A DNA stretch of 64,000 nt from positions 378 through 64,377 of the forward strand of contig QBLU01000007.1 in the NCBI GenBank assembly GCA_003241875.1, read 5' to 3'. This DNA comes from Alphaproteobacteria bacterium. GTDB lineage: Bacteria; Pseudomonadota; Alphaproteobacteria; Sphingomonadales; Sphingomonadaceae. Shown in pieces: positions 1-64,000 of this stretch (the stretch's first letter is position 1; every line of letters begins with the position of its first letter). A program made the translations under genes and the position numbers. The notes under the pieces are model-generated. The model made no database searches, was not told the DNA's origin, and saw nothing but the letters and a program-made list of their open reading frames with translations.

Positions 1-135
1 GGCGCCGCCCTTGCGGAAATCGTCGTAAAGCGTGACCAGGTCGGCGTGGGTGGCGGCAGCGGCCGGGGCAGCGGCGGCGCAAACCGCGACGACCAAGAGC
101 GTTGCCAGCTGCCGAATTCGAAGCACGATCGCCAC
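1..135 (-). CDS. Secreted DUF885-like protein, N-terminal fragment (runs off left edge)
   Basis: Only the first 45 codons are in the window. A GTG at 135 opens a frame with a basic start, a hydrophobic core (ATLLVVAVCAAAAPAAAA) and then HADLVTLYDDFRKGG. This is a clear signal peptide followed by a segment resembling the mature N-termini of the DUF885 proteins at 1209-2843 (YAELAGLQTEWRAFQKG) and 6975-8633 (YQDLLTLWGDFLKWRD). An in-frame ATG at 171 is possible but would overlap a repeat of the putative operator, so the GTG is preferred. It is divergent from the deacetylase gene at 198. Family assignment rests on about 16 residues and is tentative. Confidence 0.5.
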   Translation of the reverse strand, partial: MAIVLRIRQLATLLVVAVCAAAAPAAAATHADLVTLYDDFRKGGA

Positions 136-150
136 CCCTGTCCTGCCGAA

Positions 151-178
151 ATGCGAACATCTGTATCCCATGCGAACG
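151..178. promoter_or_regulatory. Direct repeat ATGCGAAC, putative IclR operator
   Basis: ATGCGAACA (151-159) and ATGCGAACG (170-178) form a direct repeat with a 19-nt period, between the divergent starts at 135 and 198. The same octamer occurs at 11052-11059 and 36992-36999, each time just upstream of a start codon. PcaU/PobR-type IclR proteins are known to bind combinations of inverted and direct repeats. The assignment to the local IclR protein is inference. Confidence 0.45.
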
Positions 179-197
179 AAACTGGCTAGGATGCCGC

Positions 198-1082
198 ATG
201 GACGATGCACCCTGGACGATGACCGAGGCGGCGGCACTGGCGCTGGTCGGGCGGGTGCGCGCCGGCCGCCGGCTGGCGCCCGCGCATTGGCCCGGCGGCG
301 CGCGCGCGGCGGTGGCGCTGTCGTTCGATTGCGATCATGAGACGTTCGAGCTGGGCGGCGGCGGCCGGGCCATCGGGCGGCTGGCGTGGGGTGAATTCGG
401 GCGGCGGGTCGGGGTGCCGCGCATCCTCGACGTGCTGGCGCGGCGCGGCGTGCCGGCGAGTTTCTTCATGCCGGGCCTGTGTGCGCGCATCGATCCCGAC
501 GAGACGCGGCGGATCGTCGGTGCCGGCCACGAGGTCGGGCTGCATGGCTGGATCCACGAGAACAACAGCCGGCTCGACCATGATACCGAGCGGGAGCTGG
601 TGTTGCGTGCCCATGATATCCTGACGCCGCTGATCGGCGCGCCGCCGGTCGGCTTCCGGTCGGCAAATTGGGATCTGTCGCCCCACACCATCGCCATCGT
701 GGCGGAACTCGGGCTGCGGTATGACAGCTCGCTGATGGCCGACGAGGCGCCCTATGAGTTGCTGCTCGACGGGGCGCCGACGGGGGTGGTCGAGATCCCG
801 GTCGAATGGCTGCGCGACGATGCGGTCTACCTGATGTTCAACCGCAATCCGCCGACGCGGCCGCTGATGACCCCCGATGACGTGTTCGCGATCTTCCGCC
901 GCGAGCTCGGTGCGGCGTTCGATGAGGGCGGGCTGTTCCAGCTGGTGATGCACCCGTTCGTCATCGGCTATCGATCGCGCATCTGGATGCTGGAGGCGCT
1001 GATCGACCATGCCCGCAGCCGCGGCGACATCTGGTTCGCGACGCATGCCGAGGTCGCCGATTGGGTCTGGGCCAACCGGTAG
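198..1082 (+). CDS. Polysaccharide deacetylase family (PuuE/PgdA-like) metal hydrolase
   Basis: This 294-aa cytoplasmic NodB-fold hydrolase should cleave a C-N bond (deacetylase, or amidase/cyclic-imidase-like activity) with a metal. Visible motifs are FDCDHE (D44 and D46), LHGWIHE (H116 and H120 of the HxxxH metal motif), GFRSANWD near 152-159 and MHPF with H252. The phrase EFGRRVGVPRILDVL and the lack of a signal peptide fit the subgroup that includes allantoinase-like PuuE and HpPgdA rather than secreted chitin deacetylases. The ATG at 198 has AGG at 188-190; an upstream in-frame extension to 102 is rejected. It ends in a large inverted-repeat terminator. The putative operator upstream suggests co-control with the aminotransferase and decarboxylase operons. 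The substrate is unknown. Confidence 0.8.
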   Translation: MDDAPWTMTEAAALALVGRVRAGRRLAPAHWPGGARAAVALSFDCDHETFELGGGGRAIGRLAWGEFGRRVGVPRILDVLARRGVPASFFMPGLCARIDPDETRRIVGAGHEVGLHGWIHENNSRLDHDTERELVLRAHDILTPLIGAPPVGFRSANWDLSPHTIAIVAELGLRYDSSLMADEAPYELLLDGAPTGVVEIPVEWLRDDAVYLMFNRNPPTRPLMTPDDVFAIFRRELGAAFDEGGLFQLVMHPFVIGYRSRIWMLEALIDHARSRGDIWFATHAEVADWVWANR

Positions 1083-1207
1083 GGCCTCCGGCGGCTGGGG
1101 CCTTGGCCCCAGACCCCATTTCGTTGGGCGTCCATCACCACGAGTGGGGGCCATGCACGATTTGAATCGAGTGGGGTGTGGGGCCAAGGCCCCAGCCGCC
1201 GGAGGCC
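1083..1207. terminator. Large inverted repeat, bidirectional terminator
   Basis: Arms 1083-1118 and 1172-1207 (36 nt each) are complementary at 35 of 36 positions, with a 53-nt loop. Each arm also folds on itself through GGGGCCTTGGCCCC. It fills the gap between the convergent stops at 1082 and 1209, so it probably terminates both genes. No T-run follows, as is common in GC-rich genomes. It may be a copy of a dispersed repeat. Confidence 0.7.
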
Positions 1208-1208
1208 G

Positions 1209-2843
1209 TTACTTCGTTCGCAGGCCCATGGCGTTGGCCTCGTCGTCTTTTCCGATCATCTGCCAGCGGATGAGAGGGACGGGGATCATGCCGTAGGTGT
1301 TGAGTTCGTCATAAAAGTCACGGACGCGGAATTTCGTGCCGCGCGCCTCGGCGGTCTCGGCGAACAGCTTGTCGACCATCGCCTTGCCGGTGATGTAGCT
1401 CGGGCCATAGCCGGGCAGGCGCAGATAGGTCTGCTGTTCAAAGGCGAGCAGCGGCAGGTCGGCCGACATGAAGCCGTTGGGCGTCCGGTCGACCTGCATC
1501 TTCATCGCGGCGGCAAGGTCGATCATGTTGGCCTGGGCGTAGAGCGAGGCGAGACCGCGCGCCGCCCGCTGCGCCTGCATGATCCAGACGATTTCACGGG
1601 CGCGGCGATCGTCGTCGAACAGGCCGGCGTGGAGCATGGCCTCCTCGAAGGCCGTCGCCTGGCCTTCGGCGCGGCTGAGCCAGATGTTGTAGAGTAGCGG
1701 CTGGCTGCGGATCGGCGAGGGGTTGGGGGTGCGGGCTTCGCGGGCGAGGTCGAACCAGTGGTAGAAGTGGGTGAACAGCGTCAGCGGCGCGCGGGTTCGG
1801 ACGATCTGGAAGAAATCCTGTTCGGCGGGGGGCTTGTAGGTGCCGATCTGCGCCATCAGCGCCGGCACCATATAGTCGGCGGTGGTCAGGATCTGCTGCT
1901 TGTCGAGGAAATCGACGAACTTGACGACACTGCGGCGCTGCAGGGCATCATATTCGGCGGGGCTGCTGGCGCCGACGAGGGGCGGCAGGTCGCGGTTGCG
2001 GTGTTCCTCCAACCGCAGCGCGGCATGGGAACGCGCCAGCTCGCGGGACAGGATGGCGACCTCGTCGTCCCAGCTGTTGGGCGACAGCTGCACGTTCCTG
2101 AGGAACCAGCTGTAATGCTCCTTGCCGACACCCGACGGCCCGGTCTTTTTCGGCGCCTCGGCCTTTACCCAGGCCTCGAAGTCGGTGGTGGCGCGGGTGG
2201 CGGCGGCGATGGCGGCGGTCAGCGCCAGATCGCCGGTGCCGGCGCGCGTGGCAAGATCGGCCAGCGCCGCCCGCTGCTCCGCGATGTTGCGGACGCTCGC
2301 CGTCCAGAGATCGCGGGCGTTGCCGGTGAGCTGGCGGGGAGCCGCGGCGAGGAGGGGCGGGACATGGGCCAGCTCGCGGGTGAGCTTCGCCGAGGCCGCC
2401 GGGCTGAGCGGGAACTGATAGGTCCACAATTCGACCGGCATGGCGTGGACCGGACCTTCGTGGGCCGGCGTGTCCGACTGCGCCGACCAGATCGAGACGT
2501 ACCAGGCCGGGTCGCGTTGCCACGGCCGCGCCACCCGCACGTCGAAATCGAGCCCGTTCATCTCGGCGCGGACGAGATTGTAGTCGATCTTCTGCGCGAC
2601 GCTCCAGCCGGCGATGTCGAGCGCCGCGAGGCGCTGCTGGAAACGCTTGAGCCCGGCGGCCTGTGTCGCCAGCGCCGCCGGTGAATAGTCGGGCGCGCCG
2701 TCCCGGACCGGGCCTTTCTGAAAGGCGCGCCATTCGGTTTGAAGACCGGCGAGTTCGGCATAGTCGCTCGCCAGTGCCGGCGCCGCCGCAGCGACGACCA
2801 TCGGCAGGATCAAGGCTCGGGTAATGGTGCGCCAAGCGGTCAT
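1209..2843 (-). CDS. Secreted DUF885 family protein lacking the HExxPGH motif
   Basis: This 544-aa exported protein starts with a signal peptide (MTAWRTITRALILPMVVAAA, cleavage after ALA near residue 25). The C-terminal half fits DUF885: SRAEGQATAFEEAML stands where members have EGWALYAE, followed by the late QQTYLRLPGYGPSYITGK and RDFYDELNTYGMIP segments. The HExxPGH element expected just before the EGW motif is absent; NPSPIRSQPLLYNIW stands there instead. The family is thought to contain zinc-dependent carboxypeptidases, so this member may be non-catalytic or use another mechanism. It lies 14 nt downstream of the methyltransferase gene. An apparent longer frame upstream of 2843 is a read-through of the neighbour in another frame. 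Confidence 0.75.
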   Translation of the reverse strand: MTAWRTITRALILPMVVAAAAPALASDYAELAGLQTEWRAFQKGPVRDGAPDYSPAALATQAAGLKRFQQRLAALDIAGWSVAQKIDYNLVRAEMNGLDFDVRVARPWQRDPAWYVSIWSAQSDTPAHEGPVHAMPVELWTYQFPLSPAASAKLTRELAHVPPLLAAAPRQLTGNARDLWTASVRNIAEQRAALADLATRAGTGDLALTAAIAAATRATTDFEAWVKAEAPKKTGPSGVGKEHYSWFLRNVQLSPNSWDDEVAILSRELARSHAALRLEEHRNRDLPPLVGASSPAEYDALQRRSVVKFVDFLDKQQILTTADYMVPALMAQIGTYKPPAEQDFFQIVRTRAPLTLFTHFYHWFDLAREARTPNPSPIRSQPLLYNIWLSRAEGQATAFEEAMLHAGLFDDDRRAREIVWIMQAQRAARGLASLYAQANMIDLAAAMKMQVDRTPNGFMSADLPLLAFEQQTYLRLPGYGPSYITGKAMVDKLFAETAEARGTKFRVRDFYDELNTYGMIPVPLIRWQMIGKDDEANAMGLRTK

Positions 2844-2857
2844 GGGAGAGTTCCTGT

Positions 2858-3730
2858 TCAGGTGGGGCGGCGGGTGGCGAGCAGCCAGCGCGCCGCGGGT
2901 GGCGTGCCGACGTCCTCGACGCTGACGTCGAAGCCGGAGGCGCGAAGGCAACCGGCGGCGTCGGCGATATCGGCAGCGGTGGGAGCGGCGGCGACCATTG
3001 CCTGCATGCGGGCGCCATGGGCAGTGACGCCGGCGGCGAGAGCATGGGTGCCGGCAATGGGATCGGCGACGTCCTGCAGCGCCGAAATGGCGCGCCAGAC
3101 GCCTTCGAGCACGCTGGTATTGCCCGCCGAAGCGGCGTGATCGACGATGGCGGTGCGCAGGGCGTCGATATCGGCAACGCTGGCCGGCGACGGCGCGCGA
3201 AAATGTGCCGCCAGCCTGTCGAAGGGCGCTATCGGCCCGGCCAGCCAGGCGACCTGCGCGGCCTGTTCCCGGGCGTCGTCGTGGACGGGACCGCCCGCCG
3301 CATGGACGAGCAGCCACAGGCGATCGGCCGCGACGCGCGCGGCCTCGGCGACGGCGGCGGCGAAACCGGCATATTCGATGCCGAACTGGCTGGTGACCAC
3401 CGTGAAGGCGCGGTCGGCATAGGGCAGGCTGGCGGCGCTGCCGACATGGAGCGGGAAGAAAGTGTCCGCAATCGGCGCCGCGTCGACGCCCTGGAGACGC
3501 GTGATGCCGGCGTCCCGGGCAGCCGCCAGGACGGCGCCGCGACCGCAGCCGAGATCGAGCAGGCTGGCGTCGGGCGCGAGGCCGGTAAGCAACTGCCGCC
3601 AGCGCGCACCGATCGCCGTGCGCAAGGCGGGCGGCAGGCCCTTGGTACAGCCGTCGACGTCGGCGTCGACCCAGAACGCTGCCCACGGGGCGGGCAGGGT
3701 CGCGCAATCAGGAATCGGCAACGGCGGCAT
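2858..3730 (-). CDS. Class I SAM-dependent methyltransferase
   Basis: This 290-aa cytoplasmic protein has a Rossmann SAM-binding core. Motif I is LLDLGCGRGAVL near residue 70, the post-I acidic turn is LQGVDAAP, and the motif II region is SLPYADRAFTVVTSQFGIEY. The last third is alanine-rich and helical and probably binds substrate. Start ATG 3730 removes an unlikely upstream extension. Its stop is 14 nt before the DUF885 start, so the two are probably one transcript, divergent from the TonB receptor at 3965. The methyl acceptor is unknown; the SQFGIEY segment resembles ubiquinone or small-molecule methyltransferases. Confidence 0.75.
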   Translation of the reverse strand: MPPLPIPDCATLPAPWAAFWVDADVDGCTKGLPPALRTAIGARWRQLLTGLAPDASLLDLGCGRGAVLAAARDAGITRLQGVDAAPIADTFFPLHVGSAASLPYADRAFTVVTSQFGIEYAGFAAAVAEAARVAADRLWLLVHAAGGPVHDDAREQAAQVAWLAGPIAPFDRLAAHFRAPSPASVADIDALRTAIVDHAASAGNTSVLEGVWRAISALQDVADPIAGTHALAAGVTAHGARMQAMVAAAPTAADIADAAGCLRASGFDVSVEDVGTPPAARWLLATRRPT

Positions 3731-3817
3731 CGGCCCACAGCATAACAATTTTGCAACAGATACCAGCAAAAACTTGTACGCATAGCGTGCCACCGTGCGC
3801 CAAGCGCGCAAATGCGA

Positions 3818-3846
3818 TTGACACGGCTTCGACAAATGATTGTTAT
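3818..3846 (+). promoter_or_regulatory. Sigma-70-like promoter for the TonB receptor
   Basis: A perfect TTGACA (3818-3823) is followed after 17 nt by TGTTAT (3841-3846, 4 of 6 consensus bases). It would start a leader of about 110 nt before ATG 3965, which has AAGGG at 3952-3956. Confidence 0.5.
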
Positions 3847-3964
3847 CGGCCTGGGATACAGGCGCGGGGTCGCCCCGCGGAGGCGGGCCGCAGGTGCGGC
3901 ACAATTGGGTTCTAACCCGTTGAGTATGCGTGTTTTCTGGGCATAAACGTGAAGGGTCACGACA

Positions 3965-6928
3965 ATGGGGATCATGATGCAGACGGCCAGGTCGGTGGCC
4001 GTGAGGCGTTCGCCAGGTAAACATTTCCTGTTGGCGTCTGCCATTCTCGGCTTGCCGGCGGCCGCACTGGCGCAGGCGACACCGCCCGCCACCGACACCG
4101 CCGCTGCGCCGGGGGAGGAGGCGGCGATTATCGTGACCGGTTCCCGGCTGAGCCGCTCCGGCCTCGAAGGCACCAGCCCGATCGTGGCGCTGTCGGGTGA
4201 GGCATTGGTCGCACAGGGCCAGACGACGCTCGAGGCCGGCCTGAACCAGCTGCCGCAGCTGCAGCCGTCAACGACGTCGAGTTCCAACCAGTCCGGCGGC
4301 TCGGGCGTGCTGTCGGCCGACCTGCGCGGGCTTGGCCCGGTGCGCACGCTGGTGCTGGTCGACGGTCGCCGGTTCATTCCGGCCGATTTTTCCGGCTTGA
4401 CCGATCTTGCCACTATTCCCGACCTGATGCTCGACAGGGTCGACGTCATCACCGGCGGCGCTTCGGCGATCTATGGCTCCGACGCCATCGCCGGCGCGGT
4501 CAATTTCGTCCTTAAGCGTGATTTCGACGGCCTGCAGGGCCAGTATACCTTTGGCGAGACCGATCGCGGCGACGGCCGCAGCCACAAGATCGACGTGATG
4601 ATCGGCGCCAACAGTGCCGATGGCCGCGGCAACGTCACCGGCTATTTCAGCTATACCAAGCGCGACGCCGTATTGATGGGCGATCGTGAGTTCTCGGCGC
4701 TGCCGTTGCTGGCCGACGCCACCGGCAAGTTCCAGCCCTTCGGGTCGGGCAATATCCCGGGCGGCGCCATCGCGCTCAACAGCCAGCAGCTGGCGCAGAT
4801 CCGGGGCGTCCCCGATCTCAACAATGCCTCGGGCGCCTGCAATACCGGCAATGCCGGCATCCGCTTTACCGAACCCGGCGGTCGCCCGGAACCGTTCTGC
4901 CGCCTGCGCGACCAGTTCAATTACGCGGCGCCGAACTTCCTGCTGCGCCCGCTGGAGCGCTACCAGGCGGCGGTGACCGCGCATTACGGCATTACCGACC
5001 GCATCGAGGCCTATGGCCAGTTCTTCTACACGCGGAAGGAAAATTCCTTCCAGCAGGCGGCCGAGGCGGTGAACCCGTCGAGCTCCGGCCAGACGGCGGG
5101 CACGGTGCTGATCCCCAATGCGACGACCAATCCGCTGTTCAGCCAGGCGCAGCGCGACTTCTTTTCGGCCAATGCCGCCTTCTTCGATCCCGATGGCGAC
5201 GGCACCTACACGGTGCGCGGCTATGGTCGCCGGTTCGAGGAGTTCGGGCCGCGGACGGTGAACTTTGTCACCACCAGCTTCAATGTGACGGGCGGGCTGC
5301 GCGGTGACTTCGACATCGGCGGGAACCAGTGGAAGTGGGACACATTCTTCCAGTTCCAGCAGGCCGACGAGAACAACCGGCGGCTCAACCTGCTGTCGCG
5401 GTCGCGGACCACCGCGGGCCTCGACGTCGTGCTGGTCAACGGCGTGCCCCAGTGCCGGAACCGCGAGATTCCGGGCTGCGTCCCGGTCAACATCTTCGGT
5501 ACCGATACGCTGACCCCGGCGATGGCGCAGTTCCTCAGCGTCGACACGACGACGACGAACCAGTTCAAGCGCACCGTCGCCGGCGGCAGCATTTCCGGCG
5601 ATGCGTTCGCGCTACCGGCGGGCAATGTCGCAACGGCGTTCGGCGTCGAATATCGCCGCGACAGTTTCAACATCCGGCCCGATGAAGTGGCGCTGTCGAA
5701 CGACCTGGCCGCCGTTTCGGTGCCGCCGATCGTCAATTCGGGCAATTACGACCTGTTCGAGCTGTTCGGCGAGGTCCGCGTGCCGATCCTGGCGGATGTG
5801 CCGGGCTTCAAGACGCTCGCGGTCGAAGCCGCCGGGCGCTACGCCAAATATTCGACGATCGGCGGGGTCTTCACCTGGCGCGCGGCCGTCGACTGGGAGG
5901 TGACCGACTGGGTTCGCCTGCGCGGCAACTACAGCCGCGCCATCCGCGCGCCGAACCTGTCGGAGCTGTATGCGCCGACCAGCCAGGGTTTCATCGGCGG
6001 TCGCGATCCGTGCCTGGCCGTCAATTCGCCGACGCAGCAGCAGAAGGAACTGTGCGTGGCGCAGGGCGTGCCGCGGCAGTTCGTCGACACGCTGACGGTC
6101 GGCGCCAGCCAGGGTTTCAACACCGAAAGCGGCGGCAACCTGTTGCTGGAGGAGGAGACCGCCGACACGCTGACGCTGGGTGCCGTGTTCAGCCCGGCGC
6201 GCGGCCTGGCGCTGACGGTCGATTTCTACGACATCAAGGTCAAGGGTGCGATCTCGCAGCTCGGTGCGCAGGTGCTCATCGACACCTGCTTCAATACGCT
6301 GGCTGCGGCGAGCGTGTCGTGCCAGGCGATCAACCGCGACAGCTTCTCCGGCAACATCAACTTTGTCCGGGCGCCGTTGCTCAACGTTGCCGAGCGCCGG
6401 GTCCAGGGTCTCGATGTCGGGGCCAGCTACAGCTTCGACCTGCCCAGCGCCATCAGCATTTCGGGCGACGGCGCCCGTCTCGGGCTGCAGGCCAATGTCT
6501 CGTGGCAGTTCAAGAACACGACGATCGCCGCCGAAGGGCTGCCGACGATCGACTGCGCCGGCTATTACGGCGGCGCCTGCTCATCGGATTCGACCCGCAT
6601 CTCGCCCGACCTGCGCGCCTTTGTCGGCATCGACTACACCAGCGGCGGCGTGTCGCTGCGCAACCAGCTGCGCTACATCGGTTCGCTCGACCTGCTGCCC
6701 GGTGCGCCGCCGTCGGAATCGGGTACCTTGGGCGCGGAAACCTATTGGGACATTTCGGCCCGCTGGAATTTCGTGACCAACTTCACGGTCTTTGGCGGCA
6801 TCAACAACGTGCTCGACAACCAGCCGCCGGTCATGGGCTTTGCCGCGGGTGGCGATTCGAACACCAACCCGCAGTTGTACGACGTGATCGGCCGGCAGTA
6901 TTTCGTCGGCGTCGGGGTCAAGTTCTAG
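3965..6928 (+). CDS. TonB-dependent outer-membrane receptor
   Basis: This 987-aa receptor imports a ligand across the outer membrane with TonB-ExbBD energy. A signal peptide (about 1-36, ending LPAAALA) is followed by a TonB-box-like AAIIVTGSRL. The plug domain shows VRTLVLVDGRRF and VDVITGGASAIYGSDAIAGAVNF. A 22-strand barrel follows, ending in the aromatic YFVGVGVKF. The GGASAIYGSDAIAG signature marks the large sphingomonad/Caulobacter family with peptide-like or complex organic ligands; no siderophore signature is visible. The start has a good ribosome-binding site. A DUF885 gene follows after 46 nt, so the receptor and hydrolase are probably co-transcribed and share a substrate. Confidence 0.9.
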   Translation: MGIMMQTARSVAVRRSPGKHFLLASAILGLPAAALAQATPPATDTAAAPGEEAAIIVTGSRLSRSGLEGTSPIVALSGEALVAQGQTTLEAGLNQLPQLQPSTTSSSNQSGGSGVLSADLRGLGPVRTLVLVDGRRFIPADFSGLTDLATIPDLMLDRVDVITGGASAIYGSDAIAGAVNFVLKRDFDGLQGQYTFGETDRGDGRSHKIDVMIGANSADGRGNVTGYFSYTKRDAVLMGDREFSALPLLADATGKFQPFGSGNIPGGAIALNSQQLAQIRGVPDLNNASGACNTGNAGIRFTEPGGRPEPFCRLRDQFNYAAPNFLLRPLERYQAAVTAHYGITDRIEAYGQFFYTRKENSFQQAAEAVNPSSSGQTAGTVLIPNATTNPLFSQAQRDFFSANAAFFDPDGDGTYTVRGYGRRFEEFGPRTVNFVTTSFNVTGGLRGDFDIGGNQWKWDTFFQFQQADENNRRLNLLSRSRTTAGLDVVLVNGVPQCRNREIPGCVPVNIFGTDTLTPAMAQFLSVDTTTTNQFKRTVAGGSISGDAFALPAGNVATAFGVEYRRDSFNIRPDEVALSNDLAAVSVPPIVNSGNYDLFELFGEVRVPILADVPGFKTLAVEAAGRYAKYSTIGGVFTWRAAVDWEVTDWVRLRGNYSRAIRAPNLSELYAPTSQGFIGGRDPCLAVNSPTQQQKELCVAQGVPRQFVDTLTVGASQGFNTESGGNLLLEEETADTLTLGAVFSPARGLALTVDFYDIKVKGAISQLGAQVLIDTCFNTLAAASVSCQAINRDSFSGNINFVRAPLLNVAERRVQGLDVGASYSFDLPSAISISGDGARLGLQANVSWQFKNTTIAAEGLPTIDCAGYYGGACSSDSTRISPDLRAFVGIDYTSGGVSLRNQLRYIGSLDLLPGAPPSESGTLGAETYWDISARWNFVTNFTVFGGINNVLDNQPPVMGFAAGGDSNTNPQLYDVIGRQYFVGVGVKF

Positions 6929-6974
6929 CGCCGCTGCCGTCCGGCACCTCGCCCCCTGTTGTGTGGAGATTGTG

Positions 6975-8633
6975 ATGAAGAACCGGGTATTGGCGGCGGT
7001 CGCACTGGCCGCGCTCGCAACGACGCTGGTCCCGGTCGGCACAGCCGGGATGGCGATCGCGGCGGAGGCGCCGACCGGGCGCGGCAGTTACCAGGACCTG
7101 CTGACGCTGTGGGGCGATTTCCTCAAATGGCGCGACACACCGCCGGTGGATGGCGTCGGTGACTGGAGCGCCGCCGCCGTCGACGCGCAGCGCGCCACGA
7201 TGGACGACTATCTGCGCCGCATCGAGACGCTGAACGTCGCCGCCATGCCGCGGGCGCAGCAGGTCGAATGGCTGGCAGCGCGATCGAAGATGCTGCAGCA
7301 TTATTTCCTGCTGAATGCCGCCAAGCCCTGGGAGCGAGATCCGGGCTTTTACGTCGACCAGATGCTCGACGTGTCGTTCACCGAACTGCCGGCCAAGGGC
7401 GAGGCGCTGGCCAAGCTGCAGAAGGAGCTGCGCGCCGTGGCGCCGCTGGTCGCTGCCGCCAAGCGCAACCTGCGCAACGTGCCGGGCGACTATGCCGACC
7501 TGGCGCTGCACAATCTGAGTGCCGCCGACGGCGTCGGCCATGGCCATCCGTATCGCAAGGTGCCGCCGGCCGGCATCCTGGGCTGGTTCGACGACCTTGC
7601 CGGACGTGCCAGGACGACGCAGCCCGAACTGCTTCCCGACATTGCCGCGGCGCGCGCGGCCGCGGTCGATTTCCAGGGCTGGCTGAAGGCCGGTCGCCCG
7701 CAGATGACGGCCAAGGCCGGGGTCGGCGAGGCGCGGTTCGACTGGTATCTGAAGAACGTCAAGCTGCTGCCCTATACGGCCGCGCAGTTGCAGGTGCTGG
7801 GCGCCCGCGAGACGCAGCGGCTGTGGTCGATCCATGCCCTGGAGGAGCACCGCAACCGCAAGCTGCCCCGGCTGGAGCTGCCGACCAGCGAGGCCGAGTA
7901 CGAGCGCCGCAAGACAGAATCGCTGCAACGCATCCGCAAATGGATCGCCGACGAAGGCATCATCACGGTGCCGGAGGATATCGGCGACCTGTATGTCAAC
8001 GTGCCTTGGATCGTTCGCACCGGTGACCCGAACTTCTGGGAGCTGGTGCAGTATCGCGATCCCAGTCCCGACCTGCTGCACGCGACGCTGCCGGGCCATG
8101 CGTTCGACGGGCAGATGGCCAAGCGCGACAAGCGGCCGATCCGCGGCCGGATCGGCGACGGCGTGCGCGCCGAAGGCTGGGGCGTCTATCTGGAGGAAGC
8201 GGCGCAGAAGCTCGGCTTCTTCGAGGACCGCGGCCGGGTGCGCGAGCTGATCGACATCTTCGGCATCTTCCGCGCTGTGCGGGTGGCGGGGGATATCGAT
8301 CTGCAGCTCAACCGCAAGACGGTGCCCGAGGTGGTCGCCGACTGGCGCAAGTACACGCCCTGGCTCGATGCCAATGTCGCGCGGGTCGATGCCGAAATCT
8401 ACCTGCGGCGGCCGCCGGGCTATGGCCTTGGTTATACCGTGGGCATGATCGAGATGCAGAAGCTGCTGGCCGACCGCCGTCACCAGCTCGGCGACAAGTT
8501 CGAGCTGAAGGCCTTCCATGATGAATTCATGGCCGTCGGGCGCCTGCCGATGTCGCTCGTCCGGTATGACATGACCGGATATGACGACGAGATCCGCAAT
8601 TTCTGGACGCGTGATCCGCTGCCGCCTGCCTAG
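6975..8633 (+). CDS. Secreted DUF885 family protein with altered zinc motif
   Basis: This 552-aa protein has a signal peptide (MKNRVLAAVALAALATTLVP, cleaved after AIAA). The DUF885 core is recognisable: LLHATLPGHAFDG sits at the HExxPGH position but with the Glu replaced by Ala, and VRAEGWGVYLEE matches the conserved EGW(A)LYxE segment. The tail has YLRRPPGYGLGYTVG and DEFMAVGRLPMSLVRY. It therefore retains the His residues and the EGW Glu but not the catalytic-type Glu. ATG 6975 follows GGAG at 6965-6968; an in-frame GTG at 6963 is less likely. It is probably translated with the TonB receptor upstream and is a distant paralogue of 1209-2843. Confidence 0.78.
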   Translation: MKNRVLAAVALAALATTLVPVGTAGMAIAAEAPTGRGSYQDLLTLWGDFLKWRDTPPVDGVGDWSAAAVDAQRATMDDYLRRIETLNVAAMPRAQQVEWLAARSKMLQHYFLLNAAKPWERDPGFYVDQMLDVSFTELPAKGEALAKLQKELRAVAPLVAAAKRNLRNVPGDYADLALHNLSAADGVGHGHPYRKVPPAGILGWFDDLAGRARTTQPELLPDIAAARAAAVDFQGWLKAGRPQMTAKAGVGEARFDWYLKNVKLLPYTAAQLQVLGARETQRLWSIHALEEHRNRKLPRLELPTSEAEYERRKTESLQRIRKWIADEGIITVPEDIGDLYVNVPWIVRTGDPNFWELVQYRDPSPDLLHATLPGHAFDGQMAKRDKRPIRGRIGDGVRAEGWGVYLEEAAQKLGFFEDRGRVRELIDIFGIFRAVRVAGDIDLQLNRKTVPEVVADWRKYTPWLDANVARVDAEIYLRRPPGYGLGYTVGMIEMQKLLADRRHQLGDKFELKAFHDEFMAVGRLPMSLVRYDMTGYDDEIRNFWTRDPLPPA

Positions 8634-8660
8634 GGCCGATCGTCTTTGAATGGAACCGTC

Positions 8661-8680
8661 ATCCCCGCGCAGGCGGGGAT
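8661..8680. repeat. REP-like palindrome (ATCCCCGC...GCGGGGAT), likely terminator
   Basis: ATCCCCGC (8661-8668) pairs perfectly with GCGGGGAT (8673-8680) across a 4-nt loop. The surrounding GTCATCCCCGCGCAGGCGGG is a dispersed intergenic repeat seen in many proteobacterial genomes. It lies between the convergent stops at 8633 and 8741, where it can end both transcripts. Confidence 0.7.
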
Positions 8681-8740
8681 CCATCGCCTGCCTGTCGGCG
8701 CCGGTAGAAGAGGTCGCGCGATGTCCGGTCGATGGTCGCG

Positions 8741-9517
8741 CTACAGTCCGCGCGTGATCGTCTGCGAGGCCACCATCAGCTGCGGCAGGATACGCTGCTG
8801 CATGTCCTCGACCGTGGTCCGGGAGGACGGGCAGCAGACGTTCAGCGCCGCCAGCACGCGGCCTTCGCCATTGCGGATCGGCACCGAGATCGAGCCGAGG
8901 CCGATTTCGAGCTCCTGGTCGACGATCGAATAGTTTTCCAGCCGGACGCGCTCGATCTCGGCGCGCAGCTTGACCTTGGAGGTCACCGTGTTCGGCGTGA
9001 TGGCGGTCAGGTTGACCCGGTCGATGTAGCGGCCGAGCACGTCGGCGGGCTCGGCGGCGAGCAGGATACGACCTGTGGAAACCGCATGTGCGGGGGCGCG
9101 ACTGCCGACGGTGATCGAGACATGGACGAGGCGTTCCGAGGTGGCGCGGGCGATATAGGTGACATGGTCGCCGGTCAGCACGGCGGCAAACACGGATTCC
9201 TGCAGTTCGTGGGCAAGCTCGTTCATGACCGGCTGCGCCACTTCGAGGATACCCATCGAGGACAGCGCCGAATAACCCAGTTCGAGGATCTTGGGTTTGA
9301 GGCTGAAGACCTTGTCGTCCTTTTCGGCATAGCCTTCGCGAACCAGCGTCAGCAGGAAACGGCGCACGGTGGCGCGTGTCATGCCCGTCGCGCGGGCAAT
9401 CTCGCTCAGGGTCATCTTGGGCCGGGTGCGGGTAAAGGCGCAGATGACCTCCAGCCCGCGCGCCAGTGAATTCACATAATCCCGATCGTTCATCTCGGGG
9501 GTTTCAAGCGGCTCCAT
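8741..9517 (-). CDS. IclR-family regulator, PcaR/PobR-like
   Basis: This 258-aa DNA-binding regulator has an N-terminal winged helix with the family phrase YVNSLARGLEVICAF and a recognition helix in MTLSEIARATGMTRATVRRF. A C-terminal GAF-like effector domain follows (SVSTGRILLA-type region read here as AHAVSTGRILLAAEPADV, then the C-terminal ALNVCCPSSRTTVEDM). The closest described groups, PcaR/PcaU/PobR, control aromatic or beta-ketoadipate genes, but no such enzymes are nearby. ATG 9517 is chosen; AGGA lies about 15 nt upstream, and ATG 9493 or the longer start at 9577 remain possible. It is 29 nt downstream of the dehydrogenase gene, so it is probably co-transcribed and autoregulated. It is the best candidate to bind the ATGCGAAC motifs. 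Confidence 0.88.
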   Translation of the reverse strand: MEPLETPEMNDRDYVNSLARGLEVICAFTRTRPKMTLSEIARATGMTRATVRRFLLTLVREGYAEKDDKVFSLKPKILELGYSALSSMGILEVAQPVMNELAHELQESVFAAVLTGDHVTYIARATSERLVHVSITVGSRAPAHAVSTGRILLAAEPADVLGRYIDRVNLTAITPNTVTSKVKLRAEIERVRLENYSIVDQELEIGLGSISVPIRNGEGRVLAALNVCCPSSRTTVEDMQQRILPQLMVASQTITRGL

Positions 9518-9546
9518 CGGCGCGTCATTTTCCTGTTGCAAGTTGT

Positions 9547-11022
9547 TCAGCTTAGCGGAGCAATCCCCGCCATGCACAGATATTTCGTCTCGAGAAACTC
9601 CTCGATGCCGGTGCGACCGCCTTCGCGGCCGATGCCCGATTCCTTCCAGCCGCCGAACGGCGCCGCTTCATAGGAGGTGGCCCCGGTATTGATGCCGACG
9701 ATGCCATATTCCAGCGCCTCGCCGACGCGCCAGATGCGGGCGGCGTCGGTGGTGAAGAAATAGGCGGCAAGGCCATATTCGGTGGCATTGGCGCGGTCGA
9801 CGGCCTCCGCCTCGGTCGCGAACTTGAAGACGGGCGCCACCGGGCCAAAGGTTTCCTCGGCGGCGATCAGCATGTCCTCGGTCGCATCGGCGAGCACCGT
9901 CGGTGCGAAATAGCTGCCGCCGAGCGCATGGCGCGCGCCGCCGGTGACGACGCGGGCGCCCTTGGCCACGGCGTCGGCGATGTGCGCCTCGCATTTTTCG
10001 ACCGCTGCCATGTCGATCAGCGGACCCTGGGTGACGCCGTCTGCCACGCCGTTGCCGACGGTCATGGCGGCAACCGCCCTGGTTAGCGCCGCGACGAACC
10101 GGTCGTGGATACCGGCCTGGACGTAGATGCGATTGGCGCAGACGCAGGTCTGGCCCATGTTGCGGAACTTGGTGGCAATGGTGCCGGCGATGGCGGCGTC
10201 GAGGTCGGCATCGTCGAAGACGATGACAGGGGCATTGCCGCCGAGTTCGAGGCTGACCTTCTTGATCGTCGCCGACGCGCGCGCCATCAGCGCGCGGCCG
10301 ACCTCGGTCGAGCCGGTGAAGGTCAGCTTGCGCACCATCGGGTGTGTCGCCAGCACGTCGCCCACCTCGGCGGCGCCGCCTGGAACGACATTGAAGACGC
10401 CGGCCGGCACGCCGGCGCGGGCACCGAGCTCGGCCAGCGCCAGCGCCGACAATGGCGTCGCGCTCGCCGGCTTCAGCACCATGGTGCAACCGGCGGCGAG
10501 CGCCGGTGCGGCCTTGCGCGGGATCATCGCCATCGGGAAGTTCCACGGCGTGATCGCGGCGCAGACGCCAATGGGCTGGCGAATGGCGAACAGGCGCCGG
10601 TCGGCGGCATAGCTGGGGATGACGTCGCCATAGACGCGGCGCGCCTCGTCGGCGAACCAGTCGTAGAAGGCGGCGCCATAGGCGATCTCGCCGCGTGCCT
10701 CGGCGATCGGCTTGCCCTGTTCGGCGGTCAGCAGCTGCGCCAGATCCTCGAGATTGGCCATGATGAGATCGTGCCAGCGCCGCAGGATCTGCGATCGTTC
10801 CTTGGCGGGGCGGGCGCGCCAGGCCGGCAACGCGGCGGCGGCGGCAGCGATCGCGGCGCGGGCGTCATCGGCATTGCCCTTGACGACGTCGGCGACCATG
10901 GCACCTGTGGCGGGATCGGTGACGGCGAAGCGGGGGCGGCCGGCGGGCGCCTGCCACTGGCCGTCGATATACAGGTCGGCGCGCAACAGCGTGGAATCGG
11001 TGAGGGTCATGGATGTGGTCAT
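9547..11022 (-). CDS. NAD(P)-dependent succinate-semialdehyde-type aldehyde dehydrogenase
   Basis: This 491-aa ALDH oxidises an aldehyde to its acid in the cytoplasm. Motifs are ITPWNFPMAM (around 158-166), FTGSTEVGR (235-243), the general base E259 in LELGGN and the nucleophile C293 in GQTCVCANR. Length and the GKPIAEARGE and NTGATSYEAAPFGGWKESG blocks fit the GabD group, although alpha-ketoglutarate-semialdehyde dehydrogenases are close relatives. ATG 11022 is preferred over GTG 11040. It is divergent from a class III aminotransferase, the classic partner that turns an omega-amino acid into the semialdehyde. Regulation by the downstream IclR gene is likely. Confidence 0.9.
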   Translation of the reverse strand: MTTSMTLTDSTLLRADLYIDGQWQAPAGRPRFAVTDPATGAMVADVVKGNADDARAAIAAAAAALPAWRARPAKERSQILRRWHDLIMANLEDLAQLLTAEQGKPIAEARGEIAYGAAFYDWFADEARRVYGDVIPSYAADRRLFAIRQPIGVCAAITPWNFPMAMIPRKAAPALAAGCTMVLKPASATPLSALALAELGARAGVPAGVFNVVPGGAAEVGDVLATHPMVRKLTFTGSTEVGRALMARASATIKKVSLELGGNAPVIVFDDADLDAAIAGTIATKFRNMGQTCVCANRIYVQAGIHDRFVAALTRAVAAMTVGNGVADGVTQGPLIDMAAVEKCEAHIADAVAKGARVVTGGARHALGGSYFAPTVLADATEDMLIAAEETFGPVAPVFKFATEAEAVDRANATEYGLAAYFFTTDAARIWRVGEALEYGIVGINTGATSYEAAPFGGWKESGIGREGGRTGIEEFLETKYLCMAGIAPLS

Positions 11023-11043
11023 TGCATCTCGATAGCGCACACA

Positions 11044-11060
11044 TGGACGTCATGCGAACA
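11044..11060. promoter_or_regulatory. Putative IclR operator in the divergent promoter
   Basis: CATGCGAACA at 11051-11060 is identical to the right side of the palindrome at 36987-37000; the left arm here is imperfect (ACGTC at 11047-11051). It sits 22 nt upstream of the dehydrogenase ATG and 84 nt upstream of the aminotransferase ATG, so it could control both. Confidence 0.45.
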
Positions 11061-11143
11061 CTTATGTCTTGCCTTGATTGTTGCCAGCGTCATAAATGCC
11101 CGCGGGCGGACGCCGGTCCGCAGCCGGCATCGGAGCCTGTTTC

Positions 11144-12535
11144 ATGAACATCCGCAACAGTTTCGATGCGCTGGCCGAGCTCGACCGGCAGCATGTCTTC
11201 CACCCGTTCACCGCGCTCGGCGACCATGAAGCCAACGGGCCGGCGTTCGTCGTGACCCACGGCCGGGGTTCGCGGCTGACCGACAGCGCCGGGCGCGAAT
11301 ATGTCGATGTCATGGCCGGGCTGTGGTGCGTCAACATCGGCTATGGCCGGCCCGAAATCGGCGCCGCGATGCGCGACCAGGCCGAGACACTGAGCTATTG
11401 CCATGCCTTTTCATCGATGGCGAGCGACAAGCCCGCGCTGCTTTCGGAGCGGCTGATCGGGCTCGCGCCCGCCGGCATGTCCAAGGTGTTCTATGGCAAC
11501 AGCGGGTCCGACGCCAACGACACCCAGGTGAAGATCGCCTGGTACTACAACAACGCCCTCGGCCGGCCCGCCAAGAAGAAGATCATCGCCCGGCAGCGCG
11601 GCTATCATGGCGTGACGATCATGACCGCCGGGCTGACGGGCCTGCCCGGTCTCCATGCCGGTTTCGACCTGCCCTTGCCGATGGTCCGCCACACCACCGC
11701 GCCGCGGCGCATCTGGGAGGGGCACGGCCTCGATGATGCGGCGTTCACCCAGCGGCTCGTCGACGACCTCGAGCAGTTGATCGCCGAGGAGGGGGCCGAC
11801 ACCATCGCCGCGATGATTGTCGAGCCGCTGATGGGGGCGGGCGGGGTGCATGCGCCGCCGGCGGGCTATTATCCGGCAATCCAGGCGGTGCTGCGGCGCC
11901 ACGACATCCTGTTGATCGCCGACGAGGTGATCTGCGGTTTCGGTCGGCTCGGCACGATGTTCGGCTGCGAGGCGTTCGGCATCGAGCCCGACCTGATGAC
12001 CGTCGCCAAGGGGCTCACCTCAGCCTATTTCCCGTTGTCGGCCTGCATCGTTTCCGACCGGGTCTGGGACACGCTGGTCGCCGGCGGCAAGCAGTTCGGC
12101 GCGTTCGGCCACGGCTATACCTATTCCAGCCACCCGATCGGCGCCGCCGTCGCGCTCGCCAACCTCGACATATTGGAGAACGAGGGGCTGGTGGCCCGCG
12201 CCGCGTCGATGGGTGTCTATCTCCAGCAGCGGCTGCATGAGGCGTTCGACGGGCATCCGCTTGTCGGTGACGTGCGCGGCCAGGCGCTGATCGGCGCGGT
12301 CGAGTTTGTCGACCGCATGACGGATGCGGGGCCGGTGGCCTTCGATCCGGCGCTGAAGGTCGCACCGCGCATCGTCAAGGCGGCGCTGGAGCGCGGCGTC
12401 ATCGGCCGGGCGCTGCCGTCGGCGGACGCCGTCGCCTTTTCGCCGCCCTTCGTCATCACCGAAGCGGAGATCGACACGGCCGTCGCGGCATTCCGCGATG
12501 CCAGCGACCAGGTAGCGGCCGAACTGGGGCGGTAA
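11144..12535 (+). CDS. Class III omega-aminotransferase
   Basis: This 463-aa PLP enzyme moves the terminal amino group of an amine or omega-amino acid, usually to pyruvate. It shows HPFTALGDHEANGP near the start, FYGNSGSDANDTQVK (PLP phosphate region), D260 in LLIADEVICGFGR and the Schiff-base lysine K289 in TVAKGLTSAY. The sequence style is that of beta-alanine, taurine or putrescine:pyruvate aminotransferases rather than GabT or ArgD. ATG 11144 is preceded by GGAG at 11130-11133. It is divergent from the semialdehyde dehydrogenase, with which it would form a two-step amine-to-acid route. The exact amine is unknown. Confidence 0.88.
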   Translation: MNIRNSFDALAELDRQHVFHPFTALGDHEANGPAFVVTHGRGSRLTDSAGREYVDVMAGLWCVNIGYGRPEIGAAMRDQAETLSYCHAFSSMASDKPALLSERLIGLAPAGMSKVFYGNSGSDANDTQVKIAWYYNNALGRPAKKKIIARQRGYHGVTIMTAGLTGLPGLHAGFDLPLPMVRHTTAPRRIWEGHGLDDAAFTQRLVDDLEQLIAEEGADTIAAMIVEPLMGAGGVHAPPAGYYPAIQAVLRRHDILLIADEVICGFGRLGTMFGCEAFGIEPDLMTVAKGLTSAYFPLSACIVSDRVWDTLVAGGKQFGAFGHGYTYSSHPIGAAVALANLDILENEGLVARAASMGVYLQQRLHEAFDGHPLVGDVRGQALIGAVEFVDRMTDAGPVAFDPALKVAPRIVKAALERGVIGRALPSADAVAFSPPFVITEAEIDTAVAAFRDASDQVAAELGR

Positions 12536-12567
12536 ACCCGCAGCAGCACGCGCAGGACGAAATCACC

Positions 12568-12593
12568 GGGCTCGGCCGCTGGCGGCCGGGCCC
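12568..12593. terminator. GC-rich hairpin after the aminotransferase
   Basis: GGGCTCGGCCGC (12568-12579) and GCGGCCGGGCCC (12582-12593) pair at 11 of 12 positions with a 2-nt loop, 32 nt after the stop at 12535. No T-tract follows. The rest of the gap to 12745 holds no gene that I recognise. Confidence 0.5.
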
Positions 12594-12745
12594 GCATTTG
12601 CGATTATTGCGCGGGAAGGTCCCCGTCGTGCGCGGAAATGCGGCCTGCAACGCAACCAGCGCAACGATGCGGTGCAGGCGACGGTGTTCTTCGCTCGCTG
12701 CAGAATTGTTACACCCGGGTCGCTGGGCAGTTCCGGGGAACGTTG

Positions 12746-14119
12746 ATGAATCTTGCCGCGCGGGACATGAAAAACGCGCCACGTCGGTGCCGTGCCGTTA
12801 TCGGGCTGCTGGCCTTGATGGCGACGGCGGGACCTGCGGCAGCAGCGGCTGCAGACCGGCCGGCCTATCCGCAAGTGCTGCCGATGCGCGAGCGCGCCGC
12901 GGTCGTAAATCGGCTGCTCAAGGATCGGCTCGATACCGTGGTGCCGGCGATCATGCGCGAGCGCGGCGTCGACATGTGGGTGCTCGTCGCCCGCGAGAAT
13001 TTCGAGGAGCCGGTCGTCGCGACCATGCTCAACGCCGAAAGCCTGCTGGCGCGGCGCCGCACGATCCTGGTGTTCTTCGATCCGGGCAGTGGCAAGCCGG
13101 TCGAGCGCTTCACGGTCAGCCGCTATGGCATGGGCGACCTGTTCGCGTCGGCCTGGGTTCCCGAAAAGCAGCCCGACCAATGGGCGCGGCTTGCCGAAAT
13201 CATCGCCGAGCGGAATCCCCGGCGCATCGCGATCAATTCATCGCCGCTGACCGCCTTTGCCGACGGTATGACGCTCAGCGCCCATGAGCAGATGATGGCG
13301 GCGCTGTCGCCCGAACAGCGCGGCCGCGTGGTGCGGGACGAGGAGCTCGCCGTGCGCTGGCTCGAAACGCGCACGCCGGCCGAGATGGCGGTCTATCCCG
13401 ACGTCATGCGGCTGGCCCATGCCATCCTGGCGGAAGGGCTGTCGGATAAAGTCATCACGCCGGGGGCGACGACGACGCGCGATGTTGTCTGGTGGTACCG
13501 GCAGAAGATCGCCGACCTGGGCATGACCGCCTGGTTCCAGCCATCGGTGTCGATCAGCCGGCAGGGCACGACCGGGACGCTCGACGGCGACACCGTCATC
13601 CAGAAGGGCGACCTGATCTGGACAGATTTCGGCATCACCTACCTCAGGCTCAACACCGATACGCAGCAGAACGCCTATGTGCTGCGCGACGGGGAAACCG
13701 AGGCGCCCGCCGGCCTGCGTGCCGGCCTAGCTGCCAACAATCGTGTGCAGGATGCGCTGACCGCCAGTTTCCGCGCCGGCGACACGGGCAACGCCGTGCT
13801 GGCGCGGGCGCGGGCGCAGGCGATCGCCGAAGGGCTGGAGCCGAGCATCTATTCGCACCCGATCGGCTATCACGGCCATGGCGCCGGCACCGCGATCGGT
13901 TTCTGGGACAACCAGCAGCCCGATCCGCGCGGTGAATATCGCGTCTTTCCCAATACCGCATGGTCGATCGAGCTGAGCGCCACCCATGCGGTGCCGGAAT
14001 GGGGCGGCCAGCGGGTCGCCTTCAAGACCGAGCAGGACGCTTTTTTCGACGGCCGCAAGGTCGATTACATCGACAAGCGGCGGACCGCGCTTTGGCTGAT
14101 CGCGGCAAAGGGGAAATGA
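12746..14119 (+). CDS. Secreted M24 family metallopeptidase (Xaa-Pro aminopeptidase fold)
   Basis: This 457-aa exported pita-bread hydrolase has a signal peptide (hydrophobic AVIGLLALMATAGPAAAA) and an N-terminal creatinase-like domain, then the M24 catalytic domain. The five metal ligands can be traced: the Asp residues of LIWTDFG and NTDTQQ, His in SHPIGYHGHG, Glu in SIELSATHAV and Glu in EQDAFFDG. The family cleaves X-Pro bonds or related amides using two metal ions. ATG 12746 follows GGGGAA at 12734-12739. Its stop overlaps the start region of the alpha/beta hydrolase, the second gene of a seven-gene plus-strand operon. A close paralogue lies at 21728-23107. Confidence 0.85.
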   Translation: MNLAARDMKNAPRRCRAVIGLLALMATAGPAAAAAADRPAYPQVLPMRERAAVVNRLLKDRLDTVVPAIMRERGVDMWVLVARENFEEPVVATMLNAESLLARRRTILVFFDPGSGKPVERFTVSRYGMGDLFASAWVPEKQPDQWARLAEIIAERNPRRIAINSSPLTAFADGMTLSAHEQMMAALSPEQRGRVVRDEELAVRWLETRTPAEMAVYPDVMRLAHAILAEGLSDKVITPGATTTRDVVWWYRQKIADLGMTAWFQPSVSISRQGTTGTLDGDTVIQKGDLIWTDFGITYLRLNTDTQQNAYVLRDGETEAPAGLRAGLAANNRVQDALTASFRAGDTGNAVLARARAQAIAEGLEPSIYSHPIGYHGHGAGTAIGFWDNQQPDPRGEYRVFPNTAWSIELSATHAVPEWGGQRVAFKTEQDAFFDGRKVDYIDKRRTALWLIAAKGK

Positions 14120-14121
14120 TC

Positions 14122-15846
14122 ATGATGAATGCAAAGCGCCTTGCCCTGTCGGGCCTTGGCTTTGCCGCCGCGCTGCTCGCCACCGCGGCGCCGGCGGAAG
14201 ATTTCCGCATCACGCTGCCGGCCAGCGCGCCCGATGCGCAATATGACGGGCGCGTGCTGCTGATCCTGACGCCCAAGGGCGAAACCGAGCCGCGGTTCCA
14301 GGTGGCGGCAGATTTCGACGCCGCCCAGGTGCTCGGCGTCAATGTCGACGGCCTCAAGCGCGGCGAGACGGTGACGATCGATTCCAAGGTGCTCGGCTTT
14401 CCGGCGGAAAGCCTCGCGGGCGTGCCCAAGGGCGAGTATTTCGTTCAGGCGGTCCTTCACAAATACGACACCTACAACCTGTCGAACGGCAAGACCGTGA
14501 AGCTGCCGGCGGCGCGTGGTGCCGGGCAGAACTGGCGCAAGGAGCCGGGTAACCTCATCAGCAAGCCGGTCAAGCTGAGCTTCGATCCGGCAAGGACGGG
14601 GACGCTCGATGTCGCGCTCGACACCGTGCTGCCGCCGATCGCGCCGGCCACCGACAGCGAGTTCATCCGGCATTTCAAGTTCAAGAGCCCAAGCCTGAGC
14701 AAGTTCTGGGGACGGGACACCTTCATCACCGGCCATGTCCTGGTGCCCAAGGATTTCGACAAGCACCCCGAGGCTAGGTACCCGCTGGCGATCTTCCACG
14801 GGCATTTTCCCGACGACTTCAGCGGCTTCAGCACCACGCCGCCCGATCCGAAGCTGAAATGCCTGCCCAATCCGCGTTTCGGCGAGCCCTGCTACAACCG
14901 GATCGAGCAGCAGGAAGCGCATGATTTCTACAAGAAATGGGTGTCGCCCGACTTCCCGCGGATGCTGATCGTCGAGATCGACCATTCGAACCCTTATTAC
15001 GACGACAGCTATGCGGTGAATTCGGCCAATCTCGGCCCCTACGGCGATGCCATTACCCATGAATTCATCCCCGCGCTGGAAAAGAAGTTCCGCGGCCTGG
15101 GGGCGGGCTGGGCACGGTTCCTGTACGGCGGCTCGACCGGCGGCTGGGAAGCGGCGGCGGCGCAGATCTTTTATCCCAAAGAGTATAACGGCGCCTTCAT
15201 CGCCTGCCCGGATCCCATCGATTTCCGGCAGAACATGATCACCAACATCTATGAGGACAAGAACGCCTATTGGCGCGAGGGGCCGTTCGGCCGCGTGCCG
15301 AAACCGGGCAAGCGCAACTACCTCGGCCATGTGCCCTATCTCGCGGAGCACGAGAACCGGCTGGAGCTGGTGCTGGGCGACAAGACCCGGTCGGGCGGCC
15401 AGTGGGATGTCTGGGAAGCGGTCTATTCGCCGATGGGTGAGGACGGTTACCCCAAGCGCATCTACGACAAGCGCAGCGGTGTCATCGATCCGGCCGTGGC
15501 CGCGCATTGGCGGGACAATTACGACCTGCGCCACATCCTGGAGCGCGACTGGAAGAAGATCGGCCCCGACCTGCAGGGCAAGCTCAACATCTACGTCGGC
15601 GACATGGACAATTTCTACCTGAACAACGCCGTTTATTTGATGGAGGACTTCCTGAAGAAGGCCGATCCTCCCTATCAGGGTGAGGTCAAGTACGGCGATC
15701 GCGCCGAGCATTGCTGGAACGGCGACCCGACGCAGCCGAATGCCACCACGCGGCTGCGCTACAACAGCATGTACATTCCCAAGATCCTTGATCGCATCGC
15801 CAAGACCGCGCCGCCGAAGGCCGATCTGACGAGCTGGAAATACTGA
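14122..15846 (+). CDS. Secreted alpha/beta hydrolase (esterase-like)
   Basis: This 574-aa exported hydrolase has a signal peptide (AKRLALSGLGFAAALLATAAPA). A beta-rich N-terminal region of about 190 residues precedes the alpha/beta hydrolase domain. The nucleophile is S338 in YGGSTGGWE, a plausible acid is the Asp in YVGDMDNFYLN and the catalytic His is in RAEHCWNGD. The domain layout resembles enterochelin-esterase-like proteins. ATG 14122 has GGGGAA 7 nt upstream; an in-frame ATG at 14116 overlaps the previous stop (ATGA), so translation is coupled either way. A paralogue with long identical stretches (for example LPAARGAGQNWRKEPGNL) lies at 33806-35515. It presumably cuts an ester or amide before or after TonB uptake. 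Confidence 0.8.
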   Translation: MMNAKRLALSGLGFAAALLATAAPAEDFRITLPASAPDAQYDGRVLLILTPKGETEPRFQVAADFDAAQVLGVNVDGLKRGETVTIDSKVLGFPAESLAGVPKGEYFVQAVLHKYDTYNLSNGKTVKLPAARGAGQNWRKEPGNLISKPVKLSFDPARTGTLDVALDTVLPPIAPATDSEFIRHFKFKSPSLSKFWGRDTFITGHVLVPKDFDKHPEARYPLAIFHGHFPDDFSGFSTTPPDPKLKCLPNPRFGEPCYNRIEQQEAHDFYKKWVSPDFPRMLIVEIDHSNPYYDDSYAVNSANLGPYGDAITHEFIPALEKKFRGLGAGWARFLYGGSTGGWEAAAAQIFYPKEYNGAFIACPDPIDFRQNMITNIYEDKNAYWREGPFGRVPKPGKRNYLGHVPYLAEHENRLELVLGDKTRSGGQWDVWEAVYSPMGEDGYPKRIYDKRSGVIDPAVAAHWRDNYDLRHILERDWKKIGPDLQGKLNIYVGDMDNFYLNNAVYLMEDFLKKADPPYQGEVKYGDRAEHCWNGDPTQPNATTRLRYNSMYIPKILDRIAKTAPPKADLTSWKY

Positions 15847-15900
15847 TCCGCCGGAACTCCGGCAGCCAACCGAGCCACTTCGAGACAACAGGAAAACATC

Positions 15901-18900
15901 ATGGTCAGGATTCAGACGGCATTACTGACGACGACCATGCTCGCGGCACTGACCGTGCACGGCATCGCCAAGGCGCAGGACGTGCCGCCGCCACAGGCCG
16001 CCGGCGCCGATACCACCGCTGCGGCCGCGCCCGCCGACGGTGACGAGATCGTCATCACCGGCAGCCGCATTCGCACGCCGAACCTGCAGAGCGTCAGCCC
16101 GATCCTGCAGGTGACCGCCGCCGAATTCGCCCAGCGCGGTACGGTGCGCACCGAGGATCTGCTCAACCAGCTGCCCAACGTGTTCGCCGCCCAGGGCGCC
16201 AACAATTCCAACGAGGCGACCGGCACCGCGCAGGTCGATCTTCGCGGCCTGTCGCCATCACGAACCCTGGTCCTCGTCAACGGCAAGCGGCTGGCCTATG
16301 GCAGCCCCAAGAACATCCCGTCCGACGTCAACCAGGTGCCGGCGGCATTGATCGAATCGGTCGATGTGCTCACCGGCGGCGCGTCGGCGACCTATGGTTC
16401 GGACGCCATCGCCGGCGTCGTCAACTTCCGCCTGATGCAGAATTTCGAGGGCGTCCGCCTGACGGCCAACGTGTCTGCCTTCCAGCATGGCAACGGCAAC
16501 GAAGGCCTGCGCGACCTGGTCAGCTCGTTCGAAACGCGCTTCCCCGGCCAGTATCCACTGGCGGACGACAATGTCTGGAACGGCTTTGCCCAGGATTACT
16601 CGGTCGTGCTCGGCACGAACTTCGCCGAAGGGCGCGGCAACGTCACGGCCTATGCATCGTATCGCAAGGTCAATCCGATCCTGCAGAAGGATTATGACTA
16701 TTCGGCCTGCGCGCTCGGCGCCACCGGTCCGGGCGGCAATGCCTTCACCTGCTCGGGCTCGGCCAACAACGCGCCGGCGAACCTGACCAATGCCGGTCGC
16801 CTGCCCGGCGTGCCGACATCGTTCCGCGTGTCCGAAGGCCAGTTCGTGCCGGGCAGCGCCAGCTACAACTTTGCGCCGTTCAACTATTACCAGCGCCCCG
16901 ACCAGCGCTACATGGTCGGCGCGACTGCCAACTACAAGTTCAGCGACCGACTGACCCTCTACATGGAGGGCCACTTCATGGACGATCGCTCGATCGCCCA
17001 GATCGCCCCGGGCAACAACAACGGCGGCATCACCGTCAATTCGACGGGCATCAGCGGGATCAATTGCGACAACCCGTTCCTGTCGGCGCAGCAGGCGCAA
17101 TTCCTGTGCACGTCCAACGGCCTGTCGCTGGGCAGCAACTATGACGCCAGCGGCAATTACGTGTCGCCGCAGGGCATCGCGCAGGGCGTGCTCGTCGCCC
17201 GCCGCAACGTCGAGGGCGGCAACCGCCAGGACGACATCCGCCACACCACCTACCGCATCGTCGGCGGCATCCGTGGTGAACTCGCCGGCCCGTTCCGCTA
17301 TGACCTTTACGGGCAATATTCGAACGTCGGCTATCGCAGCCGTTTCTCGGGCGATGCCAACCGGCCGCGCACCGCCAACGCCTTTTACGCGATCCGCGAC
17401 GGCCGGCCCGGCTCGGCGACGTTCGGCCAGGCGGTCTGCAAGATCAACGCCGACAACAACCCGGACAACAACGACGCCAATTGCGCGCCGCTCGATTACT
17501 TCGGCGCGTCGGCGAGCCCGGAATCGGTCGACTACATCGCCGAATTCAAGAGCATCACCGGCGACACCAGCCTGACCAACATCGTGCTGTCGATCGACGG
17601 CAACCTGGGCGAATATGGCATCGTCTCGCCGTTCGCCACCACCGGCGTCGGCATTGCCTTTGGTGCCGAATATCGCAAGAACACCGTCGATTACGTTCCC
17701 GACGAGATCTATCGCGCCTCGGCCAGCCCGGAACTGCCGATCTCGGGCCAGACGGTCGCCAAGGAAGCCTTTGTCGAACTGAACGTGCCGCTGGTCGAGG
17801 GCCGGCCGTTCATGGAATTGCTCAGCGTCGAAGGCGCCTATCGCTATTCCGACTATGACACCGGCTTCACCACCAGCGCCTGGAAGCTCGGCGGCACCTG
17901 GTCGCCGATCTCCGACATCCGGTTGCGCGGCAGCTTCCAGCGCGCGGTGCGGGCACCGAACGTCATCGAGCTGTTCTCCGGCCAGTCGCTGTTCGAGGTC
18001 GAGCTGACCGAGAACGCCAATGGTTCGTTCGATCCCTGCTCGGGCGCCGTGCCGTTCGCCACCGCAGCCCAGTGCGCATTTACCGGCGTCACCGCGGCGC
18101 AATACGGCAACATCGTCGACAACCCGGCCGGGCAGTTCAACTCGCTGATCGGCGGCAACCCCGACCTGGGCCCGGAAACCGCCGATACGCTGTCATTCGG
18201 CGCGGTGCTGCGGCCGTCGTTCCTGCCGGGACTTACCGTTTCCGCCGATTACTTCGACATCGACGTCAAGGACCTCGTCGGCAGCGTCAATCCCAACCTG
18301 TCGCTGGCCAATTGCATCAACTCGGGCGACCCGTTCTTCTGCAGCCTGATCCAGCGCAATCCGCAGTCGGGCTCGCTGTTCCAGGGCGAGGCGGGCTTCT
18401 TCCGGCGCTTCAACGTCAATACCGGTTCGCTGCGCACCAAGGGTATCGACCTCACCGTCGATTACCGCACCAGCCTGCAGGACCTGCTGGGTGAAAATGC
18501 CGGCAGCCTGGCGTTCAACCTGCAGGGCACCTACCTCGACAGCTTCAAGACGACGCCGCTGCCGAACTCGCCCGAATCCAACATCTATGAGTGCAAGGGC
18601 CTTTACGGCGGTCTCTGCGGCCGTCCGCGGCCGGAATGGCGCCACCGTTTCATGACGACTTGGCAGTCGAACTTCAATTTCGACCTGTCGGTGGTCTGGC
18701 GGCATGTCTCCGCCGTGGCGATCTCGTCGACCAGCAGCCAGCCGGTGCTCGCGGGCAACTCGCCCGAGATCATCCGCCAGCTTGGTTCGCGCAACTACTT
18801 CGACCTGTCGGCCGCCTATCGCGTGCGTGACGGCTTCGTGTTCCGCCTTGGCGTCAACAACCTGTTCGACAAGGCACCGCCGCTGACCACCAGCGCCGCG

Positions 18901-18990
18901 ATCGAGGACGGCGGCAACGGCAACACCTACCCGCAATTCTACGATGCGACCGGGCGTTACCTGTTCCTCAACGCCTCGGTCGACTTCTAG
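15901..18990 (+). CDS. TonB-dependent outer-membrane receptor
   Basis: This 1029-aa receptor has a signal peptide (about 1-25, ending GIAKA), a TonB-box-like DEIVITGSRI, and a plug with SRTLVLVNGKRL and VDVLTGGASATYGSDAIAGV. A long barrel ends in YLFLNASVDF with a C-terminal Phe. Several paired cysteines occur in extracellular loop regions (for example CINSGDPFFC). It belongs to the same broad subfamily as the receptor at 3965. AGGA about 10 nt upstream supports ATG 15901. It lies 54 nt after the alpha/beta hydrolase and 46 nt before the M20 peptidase, so it is the importer of this operon's substrate. Confidence 0.9.
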   Translation: MVRIQTALLTTTMLAALTVHGIAKAQDVPPPQAAGADTTAAAAPADGDEIVITGSRIRTPNLQSVSPILQVTAAEFAQRGTVRTEDLLNQLPNVFAAQGANNSNEATGTAQVDLRGLSPSRTLVLVNGKRLAYGSPKNIPSDVNQVPAALIESVDVLTGGASATYGSDAIAGVVNFRLMQNFEGVRLTANVSAFQHGNGNEGLRDLVSSFETRFPGQYPLADDNVWNGFAQDYSVVLGTNFAEGRGNVTAYASYRKVNPILQKDYDYSACALGATGPGGNAFTCSGSANNAPANLTNAGRLPGVPTSFRVSEGQFVPGSASYNFAPFNYYQRPDQRYMVGATANYKFSDRLTLYMEGHFMDDRSIAQIAPGNNNGGITVNSTGISGINCDNPFLSAQQAQFLCTSNGLSLGSNYDASGNYVSPQGIAQGVLVARRNVEGGNRQDDIRHTTYRIVGGIRGELAGPFRYDLYGQYSNVGYRSRFSGDANRPRTANAFYAIRDGRPGSATFGQAVCKINADNNPDNNDANCAPLDYFGASASPESVDYIAEFKSITGDTSLTNIVLSIDGNLGEYGIVSPFATTGVGIAFGAEYRKNTVDYVPDEIYRASASPELPISGQTVAKEAFVELNVPLVEGRPFMELLSVEGAYRYSDYDTGFTTSAWKLGGTWSPISDIRLRGSFQRAVRAPNVIELFSGQSLFEVELTENANGSFDPCSGAVPFATAAQCAFTGVTAAQYGNIVDNPAGQFNSLIGGNPDLGPETADTLSFGAVLRPSFLPGLTVSADYFDIDVKDLVGSVNPNLSLANCINSGDPFFCSLIQRNPQSGSLFQGEAGFFRRFNVNTGSLRTKGIDLTVDYRTSLQDLLGENAGSLAFNLQGTYLDSFKTTPLPNSPESNIYECKGLYGGLCGRPRPEWRHRFMTTWQSNFNFDLSVVWRHVSAVAISSTSSQPVLAGNSPEIIRQLGSRNYFDLSAAYRVRDGFVFRLGVNNLFDKAPPLTTSAAIEDGGNGNTYPQFYDATGRYLFLNASVDF

Positions 18991-19036
18991 GCTGCGGTGC
19001 CGCCGGCGGGATGCCGGCGGCACACAATTGGAGACC

Positions 19037-20461
19037 ATGATGACCGGTGCCGCACGCACGACACGAGCCGCGGCGATTGCCGCGGCGCTGCTGGCAACTT
19101 CGGCGCTGGCGGCGCCGGTCACCGATGCCGATCGCGCGCTGGGCCGCGCGGTGGTCACCGAGCTGGTGGCGATCCCGACGGTCAAGGGCAACGGCCAGGT
19201 CCCGACGCTGATCGCCGCCATCGAAAAGCGGCTGAAGGCGGCGGGCTTTGTCGATGCCGACATCATGCGCGTTCCGGTCAGCGTCGATGGCGAGGCGACC
19301 GCCGGGCTGGTGGTGCGCCTGGCGGGCCGCGGCAAGGCGAAGCCGATCGCGCTGCTGGGGCACATGGATGTCGTCGGCGCGGTGCCGGGCAGCTGGGACA
19401 CCGACCCGTTCAAGCCGGTGGAAAAGGACGGCTATCTTTATGCGCGCGGTGCGTCGGACAACAAGGCCGGGGTGTCGGCGCTGGTTACGACCTTTATCCG
19501 GCTGAAGCGCGAAAAATGGGTGCCGAGCCGTGACCTGCTCCTCGTCTTTTCGGGCGACGAGGAGACCGGCATGCAGACGACCAAGGCGCTGGTGAAGCAT
19601 CCGCTGGTCGCCACGGCGGAATATGCTTTGAATTCCGATGCCGGCGGCGGCTCGATGGAAGCCGACGGCTCCAACCCGGTGTTCGCCATCCAGTCCGCCG
19701 AAAAGACCTTCGCCACCTTCCGGATCGTGGCCAGCAACAAGGGCGGCCACAGTTCGGCGCCGCGCCCGGACAACGCCATCTTCGACGCCGCCGATGCGAT
19801 CCAGGCGGTCCGCACGCTGCGCTTCCCGGCTGCCTTCAACGAGATCACCGGGCCGATGGTCGAAAGCCTGGCGGCGCGCAGCCCCGGCGCGTTCGGCAGC
19901 GCCCTGAAGACGCTGCTCGCCAACCCGCAGGATGAAGCCGCGCGTGCCGTTGCCGAGCGCAATCCCGAAAGCGCGCTGATGTGGACGACATGCGTGCCGA
20001 CGATGCTGGCGGGCGGCAATGCCCCCAATGCGCTGCCGCAGACTGCCGACGTCACGGTCAACTGCCGCATCCTGCCGGGGACGAGCATCGAATCGGTCCA
20101 GCAGACCCTGCAGGCGGCGGTCGACAAGGGTGTGCCTGGCGACGCCAAGCCCAAGGTCACGCTCGACACCGCCGGCACCGCCAGCCCCGTTTCGCCGGTG
20201 CGGCCCGAACTGTTCGCCGCCATCCGCCGCGCCGTCCATGCCAATTACCCCGGCGCGCCGGCCGAACCGGCGATGTCGTCGGGTGGCACCGACGGGCGGG
20301 AGTTCCGCAGCCAGGGCATCCCGACCTATGGCGCCGGCAGCCTGGCAATGGTGCGGGTGATCGATTCGCGGGCCCATGGCGCCAACGAACGACTGCTGCT
20401 CAAGTCGTTCGACAAGGAGTTGGTGTTCTGGGACACGTTGCTGCGCGACCTCGGGTCGTGA
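19037..20461 (+). CDS. Secreted M20 family metallopeptidase
   Basis: This 474-aa zinc peptidase (M20/M25/M40) is exported through a signal peptide (RAAAIAAALLATSALAAP). Active-site residues are visible: H109 and D111 in LLGHMDVV, bridging D141 in GASDNKAG, E175/E176 in SGDEETG, the Asp of NSDAGG and the C-terminal His in DSRAHGANE. The central dimerisation lid includes SNKGGHSSAPRPDNAI. Such enzymes are dipeptidases, carboxypeptidases or aminoacylases. The doublet ATG at 19037/19040 is preceded by GGAG at 19030-19033, so 19040 may be the true start. It lies in the operon between the TonB receptor and an M24 peptidase. Confidence 0.87.
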   Translation: MMTGAARTTRAAAIAAALLATSALAAPVTDADRALGRAVVTELVAIPTVKGNGQVPTLIAAIEKRLKAAGFVDADIMRVPVSVDGEATAGLVVRLAGRGKAKPIALLGHMDVVGAVPGSWDTDPFKPVEKDGYLYARGASDNKAGVSALVTTFIRLKREKWVPSRDLLLVFSGDEETGMQTTKALVKHPLVATAEYALNSDAGGGSMEADGSNPVFAIQSAEKTFATFRIVASNKGGHSSAPRPDNAIFDAADAIQAVRTLRFPAAFNEITGPMVESLAARSPGAFGSALKTLLANPQDEAARAVAERNPESALMWTTCVPTMLAGGNAPNALPQTADVTVNCRILPGTSIESVQQTLQAAVDKGVPGDAKPKVTLDTAGTASPVSPVRPELFAAIRRAVHANYPGAPAEPAMSSGGTDGREFRSQGIPTYGAGSLAMVRVIDSRAHGANERLLLKSFDKELVFWDTLLRDLGS

Positions 20462-20480
20462 TCGCAAAGGACATCCGCCG

Positions 20481-21731
20481 ATGACGCTTCTGGCCCGCCG
20501 TGAATTGCTGGCGATTGGAGCGGCTGGCGCCGCGTTTGCCGCCGGGGCGGCAAGGGCCGGCATCGGCACCATCCCTGCGACATCGCCGATCGCCGCGGCC
20601 AGCCCGATCGGCACCGCCGAGCGGGTCGCCCGCATGGCCAAGGTACAGGGGCTGATGCGCGACGCCGGCGTCGGCGCGCTGCTGGTCGAGGCCGGGTCGT
20701 CGCTGCGCTATTTCACCGGCATCAACTGGTGGCGCAGCGAGCGCATGACCGCGGCGCTGATTCCCGCCGAAGGGCCGCTGTGCGTCATCACGCCGTTTTT
20801 CGAGGAGCCGTCGATCCGCGAGATGCTGGCGGTGCCGGGCGACGTCCGCGTGTGGCAGGAGGACGAGAATCCGCACGCGCTGGTCGCCGGCTGGCTGACG
20901 GAGCGCAAGCTCGCCGGCCGCCCGGTCGCCGTCGAGGAGACGGTGCGCTATTTCATCGTCGACGGGTTGCGCAAGGCCTTGCCCGGCGTCGCCGTGCAAT
21001 CGGGCGCGGCACTGGTCAACGCCTGCCGGCTGATCAAGTCGCCGGCCGAGATCGCGCTCATGCAGCGCGCGTCGGACATCACCGTCGCTGCCTATCGCGC
21101 GACAGCGCCCCGGATTGCCCTCGGCATGGACGGTGAGCAGATCTATGCGCTGATGGCGGCCGAAACGGCGCGGCTGGGCGGCCAGACGCCATCGGGCGGC
21201 GTGCAGCTCAACGAGGGCAGCGCGCTGCCGCATGGGTCGAGGCAGCGCCAGACGGTTCGCGAAGGCTCGGTGATCCTGATGGATTGCGGCTGCACCGTCG
21301 ATGGCTATCACGCCGACATTTCCCGCACGCTGGTCTTCGGCAGCCCCGACGCCCGGCAGCGGCAGTTGTTCGAACAGGTCCGGCTGGGCCAGGATACGGC
21401 GATGGCCGCGGCCCGGGTCGGCGTGCCGGCGGGCCAGGTCGATGATGCCGTCCGCGCCACCTACATGCCGCTGGGCTATGGCCCCGGCTACAAGCTGCCG
21501 GGCCTGTCGCACCGGACCGGCCATGGCATCGGCCTCGACGTGCATGAACCGGTCAATCTCGTCCATGGCGAGGCGATGCCGCTGGCGCCGGGCATGTGCT
21601 TTTCCAACGAACCCGGGCTGTATGTTCCGGGCAGCTACGGGGTGCGCATCGAGGATTGTTTCTACATGACGGCGTCGGGGCCGCGCTGGTTTTCGCGGCC
21701 GCCGAAAAGCCTCGACGAGCCGTTTTCGTGA
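20481..21731 (+). CDS. M24 family Xaa-Pro aminopeptidase/dipeptidase, exported
   Basis: This 416-aa protein starts with LLARRELLAIGAAGAAFAAG, a twin-arginine-like signal. The creatinase N-domain is followed by a canonical M24 core with metal ligands in MDCGCTVDGYHADISRT (two Asp), LSHRTGHGIGLDVHE (His), FSNEPGLY (Glu) and GVRIEDC (Glu). It is closer to classic prolidases and aminopeptidase P than the two other M24 proteins in this operon. ATG 20481 has AAAGGA about 10 nt upstream. Its stop overlaps the next GTG start (GTGA), so translation is coupled. It probably removes X-Pro or related dipeptides in the periplasm. Confidence 0.87.
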   Translation: MTLLARRELLAIGAAGAAFAAGAARAGIGTIPATSPIAAASPIGTAERVARMAKVQGLMRDAGVGALLVEAGSSLRYFTGINWWRSERMTAALIPAEGPLCVITPFFEEPSIREMLAVPGDVRVWQEDENPHALVAGWLTERKLAGRPVAVEETVRYFIVDGLRKALPGVAVQSGAALVNACRLIKSPAEIALMQRASDITVAAYRATAPRIALGMDGEQIYALMAAETARLGGQTPSGGVQLNEGSALPHGSRQRQTVREGSVILMDCGCTVDGYHADISRTLVFGSPDARQRQLFEQVRLGQDTAMAAARVGVPAGQVDDAVRATYMPLGYGPGYKLPGLSHRTGHGIGLDVHEPVNLVHGEAMPLAPGMCFSNEPGLYVPGSYGVRIEDCFYMTASGPRWFSRPPKSLDEPFS

Positions 21732-23107
21732 GAGCCCTTGCGATCATGGCCGGCCTGATGCTGGCGGCGCCGCTTGCCGCGGCGTCGCCGCTGCCGCCCG
21801 CAGCATCGTTGCCGCCGGCGGACCAGGCCGAGGCGTCGATGCAGCCGGCGCTGCCTGCCATCCTGCCGCTGCGCGAGCGCGCCGCGCTGCAGGACAAATG
21901 GCTGAAGGAGCGGCTCGACACGCTCGTTCCAAAGCTCATGCGCGAGCATGGCATCGATATGTGGGTGCTGGTGGCGCGGGAATATCTCGAAGATCCGGTG
22001 ATGGCGACGATGCTCAATGCGACATCGCTGCATGCGCGCCGGCGCACGGTGCTGATCTTTTTTGATCCGGGTGGCGGCAAGCCGGTCGAGCGGCTGGTGG
22101 TCAACAAGCACGGCATGGGCGACCTGTTCGCGCCGGCCTGGGACATGGCGAAGGAGCCGGACCAGTGGCGGCGGATCGCGACGATCATCACCGAACGGTC
22201 GCCGCGCCGCATTGCGCTGAATGTCTCGTCCGACAGCGCCTTTGCCGATGGGCTGACGCACAGCCAGTACCAGGACCTGACCGCCGTGCTGACCCCGGCA
22301 CAACGGGCGGCGATCGTGCCGGCCTTTTCGCTGGCGATCGGCTGGCTGGAAACCCGCACGCCCGCCGAAATGGCACGCTATGGCGAGATCGTGCGCATCG
22401 CCCACGCCATCATCGGCGAAGGCTTCAGCGGTGCCGTCATCAAGCGCGGGGTCACCACCAACCAGGACCTGGTGTGGTGGTACCGGCAGCGGGTCAGCGA
22501 CCTCGGTCTCGGCAGCTGGTTTCACCCATCGGTGGAAATCACCCGTCGCGGCGTGCCCGGTGTGATCCGCGAGACGGCCGAGCCGATCAGGGCGGGCGAC
22601 ATGCTGCGGGTCGATTTCGGCATCAGCTACCTGGGGCTCAACACCGATACCCAGCATGTCGCCTATGTGCTGCGCCCCGGCGAAACCGATGCGCCCGCCG
22701 GGCTCAGGGCCGGGTTGCGCGCCAACAACGCCGTGCAGGATGCGGTGACCGCCGAGATGAAGGTCGGGCTGACGGGCAACACCGTCCTCGCCAGGGCGCG
22801 AGCGCGGGCGATCGCGCAGGGGTTGCAGCCCACCATCTATTCGCATCCGATCGGCTATCACGGCCATGCCGCAAGCAGTGCCATCGGCCAGTCGGAGAAC
22901 CAGGACTTCGTGCCGCACGGCGAATACAGGCTGCGGCCCGACATCGCCTGGTCGATCGAGCTCAAGGCGACACAGGCGGTGCCCGAATGGGACGGCCAGA
23001 TGGTCGATTTCAAGAGCGAGGAAGACGCCTTTTTCGACGGCCGGCGTGTCACCTATATCGACGGGCGGCAAACGCGCTTCCACCTGATCAAAGCGGCAGT
23101 GCCCTGA
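21728..23107 (+). CDS. Secreted M24 family metallopeptidase, paralogue of 12746-14119
   Basis: This 459-aa protein begins at GTG 21728, overlapping the preceding stop by 4 nt. That start supplies the Arg needed for a signal peptide (MRALAIMAGLMLAAPLAAA), which the later ATG 21746 would lack. The metal ligands are in LRVDFG, LNTDTQH, SHPIGYHGHA, SIELKATQAV and EEDAFFDG. It matches the 12746 protein along its length, for instance DMWVLVARE, ATMLNA and RRTVLIFFDPGGGKPVER. Two such paralogues in one operon suggest division of labour on related substrates. A hairpin follows before the LysR gene. Confidence 0.85.
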   Translation: MRALAIMAGLMLAAPLAAASPLPPAASLPPADQAEASMQPALPAILPLRERAALQDKWLKERLDTLVPKLMREHGIDMWVLVAREYLEDPVMATMLNATSLHARRRTVLIFFDPGGGKPVERLVVNKHGMGDLFAPAWDMAKEPDQWRRIATIITERSPRRIALNVSSDSAFADGLTHSQYQDLTAVLTPAQRAAIVPAFSLAIGWLETRTPAEMARYGEIVRIAHAIIGEGFSGAVIKRGVTTNQDLVWWYRQRVSDLGLGSWFHPSVEITRRGVPGVIRETAEPIRAGDMLRVDFGISYLGLNTDTQHVAYVLRPGETDAPAGLRAGLRANNAVQDAVTAEMKVGLTGNTVLARARARAIAQGLQPTIYSHPIGYHGHAASSAIGQSENQDFVPHGEYRLRPDIAWSIELKATQAVPEWDGQMVDFKSEEDAFFDGRRVTYIDGRQTRFHLIKAAVP

Positions 23108-23135
23108 CGGCTCGGGGTCAATTGTAAAATGCGGG

Positions 23136-23159
23136 TGCCCGGTGCATGATCGCCGGGCA
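23136..23159. terminator. Hairpin after the last peptidase gene
   Basis: TGCCCGG (23136-23142) and CCGGGCA (23153-23159) pair perfectly around a 10-nt loop, 29 nt after the stop at 23107. No T-run follows. It may attenuate read-through into the LysR gene. Confidence 0.4.
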
Positions 23160-23186
23160 AGTGCGTGCGACAGAGTAAAGGCTGGC

Positions 23187-24119
23187 ATGATTACCGACGC
23201 GGCCCTGCAGTATTTCTATGAGACCGCAACATTGGGCTCGATGCGGCTGGCGAGTGACCGCATGGGGCTCGCGGTGTCGTCGATCAGCCGGCAGATCGCG
23301 ACGCTGGAAAAGGACCTGGGAATTGCGCTGTTCGAGCGCGGCCGCCGCACCATCCGGCTGACCGAAGCCGGCCGGCTGACTTATGAGCATTACAAGGCGC
23401 AGATCGCCAGCCGCGACCAGTTGTTCGAACAGATAAGGAAACTCCGCGAAGCCCGGCTCGGCCATGTCGAGGTCGCGGTCGGCGAGGGCTTCCTCTGCCG
23501 CGCCTTCATGCAGTTGATCGCGGATTTCCAGCGCCGCCACCCCGGCGTTTCGGTGAACATCCGCACCGCCACCACCCCGGAAGCCGCTCGCCTTGTCGTC
23601 AACGACGAGGCCCATATGGCCGTCATCTTCACCATGGCGGGCGAGCCGCGGCTGCGGACCCGCGTGTCGATGGCGCAGCCGTTGCGTGTCGTCTGCGCCC
23701 CCGGCCATCCCGCCGCACGCAAGGCCGGCCTGACGCTGGCAGAGCTCGCCGGCCACCCGTTGTGCCTGCCGTCACAGGGGTTTCGTATCCGCCAGATCCT
23801 GGCGGCGGCCGAGAACCGCCAGCATCTTCGCCTGCAGCCGTCGCTGACCACCGATTCGATCTACACGCTGCGCTCCATCGCCATGCGCGGGGAGGCGATC
23901 ACCGTGCTGCCGCACATCGCGATCATCGACGAACTCAGGGCCGGTGCGCTGGTGGCGCTGCCGCTGCTGGGGGTGGAGGACGAAGAGGAGCGGATCGCGC
24001 TGGTGCATCGCATCGGCCGCCAGCTCGAGGCGGTGCCGGCGCGCATGCTGGCGACACTGCAATCGAGCTTTCGCGGGCTGTTTGAAGTCCATGCGCCGGC
24101 GATGACCGAGGCGGCCTAG
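23187..24119 (+). CDS. LysR-family transcriptional regulator
   Basis: This 310-aa regulator has an N-terminal winged helix (ALQYFYETATLGSMRLASDR, then SSISRQIATLEKDLGIALFER) and a periplasmic-binding-protein-like effector domain starting near HVEVAVGEGFLC. The start ATG 23187 has AAAGG about 8 nt upstream. It is the last gene of the TonB-peptidase operon on the same strand, a place where LysR proteins often control the operon. It could respond to a product of peptide hydrolysis; the ligand cannot be read from sequence. Confidence 0.88.
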   Translation: MITDAALQYFYETATLGSMRLASDRMGLAVSSISRQIATLEKDLGIALFERGRRTIRLTEAGRLTYEHYKAQIASRDQLFEQIRKLREARLGHVEVAVGEGFLCRAFMQLIADFQRRHPGVSVNIRTATTPEAARLVVNDEAHMAVIFTMAGEPRLRTRVSMAQPLRVVCAPGHPAARKAGLTLAELAGHPLCLPSQGFRIRQILAAAENRQHLRLQPSLTTDSIYTLRSIAMRGEAITVLPHIAIIDELRAGALVALPLLGVEDEEERIALVHRIGRQLEAVPARMLATLQSSFRGLFEVHAPAMTEAA

Positions 24120-24151
24120 GGCCGATTGCGTCTGGGCGGCGCCGACTCCAT

Positions 24152-24303
24152 TTGAAGGCAATCGACCCTGGAGTGGATCGCAGTTTCGTTGAACCAAGAA
24201 GGCCCGCTCAGGCTGAGCTTGTAGAAGCCGGGTCGCAGAGCGGCGCTCGCGGGGGCTTCGACAAGCTCAGCCTGAGCGGATCAACTTGAAGGCAATCAAC
24301 TCT
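24152..24303. repeat. Inverted-repeat element flanked by imperfect 18-bp direct repeats
   Basis: Flanks TTGAAGGCAATCGACCCT (24152-24169) and TTGAAGGCAATCAACTCT (24286-24303) match at 16 of 18 bases and bracket the inverted repeat at 24204-24279. The right copy overlaps the stop codon of the SDR gene at 24302. The layout resembles a small non-autonomous element or a duplicated 3-prime end. Confidence 0.45.
24204..24279. terminator. 26-bp inverted repeat between convergent genes
   Basis: Arms 24204-24229 and 24254-24279 are complementary at 25 of 26 bases (core GCTTCGACAAGCTCAGCCTG). This sequence is a familiar dispersed intergenic repeat in sphingomonad-type genomes. It separates the convergent LysR gene and minus-strand operon and can act as a terminator in both directions. 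Confidence 0.65.
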
Positions 24304-24997
24304 AAAGGCTCGGTTCAAGTCTCGTGTTCATGACCAGTTCGGCGACCGATGCCGTGTTGGGCAGCGACAGCAGGAACGCCACGGCCTCCGCCACCGTTTC
24401 GGGCTGCATGCGTTCGGCCTTGGGGGTGACGCCGGGCAGGTCGGCGATCAGTGCCGTGTCGACGGCGCCGGGACACAAGGCCGTCGCGCGGACGCCTCTG
24501 GCCCAGCCCTCCAGCCGCGCCGCATGGGTCAGCGCGACGACGGCGTGCTTGGTCATGGCATAGGCCAGGGCGCTGCCCTGCCGGACGCGTTTCCCATCGG
24601 TAGAGGCGATGGTGACGATGCGGCCGTGGCCGCCGGATTCGAGGTGTGGCATGGCGAGGCGGATCAGGCGAAGCGGCGCCTTGACGTTGACGGCCCAGTG
24701 GCGATCGAGGTCTTCCTCGCTGGTGTTGGCCAGCGTCGACGGCTTCAGCATCCCGGCGTTGTTGACCAGCGCATCGATGCGGCCGAAGCGGGCGAAGGTC
24801 GCCGCCACCCAGGCCGCGGCGGTGTCGGGCACCTCGGCATCGAAGCGGCAGTGCAGAGCGTCAGGAAAATCCGGCCCGGGGCGGCGATTGCCAAGCGACA
24901 GTCGATAGCCCTCCGCGTGCAATCGTGTGGCGATGGCACGACCGATGCCGCGGCCCGTGCCTGAGATCATCACCACCCGCCCGGCCGCGGCCAGCAT
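24302..24997 (-). CDS. Short-chain dehydrogenase/reductase
   Basis: This 231-aa classical SDR has the NAD(P)-binding ISGTGRGIGRA at 11-21, NNAG at 79-82 and the catalytic S132, Y146 and K150 (YAMTK). ATG 24997 shares one base with the stop of the upstream SDR (TGATG), so it is translationally coupled as the last gene of the minus-strand operon. It probably oxidises or reduces a hydroxyl/keto intermediate of the pathway. An alternative longer start inside the previous gene is not needed. Confidence 0.83.
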   Translation of the reverse strand: MLAAAGRVVMISGTGRGIGRAIATRLHAEGYRLSLGNRRPGPDFPDALHCRFDAEVPDTAAAWVAATFARFGRIDALVNNAGMLKPSTLANTSEEDLDRHWAVNVKAPLRLIRLAMPHLESGGHGRIVTIASTDGKRVRQGSALAYAMTKHAVVALTHAARLEGWARGVRATALCPGAVDTALIADLPGVTPKAERMQPETVAEAVAFLLSLPNTASVAELVMNTRLEPSL

Positions 24998-25779
24998 CAG
25001 AACAGCCCCTGGTAAACGCCGCCGTCGTTGACGATGTTCTGGCCGGTCATATAGCCGTTCTGCGCGCTGCACAGATAGGCAATGAGATCGCCGCACTCGG
25101 CCGGGTCGGCAAAGCGTCCCGCCGGTGTCGACTGCAGCCGGTTCTCGACGATGGCTTCATAGGTCGTGTTGCCGCGCGCGGCATGGCCGTGCAGGTTGGT
25201 CTGCAACGCGTCGGTGTCGAAGAAACCCGGCAGCACCGAATTGATGACGACATTGTGAGCGACGAGTTCGCGCACCATCGCTGCAATGGCTCCGGCGAGC
25301 GCCAGCCGCGCGGCATGGCTGGGCCCGAAATTCACCTGTGGGAACTTGATGAAGCTGACCGAGATATTGACGATGCGGCCAAAGCGGCGCTCGCACATGC
25401 CCGGCACGACGGCGTTGATGAGCTCGAGCGTGCCGAAGAAATGTGCCTCCAGCCAGGCGTCCCAGCCGGCGCGGTCGAGCGTGCGGAAGTTTTCCGGCGT
25501 CTGTCGTACCCCGGGGTTAGCGACCAGGATATCGGGATCGGGACAGATGGCGAGGACCGCCTGGCGACCGGCGGCGGTGCCGAGATCGGCCGCTACCGTC
25601 TCCACGGCGACGCCATGTTCGGCGCGCAGCTGTGCGGCGACATCCTCCAGCAGCGCGGCGCCGCGCGCGACAAGGGTCAGGTTGACGCCCTCGCGGGCCA
25701 GCGATTCGGCGGCGGCATGGCCGAGGCCCTTGCTGGCGCCGCAAACAAGCGCCTTGCGGCCGTGAATATGCAGGTCCAT
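24997..25779 (-). CDS. SDR-family protein without the classical Tyr-Lys pair
   Basis: This 260-aa Rossmann protein has the SDR cofactor loop CGASKGLGHA (13-22), ILVANPG in place of NNAG and the C-terminal GQNIVNDGGVYQGLF typical of the fold. The catalytic Ser is present (NIS, S140), but the YxxxK element is replaced around 150-158 by NFGPSHAAR. A clade of SDRs with SNAxR at this place is known, so this is probably a divergent but real oxidoreductase rather than a broken gene. It starts 3 nt after the lyase stop and overlaps the next SDR. Confidence 0.78.
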   Translation of the reverse strand: MDLHIHGRKALVCGASKGLGHAAAESLAREGVNLTLVARGAALLEDVAAQLRAEHGVAVETVAADLGTAAGRQAVLAICPDPDILVANPGVRQTPENFRTLDRAGWDAWLEAHFFGTLELINAVVPGMCERRFGRIVNISVSFIKFPQVNFGPSHAARLALAGAIAAMVRELVAHNVVINSVLPGFFDTDALQTNLHGHAARGNTTYEAIVENRLQSTPAGRFADPAECGDLIAYLCSAQNGYMTGQNIVNDGGVYQGLF

Positions 25780-25782
25780 CGG

Positions 25783-26736
25783 CTAGGCTCCCCATCCGGG
25801 TGTCGCGCGAGCCGGCACAGGGGCCGAACCGCCAAAGCCCAGTTCGGCGAGGCCGCGTTCCAGCCTGGCGACCTGGGCGCTGTCCAGCGCCTGCAGCGGG
25901 CGGCGCGGCTTGCCGCCACCCGGCAGCCCGAGCAGGTCCATTGCCGCCTTGGTCGCCGGGTACAGCGACAGGCCGTCGCTGGTGAACAGCCGTGTCAGCT
26001 GCTGCCCGATCGCCTGCAGGGCATTTGCGGTCTCCATGTCGCCGCGGCTGGCGGCATGGTAGAGGTCCAGTCCGCCGGGTCGCCACATGTTGGGAAAACA
26101 ATCGATCGTGCCATCGGCGCCGGCCTGCACCGCCGGCACGCCGAACATCGAAGACGGCCCGCAGAAAACCCGCAGGCGGCTGCCGACCCTGAGCAGGCTG
26201 GCATGGAAGTTGTCCCAGTCGCCGCTGCTTTCCTTCAGCGCCACCACCGTCGGCAGGTCAGCCAGCCGATCCAGTATATCGGGCGTCAACGCGTTCCCGG
26301 CATTGCCGGGGATGTTGTAGAGCATCAGCGGCAGGCCGCAGGCGGCGCCGACAGCGGCGAAATGGCCGACGATCTCGTCGGGCGTCAGCGCGATGAAATA
26401 GCTCGGCAACACCAGCGCCACATCGGCGCCATTGGCCTCGGCGGCCTGCGACAGCAGGATCGTTTCGACCGGCGTGGCGGCCCCAGTGGCCACGATCAGC
26501 GTGCCGCGGCCTGCCAGGGCTTCGCGTGCCACCGGTGTCAGGGCGATGCGCTCGGCATGGGTCAACGCCCAGAATTCGCCGGTGCAGCCGCCGACCAGCA
26601 CGCCGGTCGCGCCTTCGGTCATCAACCGGTCGATGTTGGCGGCAAGCGCATCGTGATCGACGGCGCCGTCAGTCTTGAAGGGGGTGGTTACGGCAGGCAT
26701 CGGACCCTGCCAGTCGACGTCGTTTCGATCCATCAT
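25783..26736 (-). CDS. Dihydrodipicolinate synthase/N-acetylneuraminate lyase family enzyme
   Basis: This 317-aa TIM-barrel class I aldolase or dehydratase has GGCTGEFWAL (49-58) for the substrate carboxylate, the conserved Y140 in LYNIPGNAGN and the Schiff-base K168 in VALKESSGD. The tail ATKAAMDLLGLPGG is common in catabolic members. It is unlikely to be biosynthetic DapA because of the operon. Family members split 2-keto-3-deoxy acids, dehydrate sugar acids or deaminate pyrroline-hydroxycarboxylate. Start ATG 26736 (or 26733) overlaps the ABC ATPase stop. The substrate is unknown, but the gene points to a pyruvate- or ketoacid-yielding step. Confidence 0.82.
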   Translation of the reverse strand: MMDRNDVDWQGPMPAVTTPFKTDGAVDHDALAANIDRLMTEGATGVLVGGCTGEFWALTHAERIALTPVAREALAGRGTLIVATGAATPVETILLSQAAEANGADVALVLPSYFIALTPDEIVGHFAAVGAACGLPLMLYNIPGNAGNALTPDILDRLADLPTVVALKESSGDWDNFHASLLRVGSRLRVFCGPSSMFGVPAVQAGADGTIDCFPNMWRPGGLDLYHAASRGDMETANALQAIGQQLTRLFTSDGLSLYPATKAAMDLLGLPGGGKPRRPLQALDSAQVARLERGLAELGFGGSAPVPARATPGWGA

Positions 26737-27818
26737 GGTGCCGTTGTCTCGTTGCTGGACGTGATCGGGGACAGGGCGGCATTGCGCCGATCCCCGGTTT
26801 CGGGGTTGAACAGATGCAGTTGCGCCGGCCGGACCTGCCAGTGGACGGTGGCCCCGGGCGCCAGCCGGCAATCGGCCGGTGCCCGCGCCGTCACGGTGCC
26901 GAATTCGCCCGACAGGGTGAGCAGAGTTTCATGGCCGACGGCCTCCATATCCGTGACGCATGCAGCGACGCCGGTGTCGGCGATCTCCACATCCTCGGCG
27001 CGAATGCCGACGGTCACCGGCCCGTCGGGGGCGCCGATCAGGGCCAGCGGACGACCGGCCAGCAGCAGCCGCCCGGTGGCCACCATGCCGTCGGCAAAGG
27101 CCATGCCCGGCGTACCGATGAACGACGCCACCATGCGGTTGGCCGGGCGGCGGTAAACCTCGGCCGGCGTCCCGAACTGCTGCAACCGACCGCCATCGAT
27201 CACCGCGACATGCGTCGACATGGTCATCGCCTCCAGCTGGTCATGGGTCACATAGACCATTGTCCGCCCGATCCGGCGATGCAGCGCCACCAGTTCGCGG
27301 CGCATATGGCTACGCAATGTAGCGTCAAGGTTCGACAGCGGTTCGTCGAGCAGGAATATCCGCGGCTCGCGCACCAGTGCCCGGCCCAGCGCCACGCGCT
27401 GCTGCTGCCCGCCCGACAGCTCGCGGGGGCGACGGTCGAGCAGCGCCGTCAATTGCAGCACCTCGGCGGCCCGGGCCACGGCGGCGTCGCGTTCGCCGCG
27501 CGGCACGCCGCGCTTGCGCAAGGGGTAGGCGATGTTCTGCGCCACCGTCATGTGCGGGTAAAGCGCATAGGACTGGAACACCATGGCGATGTCGCGACGG
27601 CCGGGCGGAATGTCGTTGACGACGCTGCCGTCGAACAGGATCTGGCCGGCGCTCGGCGCCTCCAGCCCGGCGAGCATGCGCAGCAAGGTCGACTTGCCAC
27701 AGCCGGAGGGACCGAGCAGCGTCAGGAACGCCCCCGACGGCACGGTGAGGTCGATGCCGCGCACGACATCTGTGGTGCCGAAGCGCTTGTGCAGCGCGCG
27801 CAGTTCGATGCCCGCCAT
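26733..27818 (-). CDS. ABC transporter ATP-binding protein (CUT1, MalK/UgpC-like)
   Basis: This 361-aa ATPase drives the importer. It has Walker A GPSGCGKST, the Q-loop VFQSYALYPHMT, signature LSGGQQQR, Walker B IFLLDEPLSNLD and H-loop VTHDQLEAM. A C-terminal TOBE-type regulatory domain of about 120 residues follows (VGIRAEDVEI). That architecture is typical of carbohydrate uptake transporters of the CUT1 class. ATG 27818 shares one base with the permease stop; its own stop overlaps the lyase start. It is co-translated with the two permeases and the binding protein. Confidence 0.9.
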   Translation of the reverse strand: MAGIELRALHKRFGTTDVVRGIDLTVPSGAFLTLLGPSGCGKSTLLRMLAGLEAPSAGQILFDGSVVNDIPPGRRDIAMVFQSYALYPHMTVAQNIAYPLRKRGVPRGERDAAVARAAEVLQLTALLDRRPRELSGGQQQRVALGRALVREPRIFLLDEPLSNLDATLRSHMRRELVALHRRIGRTMVYVTHDQLEAMTMSTHVAVIDGGRLQQFGTPAEVYRRPANRMVASFIGTPGMAFADGMVATGRLLLAGRPLALIGAPDGPVTVGIRAEDVEIADTGVAACVTDMEAVGHETLLTLSGEFGTVTARAPADCRLAPGATVHWQVRPAQLHLFNPETGDRRNAALSPITSSNETTAP

Positions 27819-28648
27819 CAGCCCTTGACCGCCCCGGCGCCGAAGCCCCTGACCAGATGGCCCTGCAGGAAGGCCAGGATGATGATCAACGGCACGCTCA
27901 TCATCACCGACGCCGCCATCAGCAGCGACCATTCGATGTTGAAGCCGCTGACCAGCATGGTCATCACGCCGGTGGTCAACGGCCGCACGTCATCGGCATT
28001 GACGAGGACGAGGGCGAACAGAAACTCGTTCCAGGCAAGGATGAAGGTGAACAGCGCCGTCGAGATGATGCCGGGCAGCACCTGGGGCAGCAGTACGTCG
28101 AAAAAGGCCCCCATCCGCGAGGCGCCGTCGATCAGCGCGGCCTGTTCGATCTCCACCGGCACCGCCGCCATGAAGGTACGCAGCAGCCACAGCGCATAGG
28201 GCAGGGCAAAGCTGGTATAGGCGATGACCAGGCTGGCGATGGTGTTGGCAAGGCCGAGCCTGACCATCAGCAGGTACAGCGGGATGATCAGCACCACCGA
28301 CGGCAGCATATAGCAAAGCAGCACCGCCGAGGCGATTGCCTCGCGCCCGCGATAACGAAAGCGCGCCAGGCTGAAGGCACCGAGCACGGCGAGCACGACG
28401 ACCACCGTTGTCGTCGCGGTCGCGATCACCACCGAGTTGGCGAAATATGCCGGAAACGCCGTCTCGGTCAGGAGGACGGCATAATGTTCCAGGGTCGGCT
28501 CCACCGGCAGCAGCGTCGGTTCCAGCGAGAACACCTCGTCTTCCGACTTCAGCGAGGTTGCGACCATCCAGAGCAGCGGCCCCGCCACCAGCAGGATCAG
28601 GCTCCAGGCCAGCAGGCTCCAGCCGGTGCGAGCCAACCGCGGGCTCAT
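27818..28648 (-). CDS. ABC transporter permease (MalG/UgpE-like)
   Basis: This 276-aa inner-membrane protein has six predicted helices and the ATPase-contact EAA loop EQAALIDGASRMGAFF followed by LPQVLPG. The N-terminal helix, SLARFRYRG and the periplasmic HYAVLLTET segment fit the MalG half of CUT1 importers. ATG 28648 overlaps the stop of the other permease (ATGA). It forms the channel with 28645-29532. Confidence 0.9.
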   Translation of the reverse strand: MSPRLARTGWSLLAWSLILLVAGPLLWMVATSLKSEDEVFSLEPTLLPVEPTLEHYAVLLTETAFPAYFANSVVIATATTTVVVVLAVLGAFSLARFRYRGREAIASAVLLCYMLPSVVLIIPLYLLMVRLGLANTIASLVIAYTSFALPYALWLLRTFMAAVPVEIEQAALIDGASRMGAFFDVLLPQVLPGIISTALFTFILAWNEFLFALVLVNADDVRPLTTGVMTMLVSGFNIEWSLLMAASVMMSVPLIIILAFLQGHLVRGFGAGAVKG

Positions 28649-29532
28649 GTCCGGCCCCGCACGGCAAGCCGATAGAGCAGGAAAAAGCCCAGCATGGTGA
28701 TCATCATGGCAACGGCATAGGCGGCGGCCATGCCCATGCGGTTGAGGCCGAAAGCTTCCTGATAGACAATCAGCGGCAGCGTACGCGTCGCATCGACCGG
28801 CCCGCCGCCGGTCAGCAGGTAGACGAGATCGAACTCCTTGAAGTCCCAGATCGCCCGCAGCAGCACGACGATGCCCAGCACCTCGCCGATCTGGGGCAGC
28901 GTGACATCGCGGAACCGGCTCCAGGCCCCGGCCCCGTCGAGCCGGGCCGCGTCGTACAGGGACTCGGGAATGGTCTGCAGCCGCGCCAGTACGGCGATGA
29001 CGACGAAGGGAAAGAACTTCCAGGCGCCGACGACGATGACGCTGAGCAGGGCGCTAGGCATGGTGCCGAGCCAGTCGAGCGGCGCCGCGATCACCCCGAT
29101 TTTCATCAGGAGCTGGTTCGCCAGCCCGAACATGTCGTTGAACAGCCAGCGCCAGACGAGGACGGCGACCACCGTCGACACGAAATAGGGAAACAGCACC
29201 AGGCTGCGGGCGAGGCTGCGCAGCCACAGGTCGCGATTGAGCAGCAGCGCCATCGCCACGCCGATCACGATCTGCAGCGCCAGCGTTGCCGCTGTCCACA
29301 CGAGCGTCACGCCGAGCGCCGGCCAGAAGCGCCCGTCGGCGCCCAGCAGCTCGGCGTAATTGCCCAGCCCGACGAAGCGCGAGCGCAGCGTCGGCGTGTC
29401 GACGGCAAAGGCCGACAGGGCAATGGCGGCGAAAAGCGGATAAGCGATGACGGTGCCGAGCACGAGCACGACCGGCGCGATGAGCAGCGGGCCGAGCGAC
29501 CGGTCGCCAAGGTGATGCAGGGCCGGCCTCAT
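28645..29532 (-). CDS. ABC transporter permease (MalF/UgpA-like)
   Basis: This 295-aa inner-membrane protein has six predicted helices and an EAA loop (ESLYDAARLDGAGAWSRFRD, then LPQI). The N-terminal YPLFAAIALSAFAVD and VGLGNYAELLG fit the MalF/UgpA half of a CUT1 importer. Its ATG overlaps the binding-protein stop by 4 nt, and its own stop overlaps the next permease. Confidence 0.9.
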   Translation of the reverse strand: MRPALHHLGDRSLGPLLIAPVVLVLGTVIAYPLFAAIALSAFAVDTPTLRSRFVGLGNYAELLGADGRFWPALGVTLVWTAATLALQIVIGVAMALLLNRDLWLRSLARSLVLFPYFVSTVVAVLVWRWLFNDMFGLANQLLMKIGVIAAPLDWLGTMPSALLSVIVVGAWKFFPFVVIAVLARLQTIPESLYDAARLDGAGAWSRFRDVTLPQIGEVLGIVVLLRAIWDFKEFDLVYLLTGGGPVDATRTLPLIVYQEAFGLNRMGMAAAYAVAMMITMLGFFLLYRLAVRGRT

Positions 29533-30896
29533 CGTGGGACGTCGGCGCCGCGCATGATGGCGGCAATCCGGCTGCTGGCGCGGGCGACCGCCGCCTTGGC
29601 AGATTCCCCGGAGATGACGACACGTTGCACCATCTCGGCAATGGCATGGCTGGCGATGATCTCCCCGGCCTTGGTATTCGGCCGATGGGCCGGGCTTTCG
29701 AAACCGAGGTTGTGGCCGGCAGCGGCGGCCCTGGTCATGGTCGCAATCTGGGTGGCGAACAGCGAGGTGATCGGGTTGCCGCGATAGTCAGGGCTGTCGG
29801 TGATACCCTGGAGAACGGGCAGCACATGGCCCGGGGCCGCCAGCATCTGCCGCACATAGCCGGCGGGTTCGTACAGCGATGACGCCAGCGCCTTTGTCGC
29901 CGCGATCTCGGTGGCGCCTTTCGGAATGAACAGGCACGGAAAGTCGTTGAAGGTCCACGACGGCGTCGCGACCGTCTGGCTGGGGTAGGGCACGCAGACC
30001 AGGGTGCGCGCCATCCTGGGGTTCTGCCGCGCCGCGCTGATCAGGACACGGCCGCCATAGATGCCGGTGGCGGTCGCGCCCGATACAAAGGCGTTGAGGC
30101 TGTCGGACCAGCCGTAGCTGCTGGCGCTGGGCGGGCAATATTCGCGCATTGAGCGGTAGAATTCCAGCGCGGCATAGGTCGGCGCGCTGTCGAGCGCCAG
30201 TTGCAGGTCGGGCGTGAAGACCTGGCCGCCGGCGCGGTGGATGAAGGAGATGAAGACCAGCGACGTCATGCTGTTGCTGCCATAGGGCAGGGGTGCGCCA
30301 TAGATGCGCTTCGTCTGCATCCGGCGGCAGGCGTCGCGCAACGCGTCCCAGTCGCGGGGCGGGGTGTCGATCCCGGCCGCCGCCATCAGGTCGCGGCGCA
30401 GCCAGAGCATGTCGACCGCCGTGCCGCCGATGGCGACGGCGCTGAGGCGTCCGTCGGCAGCCCTATAGGGCGCATTGGCGCCAGGCAGGAAACGCGCCGC
30501 GCCGATCGTGGCGGCGACCCCGTCCATCGGCTCCAGCAAGCCTTGCGCGTAATAGCTTTGCGCCGCGAACGACGGCAGATGGGTGACGATGTTCGGCACT
30601 TGGCCGGCGGCAAAGGCGGCGGCGAACTGTGCCGGATAGCCTTCGTCCGAGGTCGGTTCGAACACGACGCGATAGCCGGGGTTGGCCGCCTCGAATCCGG
30701 CGATCTGCGCGCGATAGGCGCGCGCCTGCGCGGGTGCCGCCTGGGGGGACCACCAGCGCAGGACCTTGCGATCGTCGTTGCCACTACAGGCCGCCATTGG
30801 CAGGGCCAGCATCGGCAGGGCCAGGGCGCTGCCGAGCAGGCAGCGCCGATTCAGCAGCGGCGCTCCATTCTCGCCCGTTGTTGGCTTGCCGGTCAT
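29529..30896 (-). CDS. Extracellular solute-binding lipoprotein of the ABC importer
   Basis: This 455-aa family 1 solute-binding protein has an N-terminal lipoprotein signal with the lipobox LPMAAC (C37), so it is anchored in the inner membrane facing the periplasm. The mature part starts with VLRWWSPQAAPAQARAY and shows the bilobed pattern of sugar-type binders (TPPRDWDALRDACRRM, GIYGGRVLI). ATG 30896 has a weak ribosome-binding site; ATG 30935 is an alternative. It is separated from the DAO gene by 158 nt that may hold a second promoter. CUT1 binders usually take sugars, polyols or their phosphates; the ligand here is unknown. Confidence 0.85.
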   Translation of the reverse strand: MTGKPTTGENGAPLLNRRCLLGSALALPMLALPMAACSGNDDRKVLRWWSPQAAPAQARAYRAQIAGFEAANPGYRVVFEPTSDEGYPAQFAAAFAAGQVPNIVTHLPSFAAQSYYAQGLLEPMDGVAATIGAARFLPGANAPYRAADGRLSAVAIGGTAVDMLWLRRDLMAAAGIDTPPRDWDALRDACRRMQTKRIYGAPLPYGSNSMTSLVFISFIHRAGGQVFTPDLQLALDSAPTYAALEFYRSMREYCPPSASSYGWSDSLNAFVSGATATGIYGGRVLISAARQNPRMARTLVCVPYPSQTVATPSWTFNDFPCLFIPKGATEIAATKALASSLYEPAGYVRQMLAAPGHVLPVLQGITDSPDYRGNPITSLFATQIATMTRAAAAGHNLGFESPAHRPNTKAGEIIASHAIAEMVQRVVISGESAKAAVARASSRIAAIMRGADVPR

Positions 30897-31028
30897 TGCT
30901 ACGCTGTCTTGCCGCCCCTGTCTGACATCGACCATGGCGCCGGGATGGGGAAGGGTGCAAGACCGGCGCGCGGCGTCGCAGGATCGCGCGACCGACGGCG
31001 CCGCGGCCAAGGCCGAGGTGATATCCCT

Positions 31029-31058
31029 ATTTTTCAAAGATATACGAGACATTCTCAA
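31029..31058 (-). promoter_or_regulatory. Possible internal promoter for the ABC part of the operon
   Basis: On the minus strand TTGAGA (31058-31053) is followed after 18 nt by AAAAAT (31034-31029). This AT-richer patch stands out in a GC-rich operon and lies in its only sizeable gap. The match is moderate. Confidence 0.3.
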
Positions 31059-32245
31059 GTCCGCGCCGCGCGTGTCGGTGCCGCTTGTGCGGGTAAAGCA
31101 ACGTTGAAGCGCTCCGGACGAAAGGCTTCGATGTCGGCAATCGGCACGCGCCCGAGAATATCGTCGGCCACCATCCGCGCCGCCAGGGGTCCAAGCGTAT
31201 AGCCGGCGTCGCCCGGGATCGCGATGGCAAGCCCGGGGCTGGTCGCCACCCGGCCCAGCACGCCACGTCCGTCGACGACCGTGTTGTTGCCCGCCCAGCA
31301 GCGGATGATCCGCAGCAGCCCCAGTGCCGGCACGACATGCAGGCCGAGCGTGGCGCTGGCGACCAGGCTGTCGAGCTCCAGCCCCGGCGCAGCGCTGCCC
31401 TCGGCGGCCCGCGCCGGCCAGCCACCACCGATGACGATTTGGCCGGCGGCGAGCTGCTTCAGCGTGATCATCCGGTCGGCATGCTGGACCAGGTGCCCGA
31501 TCAAGGGCTGCGCCGGCTCGGTGATCGCGATATTGAGCGGCTCGGCGATGCTGGGGATCGCCAGCCCAAACGGAGTCGCCAGCCGCCCGCTGTCCCAGGC
31601 TGCGGCAATTATCACCTGACGGCAGTGCAGTGGCCCGATGGCACTGTGGACGACATAGCCGTCGCCGTCGGCGACGATATCCGTCACATGCACGCCGCGC
31701 CGCCAGAGCACGCCCAGGCCGCGCGTCCAGCCTGCCAGCCCACGATTGGCCGCCAGTGGATTCAGCTTGCCTTCGTTACGGCACAGCTCGGCCCCGATGA
31801 TCGCCGGGCCGAGATAGGGCGCCATCTGCCGGACAGCTTCGGACCCCAGGATTTCGACGTCGAGGCCGATCTCGCGTTCGCGCGCCGCCTTGGTTTCGAG
31901 AAAGGCGAGCTGTTCCGGGGTTTCCGCAACCATCAGCCCGCCGGTCAGCTTCAGCTCGAAATCGAGACCCAGCCGGGTACCGAGTTCGGCCCAGAAGCGC
32001 ACGGCGAGCGGGTAGAGCGGCAATTGGGCCTCGAGCCCCGGCACCCGGTCGGGATAAAGCCGCATGAACCGGCTCTGCATCTGGACGTGGAGACTGCCCG
32101 CGTTGCTCGTCGAACCGGCCGCATGCCCGGCGTCGAGCACGGTTACCGCCATGCCCGCTTCGGCCAGGAATCCGGCGATGCAGGTGCCGACGACCCCGCC
32201 GCCGATCACGACCGTGTCCGTGCGCTCCGCCGCGCTGTCGCTCAT
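31055..32245 (-). CDS. FAD-dependent oxidoreductase of the DAO family
   Basis: This 396-aa flavoprotein has the dinucleotide fold DTVVIGGGVVGTCIAGFLAE near the start and SNAGSLHVQMQSR after it. The C-terminal GNNTVVDGRGVLGRV and GDAGYTLGPLAARM close the FAD site. DAO proteins oxidise amino or imino acids at the C-N bond. Its ATG overlaps the stop of the ferredoxin-FAD fusion (ATGA). That pair matches the layout of HcnBC, opine oxidase and D-hydroxyproline dehydrogenase complexes, where electrons pass to the respiratory chain. Confidence 0.85.
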   Translation of the reverse strand: MSDSAAERTDTVVIGGGVVGTCIAGFLAEAGMAVTVLDAGHAAGSTSNAGSLHVQMQSRFMRLYPDRVPGLEAQLPLYPLAVRFWAELGTRLGLDFELKLTGGLMVAETPEQLAFLETKAAREREIGLDVEILGSEAVRQMAPYLGPAIIGAELCRNEGKLNPLAANRGLAGWTRGLGVLWRRGVHVTDIVADGDGYVVHSAIGPLHCRQVIIAAAWDSGRLATPFGLAIPSIAEPLNIAITEPAQPLIGHLVQHADRMITLKQLAAGQIVIGGGWPARAAEGSAAPGLELDSLVASATLGLHVVPALGLLRIIRCWAGNNTVVDGRGVLGRVATSPGLAIAIPGDAGYTLGPLAARMVADDILGRVPIADIEAFRPERFNVALPAQAAPTRAART

Positions 32246-33801
32246 CCGGCCAGTTCCGCGATCGTCACCGGCCGCACCGGCGCCCGCGGCGCCAGGCCGA
32301 CCGGGACAGACTCCGGCGACAGCCTCGCCAGCAGTGGCACACAGCCGCGCCCCTGGCAGCGGCCCATGCCGAGCCGGGTGGCCTGCTTGATCGCGGCATG
32401 ACTGTACGCGCCTGCCGCTTGCGCCGCCGCGATGTCTTCTGCAGTCACGCCTTCGCAGCGGCAGATGATCGTCGTGGGCGTGATATGGCCGAGCAGCGGC
32501 CGGGCGGGGGCATAAAGCCGCCACAGCGCCGCCTGGAACGCCGCGGCGCGCTGCATCCGCGCCTGCGCCTCGCCCGGATCGGCAGCGAGGCCGAGGTATC
32601 GCGCCGCCGCCGCCCCTGCAAGCGTACCCGCCGCCGCCGCGACATGCGCGCCGCCGATCGTCGTGCAGTCGCCGGCAATAAAGACCCCAGGCGGCATGGT
32701 GTTCGTCGACAGGCCCGGCATGGCCCCTAGTGCCCGGGGCAGGGCAGTTTCAGGCACCAGTCCATAGCCAAGGCACAGCATGTCCGCAGCCAGCCGTTCA
32801 CCGCCGTCGGTCTCGATCTCCAGCCCGGCCGCGATCGAAGTGACCTGCGTTGCCCATAGCGTCGGCACGCCCGCCCGTCGCAACCGCGCGCGATAGGCGA
32901 TGCCCCGACGGACCAGCCCCGGTGCCGCAGCCGCCATGCGCGCCACCGTTCCGACACGGCCGAGCCCGGGGGCGGGCGCAGCCTCGACCAGCGCGGCGAC
33001 ATCGGCCCCGGCCGCCAGCAATTCGGCGGCGAGTTGCAGGTTGAGTGGACCGTTGCCGGCGATGACGATGCGACCCGGCGGAATGCGTCCGGCGGTGCGC
33101 AACAGGCCCTGGGCGGCGCCGGTGGACATGACCCCGGGCAGGGTCCAGCCCGGCACCGGCCAGGCGGTTTCCTGCGCCCCGGTCGCCACCACGACCGCCC
33201 GCGGCCGGATTCGGAACGCCGCGCCGCCCCGGCTGGCGGCAAACTCCAGACCGGCGAAAGCGCCCCAGACCGTCGTTTCCGAAAGTATCTCCACCCCGGC
33301 CGCCTGTACCCGGGCGATCAATGCCGCTCCTTCGGTGGCCTGCGCATCGATCGGCATGCCGGCGATGTCCGGCTGCTTGTAATATTGGCCACCGGCGCTG
33401 CCGCGTTCATCGACCAGCAGGACGTTCAAACCAGCCCGCCGGGCGACCAGCGCTGCCGACAGGCCTGCCGGGCCGGCGCCGATCACCAGGACGTCCGGCC
33501 GCCGCTCCGGCAGGTCTGCGGCTCGCCGGGGCGGTGCGGACGCCATTTTGTGCAGCTTCGCGCGCTCCGTGGCAGGCGCTGCCGTCATGCCCGCGGCGAC
33601 CTTGACCATGCAGGCGCGCCGGTTCGGCATGCCGTCGACGTTGACGAGGCAGGCCTGGCACGCCCCCATGCCGCACCATGCGCCTTGCGCGGCGCCTTGG
33701 CCGTCGTGCCGCAGGGTCGTGATCCCGGCGGCGGTCAGGGTCGCCAACAGGCTTTCTCCCGGGCGTGCCGGCAGGGCCTGTCCGTCCCAGTCGATGAACA
33801 C
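32242..33801 (-). CDS. Fused ferredoxin / FAD-NAD oxidoreductase / BFD-like subunit (HcnA-HcnB type)
   Basis: This 519-aa fusion has three parts. Residues 1-85 form a [2Fe-2S] domain with C43, C48, C51 and C64 (CGMGACQACL). Residues about 100-400 form a pyridine-nucleotide-disulfide-type FAD domain (VLVIGAGPAGLSAAL, VIAGNGPLNLQLA, GVFIAGDCTTIGG). The last 90 residues carry a BFD-like cluster site (CRCEGVTAED and GMGRCQGRGC). In relatives such as HcnA/HcnB, OoxA or NoxA these are usually separate chains. It starts with GTG 33801, four nt after the hydrolase stop, and overlaps the DAO gene. Probably the electron-transfer half of an amino/imino-acid dehydrogenase. Confidence 0.85.
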   Translation of the reverse strand: MFIDWDGQALPARPGESLLATLTAAGITTLRHDGQGAAQGAWCGMGACQACLVNVDGMPNRRACMVKVAAGMTAAPATERAKLHKMASAPPRRAADLPERRPDVLVIGAGPAGLSAALVARRAGLNVLLVDERGSAGGQYYKQPDIAGMPIDAQATEGAALIARVQAAGVEILSETTVWGAFAGLEFAASRGGAAFRIRPRAVVVATGAQETAWPVPGWTLPGVMSTGAAQGLLRTAGRIPPGRIVIAGNGPLNLQLAAELLAAGADVAALVEAAPAPGLGRVGTVARMAAAAPGLVRRGIAYRARLRRAGVPTLWATQVTSIAAGLEIETDGGERLAADMLCLGYGLVPETALPRALGAMPGLSTNTMPPGVFIAGDCTTIGGAHVAAAAGTLAGAAAARYLGLAADPGEAQARMQRAAAFQAALWRLYAPARPLLGHITPTTIICRCEGVTAEDIAAAQAAGAYSHAAIKQATRLGMGRCQGRGCVPLLARLSPESVPVGLAPRAPVRPVTIAELAG

Positions 33802-33805
33802 CTGC

Positions 33806-35515
33806 TCAGGGATAGCGCCAGCTCGTCAGGTCGGCGCCGGCCGGCGCGGTCTTTGCGATCCGGGCAAGGATCTTGGGCACATACATGCTGTTGTAGCGCA
33901 GCCGGGTGATCGCATTGGGCAGGCTGGGGTCGCCATTCCAGCAATGCTCGGCGCGATCGCCATAGGTGACTTCGCCCTGATACGGCGGATCGGCCTTCTT
34001 CAGAAAATCCTCCATCAGATAGACCGCGTTGTTGAGGTAGAAATTGTCCATGTCGCCGACATGGATGTGGATCTTGCCCTGCAGCTTTGGACCAAGCGTC
34101 GCCCAGTCGCGTTGCATGATGTGCCGAAGGTCATAATTCTCGCGCCAGTGCGCCGCCACAGCCTTGTCGATGACGCCGCTGGTCTTGTCCCAGATCGGCT
34201 TGGGATAGCCGTCCGCGCCCATCGGGGAATAAACTGCGTCCCAGATATCCCATTGGCCCCCCGACCGTGATTTCGACCCTATGACACGTTCGTAACGATT
34301 TTCCATCTCGTTGGTCCAGCCGACATGGCCGAGATAATTGCGATTGACGAAGCGCGGCACCCTGCCGAACGGCCCCTGTTTCCAGAATGCGTTGTCGTCC
34401 TCGTAGATGTTTACGACCTTGGTTTGCCGGAAATCGACGGTGTCGGGGCAGGCGGCAAAGGCGCCGTTATACTCGTCGGGGTAAAAGACCTGAACGGCCA
34501 ATGCCTCCCACCCGCCGGTCGAGCCGCCATAGGTGAACCTGGCCCAGCCGGCGCCGATGCCGCGGAATTTTTTCTCCAGCGCCGGCAGGAATTCATGCTG
34601 GATCGCGTCGCCATAGGGCCCCAGATTGGCCGAATTCACCGCATAGCTGTCGTCGAAATACGGGTTGCTGTGGTCGATCTCGACGACAAGGAAGCGCGGG
34701 AAGTCGGGCGATATCCATTTCTTGTAGAAATCATGCGCCTCCTGCTGCTCGACGCGATTGTAGCAGGGGTGGTTGAAGCGGGCGTTCGGCACACAGACGA
34801 GGCCGGGATCGGGCGGGGTCTCGCGAAAGCCGGCGAAATCCTCCGGGAAATGGCCGTGGTTGACCATCACCGGAAAGCGTGCGTTCGGATGTTTGTCGAA
34901 ATCGCGCGGTACCAGCACATAGGCGTTGAGGAATGTGTCGCGTCCCCAGAACTTCGACAGGCTGGAGCTGCGGAACTTGAACGTCCGCACAAAGGTCCCA
35001 TCCTTGGGAGGCGCGATCGGCGGGAGGGCCTTTTCCAGCACAAGATCGATCGGGCTGGCTTGCGCCGGGTCGAATTCGATCTCCATGACCGGGCTGACCA
35101 GGTTGCCCGGCTCCTTGCGCCAGTTCTGGCCGGCGCCGCGCGCCGCGGGCAGCTTGACGGTCTTGCCACTTGCCAGGGTGTACGTGTCGTATTTGTGCAG
35201 GATCGCCTGCGCGAAATAGCGTCCCTTGGGTACCTGCCCGAGCGTTTCGAGCGGGTAGCCGGTGACGCCGCTACCGATGGTCACCGATTGGCCGGCGCGC
35301 ATCGCCACGGCGTCGACGCCAAACACCTGGGCCGAGGTGTCGCTGCGATTGGCCTGGAACCGCGGCTCGGTGCCACCATTCTTTGTCAGCACGACGAGCA
35401 CGCGGCCGTCATATTCGCGCTGCGGCTGTCCTGGCCCCAGCGTCACGCGCAGGTCGTTGGCTGCAGCCGGCGCCGCCAGCGCCAGCGCGATCAACCAGGG
35501 CGCGTAACGCCGCAT
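33806..35515 (-). CDS. Secreted alpha/beta hydrolase, paralogue of 14122-15846
   Basis: This 569-aa exported protein has a short signal peptide (MRRYAPWLIALALAAPAAA). It matches the 14122 protein throughout, including LPAARGAGQNWRKEPGNL, NRVEQQEAHDFYKKW, the nucleophile motif YGGSTGGWE, VGDMDNFYLNNAVYLMEDF and the catalytic-His segment RAEHCWNGD. The stop of the decarboxylase and this ATG share a base (TGATG), so it is coupled as the second gene of the operon. Its presence ties this operon to the plus-strand TonB-peptidase operon and suggests a shared substrate class with an ester or amide bond. Confidence 0.82.
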   Translation of the reverse strand: MRRYAPWLIALALAAPAAANDLRVTLGPGQPQREYDGRVLVVLTKNGGTEPRFQANRSDTSAQVFGVDAVAMRAGQSVTIGSGVTGYPLETLGQVPKGRYFAQAILHKYDTYTLASGKTVKLPAARGAGQNWRKEPGNLVSPVMEIEFDPAQASPIDLVLEKALPPIAPPKDGTFVRTFKFRSSSLSKFWGRDTFLNAYVLVPRDFDKHPNARFPVMVNHGHFPEDFAGFRETPPDPGLVCVPNARFNHPCYNRVEQQEAHDFYKKWISPDFPRFLVVEIDHSNPYFDDSYAVNSANLGPYGDAIQHEFLPALEKKFRGIGAGWARFTYGGSTGGWEALAVQVFYPDEYNGAFAACPDTVDFRQTKVVNIYEDDNAFWKQGPFGRVPRFVNRNYLGHVGWTNEMENRYERVIGSKSRSGGQWDIWDAVYSPMGADGYPKPIWDKTSGVIDKAVAAHWRENYDLRHIMQRDWATLGPKLQGKIHIHVGDMDNFYLNNAVYLMEDFLKKADPPYQGEVTYGDRAEHCWNGDPSLPNAITRLRYNSMYVPKILARIAKTAPAGADLTSWRYP

Positions 35516-36954
35516 CAGGCGGCTTCAGGACGCGCGAACGACGCGGCCAGCAGGTGGGGCGGCACCCGGAAGCGGCCTGCAACATCCTTCAACTGCTCAC
35601 GCTCGGTGATCACCGCATGGCGGCTGCCGCTGACCAGCACCGTCGCGGGCAGCAACTGGGCATTGTAGCGTGCGGCCGCGCTTTCGGTGTAGCCGCCGGC
35701 ATCGAGGAACGCGACAAGGTCGCCCCGCGCCAGCGCCGGCATCGGCCGATGTGCGCCGAGCTCATCGGAATTGCACAGGGGCCCCACCAGATCGACGGTC
35801 TCATGCGCTTCCGCCCCGGCATCGTGGACGCGCACCGCATGATAATACCAGTCGAGTACCGCCGCCCAGGACAGGTGGTTGGTCGACAGGTCGAGGTTGA
35901 CCCAGGTCTTGGCACCGCGCTTGACGGCACCGACGCGGCCCACAGCGACGCCCGCCGGCCCGGACAGCGCCCGGCCCGGCTCCAGCCGCAGTTTCGGCAG
36001 CGGCAGGCCCAGCTTTTCGGCCTCGTCCTTGATCGCGTCGCAGACGGCCTGCGCATAATCCGCCGGCGTCGGCGCATCGGGCCCGTCGATCTGCCCGTTT
36101 GGCCCGGTTCCGTACCATTTGCCGAAGGTCCAGCCGCCACCGATGTCGATCGTCGGCGGCGTCCAGCCGGTGGTGTCGCGCAGATAGCCCGACCAGGTGA
36201 TCATCTCGCGCGCCATGACGGCAAAATCGGCGGGTTCGTTCGACATGCGGGACAGGTGGAAATGCGTTTCCTGCAACCGCACGGTCGGCATGGCCAGCGC
36301 GCGGCGCACGATGTCGGCGGTCTGTTCGCGGGTCATGCCCCATTTGGTGCTGTCGCTCTGATGCTTGAGCGAACCCGGGCCATGCATCGCCACGCCCATG
36401 CGATCGCGCAGCGGCTCCAGATCGAGCTTCAGGCGGATGCCGATATTGGCGATTGTGCCGAGGCGATCGGCGATCGCTGCGATGCGGTCGAGTTCGTCCT
36501 CGGCATCGATGTTGATGCACAGCCCGTTGGCGATGGCCATTTCGAGCTCGTCGTCCTGCTTGTTCGACCCGTTCAGCACCAGGGTCGCCGGATCGGTCCC
36601 GGCCAGCAGCGCCATGTACATTTCCTGGGCGCCGAAACAGTCGCCGCCGGCGCCCTCTTGGTTCATGATGTGCCGGATGGCGAGGCCATTGTTCGACTTG
36701 TTCGCAAACAGGATTTCGACATCCGGATACGCGTTGGCGAACGCATCGCGGAAGGCGCGATAGTTCTGGCGCAACTGGTTCTCCGAAATGATGAACAACG
36801 GTGAGCCATAGGTCTCGATAAGCTTTTCGACGTCGCAGTTATCGACCCAGAGATTGCCGTTGGCACCGATCCCGATGAACTCACCGAAACGGGCACCATA
36901 GGCCGGGGGCAGCAGTGGCGGCGCAAATCTCGGGTTGTGCACGTCGTTCTCCAT
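35515..36954 (-). CDS. Fold-III PLP-dependent decarboxylase (LysA-like)
   Basis: This 479-aa enzyme has an alanine-racemase-like barrel and a C-terminal beta domain. The PLP lysine is in LFANKSNNGLA. Other marks are THFHLSRM, the glycine loop IDIGGGWTFG, EPGRALSGPAG, the catalytic Cys in GPLCNSDEL and DAGGYTESA. It is longer than typical DAP decarboxylase (about 420) and has an N-terminal extension, so biosynthetic LysA is unlikely; a catabolic decarboxylase of an amino or diamino acid is inferred. It is first in the minus-strand operon, with the palindrome TGTTCATGCGAACA 33 nt upstream of ATG 36954. It would release an amine suited to the omega-aminotransferase at 11144. Confidence 0.8.
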   Translation of the reverse strand: MENDVHNPRFAPPLLPPAYGARFGEFIGIGANGNLWVDNCDVEKLIETYGSPLFIISENQLRQNYRAFRDAFANAYPDVEILFANKSNNGLAIRHIMNQEGAGGDCFGAQEMYMALLAGTDPATLVLNGSNKQDDELEMAIANGLCINIDAEDELDRIAAIADRLGTIANIGIRLKLDLEPLRDRMGVAMHGPGSLKHQSDSTKWGMTREQTADIVRRALAMPTVRLQETHFHLSRMSNEPADFAVMAREMITWSGYLRDTTGWTPPTIDIGGGWTFGKWYGTGPNGQIDGPDAPTPADYAQAVCDAIKDEAEKLGLPLPKLRLEPGRALSGPAGVAVGRVGAVKRGAKTWVNLDLSTNHLSWAAVLDWYYHAVRVHDAGAEAHETVDLVGPLCNSDELGAHRPMPALARGDLVAFLDAGGYTESAAARYNAQLLPATVLVSGSRHAVITEREQLKDVAGRFRVPPHLLAASFARPEAA

Positions 36955-36986
36955 GCTCGAGGCGTGATCTGGGGTTCAACTCGTGA

Positions 36987-37000
36987 TGTTCATGCGAACA
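36987..37000. promoter_or_regulatory. Palindromic operator TGTTC-N4-GAACA
   Basis: TGTTCATGCGAACA is an inverted repeat with 5-bp arms and a 4-bp centre, 33 nt upstream of the decarboxylase start. Its ATGCGAACA half is shared with sites at 151-178 and 11052-11060. The rest of the 340-nt gap up to 37294 shows only a 6-bp stem at 37135-37152 and no gene that I recognise. Confidence 0.55.
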
Positions 37001-37294
37001 CACTAGCGACGCAAGCAACTTTGGCGATACGGGTACGCAACGCAACCAGACGAGGCAGCGAACGCAATATGCATTCTGGTCGGCGTTCGTTGCGGCGCCG
37101 CGTGACGAGATCATCATGGCCGGCCAAGCCTTGATCCCGCGTTGCAGCGGGAACGGGCAGCACCGCCGCTCGGTCAACCTGCATGGCCATAGTCACGGCA
37201 AGTCAAAGCCGCTGCCGCGCCAGCACGCAGTCGGGGCCGATGCACGTGGCATTCGGTCGGTGTCGCTGAATGCGCCGCCTGGCTTCAGCAGCGC

Positions 37295-37627
37295 ATGACT
37301 GCAGGTGCTTACCCGGAGACTCCCGACGGGCGCTACTTCGTCGTCCGGGGGCGGCTATGGCGCCGGTCCGATCCATCGCTGCCGGACGAGCGGCGGGTGG
37401 TTCTCGTAGCCGCGTTGATGGCGGCGCGGCGGGCCATCGGCATGGCACTACGCCGCCAGGACGCGGCCGCCCTCGCCGAAGCCCGGGCGGCGGTCGAGCG
37501 TGCCAAGACCGCGCTCGGTGAGCGCGGTCCGGTGTGGTGGACCGACGGTGCTCCCGATCTCAATCGCCGCATGGCCATGAACACTGTTTACGCCGACTGG
37601 TTCGCGCTACTGGAGTCGCAGGCATGA
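37295..37627 (+). CDS. Small conserved hypothetical protein
   Basis: This 110-aa soluble protein reads TPDGRYFVVRGRLWRRSDPS, then a helical alanine-arginine-rich middle (RRAIGMALRRQDAAALAEAR) and the tail GPVWWTDGAPDLNRRMAMNT. It matches the pattern of an uncharacterised proteobacterial protein of about 90-110 residues; no function is known. It has no signal peptide or membrane helix. Its stop overlaps the start of the methyltransferase-like gene (ATGA), so the two are co-translated. No strong ribosome-binding site is seen before ATG 37295. Confidence 0.6.
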   Translation: MTAGAYPETPDGRYFVVRGRLWRRSDPSLPDERRVVLVAALMAARRAIGMALRRQDAAALAEARAAVERAKTALGERGPVWWTDGAPDLNRRMAMNTVYADWFALLESQA

Positions 37628-38247
37628 CTGACGATCCCTTACCCGAACTGCCGGCAGGCGCCTTCGACAAGCAGGATGGCAGCGATGACCTCGCCTTCTA
37701 CGCGCCGCCGCGGCTGGTCAGCCACATCGACGATGCGGCAGTCGCCGCCCTCACCAGCTTCTACCGCGCGGTTCTGCCGGCGGGCCGTATCCTCGACCTG
37801 ATGTCGAGCTGGGTCAGTCATCTGCCCGGGAACCGTCAATTCGACGCGGTAATCGGCCACGGCATGAATGCCGAGGAGCTTGGCGCCAACCCGCGGCTCG
37901 ACCGCTGGTTTGTCCAGGATCTCAATCGCCGGCCCGTGCTGGAGCTTGCCGACGATTCGCTGGATGCCGCCCTCTGCTGTGTCGGCGTGCAGTATCTTCA
38001 GCGGCCCGTAGCCGGTTTTGCCGAGGTCCGTCGCATCCTCATCCCCGGCGCGCCGTTCGTTGTCAGCTTCTCGAACCGCTGTTTTCCGACCAAAGCGGTG
38101 GCGATCTGGCGGACCCTCGATAGCAACGGGCACGCCGCTCTCGTCAAACTCTACCTCGAACATGCCGGGTTTACCGGGATCGCCGTCGACGTGCTGGCTG
38201 ATGGCCGCTCCAGCGACCCACTGATTGCCGTGACCGGACGCGCCTGA
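37624..38247 (+). CDS. Methyltransferase-like protein
   Basis: This 207-aa protein has a SAM-methyltransferase-type fold. RILDLMSSWVSHLP stands at motif I, without the usual GxGxG; LDAALCCVGVQYLQRPV matches motif II/IV and VRRILIPGAPFVVSFSNRCF the later strand typical of type 11 enzymes. The N-terminus (FDKQDGSDDLAFYAPPRLVSHID) is conserved in this subgroup. ATG 37624 overlaps the stop of the preceding small protein. The loss of the glycine-rich loop leaves SAM binding uncertain. Confidence 0.65.
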   Translation: MTDDPLPELPAGAFDKQDGSDDLAFYAPPRLVSHIDDAAVAALTSFYRAVLPAGRILDLMSSWVSHLPGNRQFDAVIGHGMNAEELGANPRLDRWFVQDLNRRPVLELADDSLDAALCCVGVQYLQRPVAGFAEVRRILIPGAPFVVSFSNRCFPTKAVAIWRTLDSNGHAALVKLYLEHAGFTGIAVDVLADGRSSDPLIAVTGRA

Positions 38248-38413
38248 CGGTTGCCTTAGGTCGCGGATCGTAGGGCAGCCACGTCCTCTCCAGCCGCGAA
38301 CCAGCGCTCCTCCCGCGTCCTGGAAACGGGGGAGCACGCCGATCCGGCCAACGGCGGAGCGGCGAGTCATGAAGCCAAGCCGCGCAGGCGCCGCGTCGAC
38401 CTCCAGATTACTT

Positions 38414-38578
38414 TCACTCGAAGTCGAAGGTACCGTCAGCTATGAACTTGACGGTGCGCGTGTTCCGGCAATCGTCGGCAACACAGTAACCGCCGTCGGC
38501 CATCACGAGCATGTCAGTCGGTCGAATGAAATGGCGATTGTCGTTTCCCGGCACGCCTTTGCACTGAACCGCGCGTCA
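38414..38578 (-). pseudogene. NHL beta-propeller relic
   Basis: The minus strand between TGA at 38578-38576 and TGA at 38416-38414 reads GVPGNDNRHFIRPTDMLVMA followed by DGGYCVADDCRNTRTVKF and ADGTFDFE. That is a close match to an NHL/peptidylglycine-type propeller blade (HFxRPTDVxVxxDGxxYVADxxxNxRVVKF). The same frame is open further upstream to about 38755 (TLRLPDVTFARGQCFSLHTG and beyond), interrupted only by the TGA at 38576. The remaining blades are missing, so it is a decayed fragment. The rest of 38248-38754 holds nothing else recognisable. Confidence 0.6.
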
Positions 38579-38754
38579 AGCGTCTGGTCTCGGCGAGGCC
38601 CAAGTCGTGAACTCATGAATGCCATGCCCCCTCATGGCGTCAGGGAGCCAAATTTCGGACGACATTTCGGCCTTCATGCCCGTATGCAGGCTAAAGCATT
38701 GGCCGCGTGCGAAGGTCACGTCGGGCAGCCGCAGGGTGACGACCGGAGGCGAAA

Positions 38755-40044
38755 TTGGAAGGTTACACCTGGTTGCAGCCGCTGACCGATCGCTGGGCAT
38801 TGCTCCCGGCGCAGGGCGTGTTGGGTGCCGTGGCGATCCTGGGCGCAGCACTGTTGCTGGCCACCATCGTGGCGCGTCTCGCCTGCCGATACCTCCTGCC
38901 CTTGCTGCCATCCAACCTCGCGACGGCGGTCGCACCGCGCCTGCGCGCCGTGACGCGCGGCGTCGTTGCAACGATCGCCCTGGCCGCATTCATGGGCGTG
39001 CGTGGACTGGGGGCCGGTGCCGATCTGCTGCTTGCAGCGGGCCTTGGGACAGCCGTCGCCGCGGTCGTCTATGAACTCACCCGCGCGCTGGGGGTCAAAA
39101 GCCCTGCGGCCAGTGGCATAGCCATCGCGGCGTTGGTCATCGTGCTGATGGGGCGGTTGGGCGGGCTCGCACCGCTGATCGCCGGCCTTGACCGAGCGAG
39201 CATCGGGGTCGGAAGGCGGGACATCTCGCTCCTCGACGTGGTGAACGCGTTCGGCCTGACGCTGCTGCTGTTCGTCACCGCCCGCGCCTTGCTGGGGCTG
39301 TTGTTGCGCTGGATCGGGCAAGTTTCCCTGCTGGACGCCGCGCAGCGCGTGCTTTTTCAGAAGCTGGCGCAGATCGCCATCGTCACGGTCGCAATTTTTC
39401 TGGGGTTCGACCTGCTCGGCATCGACCTGACCGCGCTGAAGGTTTTTTCGGGCGCCTTCGGGCTCGCCATCGGCTTTGGGCTGCAGAAGACCTTTGGCAA
39501 CCTGATTTCCGGGCTCATCCTTCTGATCGACCGCTCGATCAAGCCGGGCGATGTAATTGCCGTCGGCGACACGTTCGGGTGGGTCAACAAGATCGGCGCC
39601 AGGGCTGTTTCGATCCTGACCCGCGATGGCAAGGAACATCTGATCCCCAACGAGCGGTTGATGATCGAAGAGGTCGAGAACTGGTCTTATTCGAGCCGGG
39701 ACGTGCGTATCCACGTCGGCTTCTTCGTTTCGTACGAATGCGATCTGCGCCTGGCCCAGCGCCTCGCAGTCGAGGCAGCGGCCATTTCCCCTCGCGTCCT
39801 CACGTCGCCGGCGCCGGTTTGCTGGATCAAGGCTTTCGGCGACAATGGGGTGGAATTCGACCTGCGGCTGTGGATCGACAGTCCGGAAGCCGGCATCGGA
39901 AACATCACCAGCGAGGTGTTCTTCCGCATCTGGGATCTGTTCAAGGAAAACGGGGTCACCATGCCCGTTCCGCAACGCGATCTGCACATACGTGAGTTGC
40001 CGGCGAACTGGAAGGGAACAGCGGATCGAGCAGACAATTTGTAG
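38755..40044 (+). CDS. MscS-family mechanosensitive channel
   Basis: This 429-aa inner-membrane protein has about six helices in its first 215 residues. The MscS pore helix and beta domain follow: LKVFSGAFGLAIGFGLQKTF and GNLISGLILLIDRSIKPGDV, then VGDTFGWVNKIGARAVSILT and IPNERLMIEEVENWSYSSRD. It opens under membrane tension to release solutes during osmotic downshift. The start is TTG 38755 with GGAGG at 38745-38749. The extra N-terminal helices make it longer than E. coli MscS (286 aa). It heads a group of membrane and osmotic-stress genes. Confidence 0.88.
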   Translation: MEGYTWLQPLTDRWALLPAQGVLGAVAILGAALLLATIVARLACRYLLPLLPSNLATAVAPRLRAVTRGVVATIALAAFMGVRGLGAGADLLLAAGLGTAVAAVVYELTRALGVKSPAASGIAIAALVIVLMGRLGGLAPLIAGLDRASIGVGRRDISLLDVVNAFGLTLLLFVTARALLGLLLRWIGQVSLLDAAQRVLFQKLAQIAIVTVAIFLGFDLLGIDLTALKVFSGAFGLAIGFGLQKTFGNLISGLILLIDRSIKPGDVIAVGDTFGWVNKIGARAVSILTRDGKEHLIPNERLMIEEVENWSYSSRDVRIHVGFFVSYECDLRLAQRLAVEAAAISPRVLTSPAPVCWIKAFGDNGVEFDLRLWIDSPEAGIGNITSEVFFRIWDLFKENGVTMPVPQRDLHIRELPANWKGTADRADNL

Positions 40045-40241
40045 GTGATCTGAACGACGTACCCTTGCCTGTGGCTGTTCGGACGGCACCGGCGCCTTCG
40101 TGTCGATGCGGTGCTTCGACAGCCTGCGGCTGTTCGATATGTCGCCCGAAAATGCACGGCTTGCAGTGGTCTGGAGCGGCAACGTCATGATCAGCGGGAC
40201 GGACGGGGGGCGGCGGGTTCAACGGTCGATCGCGGGCGGCA

Positions 40242-40754
40242 TTGAAGCTGTTCGTCGGCGCGGGTTCGAGGACCGCCGCCACGGGCCGGATGCTCCGGAC
40301 TATGGAGGCTGCGCGGGCGCGTGGTGAGGCAGTGGTGCGCGTTTCGTTCGAAACGGATGCGGACGTCGTCGGAAATCGGGTGTGGGTGGACGCGACTGGC
40401 GATGCTGCCATCGAAATCGACCGGATTGTCGCCTTTCGCCCGGCAGCCCTCGTGCTTGACGATCTTGGCCGCGCAAACGAGGACGGCGCGCGTCATCGCT
40501 GGCGCTGGCAGGACGTCAATGATCTGCTCGACGCCGGGATCGATGTCCTCGCGATCCTCGATGTCGCCGATCTCGCCAGTTTGAGCGACATCACCGAAGC
40601 AATCACCGGCAAGCCGGCCGAGCCAACGGTGCCGGACGAAATATGTCACGATTCGAGGATGTTGTTACGGCTGGGTTCTGCCCGTAAGGCTGACCCGCCG
40701 CGCCGCGGTCAGCCTTTGGCGTCGCGGAACTGCGCCCGGCGCGACCCCAGATAG
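40242..40754 (+). pseudogene. Stand-alone degenerate KdpD N-terminal sensor domain
   Basis: The frame begins at TTG 40242 and reads like the N-terminal domain of the potassium sensor kinase KdpD: LKLFVGAGSRTAATGRML, RPAALVLDDLGRANEDGARH, RWQDVNDLLDAGIDVLAILD, LASLSDITEAITG and VPDEI. The Walker A of KdpD (GAAPGVGKT) is replaced by GAGSRTAATG, so nucleotide binding is probably lost. The match stops near residue 133; the remaining tail is unrelated and runs into a hairpin. No USP, membrane or kinase domain follows. It is either a truncated gene or a repurposed domain. Confidence 0.6.
40686..40716. terminator. Strong hairpin AAGGCTGACC...GGTCAGCCTT
   Basis: A perfect 10-bp stem (40686-40695 with 40707-40716) encloses an 11-nt GC-rich loop. 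It lies at the end of the KdpD-like match on the plus strand and overlaps the stop codon of a small minus-strand frame, so it could serve either. Confidence 0.6.
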
Positions 40755-40783
40755 CCGAACAGGAACGCCGCGACTTTGCGCAT
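40709..40783 (-). CDS. Possible 24-aa small protein
   Basis: ATG 40783 is preceded by a near-perfect Shine-Dalgarno (AAGGAGATCCAA) and encodes MRKVAAFLFGYLGSRRAQFR plus four residues, with GC-rich third positions, ending inside a strong hairpin. The frame is open upstream to TTG 40873 and would add a cysteine cluster (RCICSACGEG), suggestive of a zinc ribbon. No family is recognised. It is divergent from the YetF-like gene. Confidence 0.3.
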   Translation of the reverse strand: MRKVAAFLFGYLGSRRAQFRDAKG

Positions 40784-40885
40784 TTGGATCTCCTTCGAGC
40801 CTTCGCCGCAGGCCGAGCAAATACAGCGGGTGCCGGTCGTGAAACCGGATGGTTCTGCCTCCGTTACACTCAAATGCAGGCAACC

Positions 40886-41358
40886 ATGTTTTTCGCCAAT
40901 GCTCAGGGCATTCTGTGCGTCGTGGTTATCGGGGCGTTGGCTTATGTAGCGCTGGTGCTGGCGTTGCGGGTGACCGGCAAACGCACGCTGTCGAAACTCA
41001 ATGCCTTCGACCTCATCGTGACCGTGGCTTTGAGATCGACACTCGCGACTGTTCTCCTGTCAAAGGATGTACCCCTTGCCGAAGCATCACCGCGTTTCTC
41101 GTGCTGATCCTCCTGCAATATGGGGTGAATTGGACTTCGGTGCGCTCGAAGCGCGTCAGGAACTGGGTCAAGGCCGAGCCGAGACTGCCGTTTCGGGACG
41201 GCGCGTTTCTCGAGCGAGCCATGCGGGAGGAGCGGGTCACCCAGGACGAGCTGCTCGCCGCCATCCGCCTGCAAGGTCATGCAGAGGCCGACGCTGTACA
41301 TTCGGTTGTCCTTGAAACCGATGGCAGCATGAGCGTCACCCAGGCAGCGCGAAAGTGA
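40886..41358 (+). pseudogene. DUF421/YetF-family membrane protein, frameshifted
   Basis: ATG 40886 opens FFANAQGILCVVVIGALAYV and LRVTGKRTLSKLNAFDLIVT, the membrane and first soluble part of a YetF/DUF421 protein. Near 41083 the match jumps to another frame (ITAFLVLILLQYGVNWTSVR, then VKAEPRLPFRDGAFLERAMR) and continues to the stop at 41358. A one-base deletion in GAAGCATCACC (expected GAAGGCATCACC) explains it. An Arg also replaces the usual Gly in VALRSTLATVLLS. Either a recent pseudogene or a sequencing error; the downstream GTGA overlap with DUF2254 is intact. Confidence 0.7.
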
Positions 41359-42605
41359 AGGGCTTTGCAGGGTTCCCGGCGGTGGCTGCGCTGGCACGGC
41401 TTCGCGACAAATACTGGTTCTTGCCGGCGATGTCGGCGTTTGTCGGGCTGGTTGCCGGCATTGCCATGGTCGCGCTCGACATCGCGGTCGGCTCCGACTG
41501 GCTGGGCCGGTTCGACACGCTCCACGGCAGCCGTCCCGAAGGCGCGCGGGCCATGCTGTCGACCATCGCCGGCTCCACGATAACCGTTGCCGGCGTGGTC
41601 TTCTCGATCACGCTGGCCGCGGTGACCTATGCTTCGGGCCAGCATGGACCGCGGCTGCTGACGAACTTTGCGCGCGACCGCGGCAACCAGCTCACGCTCG
41701 GCGTCTTCGTCGGCACCTATGTCTACTGCCTCATTGTCCTTCGAACGATCCGCAGCGCCGGCGAGGAGGGGCAGGCGCCGGCGTTCGTTCCCCAGATTGC
41801 CGTCTACGGCGCGCTGTTGCTGGCACTCGCGTCGATCGCAGTGCTGATCTACTTTTTCCACCACGTTACCGAGACGATCCACATCAACAACGTCGTCGCG
41901 CGGATCGGGCGCAAGCTGATCCATACGCTGCACGAGCAGGATCAGGAAAAGGCCGGCGCTGATCCGGTGAAAATGGTTGAACGCAAAATCGGTACCCTGG
42001 AAGCCGATGTCCGCGCCGCGCGCCCGGGATATGTCGAGACCATCGACCATTCCGAGCTGTCCGAACTGGCGACCGAACACGGCGCCTATATCCGATTGCG
42101 CTGCCGCCCCGGCGATTTCGTGCAGATCGGAACGCCGCTGTTGACGGTGGTGTCCGGCAATGCACTGCCGCCCAAGGCTAGCGGTGCGTTGCGGGCGGCT
42201 CTCACGATCGGCGACCGGCGCACCGATTTGCAGGACCTGCGCTTCGGCTTTGACGAACTCACCGAGATCGCCATCCGGGCTCTGTCTCCCGGCATCAACG
42301 ATCCTTTCACAGCCATCGCCTGCATCGATTGGTTGTCCGCTGCACTTTTGGAGTGCGAGAAGTCCATCGCTCCGGCAGTTGCCGAAGCACCGGGGCTGGC
42401 ACCCCTGGTCCAGACTTTGCCGCTCACCTTCAGCGATTTTGTTGCCGTTACCTTTGGGCGAATGCGCCAGCATGCAGCGACCGAAGGCAGCGTGAAGGCA
42501 GCGGCCCTGGCGGCGCTCACAGGCCTGGCCGCAAACGCCACATCGCCTGCCGACACGTCCGTTCTGTTGGTGGAGGCAGCGCAGCTCGAGCGGGTCGAAC
42601 CATGA
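41355..42605 (+). CDS. DUF2254 family membrane protein
   Basis: This 416-aa inner-membrane protein has four helices in the first 180 residues (FLPAMSAFVGLVAGIAMVAL, AGSTITVAGVVFSITLAAVT, TLGVFVGTYVYCLIVLRT, a fourth near ALLLALASIAVLIYFF) and then a soluble domain. The phrases FSITLAAVTYASGQHGPRLL and ALSPGINDPFTAIACIDWLS are hallmarks of DUF2254. Function is unknown. GTG 41355 overlaps the YetF-like stop by 4 nt, so the two were co-translated. Confidence 0.85.
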   Translation: MKGFAGFPAVAALARLRDKYWFLPAMSAFVGLVAGIAMVALDIAVGSDWLGRFDTLHGSRPEGARAMLSTIAGSTITVAGVVFSITLAAVTYASGQHGPRLLTNFARDRGNQLTLGVFVGTYVYCLIVLRTIRSAGEEGQAPAFVPQIAVYGALLLALASIAVLIYFFHHVTETIHINNVVARIGRKLIHTLHEQDQEKAGADPVKMVERKIGTLEADVRAARPGYVETIDHSELSELATEHGAYIRLRCRPGDFVQIGTPLLTVVSGNALPPKASGALRAALTIGDRRTDLQDLRFGFDELTEIAIRALSPGINDPFTAIACIDWLSAALLECEKSIAPAVAEAPGLAPLVQTLPLTFSDFVAVTFGRMRQHAATEGSVKAAALAALTGLAANATSPADTSVLLVEAAQLERVEP

Positions 42606-42674
42606 GGCTGGCGGCCCTTGCTGACGTAGCAAAGTCGTCCCTGCGGCATATGCTAGCGTCGCGGCTGCAGCGGG

Positions 42675-42917
42675 CTATCGCGCCAACGGGCGGTAGAACT
42701 TCGGCCGGGACATCAAGTCGCCGATCGAGTGGTCGCCGGTGTCGTATACGCGGCGCAGTTCCTTGCTCTGAATCGCCGACAGCGGCGGCTGCTTTCCCGT
42801 CAACTTGCCCTTGGCTACCCGCCATGCGCGCCGCTTGCGGACACCCTCAGTGGCTGGACGTGCGAGCCCAGCCTGGCCACCACCGATGACAACGACGTCC
42901 TTTTCGATTAGGGTCAC
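42675..42917 (-). pseudogene. Chimera of ArsO-like N-terminus and resolvase C-terminus
   Basis: GTG 42917 overlaps the arsH stop (GTGA) and encodes EKDVVVIGGGQAGLA, the FAD-binding start of an ArsO-type monooxygenase often found at this place in ars operons. After about 20 residues it switches to RVAKGKLTGKQPPLSAIQSK and ELRRVYDTGDHSIGDLM, the C-terminal linker and helix-turn-helix of a Tn3-type serine resolvase, itself missing part of its recognition helix (SRPKFYRPLAR). The 80-codon frame is intact but neither parent is functional. It marks a deletion or recombination joint. Confidence 0.65.
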
Positions 42918-43690
42918 GACCGCTTGGCTTGCGGTGCCGTCGCGATCGAGGACAGGTCGGTCGCGGCGTCGATGGCGATGCCGGCTTCTTTCCGTTCCGA
43001 ATAGCGATCGACCAGTTGCGCCGCGTGCGGCCGCATCAGGATCGTGAAGCGCACAAGCTCCTCCATGACATCGACGATGCGGTCGTAATAGGCCGATGGC
43101 TTCATGCGGCCGTCGTCGTCGAACTCGGTGAAGGCCTTGGCGACACTCGACTGGTTGGGGATGGTGAACATCCGCATCCAGCGGCCGAGCACGCGCAGCG
43201 TGTTGACACTGTTGAACGATTGCGAGCCGGCCGAGACCTGCATCACCGCCAGCGTGCGGCCCTGCGTCGGTCGCATGCCGCCATAGCTGAGCGGCAAATG
43301 GTCGATCTGGGTTTTCATGATGCCGGTGACCTGGCCATGGCGTTCCGGGCTGCACCAGACATGGCCTTCCGACCACATTGAATGCGCCCGCAGCTCGGCA
43401 ACGGCGGGGTGATCGTCATTGGCGACCTGGTCGGGGAGCGGCAGGTCGCAGGGATCGAAGATGCGGGTTTCGCAGCCGAAGAATTGCAGGATACGCGCGG
43501 CTTCCTCGACGCACAGGCGCGAATAGGAGCGTTCCCGGAGCGAGCCATACAACAGCAGGATACGCGGCGGCGGTTCGTCGGGCCCGAGCCCCTGCGCGGG
43601 GCGAAGATGCACGAACGCCGGGTTGAGCGCTGGCAGATAATCGGGATCGGCGAGGGTGCGCAGGCGGGTCAGCATCGTGGTGTCGCTCAT
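42914..43690 (-). CDS. arsH: Arsenical resistance NADPH-dependent flavoprotein ArsH
   Basis: This 258-aa flavodoxin-fold protein oxidises trivalent organoarsenicals and reduces quinones with NADPH and FMN. Family blocks are [18 protein letters not shown] (FMN phosphate loop), [43 protein letters not shown] and [18 protein letters not shown]. Length fits the family. Its ATG overlaps the acr3 stop and its stop overlaps the chimera's GTG, as the fourth intact gene of the ars operon. Confidence 0.95.
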
Positions 43691-44766
43691 GCCGTACGCG
43701 CCGACGGCTCGACGAAGCTGTCGGCAAAGAACCGCCGGCCGATCGACGTCGCGACACCGACAAGCAGGATGAGCACCGGGACTTCGACGAGTGGCCCGAT
43801 GACGGCGGCGAAAGCCACTGGCGAGGCAAGGCCGAACGCCGAGATCGAAACGGCAATCGCCAGCTCGAAATTGTTGGAGGCGGCGGTGAACGACAGCGCC
43901 GTTGCCCGTTGGTAGTCGGCGCCGGCCTTCTTCGCGAGGGTGAAGCTCAAAAGGAACATGAACAGGAAGAACAGCACGAGCGGGATGCCGATGCGGACGG
44001 CATCGAACGGCAGGGCGAGGATTTCGCCGCCCTTCAGGCTGAACATCGCGACGATGGTGAACAGCAGCGCGAACAGCGTGATCGGGCTGATGCGCGGGAT
44101 GAAGACGGTGCGATACCAGTTGTCGCCATATCTTGCGGTCAGGGTGCGGCGCGTCAGATAGCCGGCCAGAAACGGAATGCCGAGGTAGGTGAGCACCGCT
44201 GTGGCAATGGTAATGAAGCTGACATCGACGATCTGCGCTTCGACGCCGAACAGCGGTGGCAGCACGGTGAGGTAGAACCAGGCGAACGGCGCATAGAAGA
44301 AGATCTGGAACACCGAGTTGAAGGCCACCAGCCCGGCGACATATTGGCCGCTGCCGCCGGCAAGCTGATTCCAGACCAGCACCATGGCGATGCACGGCGC
44401 GAGGCCGATGAGGATCAGCCCGGTCATATAGGCGGGCTGATCGCGCAACAGGGTGATGGCGAGCAGGAACATGACCGCCGGGCCGACCACCCAGGACACG
44501 AACAGCGACAGCCCAAGGATCGTGCGATCCCGGAAAACCTGCCCCAGTTCCTCGTACTTCACCTTGGCCAGCGGCGGGAACATCATCAGGATCAGCCCGA
44601 TCGCGATGGGGATGCTGGTGTCGCCGACGGACATCGCATCCAGGGCCCTTGGCACAGCCTCGAAGTAGGTCCCGATGGCAATGCCCAGCGCCATCGCGGC
44701 GAAGATCCAAAGTGTCAGGTAACGATCGAGGAACGACAGGCGGCGCGGCGCCACGGCAGTTGTCAT
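43687..44766 (-). CDS. acr3: Arsenite efflux permease Acr3
   Basis: This 359-aa inner-membrane permease of the BASS fold expels arsenite using the proton gradient. It has ten predicted helices and the conserved blocks [18 protein letters not shown] (with the essential Cys), [20 protein letters not shown] and [16 protein letters not shown]. It is shorter than ArsB and fits Acr3. It is co-translated with arsC upstream and arsH downstream (4-nt overlaps). Expected to be induced by arsenite through ArsR. Confidence 0.95.
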
Positions 44767-45281
44767 GACGTCACCTTCGGGGCGCTGGCACCGTCGCTGC
44801 GGCCGATCTCCTGCAAGCGGCGGCGGAGTTCAGCCTGATCAAGGTCGGCGATCGCCAACGCCAGCAGTATGTCGAGGCGGGTCTCGAGATGGCGGGCCGC
44901 CTTCAAAAAGGCCGCGCGCTGACCTTCGCCAGTGACCGCGGCAGGATCGTCGATCCCCCAATGGGCGGTCATCGGGTGACCAGGCCAGATCGGGCAGGAC
45001 TCGCCTGCCGCGTCATCACAGACGGTGAAGATGAAATCGAAGTCAGGAGCGTCAGACCCCGCAAACTCGTCCCAGATTTTCGAGCGCAGGCCCGTCGTCG
45101 GCAGCCCAAGATCGGCGAGGACCTCGAGCGCCACCGGGTGCACCTTGCCCTTCGGATAGCTGCCGGCGCTGAACGCCTTGAACCGCCCGGCGCCATGATG
45201 ATTGAGCAGGGCCTCGCCGAGGATCGAGCGCGCCGAATTTCCGGTGCACAGAAAGAGGACATTGCAGACGCGATCGGTCAT
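44763..45281 (-). CDS. arsC: Arsenate reductase ArsC (low-molecular-weight phosphatase fold)
   Basis: This 172-aa enzyme reduces arsenate to arsenite. The P-loop LCTGNSARS contains the nucleophile C12, and C88 and C96 ([12 protein letters not shown]) are placed for the disulfide cascade of thioredoxin-coupled ArsC. ATG 45281 overlaps the arsR stop (ATGA). The C-terminal tail of about 40 residues ([18 protein letters not shown]) is longer than in the S. aureus enzyme. Its product is the substrate of Acr3. Confidence 0.93.
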
Positions 45282-45631
45282 CGGTCGGCTCCGGCAAGGG
45301 CGGGTTGGCAGGCGGGGACGCTCAGCAAATCGTCGCAAAGCGCGGGGTTGCCTTGGCAGCAATCGGCCATAAGGAAGCCGAGGAGGCCGCGCATGCCGTC
45401 GAAGTTGACTGTGTAGCGGATCAGCCGGCTCTCCCGTTGCGAAACAACGAGATCCGCGCGCTCCAGCGTGGCGAGATGATGCGACATCGTTGATCCCGGG
45501 ACGCCTATATGCTCGGCGATACTACCGGCAACCATGCCCTCCGGTCCCGCACGCACGAGCAGCCGGAAGACTGCCAGGCGGGTCTCCTGAGCGAGCGCAG
45601 CGAGTGCCACGACGGCACGAGATTGGTCCAC
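45278..45631 (-). CDS. arsR: ArsR/SmtB-family arsenite-responsive repressor
   Basis: This 117-aa winged-helix repressor heads the operon. The recognition helix is PGSTMSHHLATLERADLV and the wing is SQRESRLIRYTV. Metalloid sensing probably uses the C-terminal cysteines C91, C92 and C99 (ADCCQGNPALC), an arrangement like the Acidithiobacillus type rather than the CxC of E. coli/R773 ArsR. GTG 45631 with GGGAG 6 nt upstream is chosen; TTG 45637 is less well spaced. A palindromic operator lies about 60 nt upstream. Confidence 0.92.
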   Translation of the reverse strand: MDQSRAVVALAALAQETRLAVFRLLVRAGPEGMVAGSIAEHIGVPGSTMSHHLATLERADLVVSQRESRLIRYTVNFDGMRGLLGFLMADCCQGNPALCDDLLSVPACQPALAGADR

Positions 45632-45689
45632 TTGCAACTCCCGTCAACGATTCGATGGTGATCGAAATATCAGGTTGCAAGCGAATGTC

Positions 45690-45711
45690 TCGATGTTTCT
45701 ACAAACATCGA
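45690..45711. promoter_or_regulatory. Palindromic ArsR operator
   Basis: TCGATGTTT (45690-45698) and AAACATCGA (45703-45711) form a perfect 9-bp inverted repeat with a 4-nt centre, 59 nt upstream of arsR. TTTCGAT-like half-sites recur between it and the start. The remaining DNA from 45720 to 46032 contains no gene that I can support. Confidence 0.6.
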
Positions 45712-46032
45712 AATGTCTTGTGCCATCCAGCATCGGCGCGGTGGAGAATATGGTCGCTCGCGTACTGCCAGGGTCACGAAGCCGGCATGTCATCAGCCGC
45801 ACGCATGTGTGTAACAGCGCCGATTGCAAAGCCGGTCTTGTCGTGGAGCGCGAGCTGCGCCGGCCTTGACGAACGCCTCGATGGGCAGCGAGCTTCGGCG
45901 ACTGGTCGCGACGTGCAAGGCGAGTAGCCCCGACGGCCAGATGACCCTGATCCAGATGGTGCAGAAATCAGCCGGTCGCTGCTTGGCATCATGGCACTCA
46001 ATTGGCTGAGCTGCCGCCATGCCTTCCGTGCA

Positions 46033-47067
46033 TCACACCACCGCCGGCTCCAGCAGCCGGATTGTGCCCGCGTCGGCGTCGATTTCAACCATCCCGCCGA
46101 CAGGCAGGGTGAACTGGTCGGCAATGTGGCCGAACCAGGCGCCCTGATAGGCCGGCACGCCTAGCCGCCCGAGGTGATGAACCAGCAGGTCGGTCACGGT
46201 GAAGCCGCCATAGCGCCCGCTGCTCGACCCCGTGCAGTTGGTGCACTGGCCGAACACCACGCCCGCCACCTTGCCCAGCACCCCGGCCTGGCCCAGTTGC
46301 GTCAGCATCCGGTCGATTCGGTACTCGGCCTCGTCCACATCCTCCAGGAACAGGATCGCGCCGGAAAAATCCGGCATGTATTCGGTGCCCGCCAGCGATG
46401 TCAGTACGGTGAGGTTGCCGCCCAGCAGGCGCCCGCGCGCTCGCCCGCCGCCAATGGTCTGGGTGCGCCAGAGCCGTTGCACCAGCCGGTTTTCGCCACC
46501 CGGCGGATTGACCAGCAACGGCGCCGCGCCATCAAAGGCAATGGCCCGGAAATGATCGACCGATGCCGTGCCCCAGGCGCTGCCGGCATTGGGGCCGTGC
46601 AGTGTGACAAAGCCGGCCTTGGCGGCAATCGCCATATGCAGCGCAGTGATGTCGCTGAACCCCAGCACCAGCTTGGGATTGGCCCGGATCATCGGCCAAT
46701 CCAGAAGCGGCAGCATCCGGGCACTGCCCCAGCCGCCGCGCACCGCGAACACCGCCTTGACCTGCGGATCGCGGAACATGGCGTTCACATCGGCGGCGCG
46801 GCTTTCGTCGGTGCCACCCAGATAGCCGTGGCGGCTCGCCAGGTTGGGCGCGCGCCTGGGGTTCAGCCCCATGGCGGTTACCATTTCCTCGACCATGGTC
46901 AGCTGCATCGCCTCGTCGCTGGCTGATGCCGGTTCGATCAGGCCGACGGTGTCCCCGGGGCGTAGGCGGCGCGGCTTGACACTCCTGCCCGCCGGTAGGG
47001 CTGCATGCAACGGCGCCGCTGCCGCCATCGCAAGCGTCGCCATGACGTCGCGCCGGGAAAACTGCAT
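46033..47067 (-). CDS. S66 family LD-carboxypeptidase (LdcA-like), exported
   Basis: This 344-aa peptidase cuts an L,D bond of murein tetrapeptides or a related peptide. The N-terminus MQFSRRDVMATLAMAAAAPL looks like a twin-arginine signal, whereas E. coli LdcA is cytoplasmic. Core blocks are RPGDTVGLIEPAS, VRGGWGSARMLPLLDW, the nucleophile Ser in LGFSDITALH, the Glu in LFLEDVDEAEYRIDRML and the His in GHIADQFTLPVG. ATG 47067 follows AAAGGG with good spacing. It appears monocistronic. Confidence 0.87.
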   Translation of the reverse strand: MQFSRRDVMATLAMAAAAPLHAALPAGRSVKPRRLRPGDTVGLIEPASASDEAMQLTMVEEMVTAMGLNPRRAPNLASRHGYLGGTDESRAADVNAMFRDPQVKAVFAVRGGWGSARMLPLLDWPMIRANPKLVLGFSDITALHMAIAAKAGFVTLHGPNAGSAWGTASVDHFRAIAFDGAAPLLVNPPGGENRLVQRLWRTQTIGGGRARGRLLGGNLTVLTSLAGTEYMPDFSGAILFLEDVDEAEYRIDRMLTQLGQAGVLGKVAGVVFGQCTNCTGSSSGRYGGFTVTDLLVHHLGRLGVPAYQGAWFGHIADQFTLPVGGMVEIDADAGTIRLLEPAVV

Positions 47068-47282
47068 TATCAGCCCTTTCAGAACCAGGCTCGGCGACGA
47101 CCAAAAAACTTCGGCGATGTCGTCATGCCATCCCTTTCCGCTGCCCGCCATCAAACTGTATCGAGCAACCGGTGCAACCTGCCACGGCATGCCCGGCGGA
47201 TTCCAGCCGCCGCACAAGCCTTTGCAGGCCGATGACCAGGACGCAGGATGCGCTTTCCGCGCGGGGCGGAACGCCGCCTCGA

Positions 47283-48191
47283 TTACGCGTTCGACAACCA
47301 GTCCTGCTCGCGGGCCCACACGAGCATCGGGGTCGGACGAACCGGCAGGACGGCCAGTACCGGTCGCAGGTCGACGGCGAGCGGGCTGGTCGGCTGGGCA
47401 TTGTACCAGCGATAGAATTCGGCGATCCGGTCGTAGATGCTGCCTTCCGCAAACTGCGCGGAGCCGGTGACGAGGCGGCTCATCGAAGCTGCGAATTCAT
47501 CGGGCAAGAGGCTGCGAAAGACGACCTGACGGCCGAGCGCGGTGCTGAGCCGCGCGGCGACATCGTCACCGACCAGGATTTCGGGGCCGCCGACGAGATA
47601 CTGTCGACCCGGATTGGCCAGTTCATAGGCGGCGACCATGTAGGCGGCGATATCATCCTGAGCGACCCAGGAAATGCGCAGGTCCGGTTTGCACGGATAG
47701 GCGAAGATGCCGTGGTTGACGACGGCCGGCTTGGCCCAGATGCGGACGATATTGTCCATGAACACGGCAGACCGGATGAACACGCAGCGGATGCCCGATG
47801 CCTCCAGTTCGCGTTCAATGTCGCGGCGTCCGTCATGCGCCGACAGCCCCAGGTCCTCGTCCATCACCACGCAGCTGGTGTGAAACACGATCCGCTGTAC
47901 CCCCGCTCGCCTTGCCGCCGCCGCGATGCCGCGCCCCATCGTCACCGCATAGGCGCGGTCGAAGGTGAAAGGCAGGTGCATGACGATGCCGTCGCAACCC
48001 ATGGCCGCATCATCGAGGCTCGACTGGTCGTCGAAATCGGCGGCTACGGCCTCCACGCCGGGATAGGTCGCAATCGGGAACGCCGCCGGCTTTCGAGTTG
48101 CCGCGCGCACGCGATAGCCGCCAGCGAGAAGGCGCTGCAAAAGCGCATGGCCCTGGTCTCCCGTCGCCCCGAACACGAGAATGGTCTGCAT
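47283..48191 (-). CDS. NmrA-like NAD(P)-binding protein
   Basis: This 302-aa atypical SDR has the N-terminal ILVFGATGDQGHALLQRLLA cofactor motif, RAATRKP, and then VQRIVFHTSC and IRCVFIRSAVFMDN as in NmrA/HSCARG proteins. The catalytic Tyr-Lys pair is not obvious, so it may be a redox sensor or an isoflavone-reductase-like enzyme. ATG 48191 shares one base with the stop of the upstream flavoprotein gene (TGATG), so the two are co-translated. Confidence 0.8.
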   Translation of the reverse strand: MQTILVFGATGDQGHALLQRLLAGGYRVRAATRKPAAFPIATYPGVEAVAADFDDQSSLDDAAMGCDGIVMHLPFTFDRAYAVTMGRGIAAAARRAGVQRIVFHTSCVVMDEDLGLSAHDGRRDIERELEASGIRCVFIRSAVFMDNIVRIWAKPAVVNHGIFAYPCKPDLRISWVAQDDIAAYMVAAYELANPGRQYLVGGPEILVGDDVAARLSTALGRQVVFRSLLPDEFAASMSRLVTGSAQFAEGSIYDRIAEFYRWYNAQPTSPLAVDLRPVLAVLPVRPTPMLVWAREQDWLSNA

Positions 48192-49879
48192 CACGCGACT
48201 CCATCGAAGTTGCTGGCAGCGGCCGTGCGCCCGGCCAGCCAGCCATAGGTCAGCGCCGGCCCGAGCGTGCCGCCAGCCCCGGCGTAGATGCCGCCCGTCG
48301 GCGCGGCCATGACATTGCCCGCTGCGTAGAGCCCTGGGATCGGCGCCCCGTCATGGCCGAGCACGCGGCCATGATCGTCGGTGCGCGCGCCGCCGTTCGT
48401 GCCGAGCGCACCCATGTGCAACGGCACCGCATAAAACGGAACGGCGGCGAGCGGGCCCAGCGTCGCCAGGCTGCCGGGCCGGCTGCGGTCGCCGTAGAAG
48501 CGATCATATTCGCTGGCGCCGCGCCCGAAATCGCGGTCTTCGCCGCGCGTCGCGCCGGCGTTGAAGCGCGCCACCGTCGGCGTCAGCGGGTCGCCGGCCA
48601 TGCCCAGCCGCGCGGCGAGCGACGGCAGGTCGGGTGCCGTGATCATCCAGTCCGGCACGTCGCTGCCCGGCAGTGCCGTGGCGACGGCGTTGCGCAACTT
48701 GTAGTCGTGGTCGAACACCAGCCAGGCTGGCAGGTTGGCATAGCTGTAGCTGCCCGGATCAAAGGCATGGAAGGCGCCGGCGATTGCCGAATAGTTGACC
48801 GCTTCGTTGCAGAAACGCTGGCCGCGGGCATTGACGATGATGCTGCCCGGCAATGTCCGTTCGATCAGTACCGGCACGGCACGCGGGCTGCCGTCGCCCC
48901 AGGTCTGTTCGGTGACGATCGTCGGGCACCACCAGGCGCTGGTCATGTTGCCGAGATCGGCACCCGCCGCCATGAGCAGGCGCAGCCCGTCGCCGGTATT
49001 GGTCGGCGGCGAGGCGGGATGGGCGATCGGGCCGCGCAGGAAACTGCGCGCCAGTTCCGCGTTCCATTCAAAGCCGCCGGTGGTGACGATGACGCCGCGT
49101 CGCGCCGCGAGCTGCTGCGGGCCATCGACCGCCATGATGTCGACGCCGGTGATCCGGCCGGCGACCTGTGCGAGGCCGGTCACCCGCGCGCCGAGCCGGA
49201 TGTCGACACCCGTGGCCAGGCACGCCTCCAGCAGCCCGGCCACGAGCGACTGGCCGAAACCGCGCTCGTCGCGGGCGATGCGGGCGGCCATCACCTCCGG
49301 GGCGGGCATTGTCGTCGCACCGCCCAGCGGCGTTTCGGCAAGCGCCAGCGGATAGGCGGTCGCCACCGCGACCCTGTCCCGCCATTCGCCCAGTTCGCTG
49401 TACGGGAACAGGCCGCTGTCGAGCGCTCGCCCGCCCTGCGGCCGCGCCCCCGGGCGGTCGATGTAATAATCGGGATAGCCGGGCAGCACGGCAAAACGCA
49501 GGCGGCTGTTGGCCTCGATGAAGGCGATCGCCGCGGCCGCATGATCGACAAACCCGGCCAGCACGTCGCCCCTCAGGTCGCCGCCCTCGAGCGCGCCGAA
49601 ATAAGCCAGCGCCGCCTCGCGATCATCGGGATCGGCCGGGTCGATATGATGATTCATCGGCGCCCAGACGATGCCGCCCGACACGGCCGCGGTGCCACCC
49701 AGCTGCTCGGCCTTTTCCAGCAGGATCACGCTCGCGCCGGCCTTAGCCGCGGCGATTGCCGCGACCATGCCGGCAGCGCCGGCGCCGACGACAATGATGT
49801 CGGCGACAGCCGCATCCGGCCGGACTGGTGGCGTCTTTTCCACGCGGCGATGGAACACCGAGAACTGGTCGCAAGCCAC
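48191..49879 (-). CDS. FAD-dependent oxidoreductase, 3-ketosteroid-dehydrogenase/fumarate-reductase family
   Basis: This 562-aa flavoprotein of the FAD-binding-2 family has DIIVVGAGAAGMVAAIAAAK near residue 27, LLEKAEQLGGTAAVSGG and the C-terminal GLYAAGNVMAAPTGGIYAGA and GGTLGPALTYG. These blocks fit ketosteroid Delta-dehydrogenases and related flavin dehydrogenases. It starts at GTG 49879 or possibly GTG 49843; no strong ribosome-binding site decides. It is divergent from the TonB receptor at 50018 and coupled to the NmrA gene, so it probably dehydrogenates a compound taken up by that receptor. Confidence 0.83.
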   Translation of the reverse strand: MACDQFSVFHRRVEKTPPVRPDAAVADIIVVGAGAAGMVAAIAAAKAGASVILLEKAEQLGGTAAVSGGIVWAPMNHHIDPADPDDREAALAYFGALEGGDLRGDVLAGFVDHAAAAIAFIEANSRLRFAVLPGYPDYYIDRPGARPQGGRALDSGLFPYSELGEWRDRVAVATAYPLALAETPLGGATTMPAPEVMAARIARDERGFGQSLVAGLLEACLATGVDIRLGARVTGLAQVAGRITGVDIMAVDGPQQLAARRGVIVTTGGFEWNAELARSFLRGPIAHPASPPTNTGDGLRLLMAAGADLGNMTSAWWCPTIVTEQTWGDGSPRAVPVLIERTLPGSIIVNARGQRFCNEAVNYSAIAGAFHAFDPGSYSYANLPAWLVFDHDYKLRNAVATALPGSDVPDWMITAPDLPSLAARLGMAGDPLTPTVARFNAGATRGEDRDFGRGASEYDRFYGDRSRPGSLATLGPLAAVPFYAVPLHMGALGTNGGARTDDHGRVLGHDGAPIPGLYAAGNVMAAPTGGIYAGAGGTLGPALTYGWLAGRTAAASNFDGVA

Positions 49880-49893
49880 CTATCCAAATATCT

Positions 49894-49909
49894 AACTGTC
49901 AAAACTGTC
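49894..49909. promoter_or_regulatory. Direct repeat AACTGTC-AA-AACTGTC
   Basis: Two AACTGTC copies (49894-49900, 49903-49909) lie 15 nt upstream of the flavoprotein start in the divergent promoter region. They could be a regulator site; no regulator gene is adjacent. Confidence 0.25.
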
Positions 49910-49912
49910 CAC

Positions 49913-49941
49913 TTGTTGGATCTGCGCAGCCGATCACTAAT
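49913..49941 (+). promoter_or_regulatory. Possible promoter for the TonB receptor at 50018
   Basis: TTGTTG (49913-49918), a 17-nt spacer and ACTAAT (49936-49941) give a weak sigma-70-like pair, placing the start about 70 nt before ATG 50018. Confidence 0.3.
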
Positions 49942-50017
49942 GCTAGACGGTGCTGAATGTCTGCCGACAGGTCCGCCACTAGAGCGATTCGTCGTCGGAC
50001 TTGGGGGAGCCACGTCG

Positions 50018-52342
50018 ATGCAGACGGCATTGGTCCAAAAAACCAGTCTAATCCAGATGATGTTACTTTGCGGTATTGCTGCGGCACCGCAGCAGGCCCG
50101 CGCACAGGCGGCGCCGCCGACACCGCCGCCAACATCGGCTGCCAATGCTGACGGCCTTGCCGAGATCGTCGTGACGGCGCGGTTTCGCAAGGAAACGCTG
50201 CAGGATACACCGCTGTCGGTCAGCGCGCTCGACAGCGCGACGCTGCAGAAATTCGTCGTCACCGACGTCCAGAGCATCCAGCGTTTCCTGCCCAATGTGC
50301 AATTGAGCCGAATCAACTTCGCCGGCAACGCGCTCGGCGCGTCGATCCGCGGGATCAGCTTTGCCGACCTTGAAAAGACCTTTGACCCGGCGATTGGCGT
50401 CGCCATCGATGGGGTGTTCCTCGGCACGAATACCGGCGCCAATGTCGATTTCGTCGATGTCGAATCGGTCGAGGTACTGCGCGGGCCGCAGGGCACGCTG
50501 TACGGCCGCAATACCATCGGTGGAACCATCAGCGTGCGGCGCAGCCGCCCCACCGGCGAATTGGGGGTAAAGCTCCACGGCCGCTACGCCAGCTACGGCA
50601 CCTATGATCTCGATGCGATCGTCAACCTGCCCAGGATCGCCGACATCTTTTCGGTCAAGCTATTCGGTTTCAAGCGGGATTCCGATTCCTTCACGCGCAA
50701 TCGCTATACCGGCGAGCGCGAGCCCGGCCGCAATTTCTACAATGTTGGCGGCGCCGTCCTGGCCGACCTCGGCTCCGATACGACGTTGCTGGCATCGGTC
50801 GATTATCAAAAGGACCGCAGCTTCTATCCCTCGATCATCAACCTGACCAAGGCCAACGGTCTGCCCTTTGGCGCCGGCGGCACCATCTGCGATTTCACCA
50901 ACGCCATCGGCTTCGGTGACCTCGGCTGCGATACCCAGGGTGTCATCATCCAGGCGCCGGAACGGTTCACGCGAGCGAATACCAGCATCCCTTTTGCCAG
51001 CAATCTCGACGGCTGGAACGCATCGCTGGAGTTCAACACCAAGATCGGCGACTGGGCGCTTACGGCGATCACCGGATACCGCAACACCAACGACGATATT
51101 CGGGAGGAAAACTCCGGAACGCCGCCGGTGCCGGTCGCCCCGGGGGTCACCCTGCCGCTGTTCGTCGCTGTCCGCGACCAGAGCTACAAGCAGTTCAGCC
51201 AGGAAATCCGCGTCGCAGGCGACGTGGCGCCCTGGATGGACCTGATCGCCGGCGTCTATTACCTGCATACGGACTACAAGATCGGGCCCGGTCTCAACCC
51301 CAGCGGCGTGCTCGGCACCGCCTTTCTGCTCGGCGGTCCGATCCAGTCGTTCACCGCGGCCCAAAAGCTCGATTCCTACGCGGTCTTCCTCGAATCGATC
51401 TTCAAGCTCGGCAACAATGTCCGGCTGACCGTCGGTGGCCGCTATACCAGCGAGACCAAGACCTTCTCGGTTGATCAAACGAGCGCTCCGGCGTTCGCGG
51501 CCGGGGCCAGGGCGACCTTCAGCGACCCCACGGGCCGCGTCATCCTCGACTGGAAGCCCAATCCCGACACAATGCTTTATGCCAGTTGGTCGCGCGGCTT
51601 CCGTTCGGGTGGCTTCAACGGCCGCGCCACCTCGGCGACATCGATCGGGCCCTATGATCCCGAACGCGTCGACAGCTACGAAGCCGGGCTGAAGGCCGAC
51701 TTCTTCGACGGCCGGCTGCGGTTCAATCCCACCGTGTTCTGGGCCGAATACGCCGACAAGCAGGAAGAAATCCTGCGCGCCAGCGGGGCCGCCACCGAAA
51801 CCATCGTCCAGAACGCCGCATCGGCGCGGATCCGCGGCGTGGAGATCGAACTGCAGGCGCGGCCGACGCCGGCACTGCTGCTGCGCGCCTCGGGCGGCTA
51901 TCTCGATGCCAGGTACAAGTCTTTCAGCATCCCCGACCTCGCCAACCCCGGCAGCTTCATCGACGTCTCGGCGCAGCGCAACTTCCGCCGGGCGCCGGAA
52001 TTCTCCTATTCGCTGGGCAGCGACTACACGGTCGCGATCAGCGACGACAACAACGTCAACCTGGCGCTCAACTATTCCTATATCGACGATATCACGACGT
52101 CGCCGATCAAGGACCCGACCGGTGCCAACCGCGACGTCATCGCCGGCTATGGCAGCCTGGATGTCACCGTGTCGCTGATCCACACCGGGCAGGCAGTCAA
52201 GAACCTGCGGCTCAGCGCCTATGCCCGCGACCTGTTGAACGGCGGCGGCCGGCTCAACAACAGCCTCGATGCCGGCGTCTTCTGGTTTGGGGTCGTGTCG
52301 CCGCGGCGCGAATTGGGCGTCGAAGCCACCGTCAACTTCTGA
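50018..52342 (+). CDS. TonB-dependent outer-membrane receptor
   Basis: This 774-aa receptor has a signal peptide (SLIQMMLLCGIAAAPQQARA), a TonB box (LAEIVVTARF) and a plug with RETLQDTP-like RKETLQDTPLSVSAL, DGVFLGTNTGA and VEVLRGPQGTLYGRNTIGGT. The barrel ends in RRELGVEATVNF. It is shorter than the other two receptors and of the RGPQGTLYGRNT type typical of sphingomonad receptors in aromatic and steroid catabolic clusters. ATG 50018 has GGGGGAG at 50002-50008. An SDR and a SnoaL-like gene follow directly. Confidence 0.9.
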   Translation: MQTALVQKTSLIQMMLLCGIAAAPQQARAQAAPPTPPPTSAANADGLAEIVVTARFRKETLQDTPLSVSALDSATLQKFVVTDVQSIQRFLPNVQLSRINFAGNALGASIRGISFADLEKTFDPAIGVAIDGVFLGTNTGANVDFVDVESVEVLRGPQGTLYGRNTIGGTISVRRSRPTGELGVKLHGRYASYGTYDLDAIVNLPRIADIFSVKLFGFKRDSDSFTRNRYTGEREPGRNFYNVGGAVLADLGSDTTLLASVDYQKDRSFYPSIINLTKANGLPFGAGGTICDFTNAIGFGDLGCDTQGVIIQAPERFTRANTSIPFASNLDGWNASLEFNTKIGDWALTAITGYRNTNDDIREENSGTPPVPVAPGVTLPLFVAVRDQSYKQFSQEIRVAGDVAPWMDLIAGVYYLHTDYKIGPGLNPSGVLGTAFLLGGPIQSFTAAQKLDSYAVFLESIFKLGNNVRLTVGGRYTSETKTFSVDQTSAPAFAAGARATFSDPTGRVILDWKPNPDTMLYASWSRGFRSGGFNGRATSATSIGPYDPERVDSYEAGLKADFFDGRLRFNPTVFWAEYADKQEEILRASGAATETIVQNAASARIRGVEIELQARPTPALLLRASGGYLDARYKSFSIPDLANPGSFIDVSAQRNFRRAPEFSYSLGSDYTVAISDDNNVNLALNYSYIDDITTSPIKDPTGANRDVIAGYGSLDVTVSLIHTGQAVKNLRLSAYARDLLNGGGRLNNSLDAGVFWFGVVSPRRELGVEATVNF

Positions 52343-52362
52343 AAAGAAAAGAGAAAATCGTC

Positions 52363-53166
52363 ATGGCCCGTCTGGCTGGCAAGGTTGCGATCGTCACCGG
52401 GGCGGCCAAGGGACTGGGCGCCGCCGACGCCAGGCTGTTCGCGGCCGAAGGTGCAAACGTCATCGTCACCGACGTCGACATCACCGCCGGCGAGGCGCTG
52501 GCGGCCGAAATCGGCGGCCAATTCCGTCGGCTCGATGTCCGTCACGAGGCCGAATGGCAGGCGCTGGTCGCGGCCGTGATGGCGGAGCACGGCCGGCTCG
52601 ATATCCTCGTCAACAATGCCGGCGTGGTAGAGGTCGGATCCCCCGAATCCATCACCGAAGACAGCTACCGGTTCGTCATGGCGGTCAGCCTCGACGGCAC
52701 CGTTTGGGGGTGCAAGCATGCCATTCCGGCGATGCGCGCCGGCGGCGGCGGCTCGATCATCAACATGGCGTCGATCGCCTCCATCCAGGGGGAGCCCTAT
52801 GTCGCCGCCTATTGTGCGGCCAAGGGCGGCATCGAGGCCTATACCCGCGCCGTCGCCGTGCATTGCGCCCAGGGCCGCATGAACATCCGCTGCAATTCGG
52901 TGCACCCGTCCGGCATCGACACGCCGATGGTGCGATCGATGCCCGACAAGGTTGCCGAGGCGGCACTGCCGACGCTGGGTGACCAGGGGCAGGGCGCCGG
53001 GCTCAACCGGCTCGGCGAGCCCAACGATATCGCCCATATGGTTGTCTATCTGGCGTCGGATGAATCACGGTTCGTCAGCGGCCAGGCCTTTGTCATCGAC
53101 AATACGGCCTCGATTACCGAAGGCATCGTGCCCGGCGGTCGCGGCAATTCGGCGAGTGGCGACTGA
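52363..53166 (+). CDS. Short-chain dehydrogenase/reductase
   Basis: This 267-aa classical SDR has TGAAKGLGAADA (12-23), NNAG (84-87), the catalytic Ser in NMASIAS, and Y150/K154 in YCAAK. The TDVDI stretch after beta-2 suggests NAD preference. It resembles cyclopentanol and hydroxysteroid dehydrogenases. It begins 20 nt after the TonB receptor and ends 2 nt before the SnoaL-like gene, so it is co-transcribed with both. It probably oxidises a cyclic alcohol. Confidence 0.87.
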   Translation: MARLAGKVAIVTGAAKGLGAADARLFAAEGANVIVTDVDITAGEALAAEIGGQFRRLDVRHEAEWQALVAAVMAEHGRLDILVNNAGVVEVGSPESITEDSYRFVMAVSLDGTVWGCKHAIPAMRAGGGGSIINMASIASIQGEPYVAAYCAAKGGIEAYTRAVAVHCAQGRMNIRCNSVHPSGIDTPMVRSMPDKVAEAALPTLGDQGQGAGLNRLGEPNDIAHMVVYLASDESRFVSGQAFVIDNTASITEGIVPGGRGNSASGD

Positions 53167-53168
53167 TC

Positions 53169-53711
53169 GTGCCGGTGACCGCCGACCAGTTGCTCGCCAG
53201 GGCCGAGATCCTGGATGTGCTGGCGCTGTATTGTCATGCCATCGACCGCCGCCAGTGGCACCTGCTCGGCAGGTGTTTTCATCACGATGCCCGCTTCCGA
53301 TTTGGCGCGATCGACGGCAGCTGGCAGGATTTCGTGACCGCTGCGCGCGCCGTCATCGATCCGTTGCGCATGTCCCAGCACCGGCTCGGCCAGACGCTCT
53401 TCGCCTTTGCCGGCAACGTCGCGACGACCGAAACCTACATGACTGCCTTCCACCGGGTCGCCGCCGAGGCTCCGGCGGATGCAGTGTTCCCGGGCACGGG
53501 GGTCGACCGGGATATCGTCATCGCCGGGCGCTATGTCGATCGCTTCGAGCGCCGCCACGGAAACTGGCGGATCGTCAGTCGCATCGGCCTGACGGATTAT
53601 CGTCAGGAAACGAACGGGACCGATCTCGGCCTGTTCGACACACCTCGGGATTGGCGCGGTGACATCGGACCGGACGATCCTGCCTGCGCGGTCGTGGCCA
53701 CGTTCGAATAG
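53169..53711 (+). CDS. SnoaL-like (NTF2 fold) protein
   Basis: This 180-aa protein has the cone-shaped NTF2 pattern: ILDVLALYCHAIDRRQWHLL, FHHDARFRFGAIDG, then TETYMTAFHRV and YVDRFERRHGNWRIVSRIGL. The conserved start and the FxxDA motif are those of SnoaL_4 proteins, often small hydratases, isomerases or dehydratases in catabolic clusters. GTG 53169 is 2 nt after the SDR stop. No definite catalytic residues can be assigned. Confidence 0.8.
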   Translation: MPVTADQLLARAEILDVLALYCHAIDRRQWHLLGRCFHHDARFRFGAIDGSWQDFVTAARAVIDPLRMSQHRLGQTLFAFAGNVATTETYMTAFHRVAAEAPADAVFPGTGVDRDIVIAGRYVDRFERRHGNWRIVSRIGLTDYRQETNGTDLGLFDTPRDWRGDIGPDDPACAVVATFE

Positions 53712-54135
53712 AGGCCCGAACAAGGCCCACGATCTCGAAGCCATGCCTGCCGGCGAGTCCGGGGCCATGTCTGCGCAGCTAAACGCGGACGCCGCGCACC
53801 AACCACGCTTCCGGCCGTGACCCGGCTGCCCCCGCCGGTGCGCAGCGGCTGGTCGCTCCGGTCGCCGCCAGCGCCGCGTCGTGCTCGCGTACCTTGCCGT
53901 GCGCGAGAAATTGACCTTTTGACGTGGCTCAGGCTCGTGCGTCCAGTCGATGATACGGCCCGGCTTGAACTTGTAGATCGGCTGCGGCAGGACATGGCGC
54001 TGCTCGGATTGTTGAGGGCCGCCCGGCAGCGGCGCCGCAGCAACGGTCCTTCCAGCCAATCGAGCATGAAACAGCGTTCGTTCGACACGGCCGAACTCGT
54101 CAGCGTGCGCCTTCGCCCGCTGACGGTCGGCAAGT
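53712..54135. other. 424-bp gap between convergent genes
   Basis: No gene could be supported. A minus-strand frame around 53910-53990 reads QPIYKFKPGRIIDWTHEP, which looks protein-like, but no start signal or family match was seen. No strong terminator hairpin was found. Confidence 0.4.
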
Positions 54136-55521
54136 TCAGGCGGCGACGGCCTCGGAGCGACGGCGTCGCATCGTGGCGCCGACAAGGCCGAAACCGGCGA
54201 TCAGCATGGCCCAGTTCTCCGGTTCGGGAACCGCCGTCAGCTGGAAAAAATGCGTGCCGACATAGCGGCCTATGTTCTGCCCGGCCGTGACGGCGTCACC
54301 ATCGTCGAACTCGAAATGGATGCCGCCGTAGATGCGGCTGATGCCAGCCTCGGCGGCAGCGGCGCTGAAGCTGCCGAAGCAGCGATCGCCGAGGATCCCG
54401 GAGAGCGGATCGGCAGCAAAGCAGAAGTCGGCGAAGCTGTCCGAGCCGAAATAGCTTTCCAGCGCGCCGGCGGCGGAGCCGCTGAACGTGCTGTGTCCCG
54501 AGGAATAGGTCGGGAAATTGGGCGTCGTCAGATACGGCACCCAGCCCGGTTCGCCGGCAACGCCGCAAACCAGTTCGGTGCAATTGTTGATGGCGGTGAC
54601 CGGCCGCCAGAAATTGCTCGTGTATTTGTTGTCCCAGGCCGAGATACCGGCATCGGCAACCGAAGCGCCGACGAGCGCCGTCAATCGGGCCGCTTCCATC
54701 GTCCCCAGATCGAGATCGAGCATCAGCCCGGTCGAAATCTCGAGCCAATGCCCGGGCGGCGTGACCGTACCGCCGCCATCGGCCCAGAAGGTCGCGATGG
54801 CCTGCTGTTCGGCCGTGCCGCAGGTGGCGCAGCCAAGGGTGCGGACCTGTTCATAGTCGGTGATGAACGCGGCTGAACCAAGCGCCGGTGGGCCCGACAG
54901 ACGGAACTGGTCACCGCTGGTCATGGCAAATGGCGTGACGCTGCCCCAGCCTGGAAAGGCGGGTTGCCCGCCGCCGTTCGTGCTCTGGAAATCACCGGGG
55001 TCGGTGCCGAACACATAAGGCGATTGCGCCGTTGCGCTGCCATCGACCAACCGGCCGTTGAACGACGACGTGGCAATTGTCGAACCCAGCGCGATCGAGC
55101 CCGCCCGCCGCGCGGCGGACAGTCCCAGGCTGTTGATCTTCATGTTCATTTCGGCGGTAAGCGCCGCGCTTTGGCCCGGAAAGAGATTGGCCAGCATGGT
55201 GTATCCGGCGGCATAGGCAGCGGCATCTGCCGACACGCCGGTGACCTTGCTGCCGGCATATTGGTAGCTGTCGTAGCGCAGACCGGTTGCAGCGTTCACC
55301 GAATCGAACATGGCCGTGCCGACCATGGCGATCGCTCGTGCGGCGCGCGGCGGCGGCGTGCCGTTGCTGCGGATCGCGGCCAGCAGCGACGCATTGACAT
55401 CAGTCACCGATGACGCGTGCCCGGCGGTTGCGCTGGACAATGCTGTGGCAATCACGATTGCCGCGATGCTGCCACGATGGCGCAGGCGCGCTCGCTTGGA
55501 ACGCGTGAAGTCGATCGACAT
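54136..55521 (-). CDS. PEP-CTERM-sorted vanadium haloperoxidase/PAP2-like protein
   Basis: This 461-aa exported protein has a signal peptide (SIAAIVIATALSSATAGHA) and the VHPO/PAP2 phosphate-vanadate pocket: KYTSNFWRPVTAI, TYSSGHSTFSGSAAGAL and SRIYGGIHFEFD. It ends in a PEP-CTERM signal (VPEPENWAMLIAGFGLVGAT then MRRRR), so it should be processed by an exosortase at the cell surface. Four cysteines (CATCG; NNCTELVC) may form disulfides. ATG 55521 follows GGGG by 9 nt. The activity, acid phosphatase or haloperoxidase, is undetermined. Confidence 0.82.
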   Translation of the reverse strand: MSIDFTRSKRARLRHRGSIAAIVIATALSSATAGHASSVTDVNASLLAAIRSNGTPPPRAARAIAMVGTAMFDSVNAATGLRYDSYQYAGSKVTGVSADAAAYAAGYTMLANLFPGQSAALTAEMNMKINSLGLSAARRAGSIALGSTIATSSFNGRLVDGSATAQSPYVFGTDPGDFQSTNGGGQPAFPGWGSVTPFAMTSGDQFRLSGPPALGSAAFITDYEQVRTLGCATCGTAEQQAIATFWADGGGTVTPPGHWLEISTGLMLDLDLGTMEAARLTALVGASVADAGISAWDNKYTSNFWRPVTAINNCTELVCGVAGEPGWVPYLTTPNFPTYSSGHSTFSGSAAGALESYFGSDSFADFCFAADPLSGILGDRCFGSFSAAAAEAGISRIYGGIHFEFDDGDAVTAGQNIGRYVGTHFFQLTAVPEPENWAMLIAGFGLVGATMRRRRSEAVAA

Positions 55522-55576
55522 GTAAGTATTCCCCAAAATCGAAAAATCAGAATTTGGGCGGGCAGCCTTGCGCCCC

Positions 55577-55610
55577 AACGACCTGACCACCGCAATGATC
55601 TACGGTCGTT
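55577..55610. repeat. Short inverted repeat AACGACC...GGTCGTT
   Basis: Seven-bp arms (55577-55583 and 55604-55610) are separated by 20 nt in the leader region upstream of the PEP-CTERM gene. It could be an operator or leader hairpin. The remaining DNA to 55803 shows nothing else clear. Confidence 0.3.
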
Positions 55611-55803
55611 AGTGAAGCGCAACAAGCTTAAACTATCATAAGATAACCGATATTTGAGCTGGTGCGGACGTACATCCGTGCGCCCAAGGGTTGACCGGTC
55701 CATGGCCCGGCAACCTTGCGCCCTCGGGGTCCAGAAATACTTGCTTTTTGTCTGAGAAGATCAAGGCGTCGTCCGAACTGCCAACGTTGGTCGGGTTGCG
55801 GCT

Positions 55804-57138
55804 TCAGCGGGTGGCAAGGACCAACCAGCCAAAGAGTGGGCCGGGGTAGAGGCCGAAGACAAGGAGCGCCGCTGTGCAAACGGCCATTACCGCGCGGGCG
55901 GGTGGTGGGGAGTGCAGGACAACGCAGCCATCGCGGGCAAACAGCACGATGAAATAGCGGAAATAGACGAAAAGGCCGAGCCCCGAGGCAATGACAACGG
56001 CGGCCAGCAATGGCCAAGCCTCTGCCCCAACAAGTGTCCCGACGAGGAAAATCTTGGCGAGGAACCCGGCTGCCACCGGCAGTCCGGCAAGCGATGCCAG
56101 CGCTAGCGCCAACGTCGCACCGGCCAGCGGCGAGCGCCAGGCGAGACCCCGCAGCGAGGTGATGGTCGCCGCCTCCCCGAGGCTGGCGGCGACGAGCAGC
56201 GCGGCGATCAGCGCCGGCAGATAGGCGGCGATGTAGAAGAGCAGTGCGGCAGGTGCAGCGCCGATCCCGCAAGACAGCATGGCGGCGATATAGCCCGAAT
56301 GTGCCACCGAGGAATAGCCGATGACGCGGACGAGCGACGGCTGGCGCAGCGCCGCGAGGTTGCCGAGCAGCACCGAGGCGATGGCGAGCAGCGCCAGGCC
56401 CTGATGCCACAACGGCTGCGCCGGGACGATGGCATCGAGGCGCAGGATGGCGATAACGACGGCCGCCTTGGCCGCCGAGCCGGCGAGCGCCGCGGTCGCC
56501 GGCGGCGCGCCTTCGTAAAGGTCGGGCGCCCAGAGGTGGAAGGGGACGAGCGACAGCTTGAAGGCGAGGCCGGCGAGGAGCAACGCGGTGGCGAGCGCCG
56601 CCATGCTGCCGCTGCCGTGGAAAGCAGCGAGATCGAGCCGGCCGGTGCCTGCATAAGCAAGGCCAGCGCCCATCAGCAGCGCCGCCGAGCCGGCGGCACC
56701 CGGCAGGAGATATTTGTAGCCGGCTTCGAGCGATTTGGGCGTGAGCGGCAGGACGACAAGGCCGACAAGCGCCAGCGAGGCGATTTCAAGGCCGAGAAGC
56801 AGGCTGGTGACATGCACCGCGCCGGCCAGTGCTGCCGCACCCAGCGCAACGATGGCGATCAGCGCCGGGCCTTCGCGGCGGGCGGTGCCGAAGCCCAGAA
56901 CCGCCAGCGCCGACAGGCAGGCAACAAGTGTCCCGAAGCGGGCGAGGCCATCATCGGCGAGTAGCGGCGGTATCGGCGCGGGCGGGGCCGGGAGGCGAAC
57001 CAGCACGACGAGTGCCGCCGCCACCAGCCCGGCCGCGGCGGCGAGGCGCGGCGCCGCGGCGGGTCCTCGTGGCGCCAATAGCATCGCGACAACGGCGGCG
57101 AGGCCGATGAGGCCGAGCGGCAGGACCGCAAGGGTCAC
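55804..57138 (-). CDS. nuoN: NADH-quinone oxidoreductase subunit N
   Basis: This 444-aa antiporter-like membrane subunit of complex I helps pump protons. The key region FKLSLVPFHLWAPDLYEGAP and the broken-helix lysines are present, and about 13-14 helices are expected. GTG 57138 overlaps the nuoM stop (GTGA). It is the last gene of the nuo operon, shorter than E. coli NuoN (485). Confidence 0.93.
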   Translation of the reverse strand: MTLAVLPLGLIGLAAVVAMLLAPRGPAAAPRLAAAAGLVAAALVVLVRLPAPPAPIPPLLADDGLARFGTLVACLSALAVLGFGTARREGPALIAIVALGAAALAGAVHVTSLLLGLEIASLALVGLVVLPLTPKSLEAGYKYLLPGAAGSAALLMGAGLAYAGTGRLDLAAFHGSGSMAALATALLLAGLAFKLSLVPFHLWAPDLYEGAPPATAALAGSAAKAAVVIAILRLDAIVPAQPLWHQGLALLAIASVLLGNLAALRQPSLVRVIGYSSVAHSGYIAAMLSCGIGAAPAALLFYIAAYLPALIAALLVAASLGEAATITSLRGLAWRSPLAGATLALALASLAGLPVAAGFLAKIFLVGTLVGAEAWPLLAAVVIASGLGLFVYFRYFIVLFARDGCVVLHSPPPARAVMAVCTAALLVFGLYPGPLFGWLVLATR

Positions 57139-58592
57139 CGCCGCACGGCTTCCAGCGAGGCGAGCACCGCATCGACTGCCGGGGTGAACGGCGTCATCAG
57201 CAGTTGCGGCAACAGACCGAACAGCAGTGTTGCCGAGCCGAGGACGACGGCGATTGAGAGCTCGCGGCTGCCGAGATCTTGCGTGACGGGTTTCGGGCCG
57301 GGTTCGCCGAAAACGACCTCTTTCAACAACCGTGTTGCATAGACCACCGAAACGACCAGCGCTGTCAGCACGATGGCGGCATAGATCCAGTTGACCTGGA
57401 ACATGCCGGTGATGACCAGCGCCTCGCCGAGGAAATTGGCTGTGCCAGGCATTGCCAGCACCGCCGAAAAGCCCAGCGCAAACACCGCTGCAAAGCGCGG
57501 CGCGGTGCGTTGAAGCCCGCCAAGATCGCGCAGGTCCCGCGTGCCGACGCGGTCGTAAACAGCGCCGATCAGGAAGAAGAGCAACGACGCCGAAAAGGCA
57601 TGGCCGACCATTTCGACGGCCGCTCCCATCAGCGCGAAATGCACGCCTCCCGACACGCCCATGAGGACGATGCTCATGTGCGCAACGGAGGTATAGGCGA
57701 CCAGCCGCTTTGCATCGGTTTGCCCGCAGGCCATGACGGCGCCGTAGAGCGCGCCGACGCTACCGAGGACGAGACCGACGGGCGCGAGCGCCAGATAGCC
57801 TTCGGGAAACAGCATCGCCGGGAAGCGGAACAGGCCATAGGCGCCGGTTTTGAGCAGCAGCCCGGCGAGCAGGATGGAGCCGGCCGTCGGCGCATCGGTA
57901 TGGGCGTCGGGCAGCCAGGCATGGAACGGCGGCACGGAGAGCTTGACGACGAAAGCCAGTGCAAAGCCGGCCAGCAGCCAGGTCTGGACGCCGGCGGGGC
58001 GGGCGAGCTTGGCCAGCTCAAAGGCATCGAAGGTGACGATGGGAGCGCTGGCGCCGAGCCAGAAGACCGCACCCAGCAGGCCTAGCCCGGCGACGGCGTT
58101 GAAGATGAGGAATTTCATCGCCGACGCCTCGCGCGCGCCATGGCCCCAGAGTGCGATGAGCAGGAAGCTGGGGACGACCATCAGCTCCCAGAAGAAGGCG
58201 AGGACGAGCAGGTCGAACGACATGAAGACGCCGTTCGACGCCGCCACCGTCCACAGCAATGCGGCATGGAAAAGCCCGGAATTTTCGTTCGTCTGCCACG
58301 AGGTGAAGACGGCGACCATGCCGAGGCCCAGCGACAGCGCCAACATCGCCGCCGACAGGCCATCGACCGCAAACAGCAACTGCACGCCCAAGGACGGTGC
58401 CCAAGGGGTGCGCGAAAAAGCCAGCCAGCGCGGATCGGGGCTGCCGCCGAGGCAGGCGGCGACCAGCACGACAAGGCCGATTCCAAGCACGCCGACCGAC
58501 AGCCAGCGTTCGGCATTGTTGCCGAGGCGCGCCGCGAACAGCGCCGCAACGCCGCCGAGCAGCGGCAACAGGATGAGGGCGATGAGGCTCAT
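57135..58592 (-). CDS. nuoM: NADH-quinone oxidoreductase subunit M
   Basis: This 485-aa antiporter-like subunit of complex I has the conserved Glu in FFWELMVVPSFLLI and Lys in FVVKLSVPPFHAWLPDAHTD, then KRLVAYTSVAHMS. ATG 58592 overlaps the nuoL stop by 4 nt. An apparent much longer frame upstream is a shadow of nuoL. Confidence 0.95.
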   Translation of the reverse strand: MSLIALILLPLLGGVAALFAARLGNNAERWLSVGVLGIGLVVLVAACLGGSPDPRWLAFSRTPWAPSLGVQLLFAVDGLSAAMLALSLGLGMVAVFTSWQTNENSGLFHAALLWTVAASNGVFMSFDLLVLAFFWELMVVPSFLLIALWGHGAREASAMKFLIFNAVAGLGLLGAVFWLGASAPIVTFDAFELAKLARPAGVQTWLLAGFALAFVVKLSVPPFHAWLPDAHTDAPTAGSILLAGLLLKTGAYGLFRFPAMLFPEGYLALAPVGLVLGSVGALYGAVMACGQTDAKRLVAYTSVAHMSIVLMGVSGGVHFALMGAAVEMVGHAFSASLLFFLIGAVYDRVGTRDLRDLGGLQRTAPRFAAVFALGFSAVLAMPGTANFLGEALVITGMFQVNWIYAAIVLTALVVSVVYATRLLKEVVFGEPGPKPVTQDLGSRELSIAVVLGSATLLFGLLPQLLMTPFTPAVDAVLASLEAVRR

Positions 58593-60508
58593 GCCGTCAT
58601 CCAGCCGAGCAGCAAAAGCCCGGCGGTGCCGCCTGCCAGCGCCATCACCGCATCGCGGGCGCGGCCGCTCTGGCTGCGGCGAGCGACCGCCCACAAGGGA
58701 GTCGCGGTTCCGGCCAGCGCCATCCAGCCGCTGTCGAAACCATCGCTGCGAAAGCGGTCGATCAGTTGCCGCTTCAGCCACAGCATCATCGTGACGGGCG
58801 CGGCGCCGAACGGATCGGGCGTGGTGCCATGGACGCCGCTGAGCCGGTCCACCAGCCGCTGGAACGGCTGCACGAACCAGGCTTGGTAAAGCACATCGAT
58901 CTGCAGGCCCTGGCGCAGCAGCCGCCGCGCCGCCAGCCAGTCGGCCAGTTGCGGCGAGCGTGAAAGCTGCCACGAAATGGCAAGACCGGTCAGCGGGGCC
59001 AGCGCCGCCACCACGACCGAATAGGCCGGCATTTCGGGGTGGACGCCGCCGAGCAGCCGGATAACCGGCCCGACGAGCAGCCCGCCGGTCAGCGAGCCGA
59101 AGCCGAGCAGCACCAGCGGGATGCGCGTGGCAAGGCCGGGAGTGTGCGGGTGGGCATCGACGGGCCCCGGCTTCAGCGCGATCAGCACCGGGCGAAAGGC
59201 ATAAATGGCCGTCATCACCGCTGTCAGCAACGCCAGCACCCAGAGCGCCCGTCCGGCGCCGCCGGAGCCGAGAACGGCATCGAGCACTTCCTCCTTCGAC
59301 CACCAGCCGGCGGTGACGAGCGGCAGGCCGGACAGCGAGGCAGCGCCGATGGTGAAGGCGGCGAAAGCCAGTGGCCGGCGACTTGCAGCGCCCTTCATTG
59401 CAGCGATGGACGTATCGTCGCCGGCGCTGTGGGCGATGTCACCGGCGGCCAGAAACAGCAGCGATTTGAACAGCGCATGGGTGACGAAATGGGCCATCGC
59501 CGCCGCCGGGGCGCCGACGCCGAGCGCCAGCAGCATGAAGCCGATCTGGCTGATCGAGGAAAAGGCGAGCAGGCGTTTGACATCCGATTGGAAGATGGCG
59601 GTCATCGATCCGAACGCCGCCGTCAGCGCGCCGCCGACCGCCATGACCAGCATGACATCGGGCGAGGCCGCGAGCAGCGGCGCAAAGCGCGCCATGAGGT
59701 AAGCGCCGGCCGCGACCATTGTCGCCGAATGGAGCAAGGCCGATACGGGCGTCGGTCCGGCCATGGCGGATGGCAGCCAGGTGTGAAACGGCAGCTGCGC
59801 CGATTTGCCGAGCGCGCCGCCTAGAAGCAGCAGCGCGATCACGGTGCGTTGCCCCTCTGGCAGGGCGAGGCCGGCGGCGATGAGCGCATCGATGCGCACC
59901 GAGCCGGCCGCGATGAACAACAAAAGAAGCCCGCCGAGCAGCAGTGCATCGGCGATGCGCGACATGATGAAGGCCTTGCGCCCCGCCGCCACCGCCGGGT
60001 CCGAAAAGACATTATAGGCGATGAGGAAAAAGCTGCAGAGGCCCATCATCTCCCAGCCGAGGAAATAGACGATGGAGTCGCCGGCCAGCACCATCGCCAG
60101 CATGGCGGCAAGGAACAGGTTCATCAGCGCGAAGAAGCGGCGGAGATCAGCGGTCTTGGCGCCGGCCATGTAATCGATGGAATAGATGAGCACACAGGCG
60201 CCGATGAGCGTCACGGTCATGCCGGTGATCATGCTTAACGGGTCAAGCAGCAGCGCCAAGTCGACGATGGCGGTGCCGACCTGCAGCGTGAAGATCGGCG
60301 CGACCCCCCGGCATTGGCCCGTCAGGCACAGCCCCATCATGCCGGTCATCGCCAGCAACGGCGCAGTGCCGCCGGCCAGCGCGATGAGCATGACGAGGCG
60401 GCGGTGCAGGAAGACGGGTGCGAGGCCGAGCACCATGAACGCCGCCAGCGCCGGTGCGGGGACCAGCAGCAGCAGGTGATAGACGGTTAGCGCCGGGATC
60501 ATGTCCAT
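58589..60508 (-). CDS. nuoL: NADH-quinone oxidoreductase subunit L
   Basis: This 639-aa subunit of complex I has the antiporter core (GWEMMGLCSFFLIAYN, KSAQLPFHTWLPSAMAGPTP, KRLLAFSSISQIGFM) and a C-terminal extension for the long lateral helix (VLYQAWFVQPFQRLVDRLSG). ATG 60508 shares one base with the nuoK stop; ATG 60502 is an alternative. It pumps protons with NuoM and NuoN. Confidence 0.95.
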   Translation of the reverse strand: MDMIPALTVYHLLLLVPAPALAAFMVLGLAPVFLHRRLVMLIALAGGTAPLLAMTGMMGLCLTGQCRGVAPIFTLQVGTAIVDLALLLDPLSMITGMTVTLIGACVLIYSIDYMAGAKTADLRRFFALMNLFLAAMLAMVLAGDSIVYFLGWEMMGLCSFFLIAYNVFSDPAVAAGRKAFIMSRIADALLLGGLLLLFIAAGSVRIDALIAAGLALPEGQRTVIALLLLGGALGKSAQLPFHTWLPSAMAGPTPVSALLHSATMVAAGAYLMARFAPLLAASPDVMLVMAVGGALTAAFGSMTAIFQSDVKRLLAFSSISQIGFMLLALGVGAPAAAMAHFVTHALFKSLLFLAAGDIAHSAGDDTSIAAMKGAASRRPLAFAAFTIGAASLSGLPLVTAGWWSKEEVLDAVLGSGGAGRALWVLALLTAVMTAIYAFRPVLIALKPGPVDAHPHTPGLATRIPLVLLGFGSLTGGLLVGPVIRLLGGVHPEMPAYSVVVAALAPLTGLAISWQLSRSPQLADWLAARRLLRQGLQIDVLYQAWFVQPFQRLVDRLSGVHGTTPDPFGAAPVTMMLWLKRQLIDRFRSDGFDSGWMALAGTATPLWAVARRSQSGRARDAVMALAGGTAGLLLLGWMTA

Positions 60509-60801
60509 CAGCCTTTCAGATCGCTGATGGTGTCGACGTCGCTGACGTCTGCGATGCGCGAGAGACGCAGGTAGAGCGACAGGCCGATGCCGACTTCGGC
60601 GGCGGCAAGGACGAGGATGAGGACGAACATGCCCTGCCCCTGTGCGTCACCGCGCGCCGCGCCCGCGGCGACGAAGGCAAGTGCGGGGCCGGCCAGCATC
60701 ACCTCCATCGACAGCAGCTGGAACAGCAGGCTGCGTCGGGCCATCATGCCGAAGAGGCCGATGCCGAACAGCGCCGCCGCCAGCCAAAACAGCGCTGTCA
60801 T
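60508..60801 (-). CDS. nuoK: NADH-quinone oxidoreductase subunit K
   Basis: This 97-aa subunit has three helices with the two conserved membrane glutamates, in LLSMEVMLAGPALAF and VLAAAEVGIGLSLYL. Length fits the family (about 100). ATG 60801 overlaps the nuoJ stop. Confidence 0.95.
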   Translation of the reverse strand: MTALFWLAAALFGIGLFGMMARRSLLFQLLSMEVMLAGPALAFVAAGAARGDAQGQGMFVLILVLAAAEVGIGLSLYLRLSRIADVSDVDTISDLKG

Positions 60802-61283
60802 GGCTTCTCCTCCCACCGCGCCAGGTGTCGGGCGGTCAGCAGCGCGGCGAGCAGCAGGAAGGAAGCGAGTTCGACGGCGATCGCCCAGGGGCCGAAAAGC
60901 AGTGCGCCGATGGCCTTGACCGGCACCGGGTCGGCATTGCCGACGGCGATGCCGACCCCGCCGAACAGCGGCAGCAGCAGCAGCGCCACTAGCAGCGCCG
61001 GCCCGCGCCAGCCGCGCCGCAGCCGGGCCTTTTCGCGCGCCAGAGCCTCGGGCGTGCTGTCGACGGTCATCACGACAAAGACGAACACCGCGACGATGGC
61101 GCCGGCGTAGATGAGGATCTGCAACGCCCCGGCGAAGCCCGCGCCCAAGGCAAAGAACACCGCCGCCAGCGCCAGCAGCATGGCGACGAGATACATCAGT
61201 GCATGGACGATGCTGTCGCGCGTCACGACCATCAGCGCGGCGAGCAGCGCGATGGCGCCGGGCCAAAGGGCGGCGCTGGTCAT
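60798..61283 (-). CDS. nuoJ: NADH-quinone oxidoreductase subunit J
   Basis: This 161-aa membrane subunit has [20 protein letters not shown] and [20 protein letters not shown] with the pi-bulge region, then [10 protein letters not shown]. It is slightly shorter than usual (170-200). It overlaps nuoI and nuoK by 4 nt each. Confidence 0.93.
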
Positions 61284-61762
61284 GGCGCGAGATCCTTGGG
61301 GTCGGTGTTGGGCGGGGCGGTCTTTCCGGCGACGTCCCAGTAACGATAGCCGGGATATTTGCCCTTGCCGGCGATCAGCAGGTCGGGCTTGTCATAGACG
61401 AGTGAGGAGCGCGCGTAGTCGGCGAGTTCGAAATCGGGCGTCAGCTGGATCGCCGCGGTCGGACAAGCTTCCTCGCACAGGCCGCAGAAGATGCAGCGGG
61501 CGAAGTTGATGCGGAACGTCTCGGGATACCAGCGGCCTTCGACCGTCTCGGCCTTGACCACTTCGATGCAATCGACCGGGCAGACGACGGCGCAGAGGTT
61601 GCAAGCGACACAGCGTTCCTGGCCATCGGGATCACGCGACAGGATGATGCGGCCGCGATAGCGCGGCGCAAGGGCCGGCTTCACCTCGGGATAGCCCTGC
61701 GTCTGCGTTGGCGCGAAGAGTTTCAAGCCGACCGCCCACAGCGATTTCAAGGTGCCGATCAT
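61280..61762 (-). CDS. nuoI: NADH-quinone oxidoreductase subunit I
   Basis: This 160-aa TYKY-type subunit carries two [4Fe-4S] clusters bound by [12 protein letters not shown] and [12 protein letters not shown]. It passes electrons to NuoB at the quinone site. The conserved [17 protein letters not shown] precedes the first cluster. It overlaps its neighbours by 4 nt. Confidence 0.97.
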
Positions 61763-62703
61763 GCCACCACCACCCAGCCGGTGAGGAGCAGGTTCAAGAG
61801 CGCCAACGGCAGCGCCAGCTTCCAGGCAAAGGCGATGAGCTGGTCATAACGCGGCCGCGGCAGCGCCGCGCGGACCCAGATGAACAGCAGCGCGACCGCG
61901 CCGACCTTGAGCCCGAACCAGACCGGCCCCGGCAACCATGGCCCCAGCCAGCCGCCGAGGAACAGCGTCACGGCCAGCGCCGAGACGAGCAGGATGGCGA
62001 CATATTCGCCAAGAAAGAACAGTGCGAACGACATGCCCGAATATTCCGTCATGAAGCCGGCGACGAGGTCGGTTTCGGACTCCTGCAAATCGAAGGGGAG
62101 GCGATGGGCAGCGGCCAATGAGGCGATGAAGAAAAGCACGGCGCCCAAGGGCTGGACCAAGATGAACCACGCCCCCTTTTGCGCGGCGACGATGTCGGCC
62201 ATGGCAAAACTGCCGGCAATGAGGACGACACCCATCAGCGACAGGCCGAGAAAAGCCTCATAAGCGATCATCTGCGCCGCGGCGCGCAACCCCCCTAGCA
62301 AAGCATAACGGTTGCGCGAGGCCCAGGCGCCAAGCACAAGCGCATAGACGGTAAGCGCCAGCATGGCGGTGGCGAATACCACCCCCATGTCGAGCGGTGC
62401 GATGGCAAGGCCGTCACCGAACGCCACGACGCCGAAGCCGGCGAGGATGGGCAACGCGGCGAGCGCCGGGGCGAGGCGGAAGGCGATGACGTCGGCGCCT
62501 TCGGGCGGCGCGTCTTCCTTGGTCAGCAGTTTCACCGTGTCGGCGACCCATTGCAGGAAGCCGAACGGCCCGACGCGGTTGGGGCCGAGCCGTTCCTGGA
62601 GGAAGCCGAGCAGCCGGCGCTCGACCCAGGTGAACACGCCGGCGGCGACGAGCAGGCCGGCGATCAGCACCGCGGAGGCAAGGATGACCAGCCAGCCGCT
62701 CAT
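61759..62703 (-). CDS. nuoH: NADH-quinone oxidoreductase subunit H
   Basis: This 314-aa membrane subunit forms part of the quinone chamber. Conserved blocks are [28 protein letters not shown]-like [15 protein letters not shown], the acidic loop [20 protein letters not shown] with [15 protein letters not shown], and [16 protein letters not shown] 62703 overlaps the nuoG stop. Confidence 0.96.
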
Positions 62704-64000
62704 TTTGACCCCTCGGGCATCAGGCGGCGGGGCGTGGTGCGGCGGGTGGTGAGACCGGCGTGGCCGATCGGGATGTGCTTGTCGAGCACCAGCGGGACGG
62801 TCCGGCCTTCGACGCTGACGATGGCGCCTTCAGCGAGCTTCAGCCGCGCCGCATCGGCCGGGTGGAGGCGCAGCTGTGGCCCGGGTGCGCGCGCCGCGAG
62901 GATGGTGCTGGCGCGGTCGGTCTCGCTCACACTGAACGGGTCGTGGAGGGGGATGAGGATCAGGCCGGCGCCGCCAATTGCGGGCGCTTGTGCGGGCGGC
63001 GGTAGCGCGGCGGCAGCGAGGATGCGGACGCCTTGGAACAGCTCGGCGGGGAGGGCGCCGCCCTCCATGGTCCAGCTGAACGGGGAGTCGGGGTCGCGTG
63101 GCGGGGCAGCATCGCCACCGGCACTGTCCGACGCGGTACGGCCGGAGAAGCGCGCCGGGGCGCGGGCGATACGCCCGCTGGGCGTGCGGTAGCTGGCGGC
63201 GGGCGCGGCGGCAGCGATGGCGGCAAACTGTGGGCAGTCACGGGCGAGGGCGACTTGCAGATCGTCGAGGCCGGCCTCGGCGCCGCCGCCGAACGCCGCC
63301 AGCACGCGCCACGCGGCAGGGGCTGAGTCCGGGCGGGCAGCGATGGTGCGTTGGGCGCGGCCTTCATGGTTGATGCAGGTGCCGGCGGCGTCGGCGAAGC
63401 TGGCGACGGGGACGACGGTATGAGCGATGGCGGTGGTGGCGGTTTCGACGCAGTCCAGCGCAATCACGGCGCGGTCGGCGAACAGGCGCGCAATGGTGGC
63501 GGGGTCGCAGCGGCTGTGGAGGTCGTTTTCGAGCACGACGACGGCACCGCGGCCCGGAACATCGGCGGCGGCCTCCAGCCCCTCGCCGCCCAGAAGCGCG
63601 AGGCCGAGGCTGTTGGCCTCTGCCGGGAACAGCGCCAACCGGGCGCGCGGGTTGAGTGCTGTAGCGATGGCGGCGGCGGCATCGAGAACGGCCGGATCGC
63701 CCAGGCCGGCGCCGGCGATGATGACCGGGGCGCTGGCGGCGGCGAGCGCGGCCGCGGCGGCGCTGGCATCGGGGTCGGCGCGCTTGCCGGCGAGCGCGGC
63801 GGCAATGGCGTGGCCGAAGCCGGCGATGTCGGCGGGGGCACGGCGTAGCGGATGGGTGGCGATGGCATCGAGCGCGTCGGGAACCGGCGTCACCAGCACC
63901 AGCGGCGCGCGCCGCCCCTCGCCTGCGACACGCACGGCATTGTCGAGAAAGGCCGGCACATGCTTTTCGGCGGCGAGCGCGCGTTCGGCGGCGCGCGAGG
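62700..64000 (-). CDS. nuoG: NADH-quinone oxidoreductase subunit G, C-terminal part (runs off right edge)
   Basis: The frame is open to the window edge; the last 433 codons are present. They form the C-terminal domain related to molybdopterin enzymes (VIIAGAGLGDPAVLDAAAAI, VLENDLHSRCDPATI, DAAGTCINHEGRAQRTIAA), alanine-rich as in alphaproteobacteria. The N-terminal FeS-cluster domains lie outside. The Met-like GTG at 63959 is internal, not the start. The stop overlaps nuoH by 4 nt. Confidence 0.92.
   Translation of the reverse strand, partial: SRAAERALAAEKHVPAFLDNAVRVAGEGRRAPLVLVTPVPDALDAIATHPLRRAPADIAGFGHAIAAALAGKRADPDASAAAAALAAASAPVIIAGAGLGDPAVLDAAAAIATALNPRARLALFPAEANSLGLALLGGEGLEAAADVPGRGAVVVLENDLHSRCDPATIARLFADRAVIALDCVETATTAIAHTVVPVASFADAAGTCINHEGRAQRTIAARPDSAPAAWRVLAAFGGGAEAGLDDLQVALARDCPQFAAIAAAAPAASYRTPSGRIARAPARFSGRTASDSAGGDAAPPRDPDSPFSWTMEGGALPAELFQGVRILAAAALPPPAQAPAIGGAGLILIPLHDPFSVSETDRASTILAARAPGPQLRLHPADAARLKLAEGAIVSVEGRTVPLVLDKHIPIGHAGLTTRRTTPRRLMPEGSK

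Follow-up and report, generated by a model that had tools for sequence, protein, structure and literature searches.

An accessory catabolic island, part of which lies in the 64,000-nt stretch of DNA analysed here (the window), is probably run as one regulon by an IclR-family protein encoded at 8741–9577 (− strand), with predicted self-control of the regulator's own gene. The original prediction had one IclR regulon joining three units. Sites at the first two are well supported, by a matrix derived only from relatives, by conservation in those relatives and by box geometry of the IclR-family kind, whereas the site proposed for the third fails. It had also taken ATGCGAAC and TGTTCNNNNGAACA as the operator words, whereas the true signal is a longer three-box 26-mer, GCGNACA-N2-TGTNCGC-N3-GCGNACA, with boxes in direct, inverted and direct orientation and an outer-box period of 19 nt. 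This arrangement accounts for the 19-nt repeat at 151/170. Computation shows this three-box element to be real and conserved, and to cluster in the island.

Exact copies of ATGCGAAC were found at 151, 170, 11052 and 36992, all on the + strand, just as predicted (twice in 151–178, at 11052 and inside a palindrome), and the proposed distances to start codons also held (deacetylase ATG at 198, aldehyde dehydrogenase (ALDH) start at 11022, aminotransferase ATG at 11144 and decarboxylase start at 36954). The number of copies in the 64-kb window is at chance (4 versus 3.35 expected; at least four reached in 38 of 100 shuffles), whereas all four copies are intergenic, an unusual placement where the intergenic share of positions 1–37300, computed from our own gene table, is about 4.9%. 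The 9-mer ATGCGAACA is enriched in the window (3 versus 0.6 expected; 1 of 100 shuffles). Genome-wide it has 14 copies, five of them intergenic by reading: three in the window, one in a sister cluster on contig C28 and one on contig C56, the last of which is uncalled by the later operator model. Mechanical open reading frames (ORFs) overrun the ATGCGAACA sites at window position 151 and on C28; both were scored as intergenic because the likely gene starts lie further in.

To score operators we used a matrix of 20 sites from relatives (19.6–35.5 bits) and none from the present genome; because window and relatives were inspected together when the consensus was drawn, these training sites were not chosen blind. 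The three best-scoring sites in the 64-kb window are, in order, those at 153–178 (P1, + strand, GCGAACA-TC-TGTATCC-CAT-GCGAACG; 28.4 bits), 11035–11060 (P3, + strand, GCGCACA-CA-TGGACGT-CAT-GCGAACA; 26.5 bits) and 3775–3800 (P2, − strand; 17.2 bits), and two further sites on C28 score 25.5 and 36.3 bits. Simulation of about 40 Mb of sequence yields scores of at least 25 bits at 0.1 per 3.82 Mb and scores of at least 17 bits at 0.15 per 64 kb. A consensus search allowing up to three mismatches, which recovers P1, P2 and P3, gave eight matches at six places in the genome, five of these places in the island; the reversed pattern, searched in the same way as a control, gave one match. The 19-nt period and the N2 and N3 spacers recur at P1, at P3 and at the two C28 sites; at several sites, conservation of the middle box is poor. 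Among leave-genome-out matches, 11 of 45 fall within mechanical ORFs, some of which are clearly over-long. We regard it as highly improbable that these sites are chance likenesses among short, GC-rich words close to start codons: the ATGCGAAC count at the shuffle mean in the window would speak for this, but the relatives-only scores, the simulation and the conservation contradict it.

The operators lie in divergent promoters. P1 separates a DUF885 gene (− strand, start at about 135 by reading) from the deacetylase gene (198, + strand), and sites upstream of the deacetylase gene in the related genomes G286, G403, G360, G214, G406, G276 and G307 score 20.3–34.5 bits. P2 separates methyltransferase-like and DUF885 genes (−) from TonB receptor and DUF885 genes (+); its block is conserved in G214, G406 and G403, and equivalent sites occupy the same place in G286 (29.3 bits), G276 (20.2 bits) and G307 (20.6 bits). 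P3 lies between the ALDH–IclR genes (−) and the aminotransferase gene (+), with sites upstream of the aminotransferase gene of 18.0–25.6 bits in G286, G214, G406, G276, G307, L021 and L023 and of 15.1 bits in G360. The C28 sites sit in the DapA-like/amino-acid oxidase and DUF885/SDR promoters. P2 and the two C28 promoters were absent from the sites first listed. The matrix scan found no convincing operator ahead of 12749–24119 or 24302–36954 in this genome.

The palindrome TGTTCATGCGAACA (36987–37000, no strand assigned), upstream of the decarboxylase gene, had been put forward as the third site and is unsupported as a three-box operator. It was rejected in any register, scoring −1.6 bits in the covering − strand register, and the matrix gave nothing above −0.1 bits on either strand at start positions 36941–37040. 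TGTTCNNNNGAACA occurs once in the window, at 36987–37000, and this is its single copy in the 3.8-Mb genome; with 0.03 copies expected per 64 kb from window shuffles and, by arithmetic, about 1 to 2 per genome, it was rejected as an operator at about chance frequency. Across orthologous clusters the sites of the first two units are conserved, whereas the third is missing ahead of the decarboxylase orthologue of G286, which is 87% identical and heads the same genes. These results make it quite unlikely that ATGCGAAC and the palindrome form an operator bound at all three units, 36987–37000 included, although that stretch is intergenic, is separated by 33 nt from the start of the decarboxylase gene and holds one perfect box, GCGAACA. 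In its favour, too, the homologous operon carries a three-box site in G214, G406 and G403; this good operator stands elsewhere, upstream of SBP, and because of it the decarboxylase operon may still be a regulon member.

Across relatives, operator blocks are conserved while their flanks diverge, and the IclR gene is linked to island genes. Same-genus genomes with IclR (n = 6) have 5–11 operator matches and those without it (n = 18) have 0–5 (p = 1.8e-4, counting overlapping matches on both strands of one place separately; p = 0.31 for the reversed-pattern control). Two island marker genes occur in 5/6 and 6/6 of the genomes with IclR and in 0/18 of those without, and because the IclR-less genomes also lack both markers, this co-occurrence cannot separate IclR from another island regulator. 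The signal is sparse in some genomes that carry IclR. Of the matches with up to three mismatches, G276 has 3 of 10 on the island and G307 has 3 of 9; near the IclR gene lie 1 of 5 in G083 and 0 of 11 in G057, which has no site of at least 18 bits. In G360, a genus member, an island stretch holds one of five, compared with six matches in all for the reversed control. Support for the regulon is weaker outside the genus.

The 8741–9577 protein (PF09339, PF01614) passes the profile of the PcaR/PcaU/PobR subfamily of IclR regulators (TIGR02431, 296.8 bits versus a cut-off of 284.75). Its gene overlaps the 3′ end of the ALDH gene (9547–11022, − strand), in agreement with the claim that an IclR gene adjoins the middle unit. 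Operators adjoin the IclR gene in L021, L025/L039, L038, L042 and L040. This placement, and box sequence and geometry of the IclR type, argue against the real operators being bound instead by the island LysR protein (23187–24119) or by an IclR paralogue on contig C61 or C47. Such a binder would accord with the tested island genes travelling as a set and with further IclR-type helix–turn–helix matches in the genome (eight in all, three strong), but the C61 and C47 paralogue loci hold nothing above 10.7 bits in the 2.5 and 3.2 kb examined, and we consider it unlikely.

In the single-IclR regulon that we favour, the 8741–9577 protein would bind the three-box operators of the island's divergent promoters, including that of its own gene. 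The ALDH, deacetylase and DUF885 genes start about 13–45 nt downstream of P1 and P3, so these two operators probably overlie the core promoter. The protein would therefore probably repress for the most part, and an intermediate or substrate of the pathway would release it. In the window, the predicted regulon would comprise the DUF885/deacetylase, methyltransferase–DUF885, TonB–DUF885, ALDH–IclR and aminotransferase genes, and it would further take in the two divergent promoters on C28. Read-through from the aminotransferase gene into 12749–24119 is possible: a scan of 10950–12900 found no sigma-70-like promoters and one terminator-like site (0.9 expected), on the opposite strand within the aminotransferase gene.

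Judged from its DNA signal, the candidate regulon would fit a known kind of switch, the IclR three-box type. Suvorova & Gelfand (PMC8222616) describe, in the passages available, three-box IclR operators of PcaU-like regulators and tandem centres 18–22 nt apart; the inverted pair in TGTYCRY-W3-RYGRACA style plus an outer box is shared, with outer boxes 19 nt apart here, whereas the box GCGNACA departs in its details from the PcaU/PobR sites given there. Unlike those of PcaU, PobR and PcaR, the island targets resemble genes for the catabolism of amino acids, amines or peptides, and no protocatechuate or hydroxybenzoate enzyme model scored above cut-off among the island proteins scanned (best 25 of long lists). 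PheR of Sphingobium sp. SHPJ-2 is likewise an IclR-family regulator in a sphingomonad, with a footprint that overlaps the transcription start and derepression by substrate, but it differs in its core, GCAACG, and in controlling one operon, for phenanthrene; the passages seen state no such three-box repeat (PMC13273656).

The ALDH is succinate-semialdehyde-dehydrogenase-like (TIGR01780, 695 bits; cut-off 646.35), and 11144–12535 (+) encodes a class III aminotransferase of omega-amino/GABA type (PF00202; NF004767, 558.7 bits, cut-off 517), whose closest PDB chains (5kr5 and others) are named 4-aminobutyrate transaminase. The polysaccharide-deacetylase/PuuE-like hydrolase (198–1082, +; PF01522) matches 3rxz (169.7 bits) and PuuE 3cl6 (80.2 bits), and scores far below the cut-off of the PuuE model. 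DUF885 proteins (PF05960) are encoded at 1209–2825 (−) and 6975–8633 (+; PDB 3o0y, 56.3 bits). The putative methyltransferase gene (2858–3733, −; identity and start both read off the sequence) adjoins the gene of TonB-dependent receptor 1 (3965–6928, +; ORF translation, identity by reading) in relatives, and genes like the latter are linked to IclR in G403, G276 and G307. Downstream of the aminotransferase gene lie M24, esterase-like, TonB2 (by reading), M20, M24, M24 and LysR genes (12749–24119, +), with counterparts linked to IclR in G057 and G083. The third unit (24302–36954, −) holds SDR, SDR, DapA-like, ABC transporter, DAO, Fer2/FAD, esterase-like and decarboxylase genes.

M24 proteins, a class III aminotransferase and a semialdehyde dehydrogenase are a combination suggestive of ectoine degradation; this was rejected, the ectoine hydrolase model, whose cut-off is 613 bits, giving 71.7 bits. 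Hydroxyproline or opine catabolism was considered. Profile search places DAO-, Fer2/FAD- and DapA-type domains in the island, and the neighbouring DAO-type (31055–32242) and Fer2/FAD/BFD-type (32242–33801) genes, close to transporters and a DapA-like gene, resemble the flavin-containing D-hydroxyproline and opine dehydrogenases in the passages seen of PMC4575208, from which they differ in a fused iron–sulphur/FAD subunit and weak similarity to solved chains. More tentatively, the genes might form a patchy Sphingomonadales island of about 55 kb, probably moving horizontally, for an undescribed peptide- or opine-like nitrogen pathway under one dedicated IclR switch. Its parts include TonB receptors, DUF885/M24 hydrolases, flavin amino-acid dehydrogenases, DapA-like lyases, an omega-aminotransferase and a semialdehyde dehydrogenase. 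Our search found no literature on Sandarakinorhabdus with IclR, and none on DUF885 with a TonB-dependent receptor and IclR, the supplementary regulon tables of PMC8222616 lying outside its scope.

If true, the regulon would supply DUF885 proteins with a pathway context; enzymes of obscure purpose come together as a single candidate set under common regulation, marked by a defined DNA signal. The pathway becomes testable: once the inducer is found, the DUF885 and M24 substrate may follow. A word spotted by eye led to a real operator despite a partly wrong reading. The set spans the three scanned DUF885 proteins, a fourth at the left edge of the window, M24 relatives and esterase-like proteins; in its host, a Sphingomonas-like bacterium, the candidate regulon is a large accessory gene set for nutrient breakdown.

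Side-by-side reading of the promoters shows the 8-mer ATGCGAAC to be a single box within a longer element, GCGNACA-N2-TGTNCGC-N3-GCGNACA, whose outer boxes are spaced 19 nt. In the window, predicted operators of this form lie at 153–178 (+) (P1; GCGAACA-TC-TGTATCC-CAT-GCGAACG), 3775–3800 (−) (P2) and 11035–11060 (+) (P3; GCGCACA-CA-TGGACGT-CAT-GCGAACA), and the direct repeat noticed originally at 151/170 corresponds to boxes 1 and 3 of P1. A comparative study reports three-box IclR sites in which the boxes alternate in direction and tandem centres are 18–22 nt apart, and it names PcaU, PobR and HmgR as having three-box motifs (PMC8222616). An earlier prediction of this regulon possibly exists in supplementary tables.

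The original prediction had joined three scattered catabolic units into one IclR regulon through short words, and its copies of ATGCGAAC at 151, 170, 11052 and 36992 and its palindrome at 36987–37000 are all present where it placed them. By themselves, word counts are weak evidence: ATGCGAAC occurs about as often in the window as the shuffle mean (4 versus 3.35), and the excess of the 9-mer ATGCGAACA is modest (3 versus 0.6; reached in 1 of 100 shuffles). All window copies are intergenic, against an intergenic share of about 4.9% of 1–37300 in our own gene table. Across the genome (3,823,547 bases, 111 contigs), ATGCGAACA occurs 14 times, and by reading 5 of these copies lie between genes; mechanical ORFs extend across two of the five. 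Three of the intergenic copies are those in the window, a fourth separates a DapA-like gene from an amino-acid oxidase gene on contig C28, and the fifth, on C56, is not called by the operator model described below. The palindrome TGTTCNNNNGAACA has a single copy in the genome; the shuffled window gives 0.03 per 64 kb or, by arithmetic, about 1 to 2 per genome.

Searching the whole genome with the three-box consensus at up to three mismatches yielded 8 matches in 6 places, compared with 1 for the reversed control. Five of these places (window 153, 3775 and 11035; C28:4495 and C28:11117) fall in the island, that is, the accessory catabolic gene set around the IclR gene together with genes on C28. 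We scored sites with a matrix trained on 20 sites from relatives only, chosen non-blind, after the window and relatives had been viewed together. The top three scores in the window were 28.4 (153), 26.5 (11035) and 17.2 bits (3775), followed by 14.0 bits inside the decarboxylase gene; the C28 sites scored 25.5 and 36.3 bits. In simulated sequence (40 Mb), scores of at least 25 arise at 0.1 per 3.82 Mb and of at least 17 at 0.15 per 64 kb, and 128 kb taken from elsewhere in this genome contained one match of at least 15 bits. That match (16.7 bits; L009:15960, on C89 at about 101 kb) and the sixth consensus place (C59:7384, only 9.5 bits) lie outside the island and are probably due to chance. 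The strong C28 operators (L004:3977–4021, or C28:4476–4520; L046:2708–2743, or C28:11107–11142) precede genes that are paralogous to DapA-like, amino-acid oxidase and DUF885 genes in the window. The computations, including the comparisons with relatives below, show that the element exists, is conserved and is concentrated in the island.

The IclR protein (gene at 8741–9577, −) exceeds the curated cut-off of TIGR02431, the PcaR/PcaU/PobR family (296.8 versus 284.75 bits). An SSADH-like aldehyde dehydrogenase (ALDH) gene (9547–11022, −; TIGR01780), whose end overlaps the IclR gene, and a class III aminotransferase gene (11144–12535, +) are divergently oriented. Nearby are genes for a PuuE-like deacetylase (198–1082, +), DUF885 proteins, TonB receptors, M24 and M20 relatives, an ABC transporter, and DapA-like, DAO-type, Fer2/FAD-type and LysA-like proteins; the TonB receptors and a methyltransferase were identified by sequence reading. 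The M24-like protein, of about 450 residues, occurs in three copies (12749–14119, 21737–23107 and L004:507–1844) and scores only modestly against Pfam M24. The two large esterase-like proteins (14119–15846 and 33806–35515), paralogues of each other, have a weak Pfam match or none.

P1 and P3 precede the starts of the ALDH, deacetylase and DUF885 genes by about 13–45 nt, and P3 also precedes the aminotransferase gene by about 84 nt. P2 is 42 nt in front of the methyltransferase-like gene and 165 nt away from the TonB1 receptor gene (3965–6928, +). We propose that this IclR protein binds the three-box element. Because P1 and P3 are so near those starts, it would act as a repressor; because its gene stands behind the ALDH gene, it may be autoregulated; and a pathway compound could release it. 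A related precedent is PheR of Sphingobium, an IclR repressor released by its substrate (PMC13273656). Co-occurrence is unable to tell the IclR gene apart from other island genes.

With a limit of E ≤ 1e-60, relatives of the IclR protein occur in 3 of 199 family genomes, in 8 of 397 in a second, larger set, and in 6 of 24 genus genomes including this one; a separate scan gave seven IclR loci in named records (Sandarakinorhabdus, Sphingomonas, Sphingomonadales, Alphaproteobacteria), several loci being the same contigs. The genomes G400, G402, G403 and G307 are incomplete (75–81%). The six IclR-bearing genus members have 8, 11, 8, 5, 9 and 7 consensus matches, versus 0–5 in the 18 IclR-less members (p = 1.8e-4; reversed-pattern control, p = 0.31). 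In the genus member G360, an island stretch holds 1 of 5 matches, and the reversed pattern gives 6. The IclR-bearing genomes outside the genus (G276, G307, G083 and G057; 10, 9, 5 and 11 matches) do not enter this comparison, since the search covered no IclR-less members of their genera. There the consensus discriminates poorly, since few matches fall close to the IclR gene or on genes of the island (3/10, 3/9, 1/5 and 0/11, respectively). In alignments, the boxes of operators P2 and P4 are kept amid diverging flanks, and those of P1 less strictly.

The IclR neighbourhoods of relatives resemble the window, with aminotransferase, ALDH, DUF885, TonB1, methyltransferase-like and deacetylase genes; others hold M24, esterase-like, TonB2 and M20 genes, or DAO, Fer2/FAD and ABC genes. 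In G214, a stretch of about 50 kb on one contig holds the IclR gene together with the ABC/DapA/decarboxylase operon, the deacetylase/TonB1 genes and relatives of the C28 genes. Counterparts of the C28-end genes adjoin the DUF885 gene beside the deacetylase gene in at least five relatives (G214, G360, G403, G406 and G276; traced up to the contig end in G403 and G406). Position 1 of the window is close to the left end of C89, and this gene order suggests that C89 and the left end of C28 probably adjoin in this genome.

The third site originally proposed (36987–37000), before the decarboxylase unit (24302–36954, −), scored −1.6 bits as a three-box operator in the covering register, and start positions 36941–37040 on both strands never exceeded −0.1 bits. 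In G286, where the orthologous decarboxylase is 87% identical and its gene leads the same set of genes, the upstream region lacks a counterpart of this site. In the homologous SBP-ABC-DapA-decarboxylase-SDR run of relatives, a site stands upstream of the SBP gene in G214 and G406 (27.3 bits each, identical sequences) and in G403 (21.7 bits; within an over-long mechanical ORF, yet between matched genes). The decarboxylase gene is present in 5 of 6 IclR-bearing genus members versus 0 of 18 others (Fisher p = 1.4e-4), and in none of the four IclR-bearing genomes outside the genus; the C28 DapA-like gene is present in 6 of 6, 0 of 18 and 2 of 4, respectively. Given the co-occurrence with IclR and the SBP-upstream sites, the third unit is part of the island within the genus and probably belongs to the regulon of some relatives; in this genome it is a candidate member.

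In 11 relatives, a leave-genome-out scan covering 412 kb, whose matrices also drew on the five sites of this genome, found 45 non-overlapping sites of at least 18 bits, counting both members of the near-twins G214/G406, G276/G307 and L021/L023; G057 had none at this threshold. Of these, 34 either fall in no mechanical ORF or are at most 120 nt from an ORF start or 60 nt from an ORF end, and 11 lie deeper inside. Two high-scoring operators stand outside the known island: L093:9883 (G286, C32), beside a potassium-uptake-like gene by sequence reading, and L100:9199 (G360, C20), which closely precedes a TonB receptor gene, with a DapA-like gene farther along.
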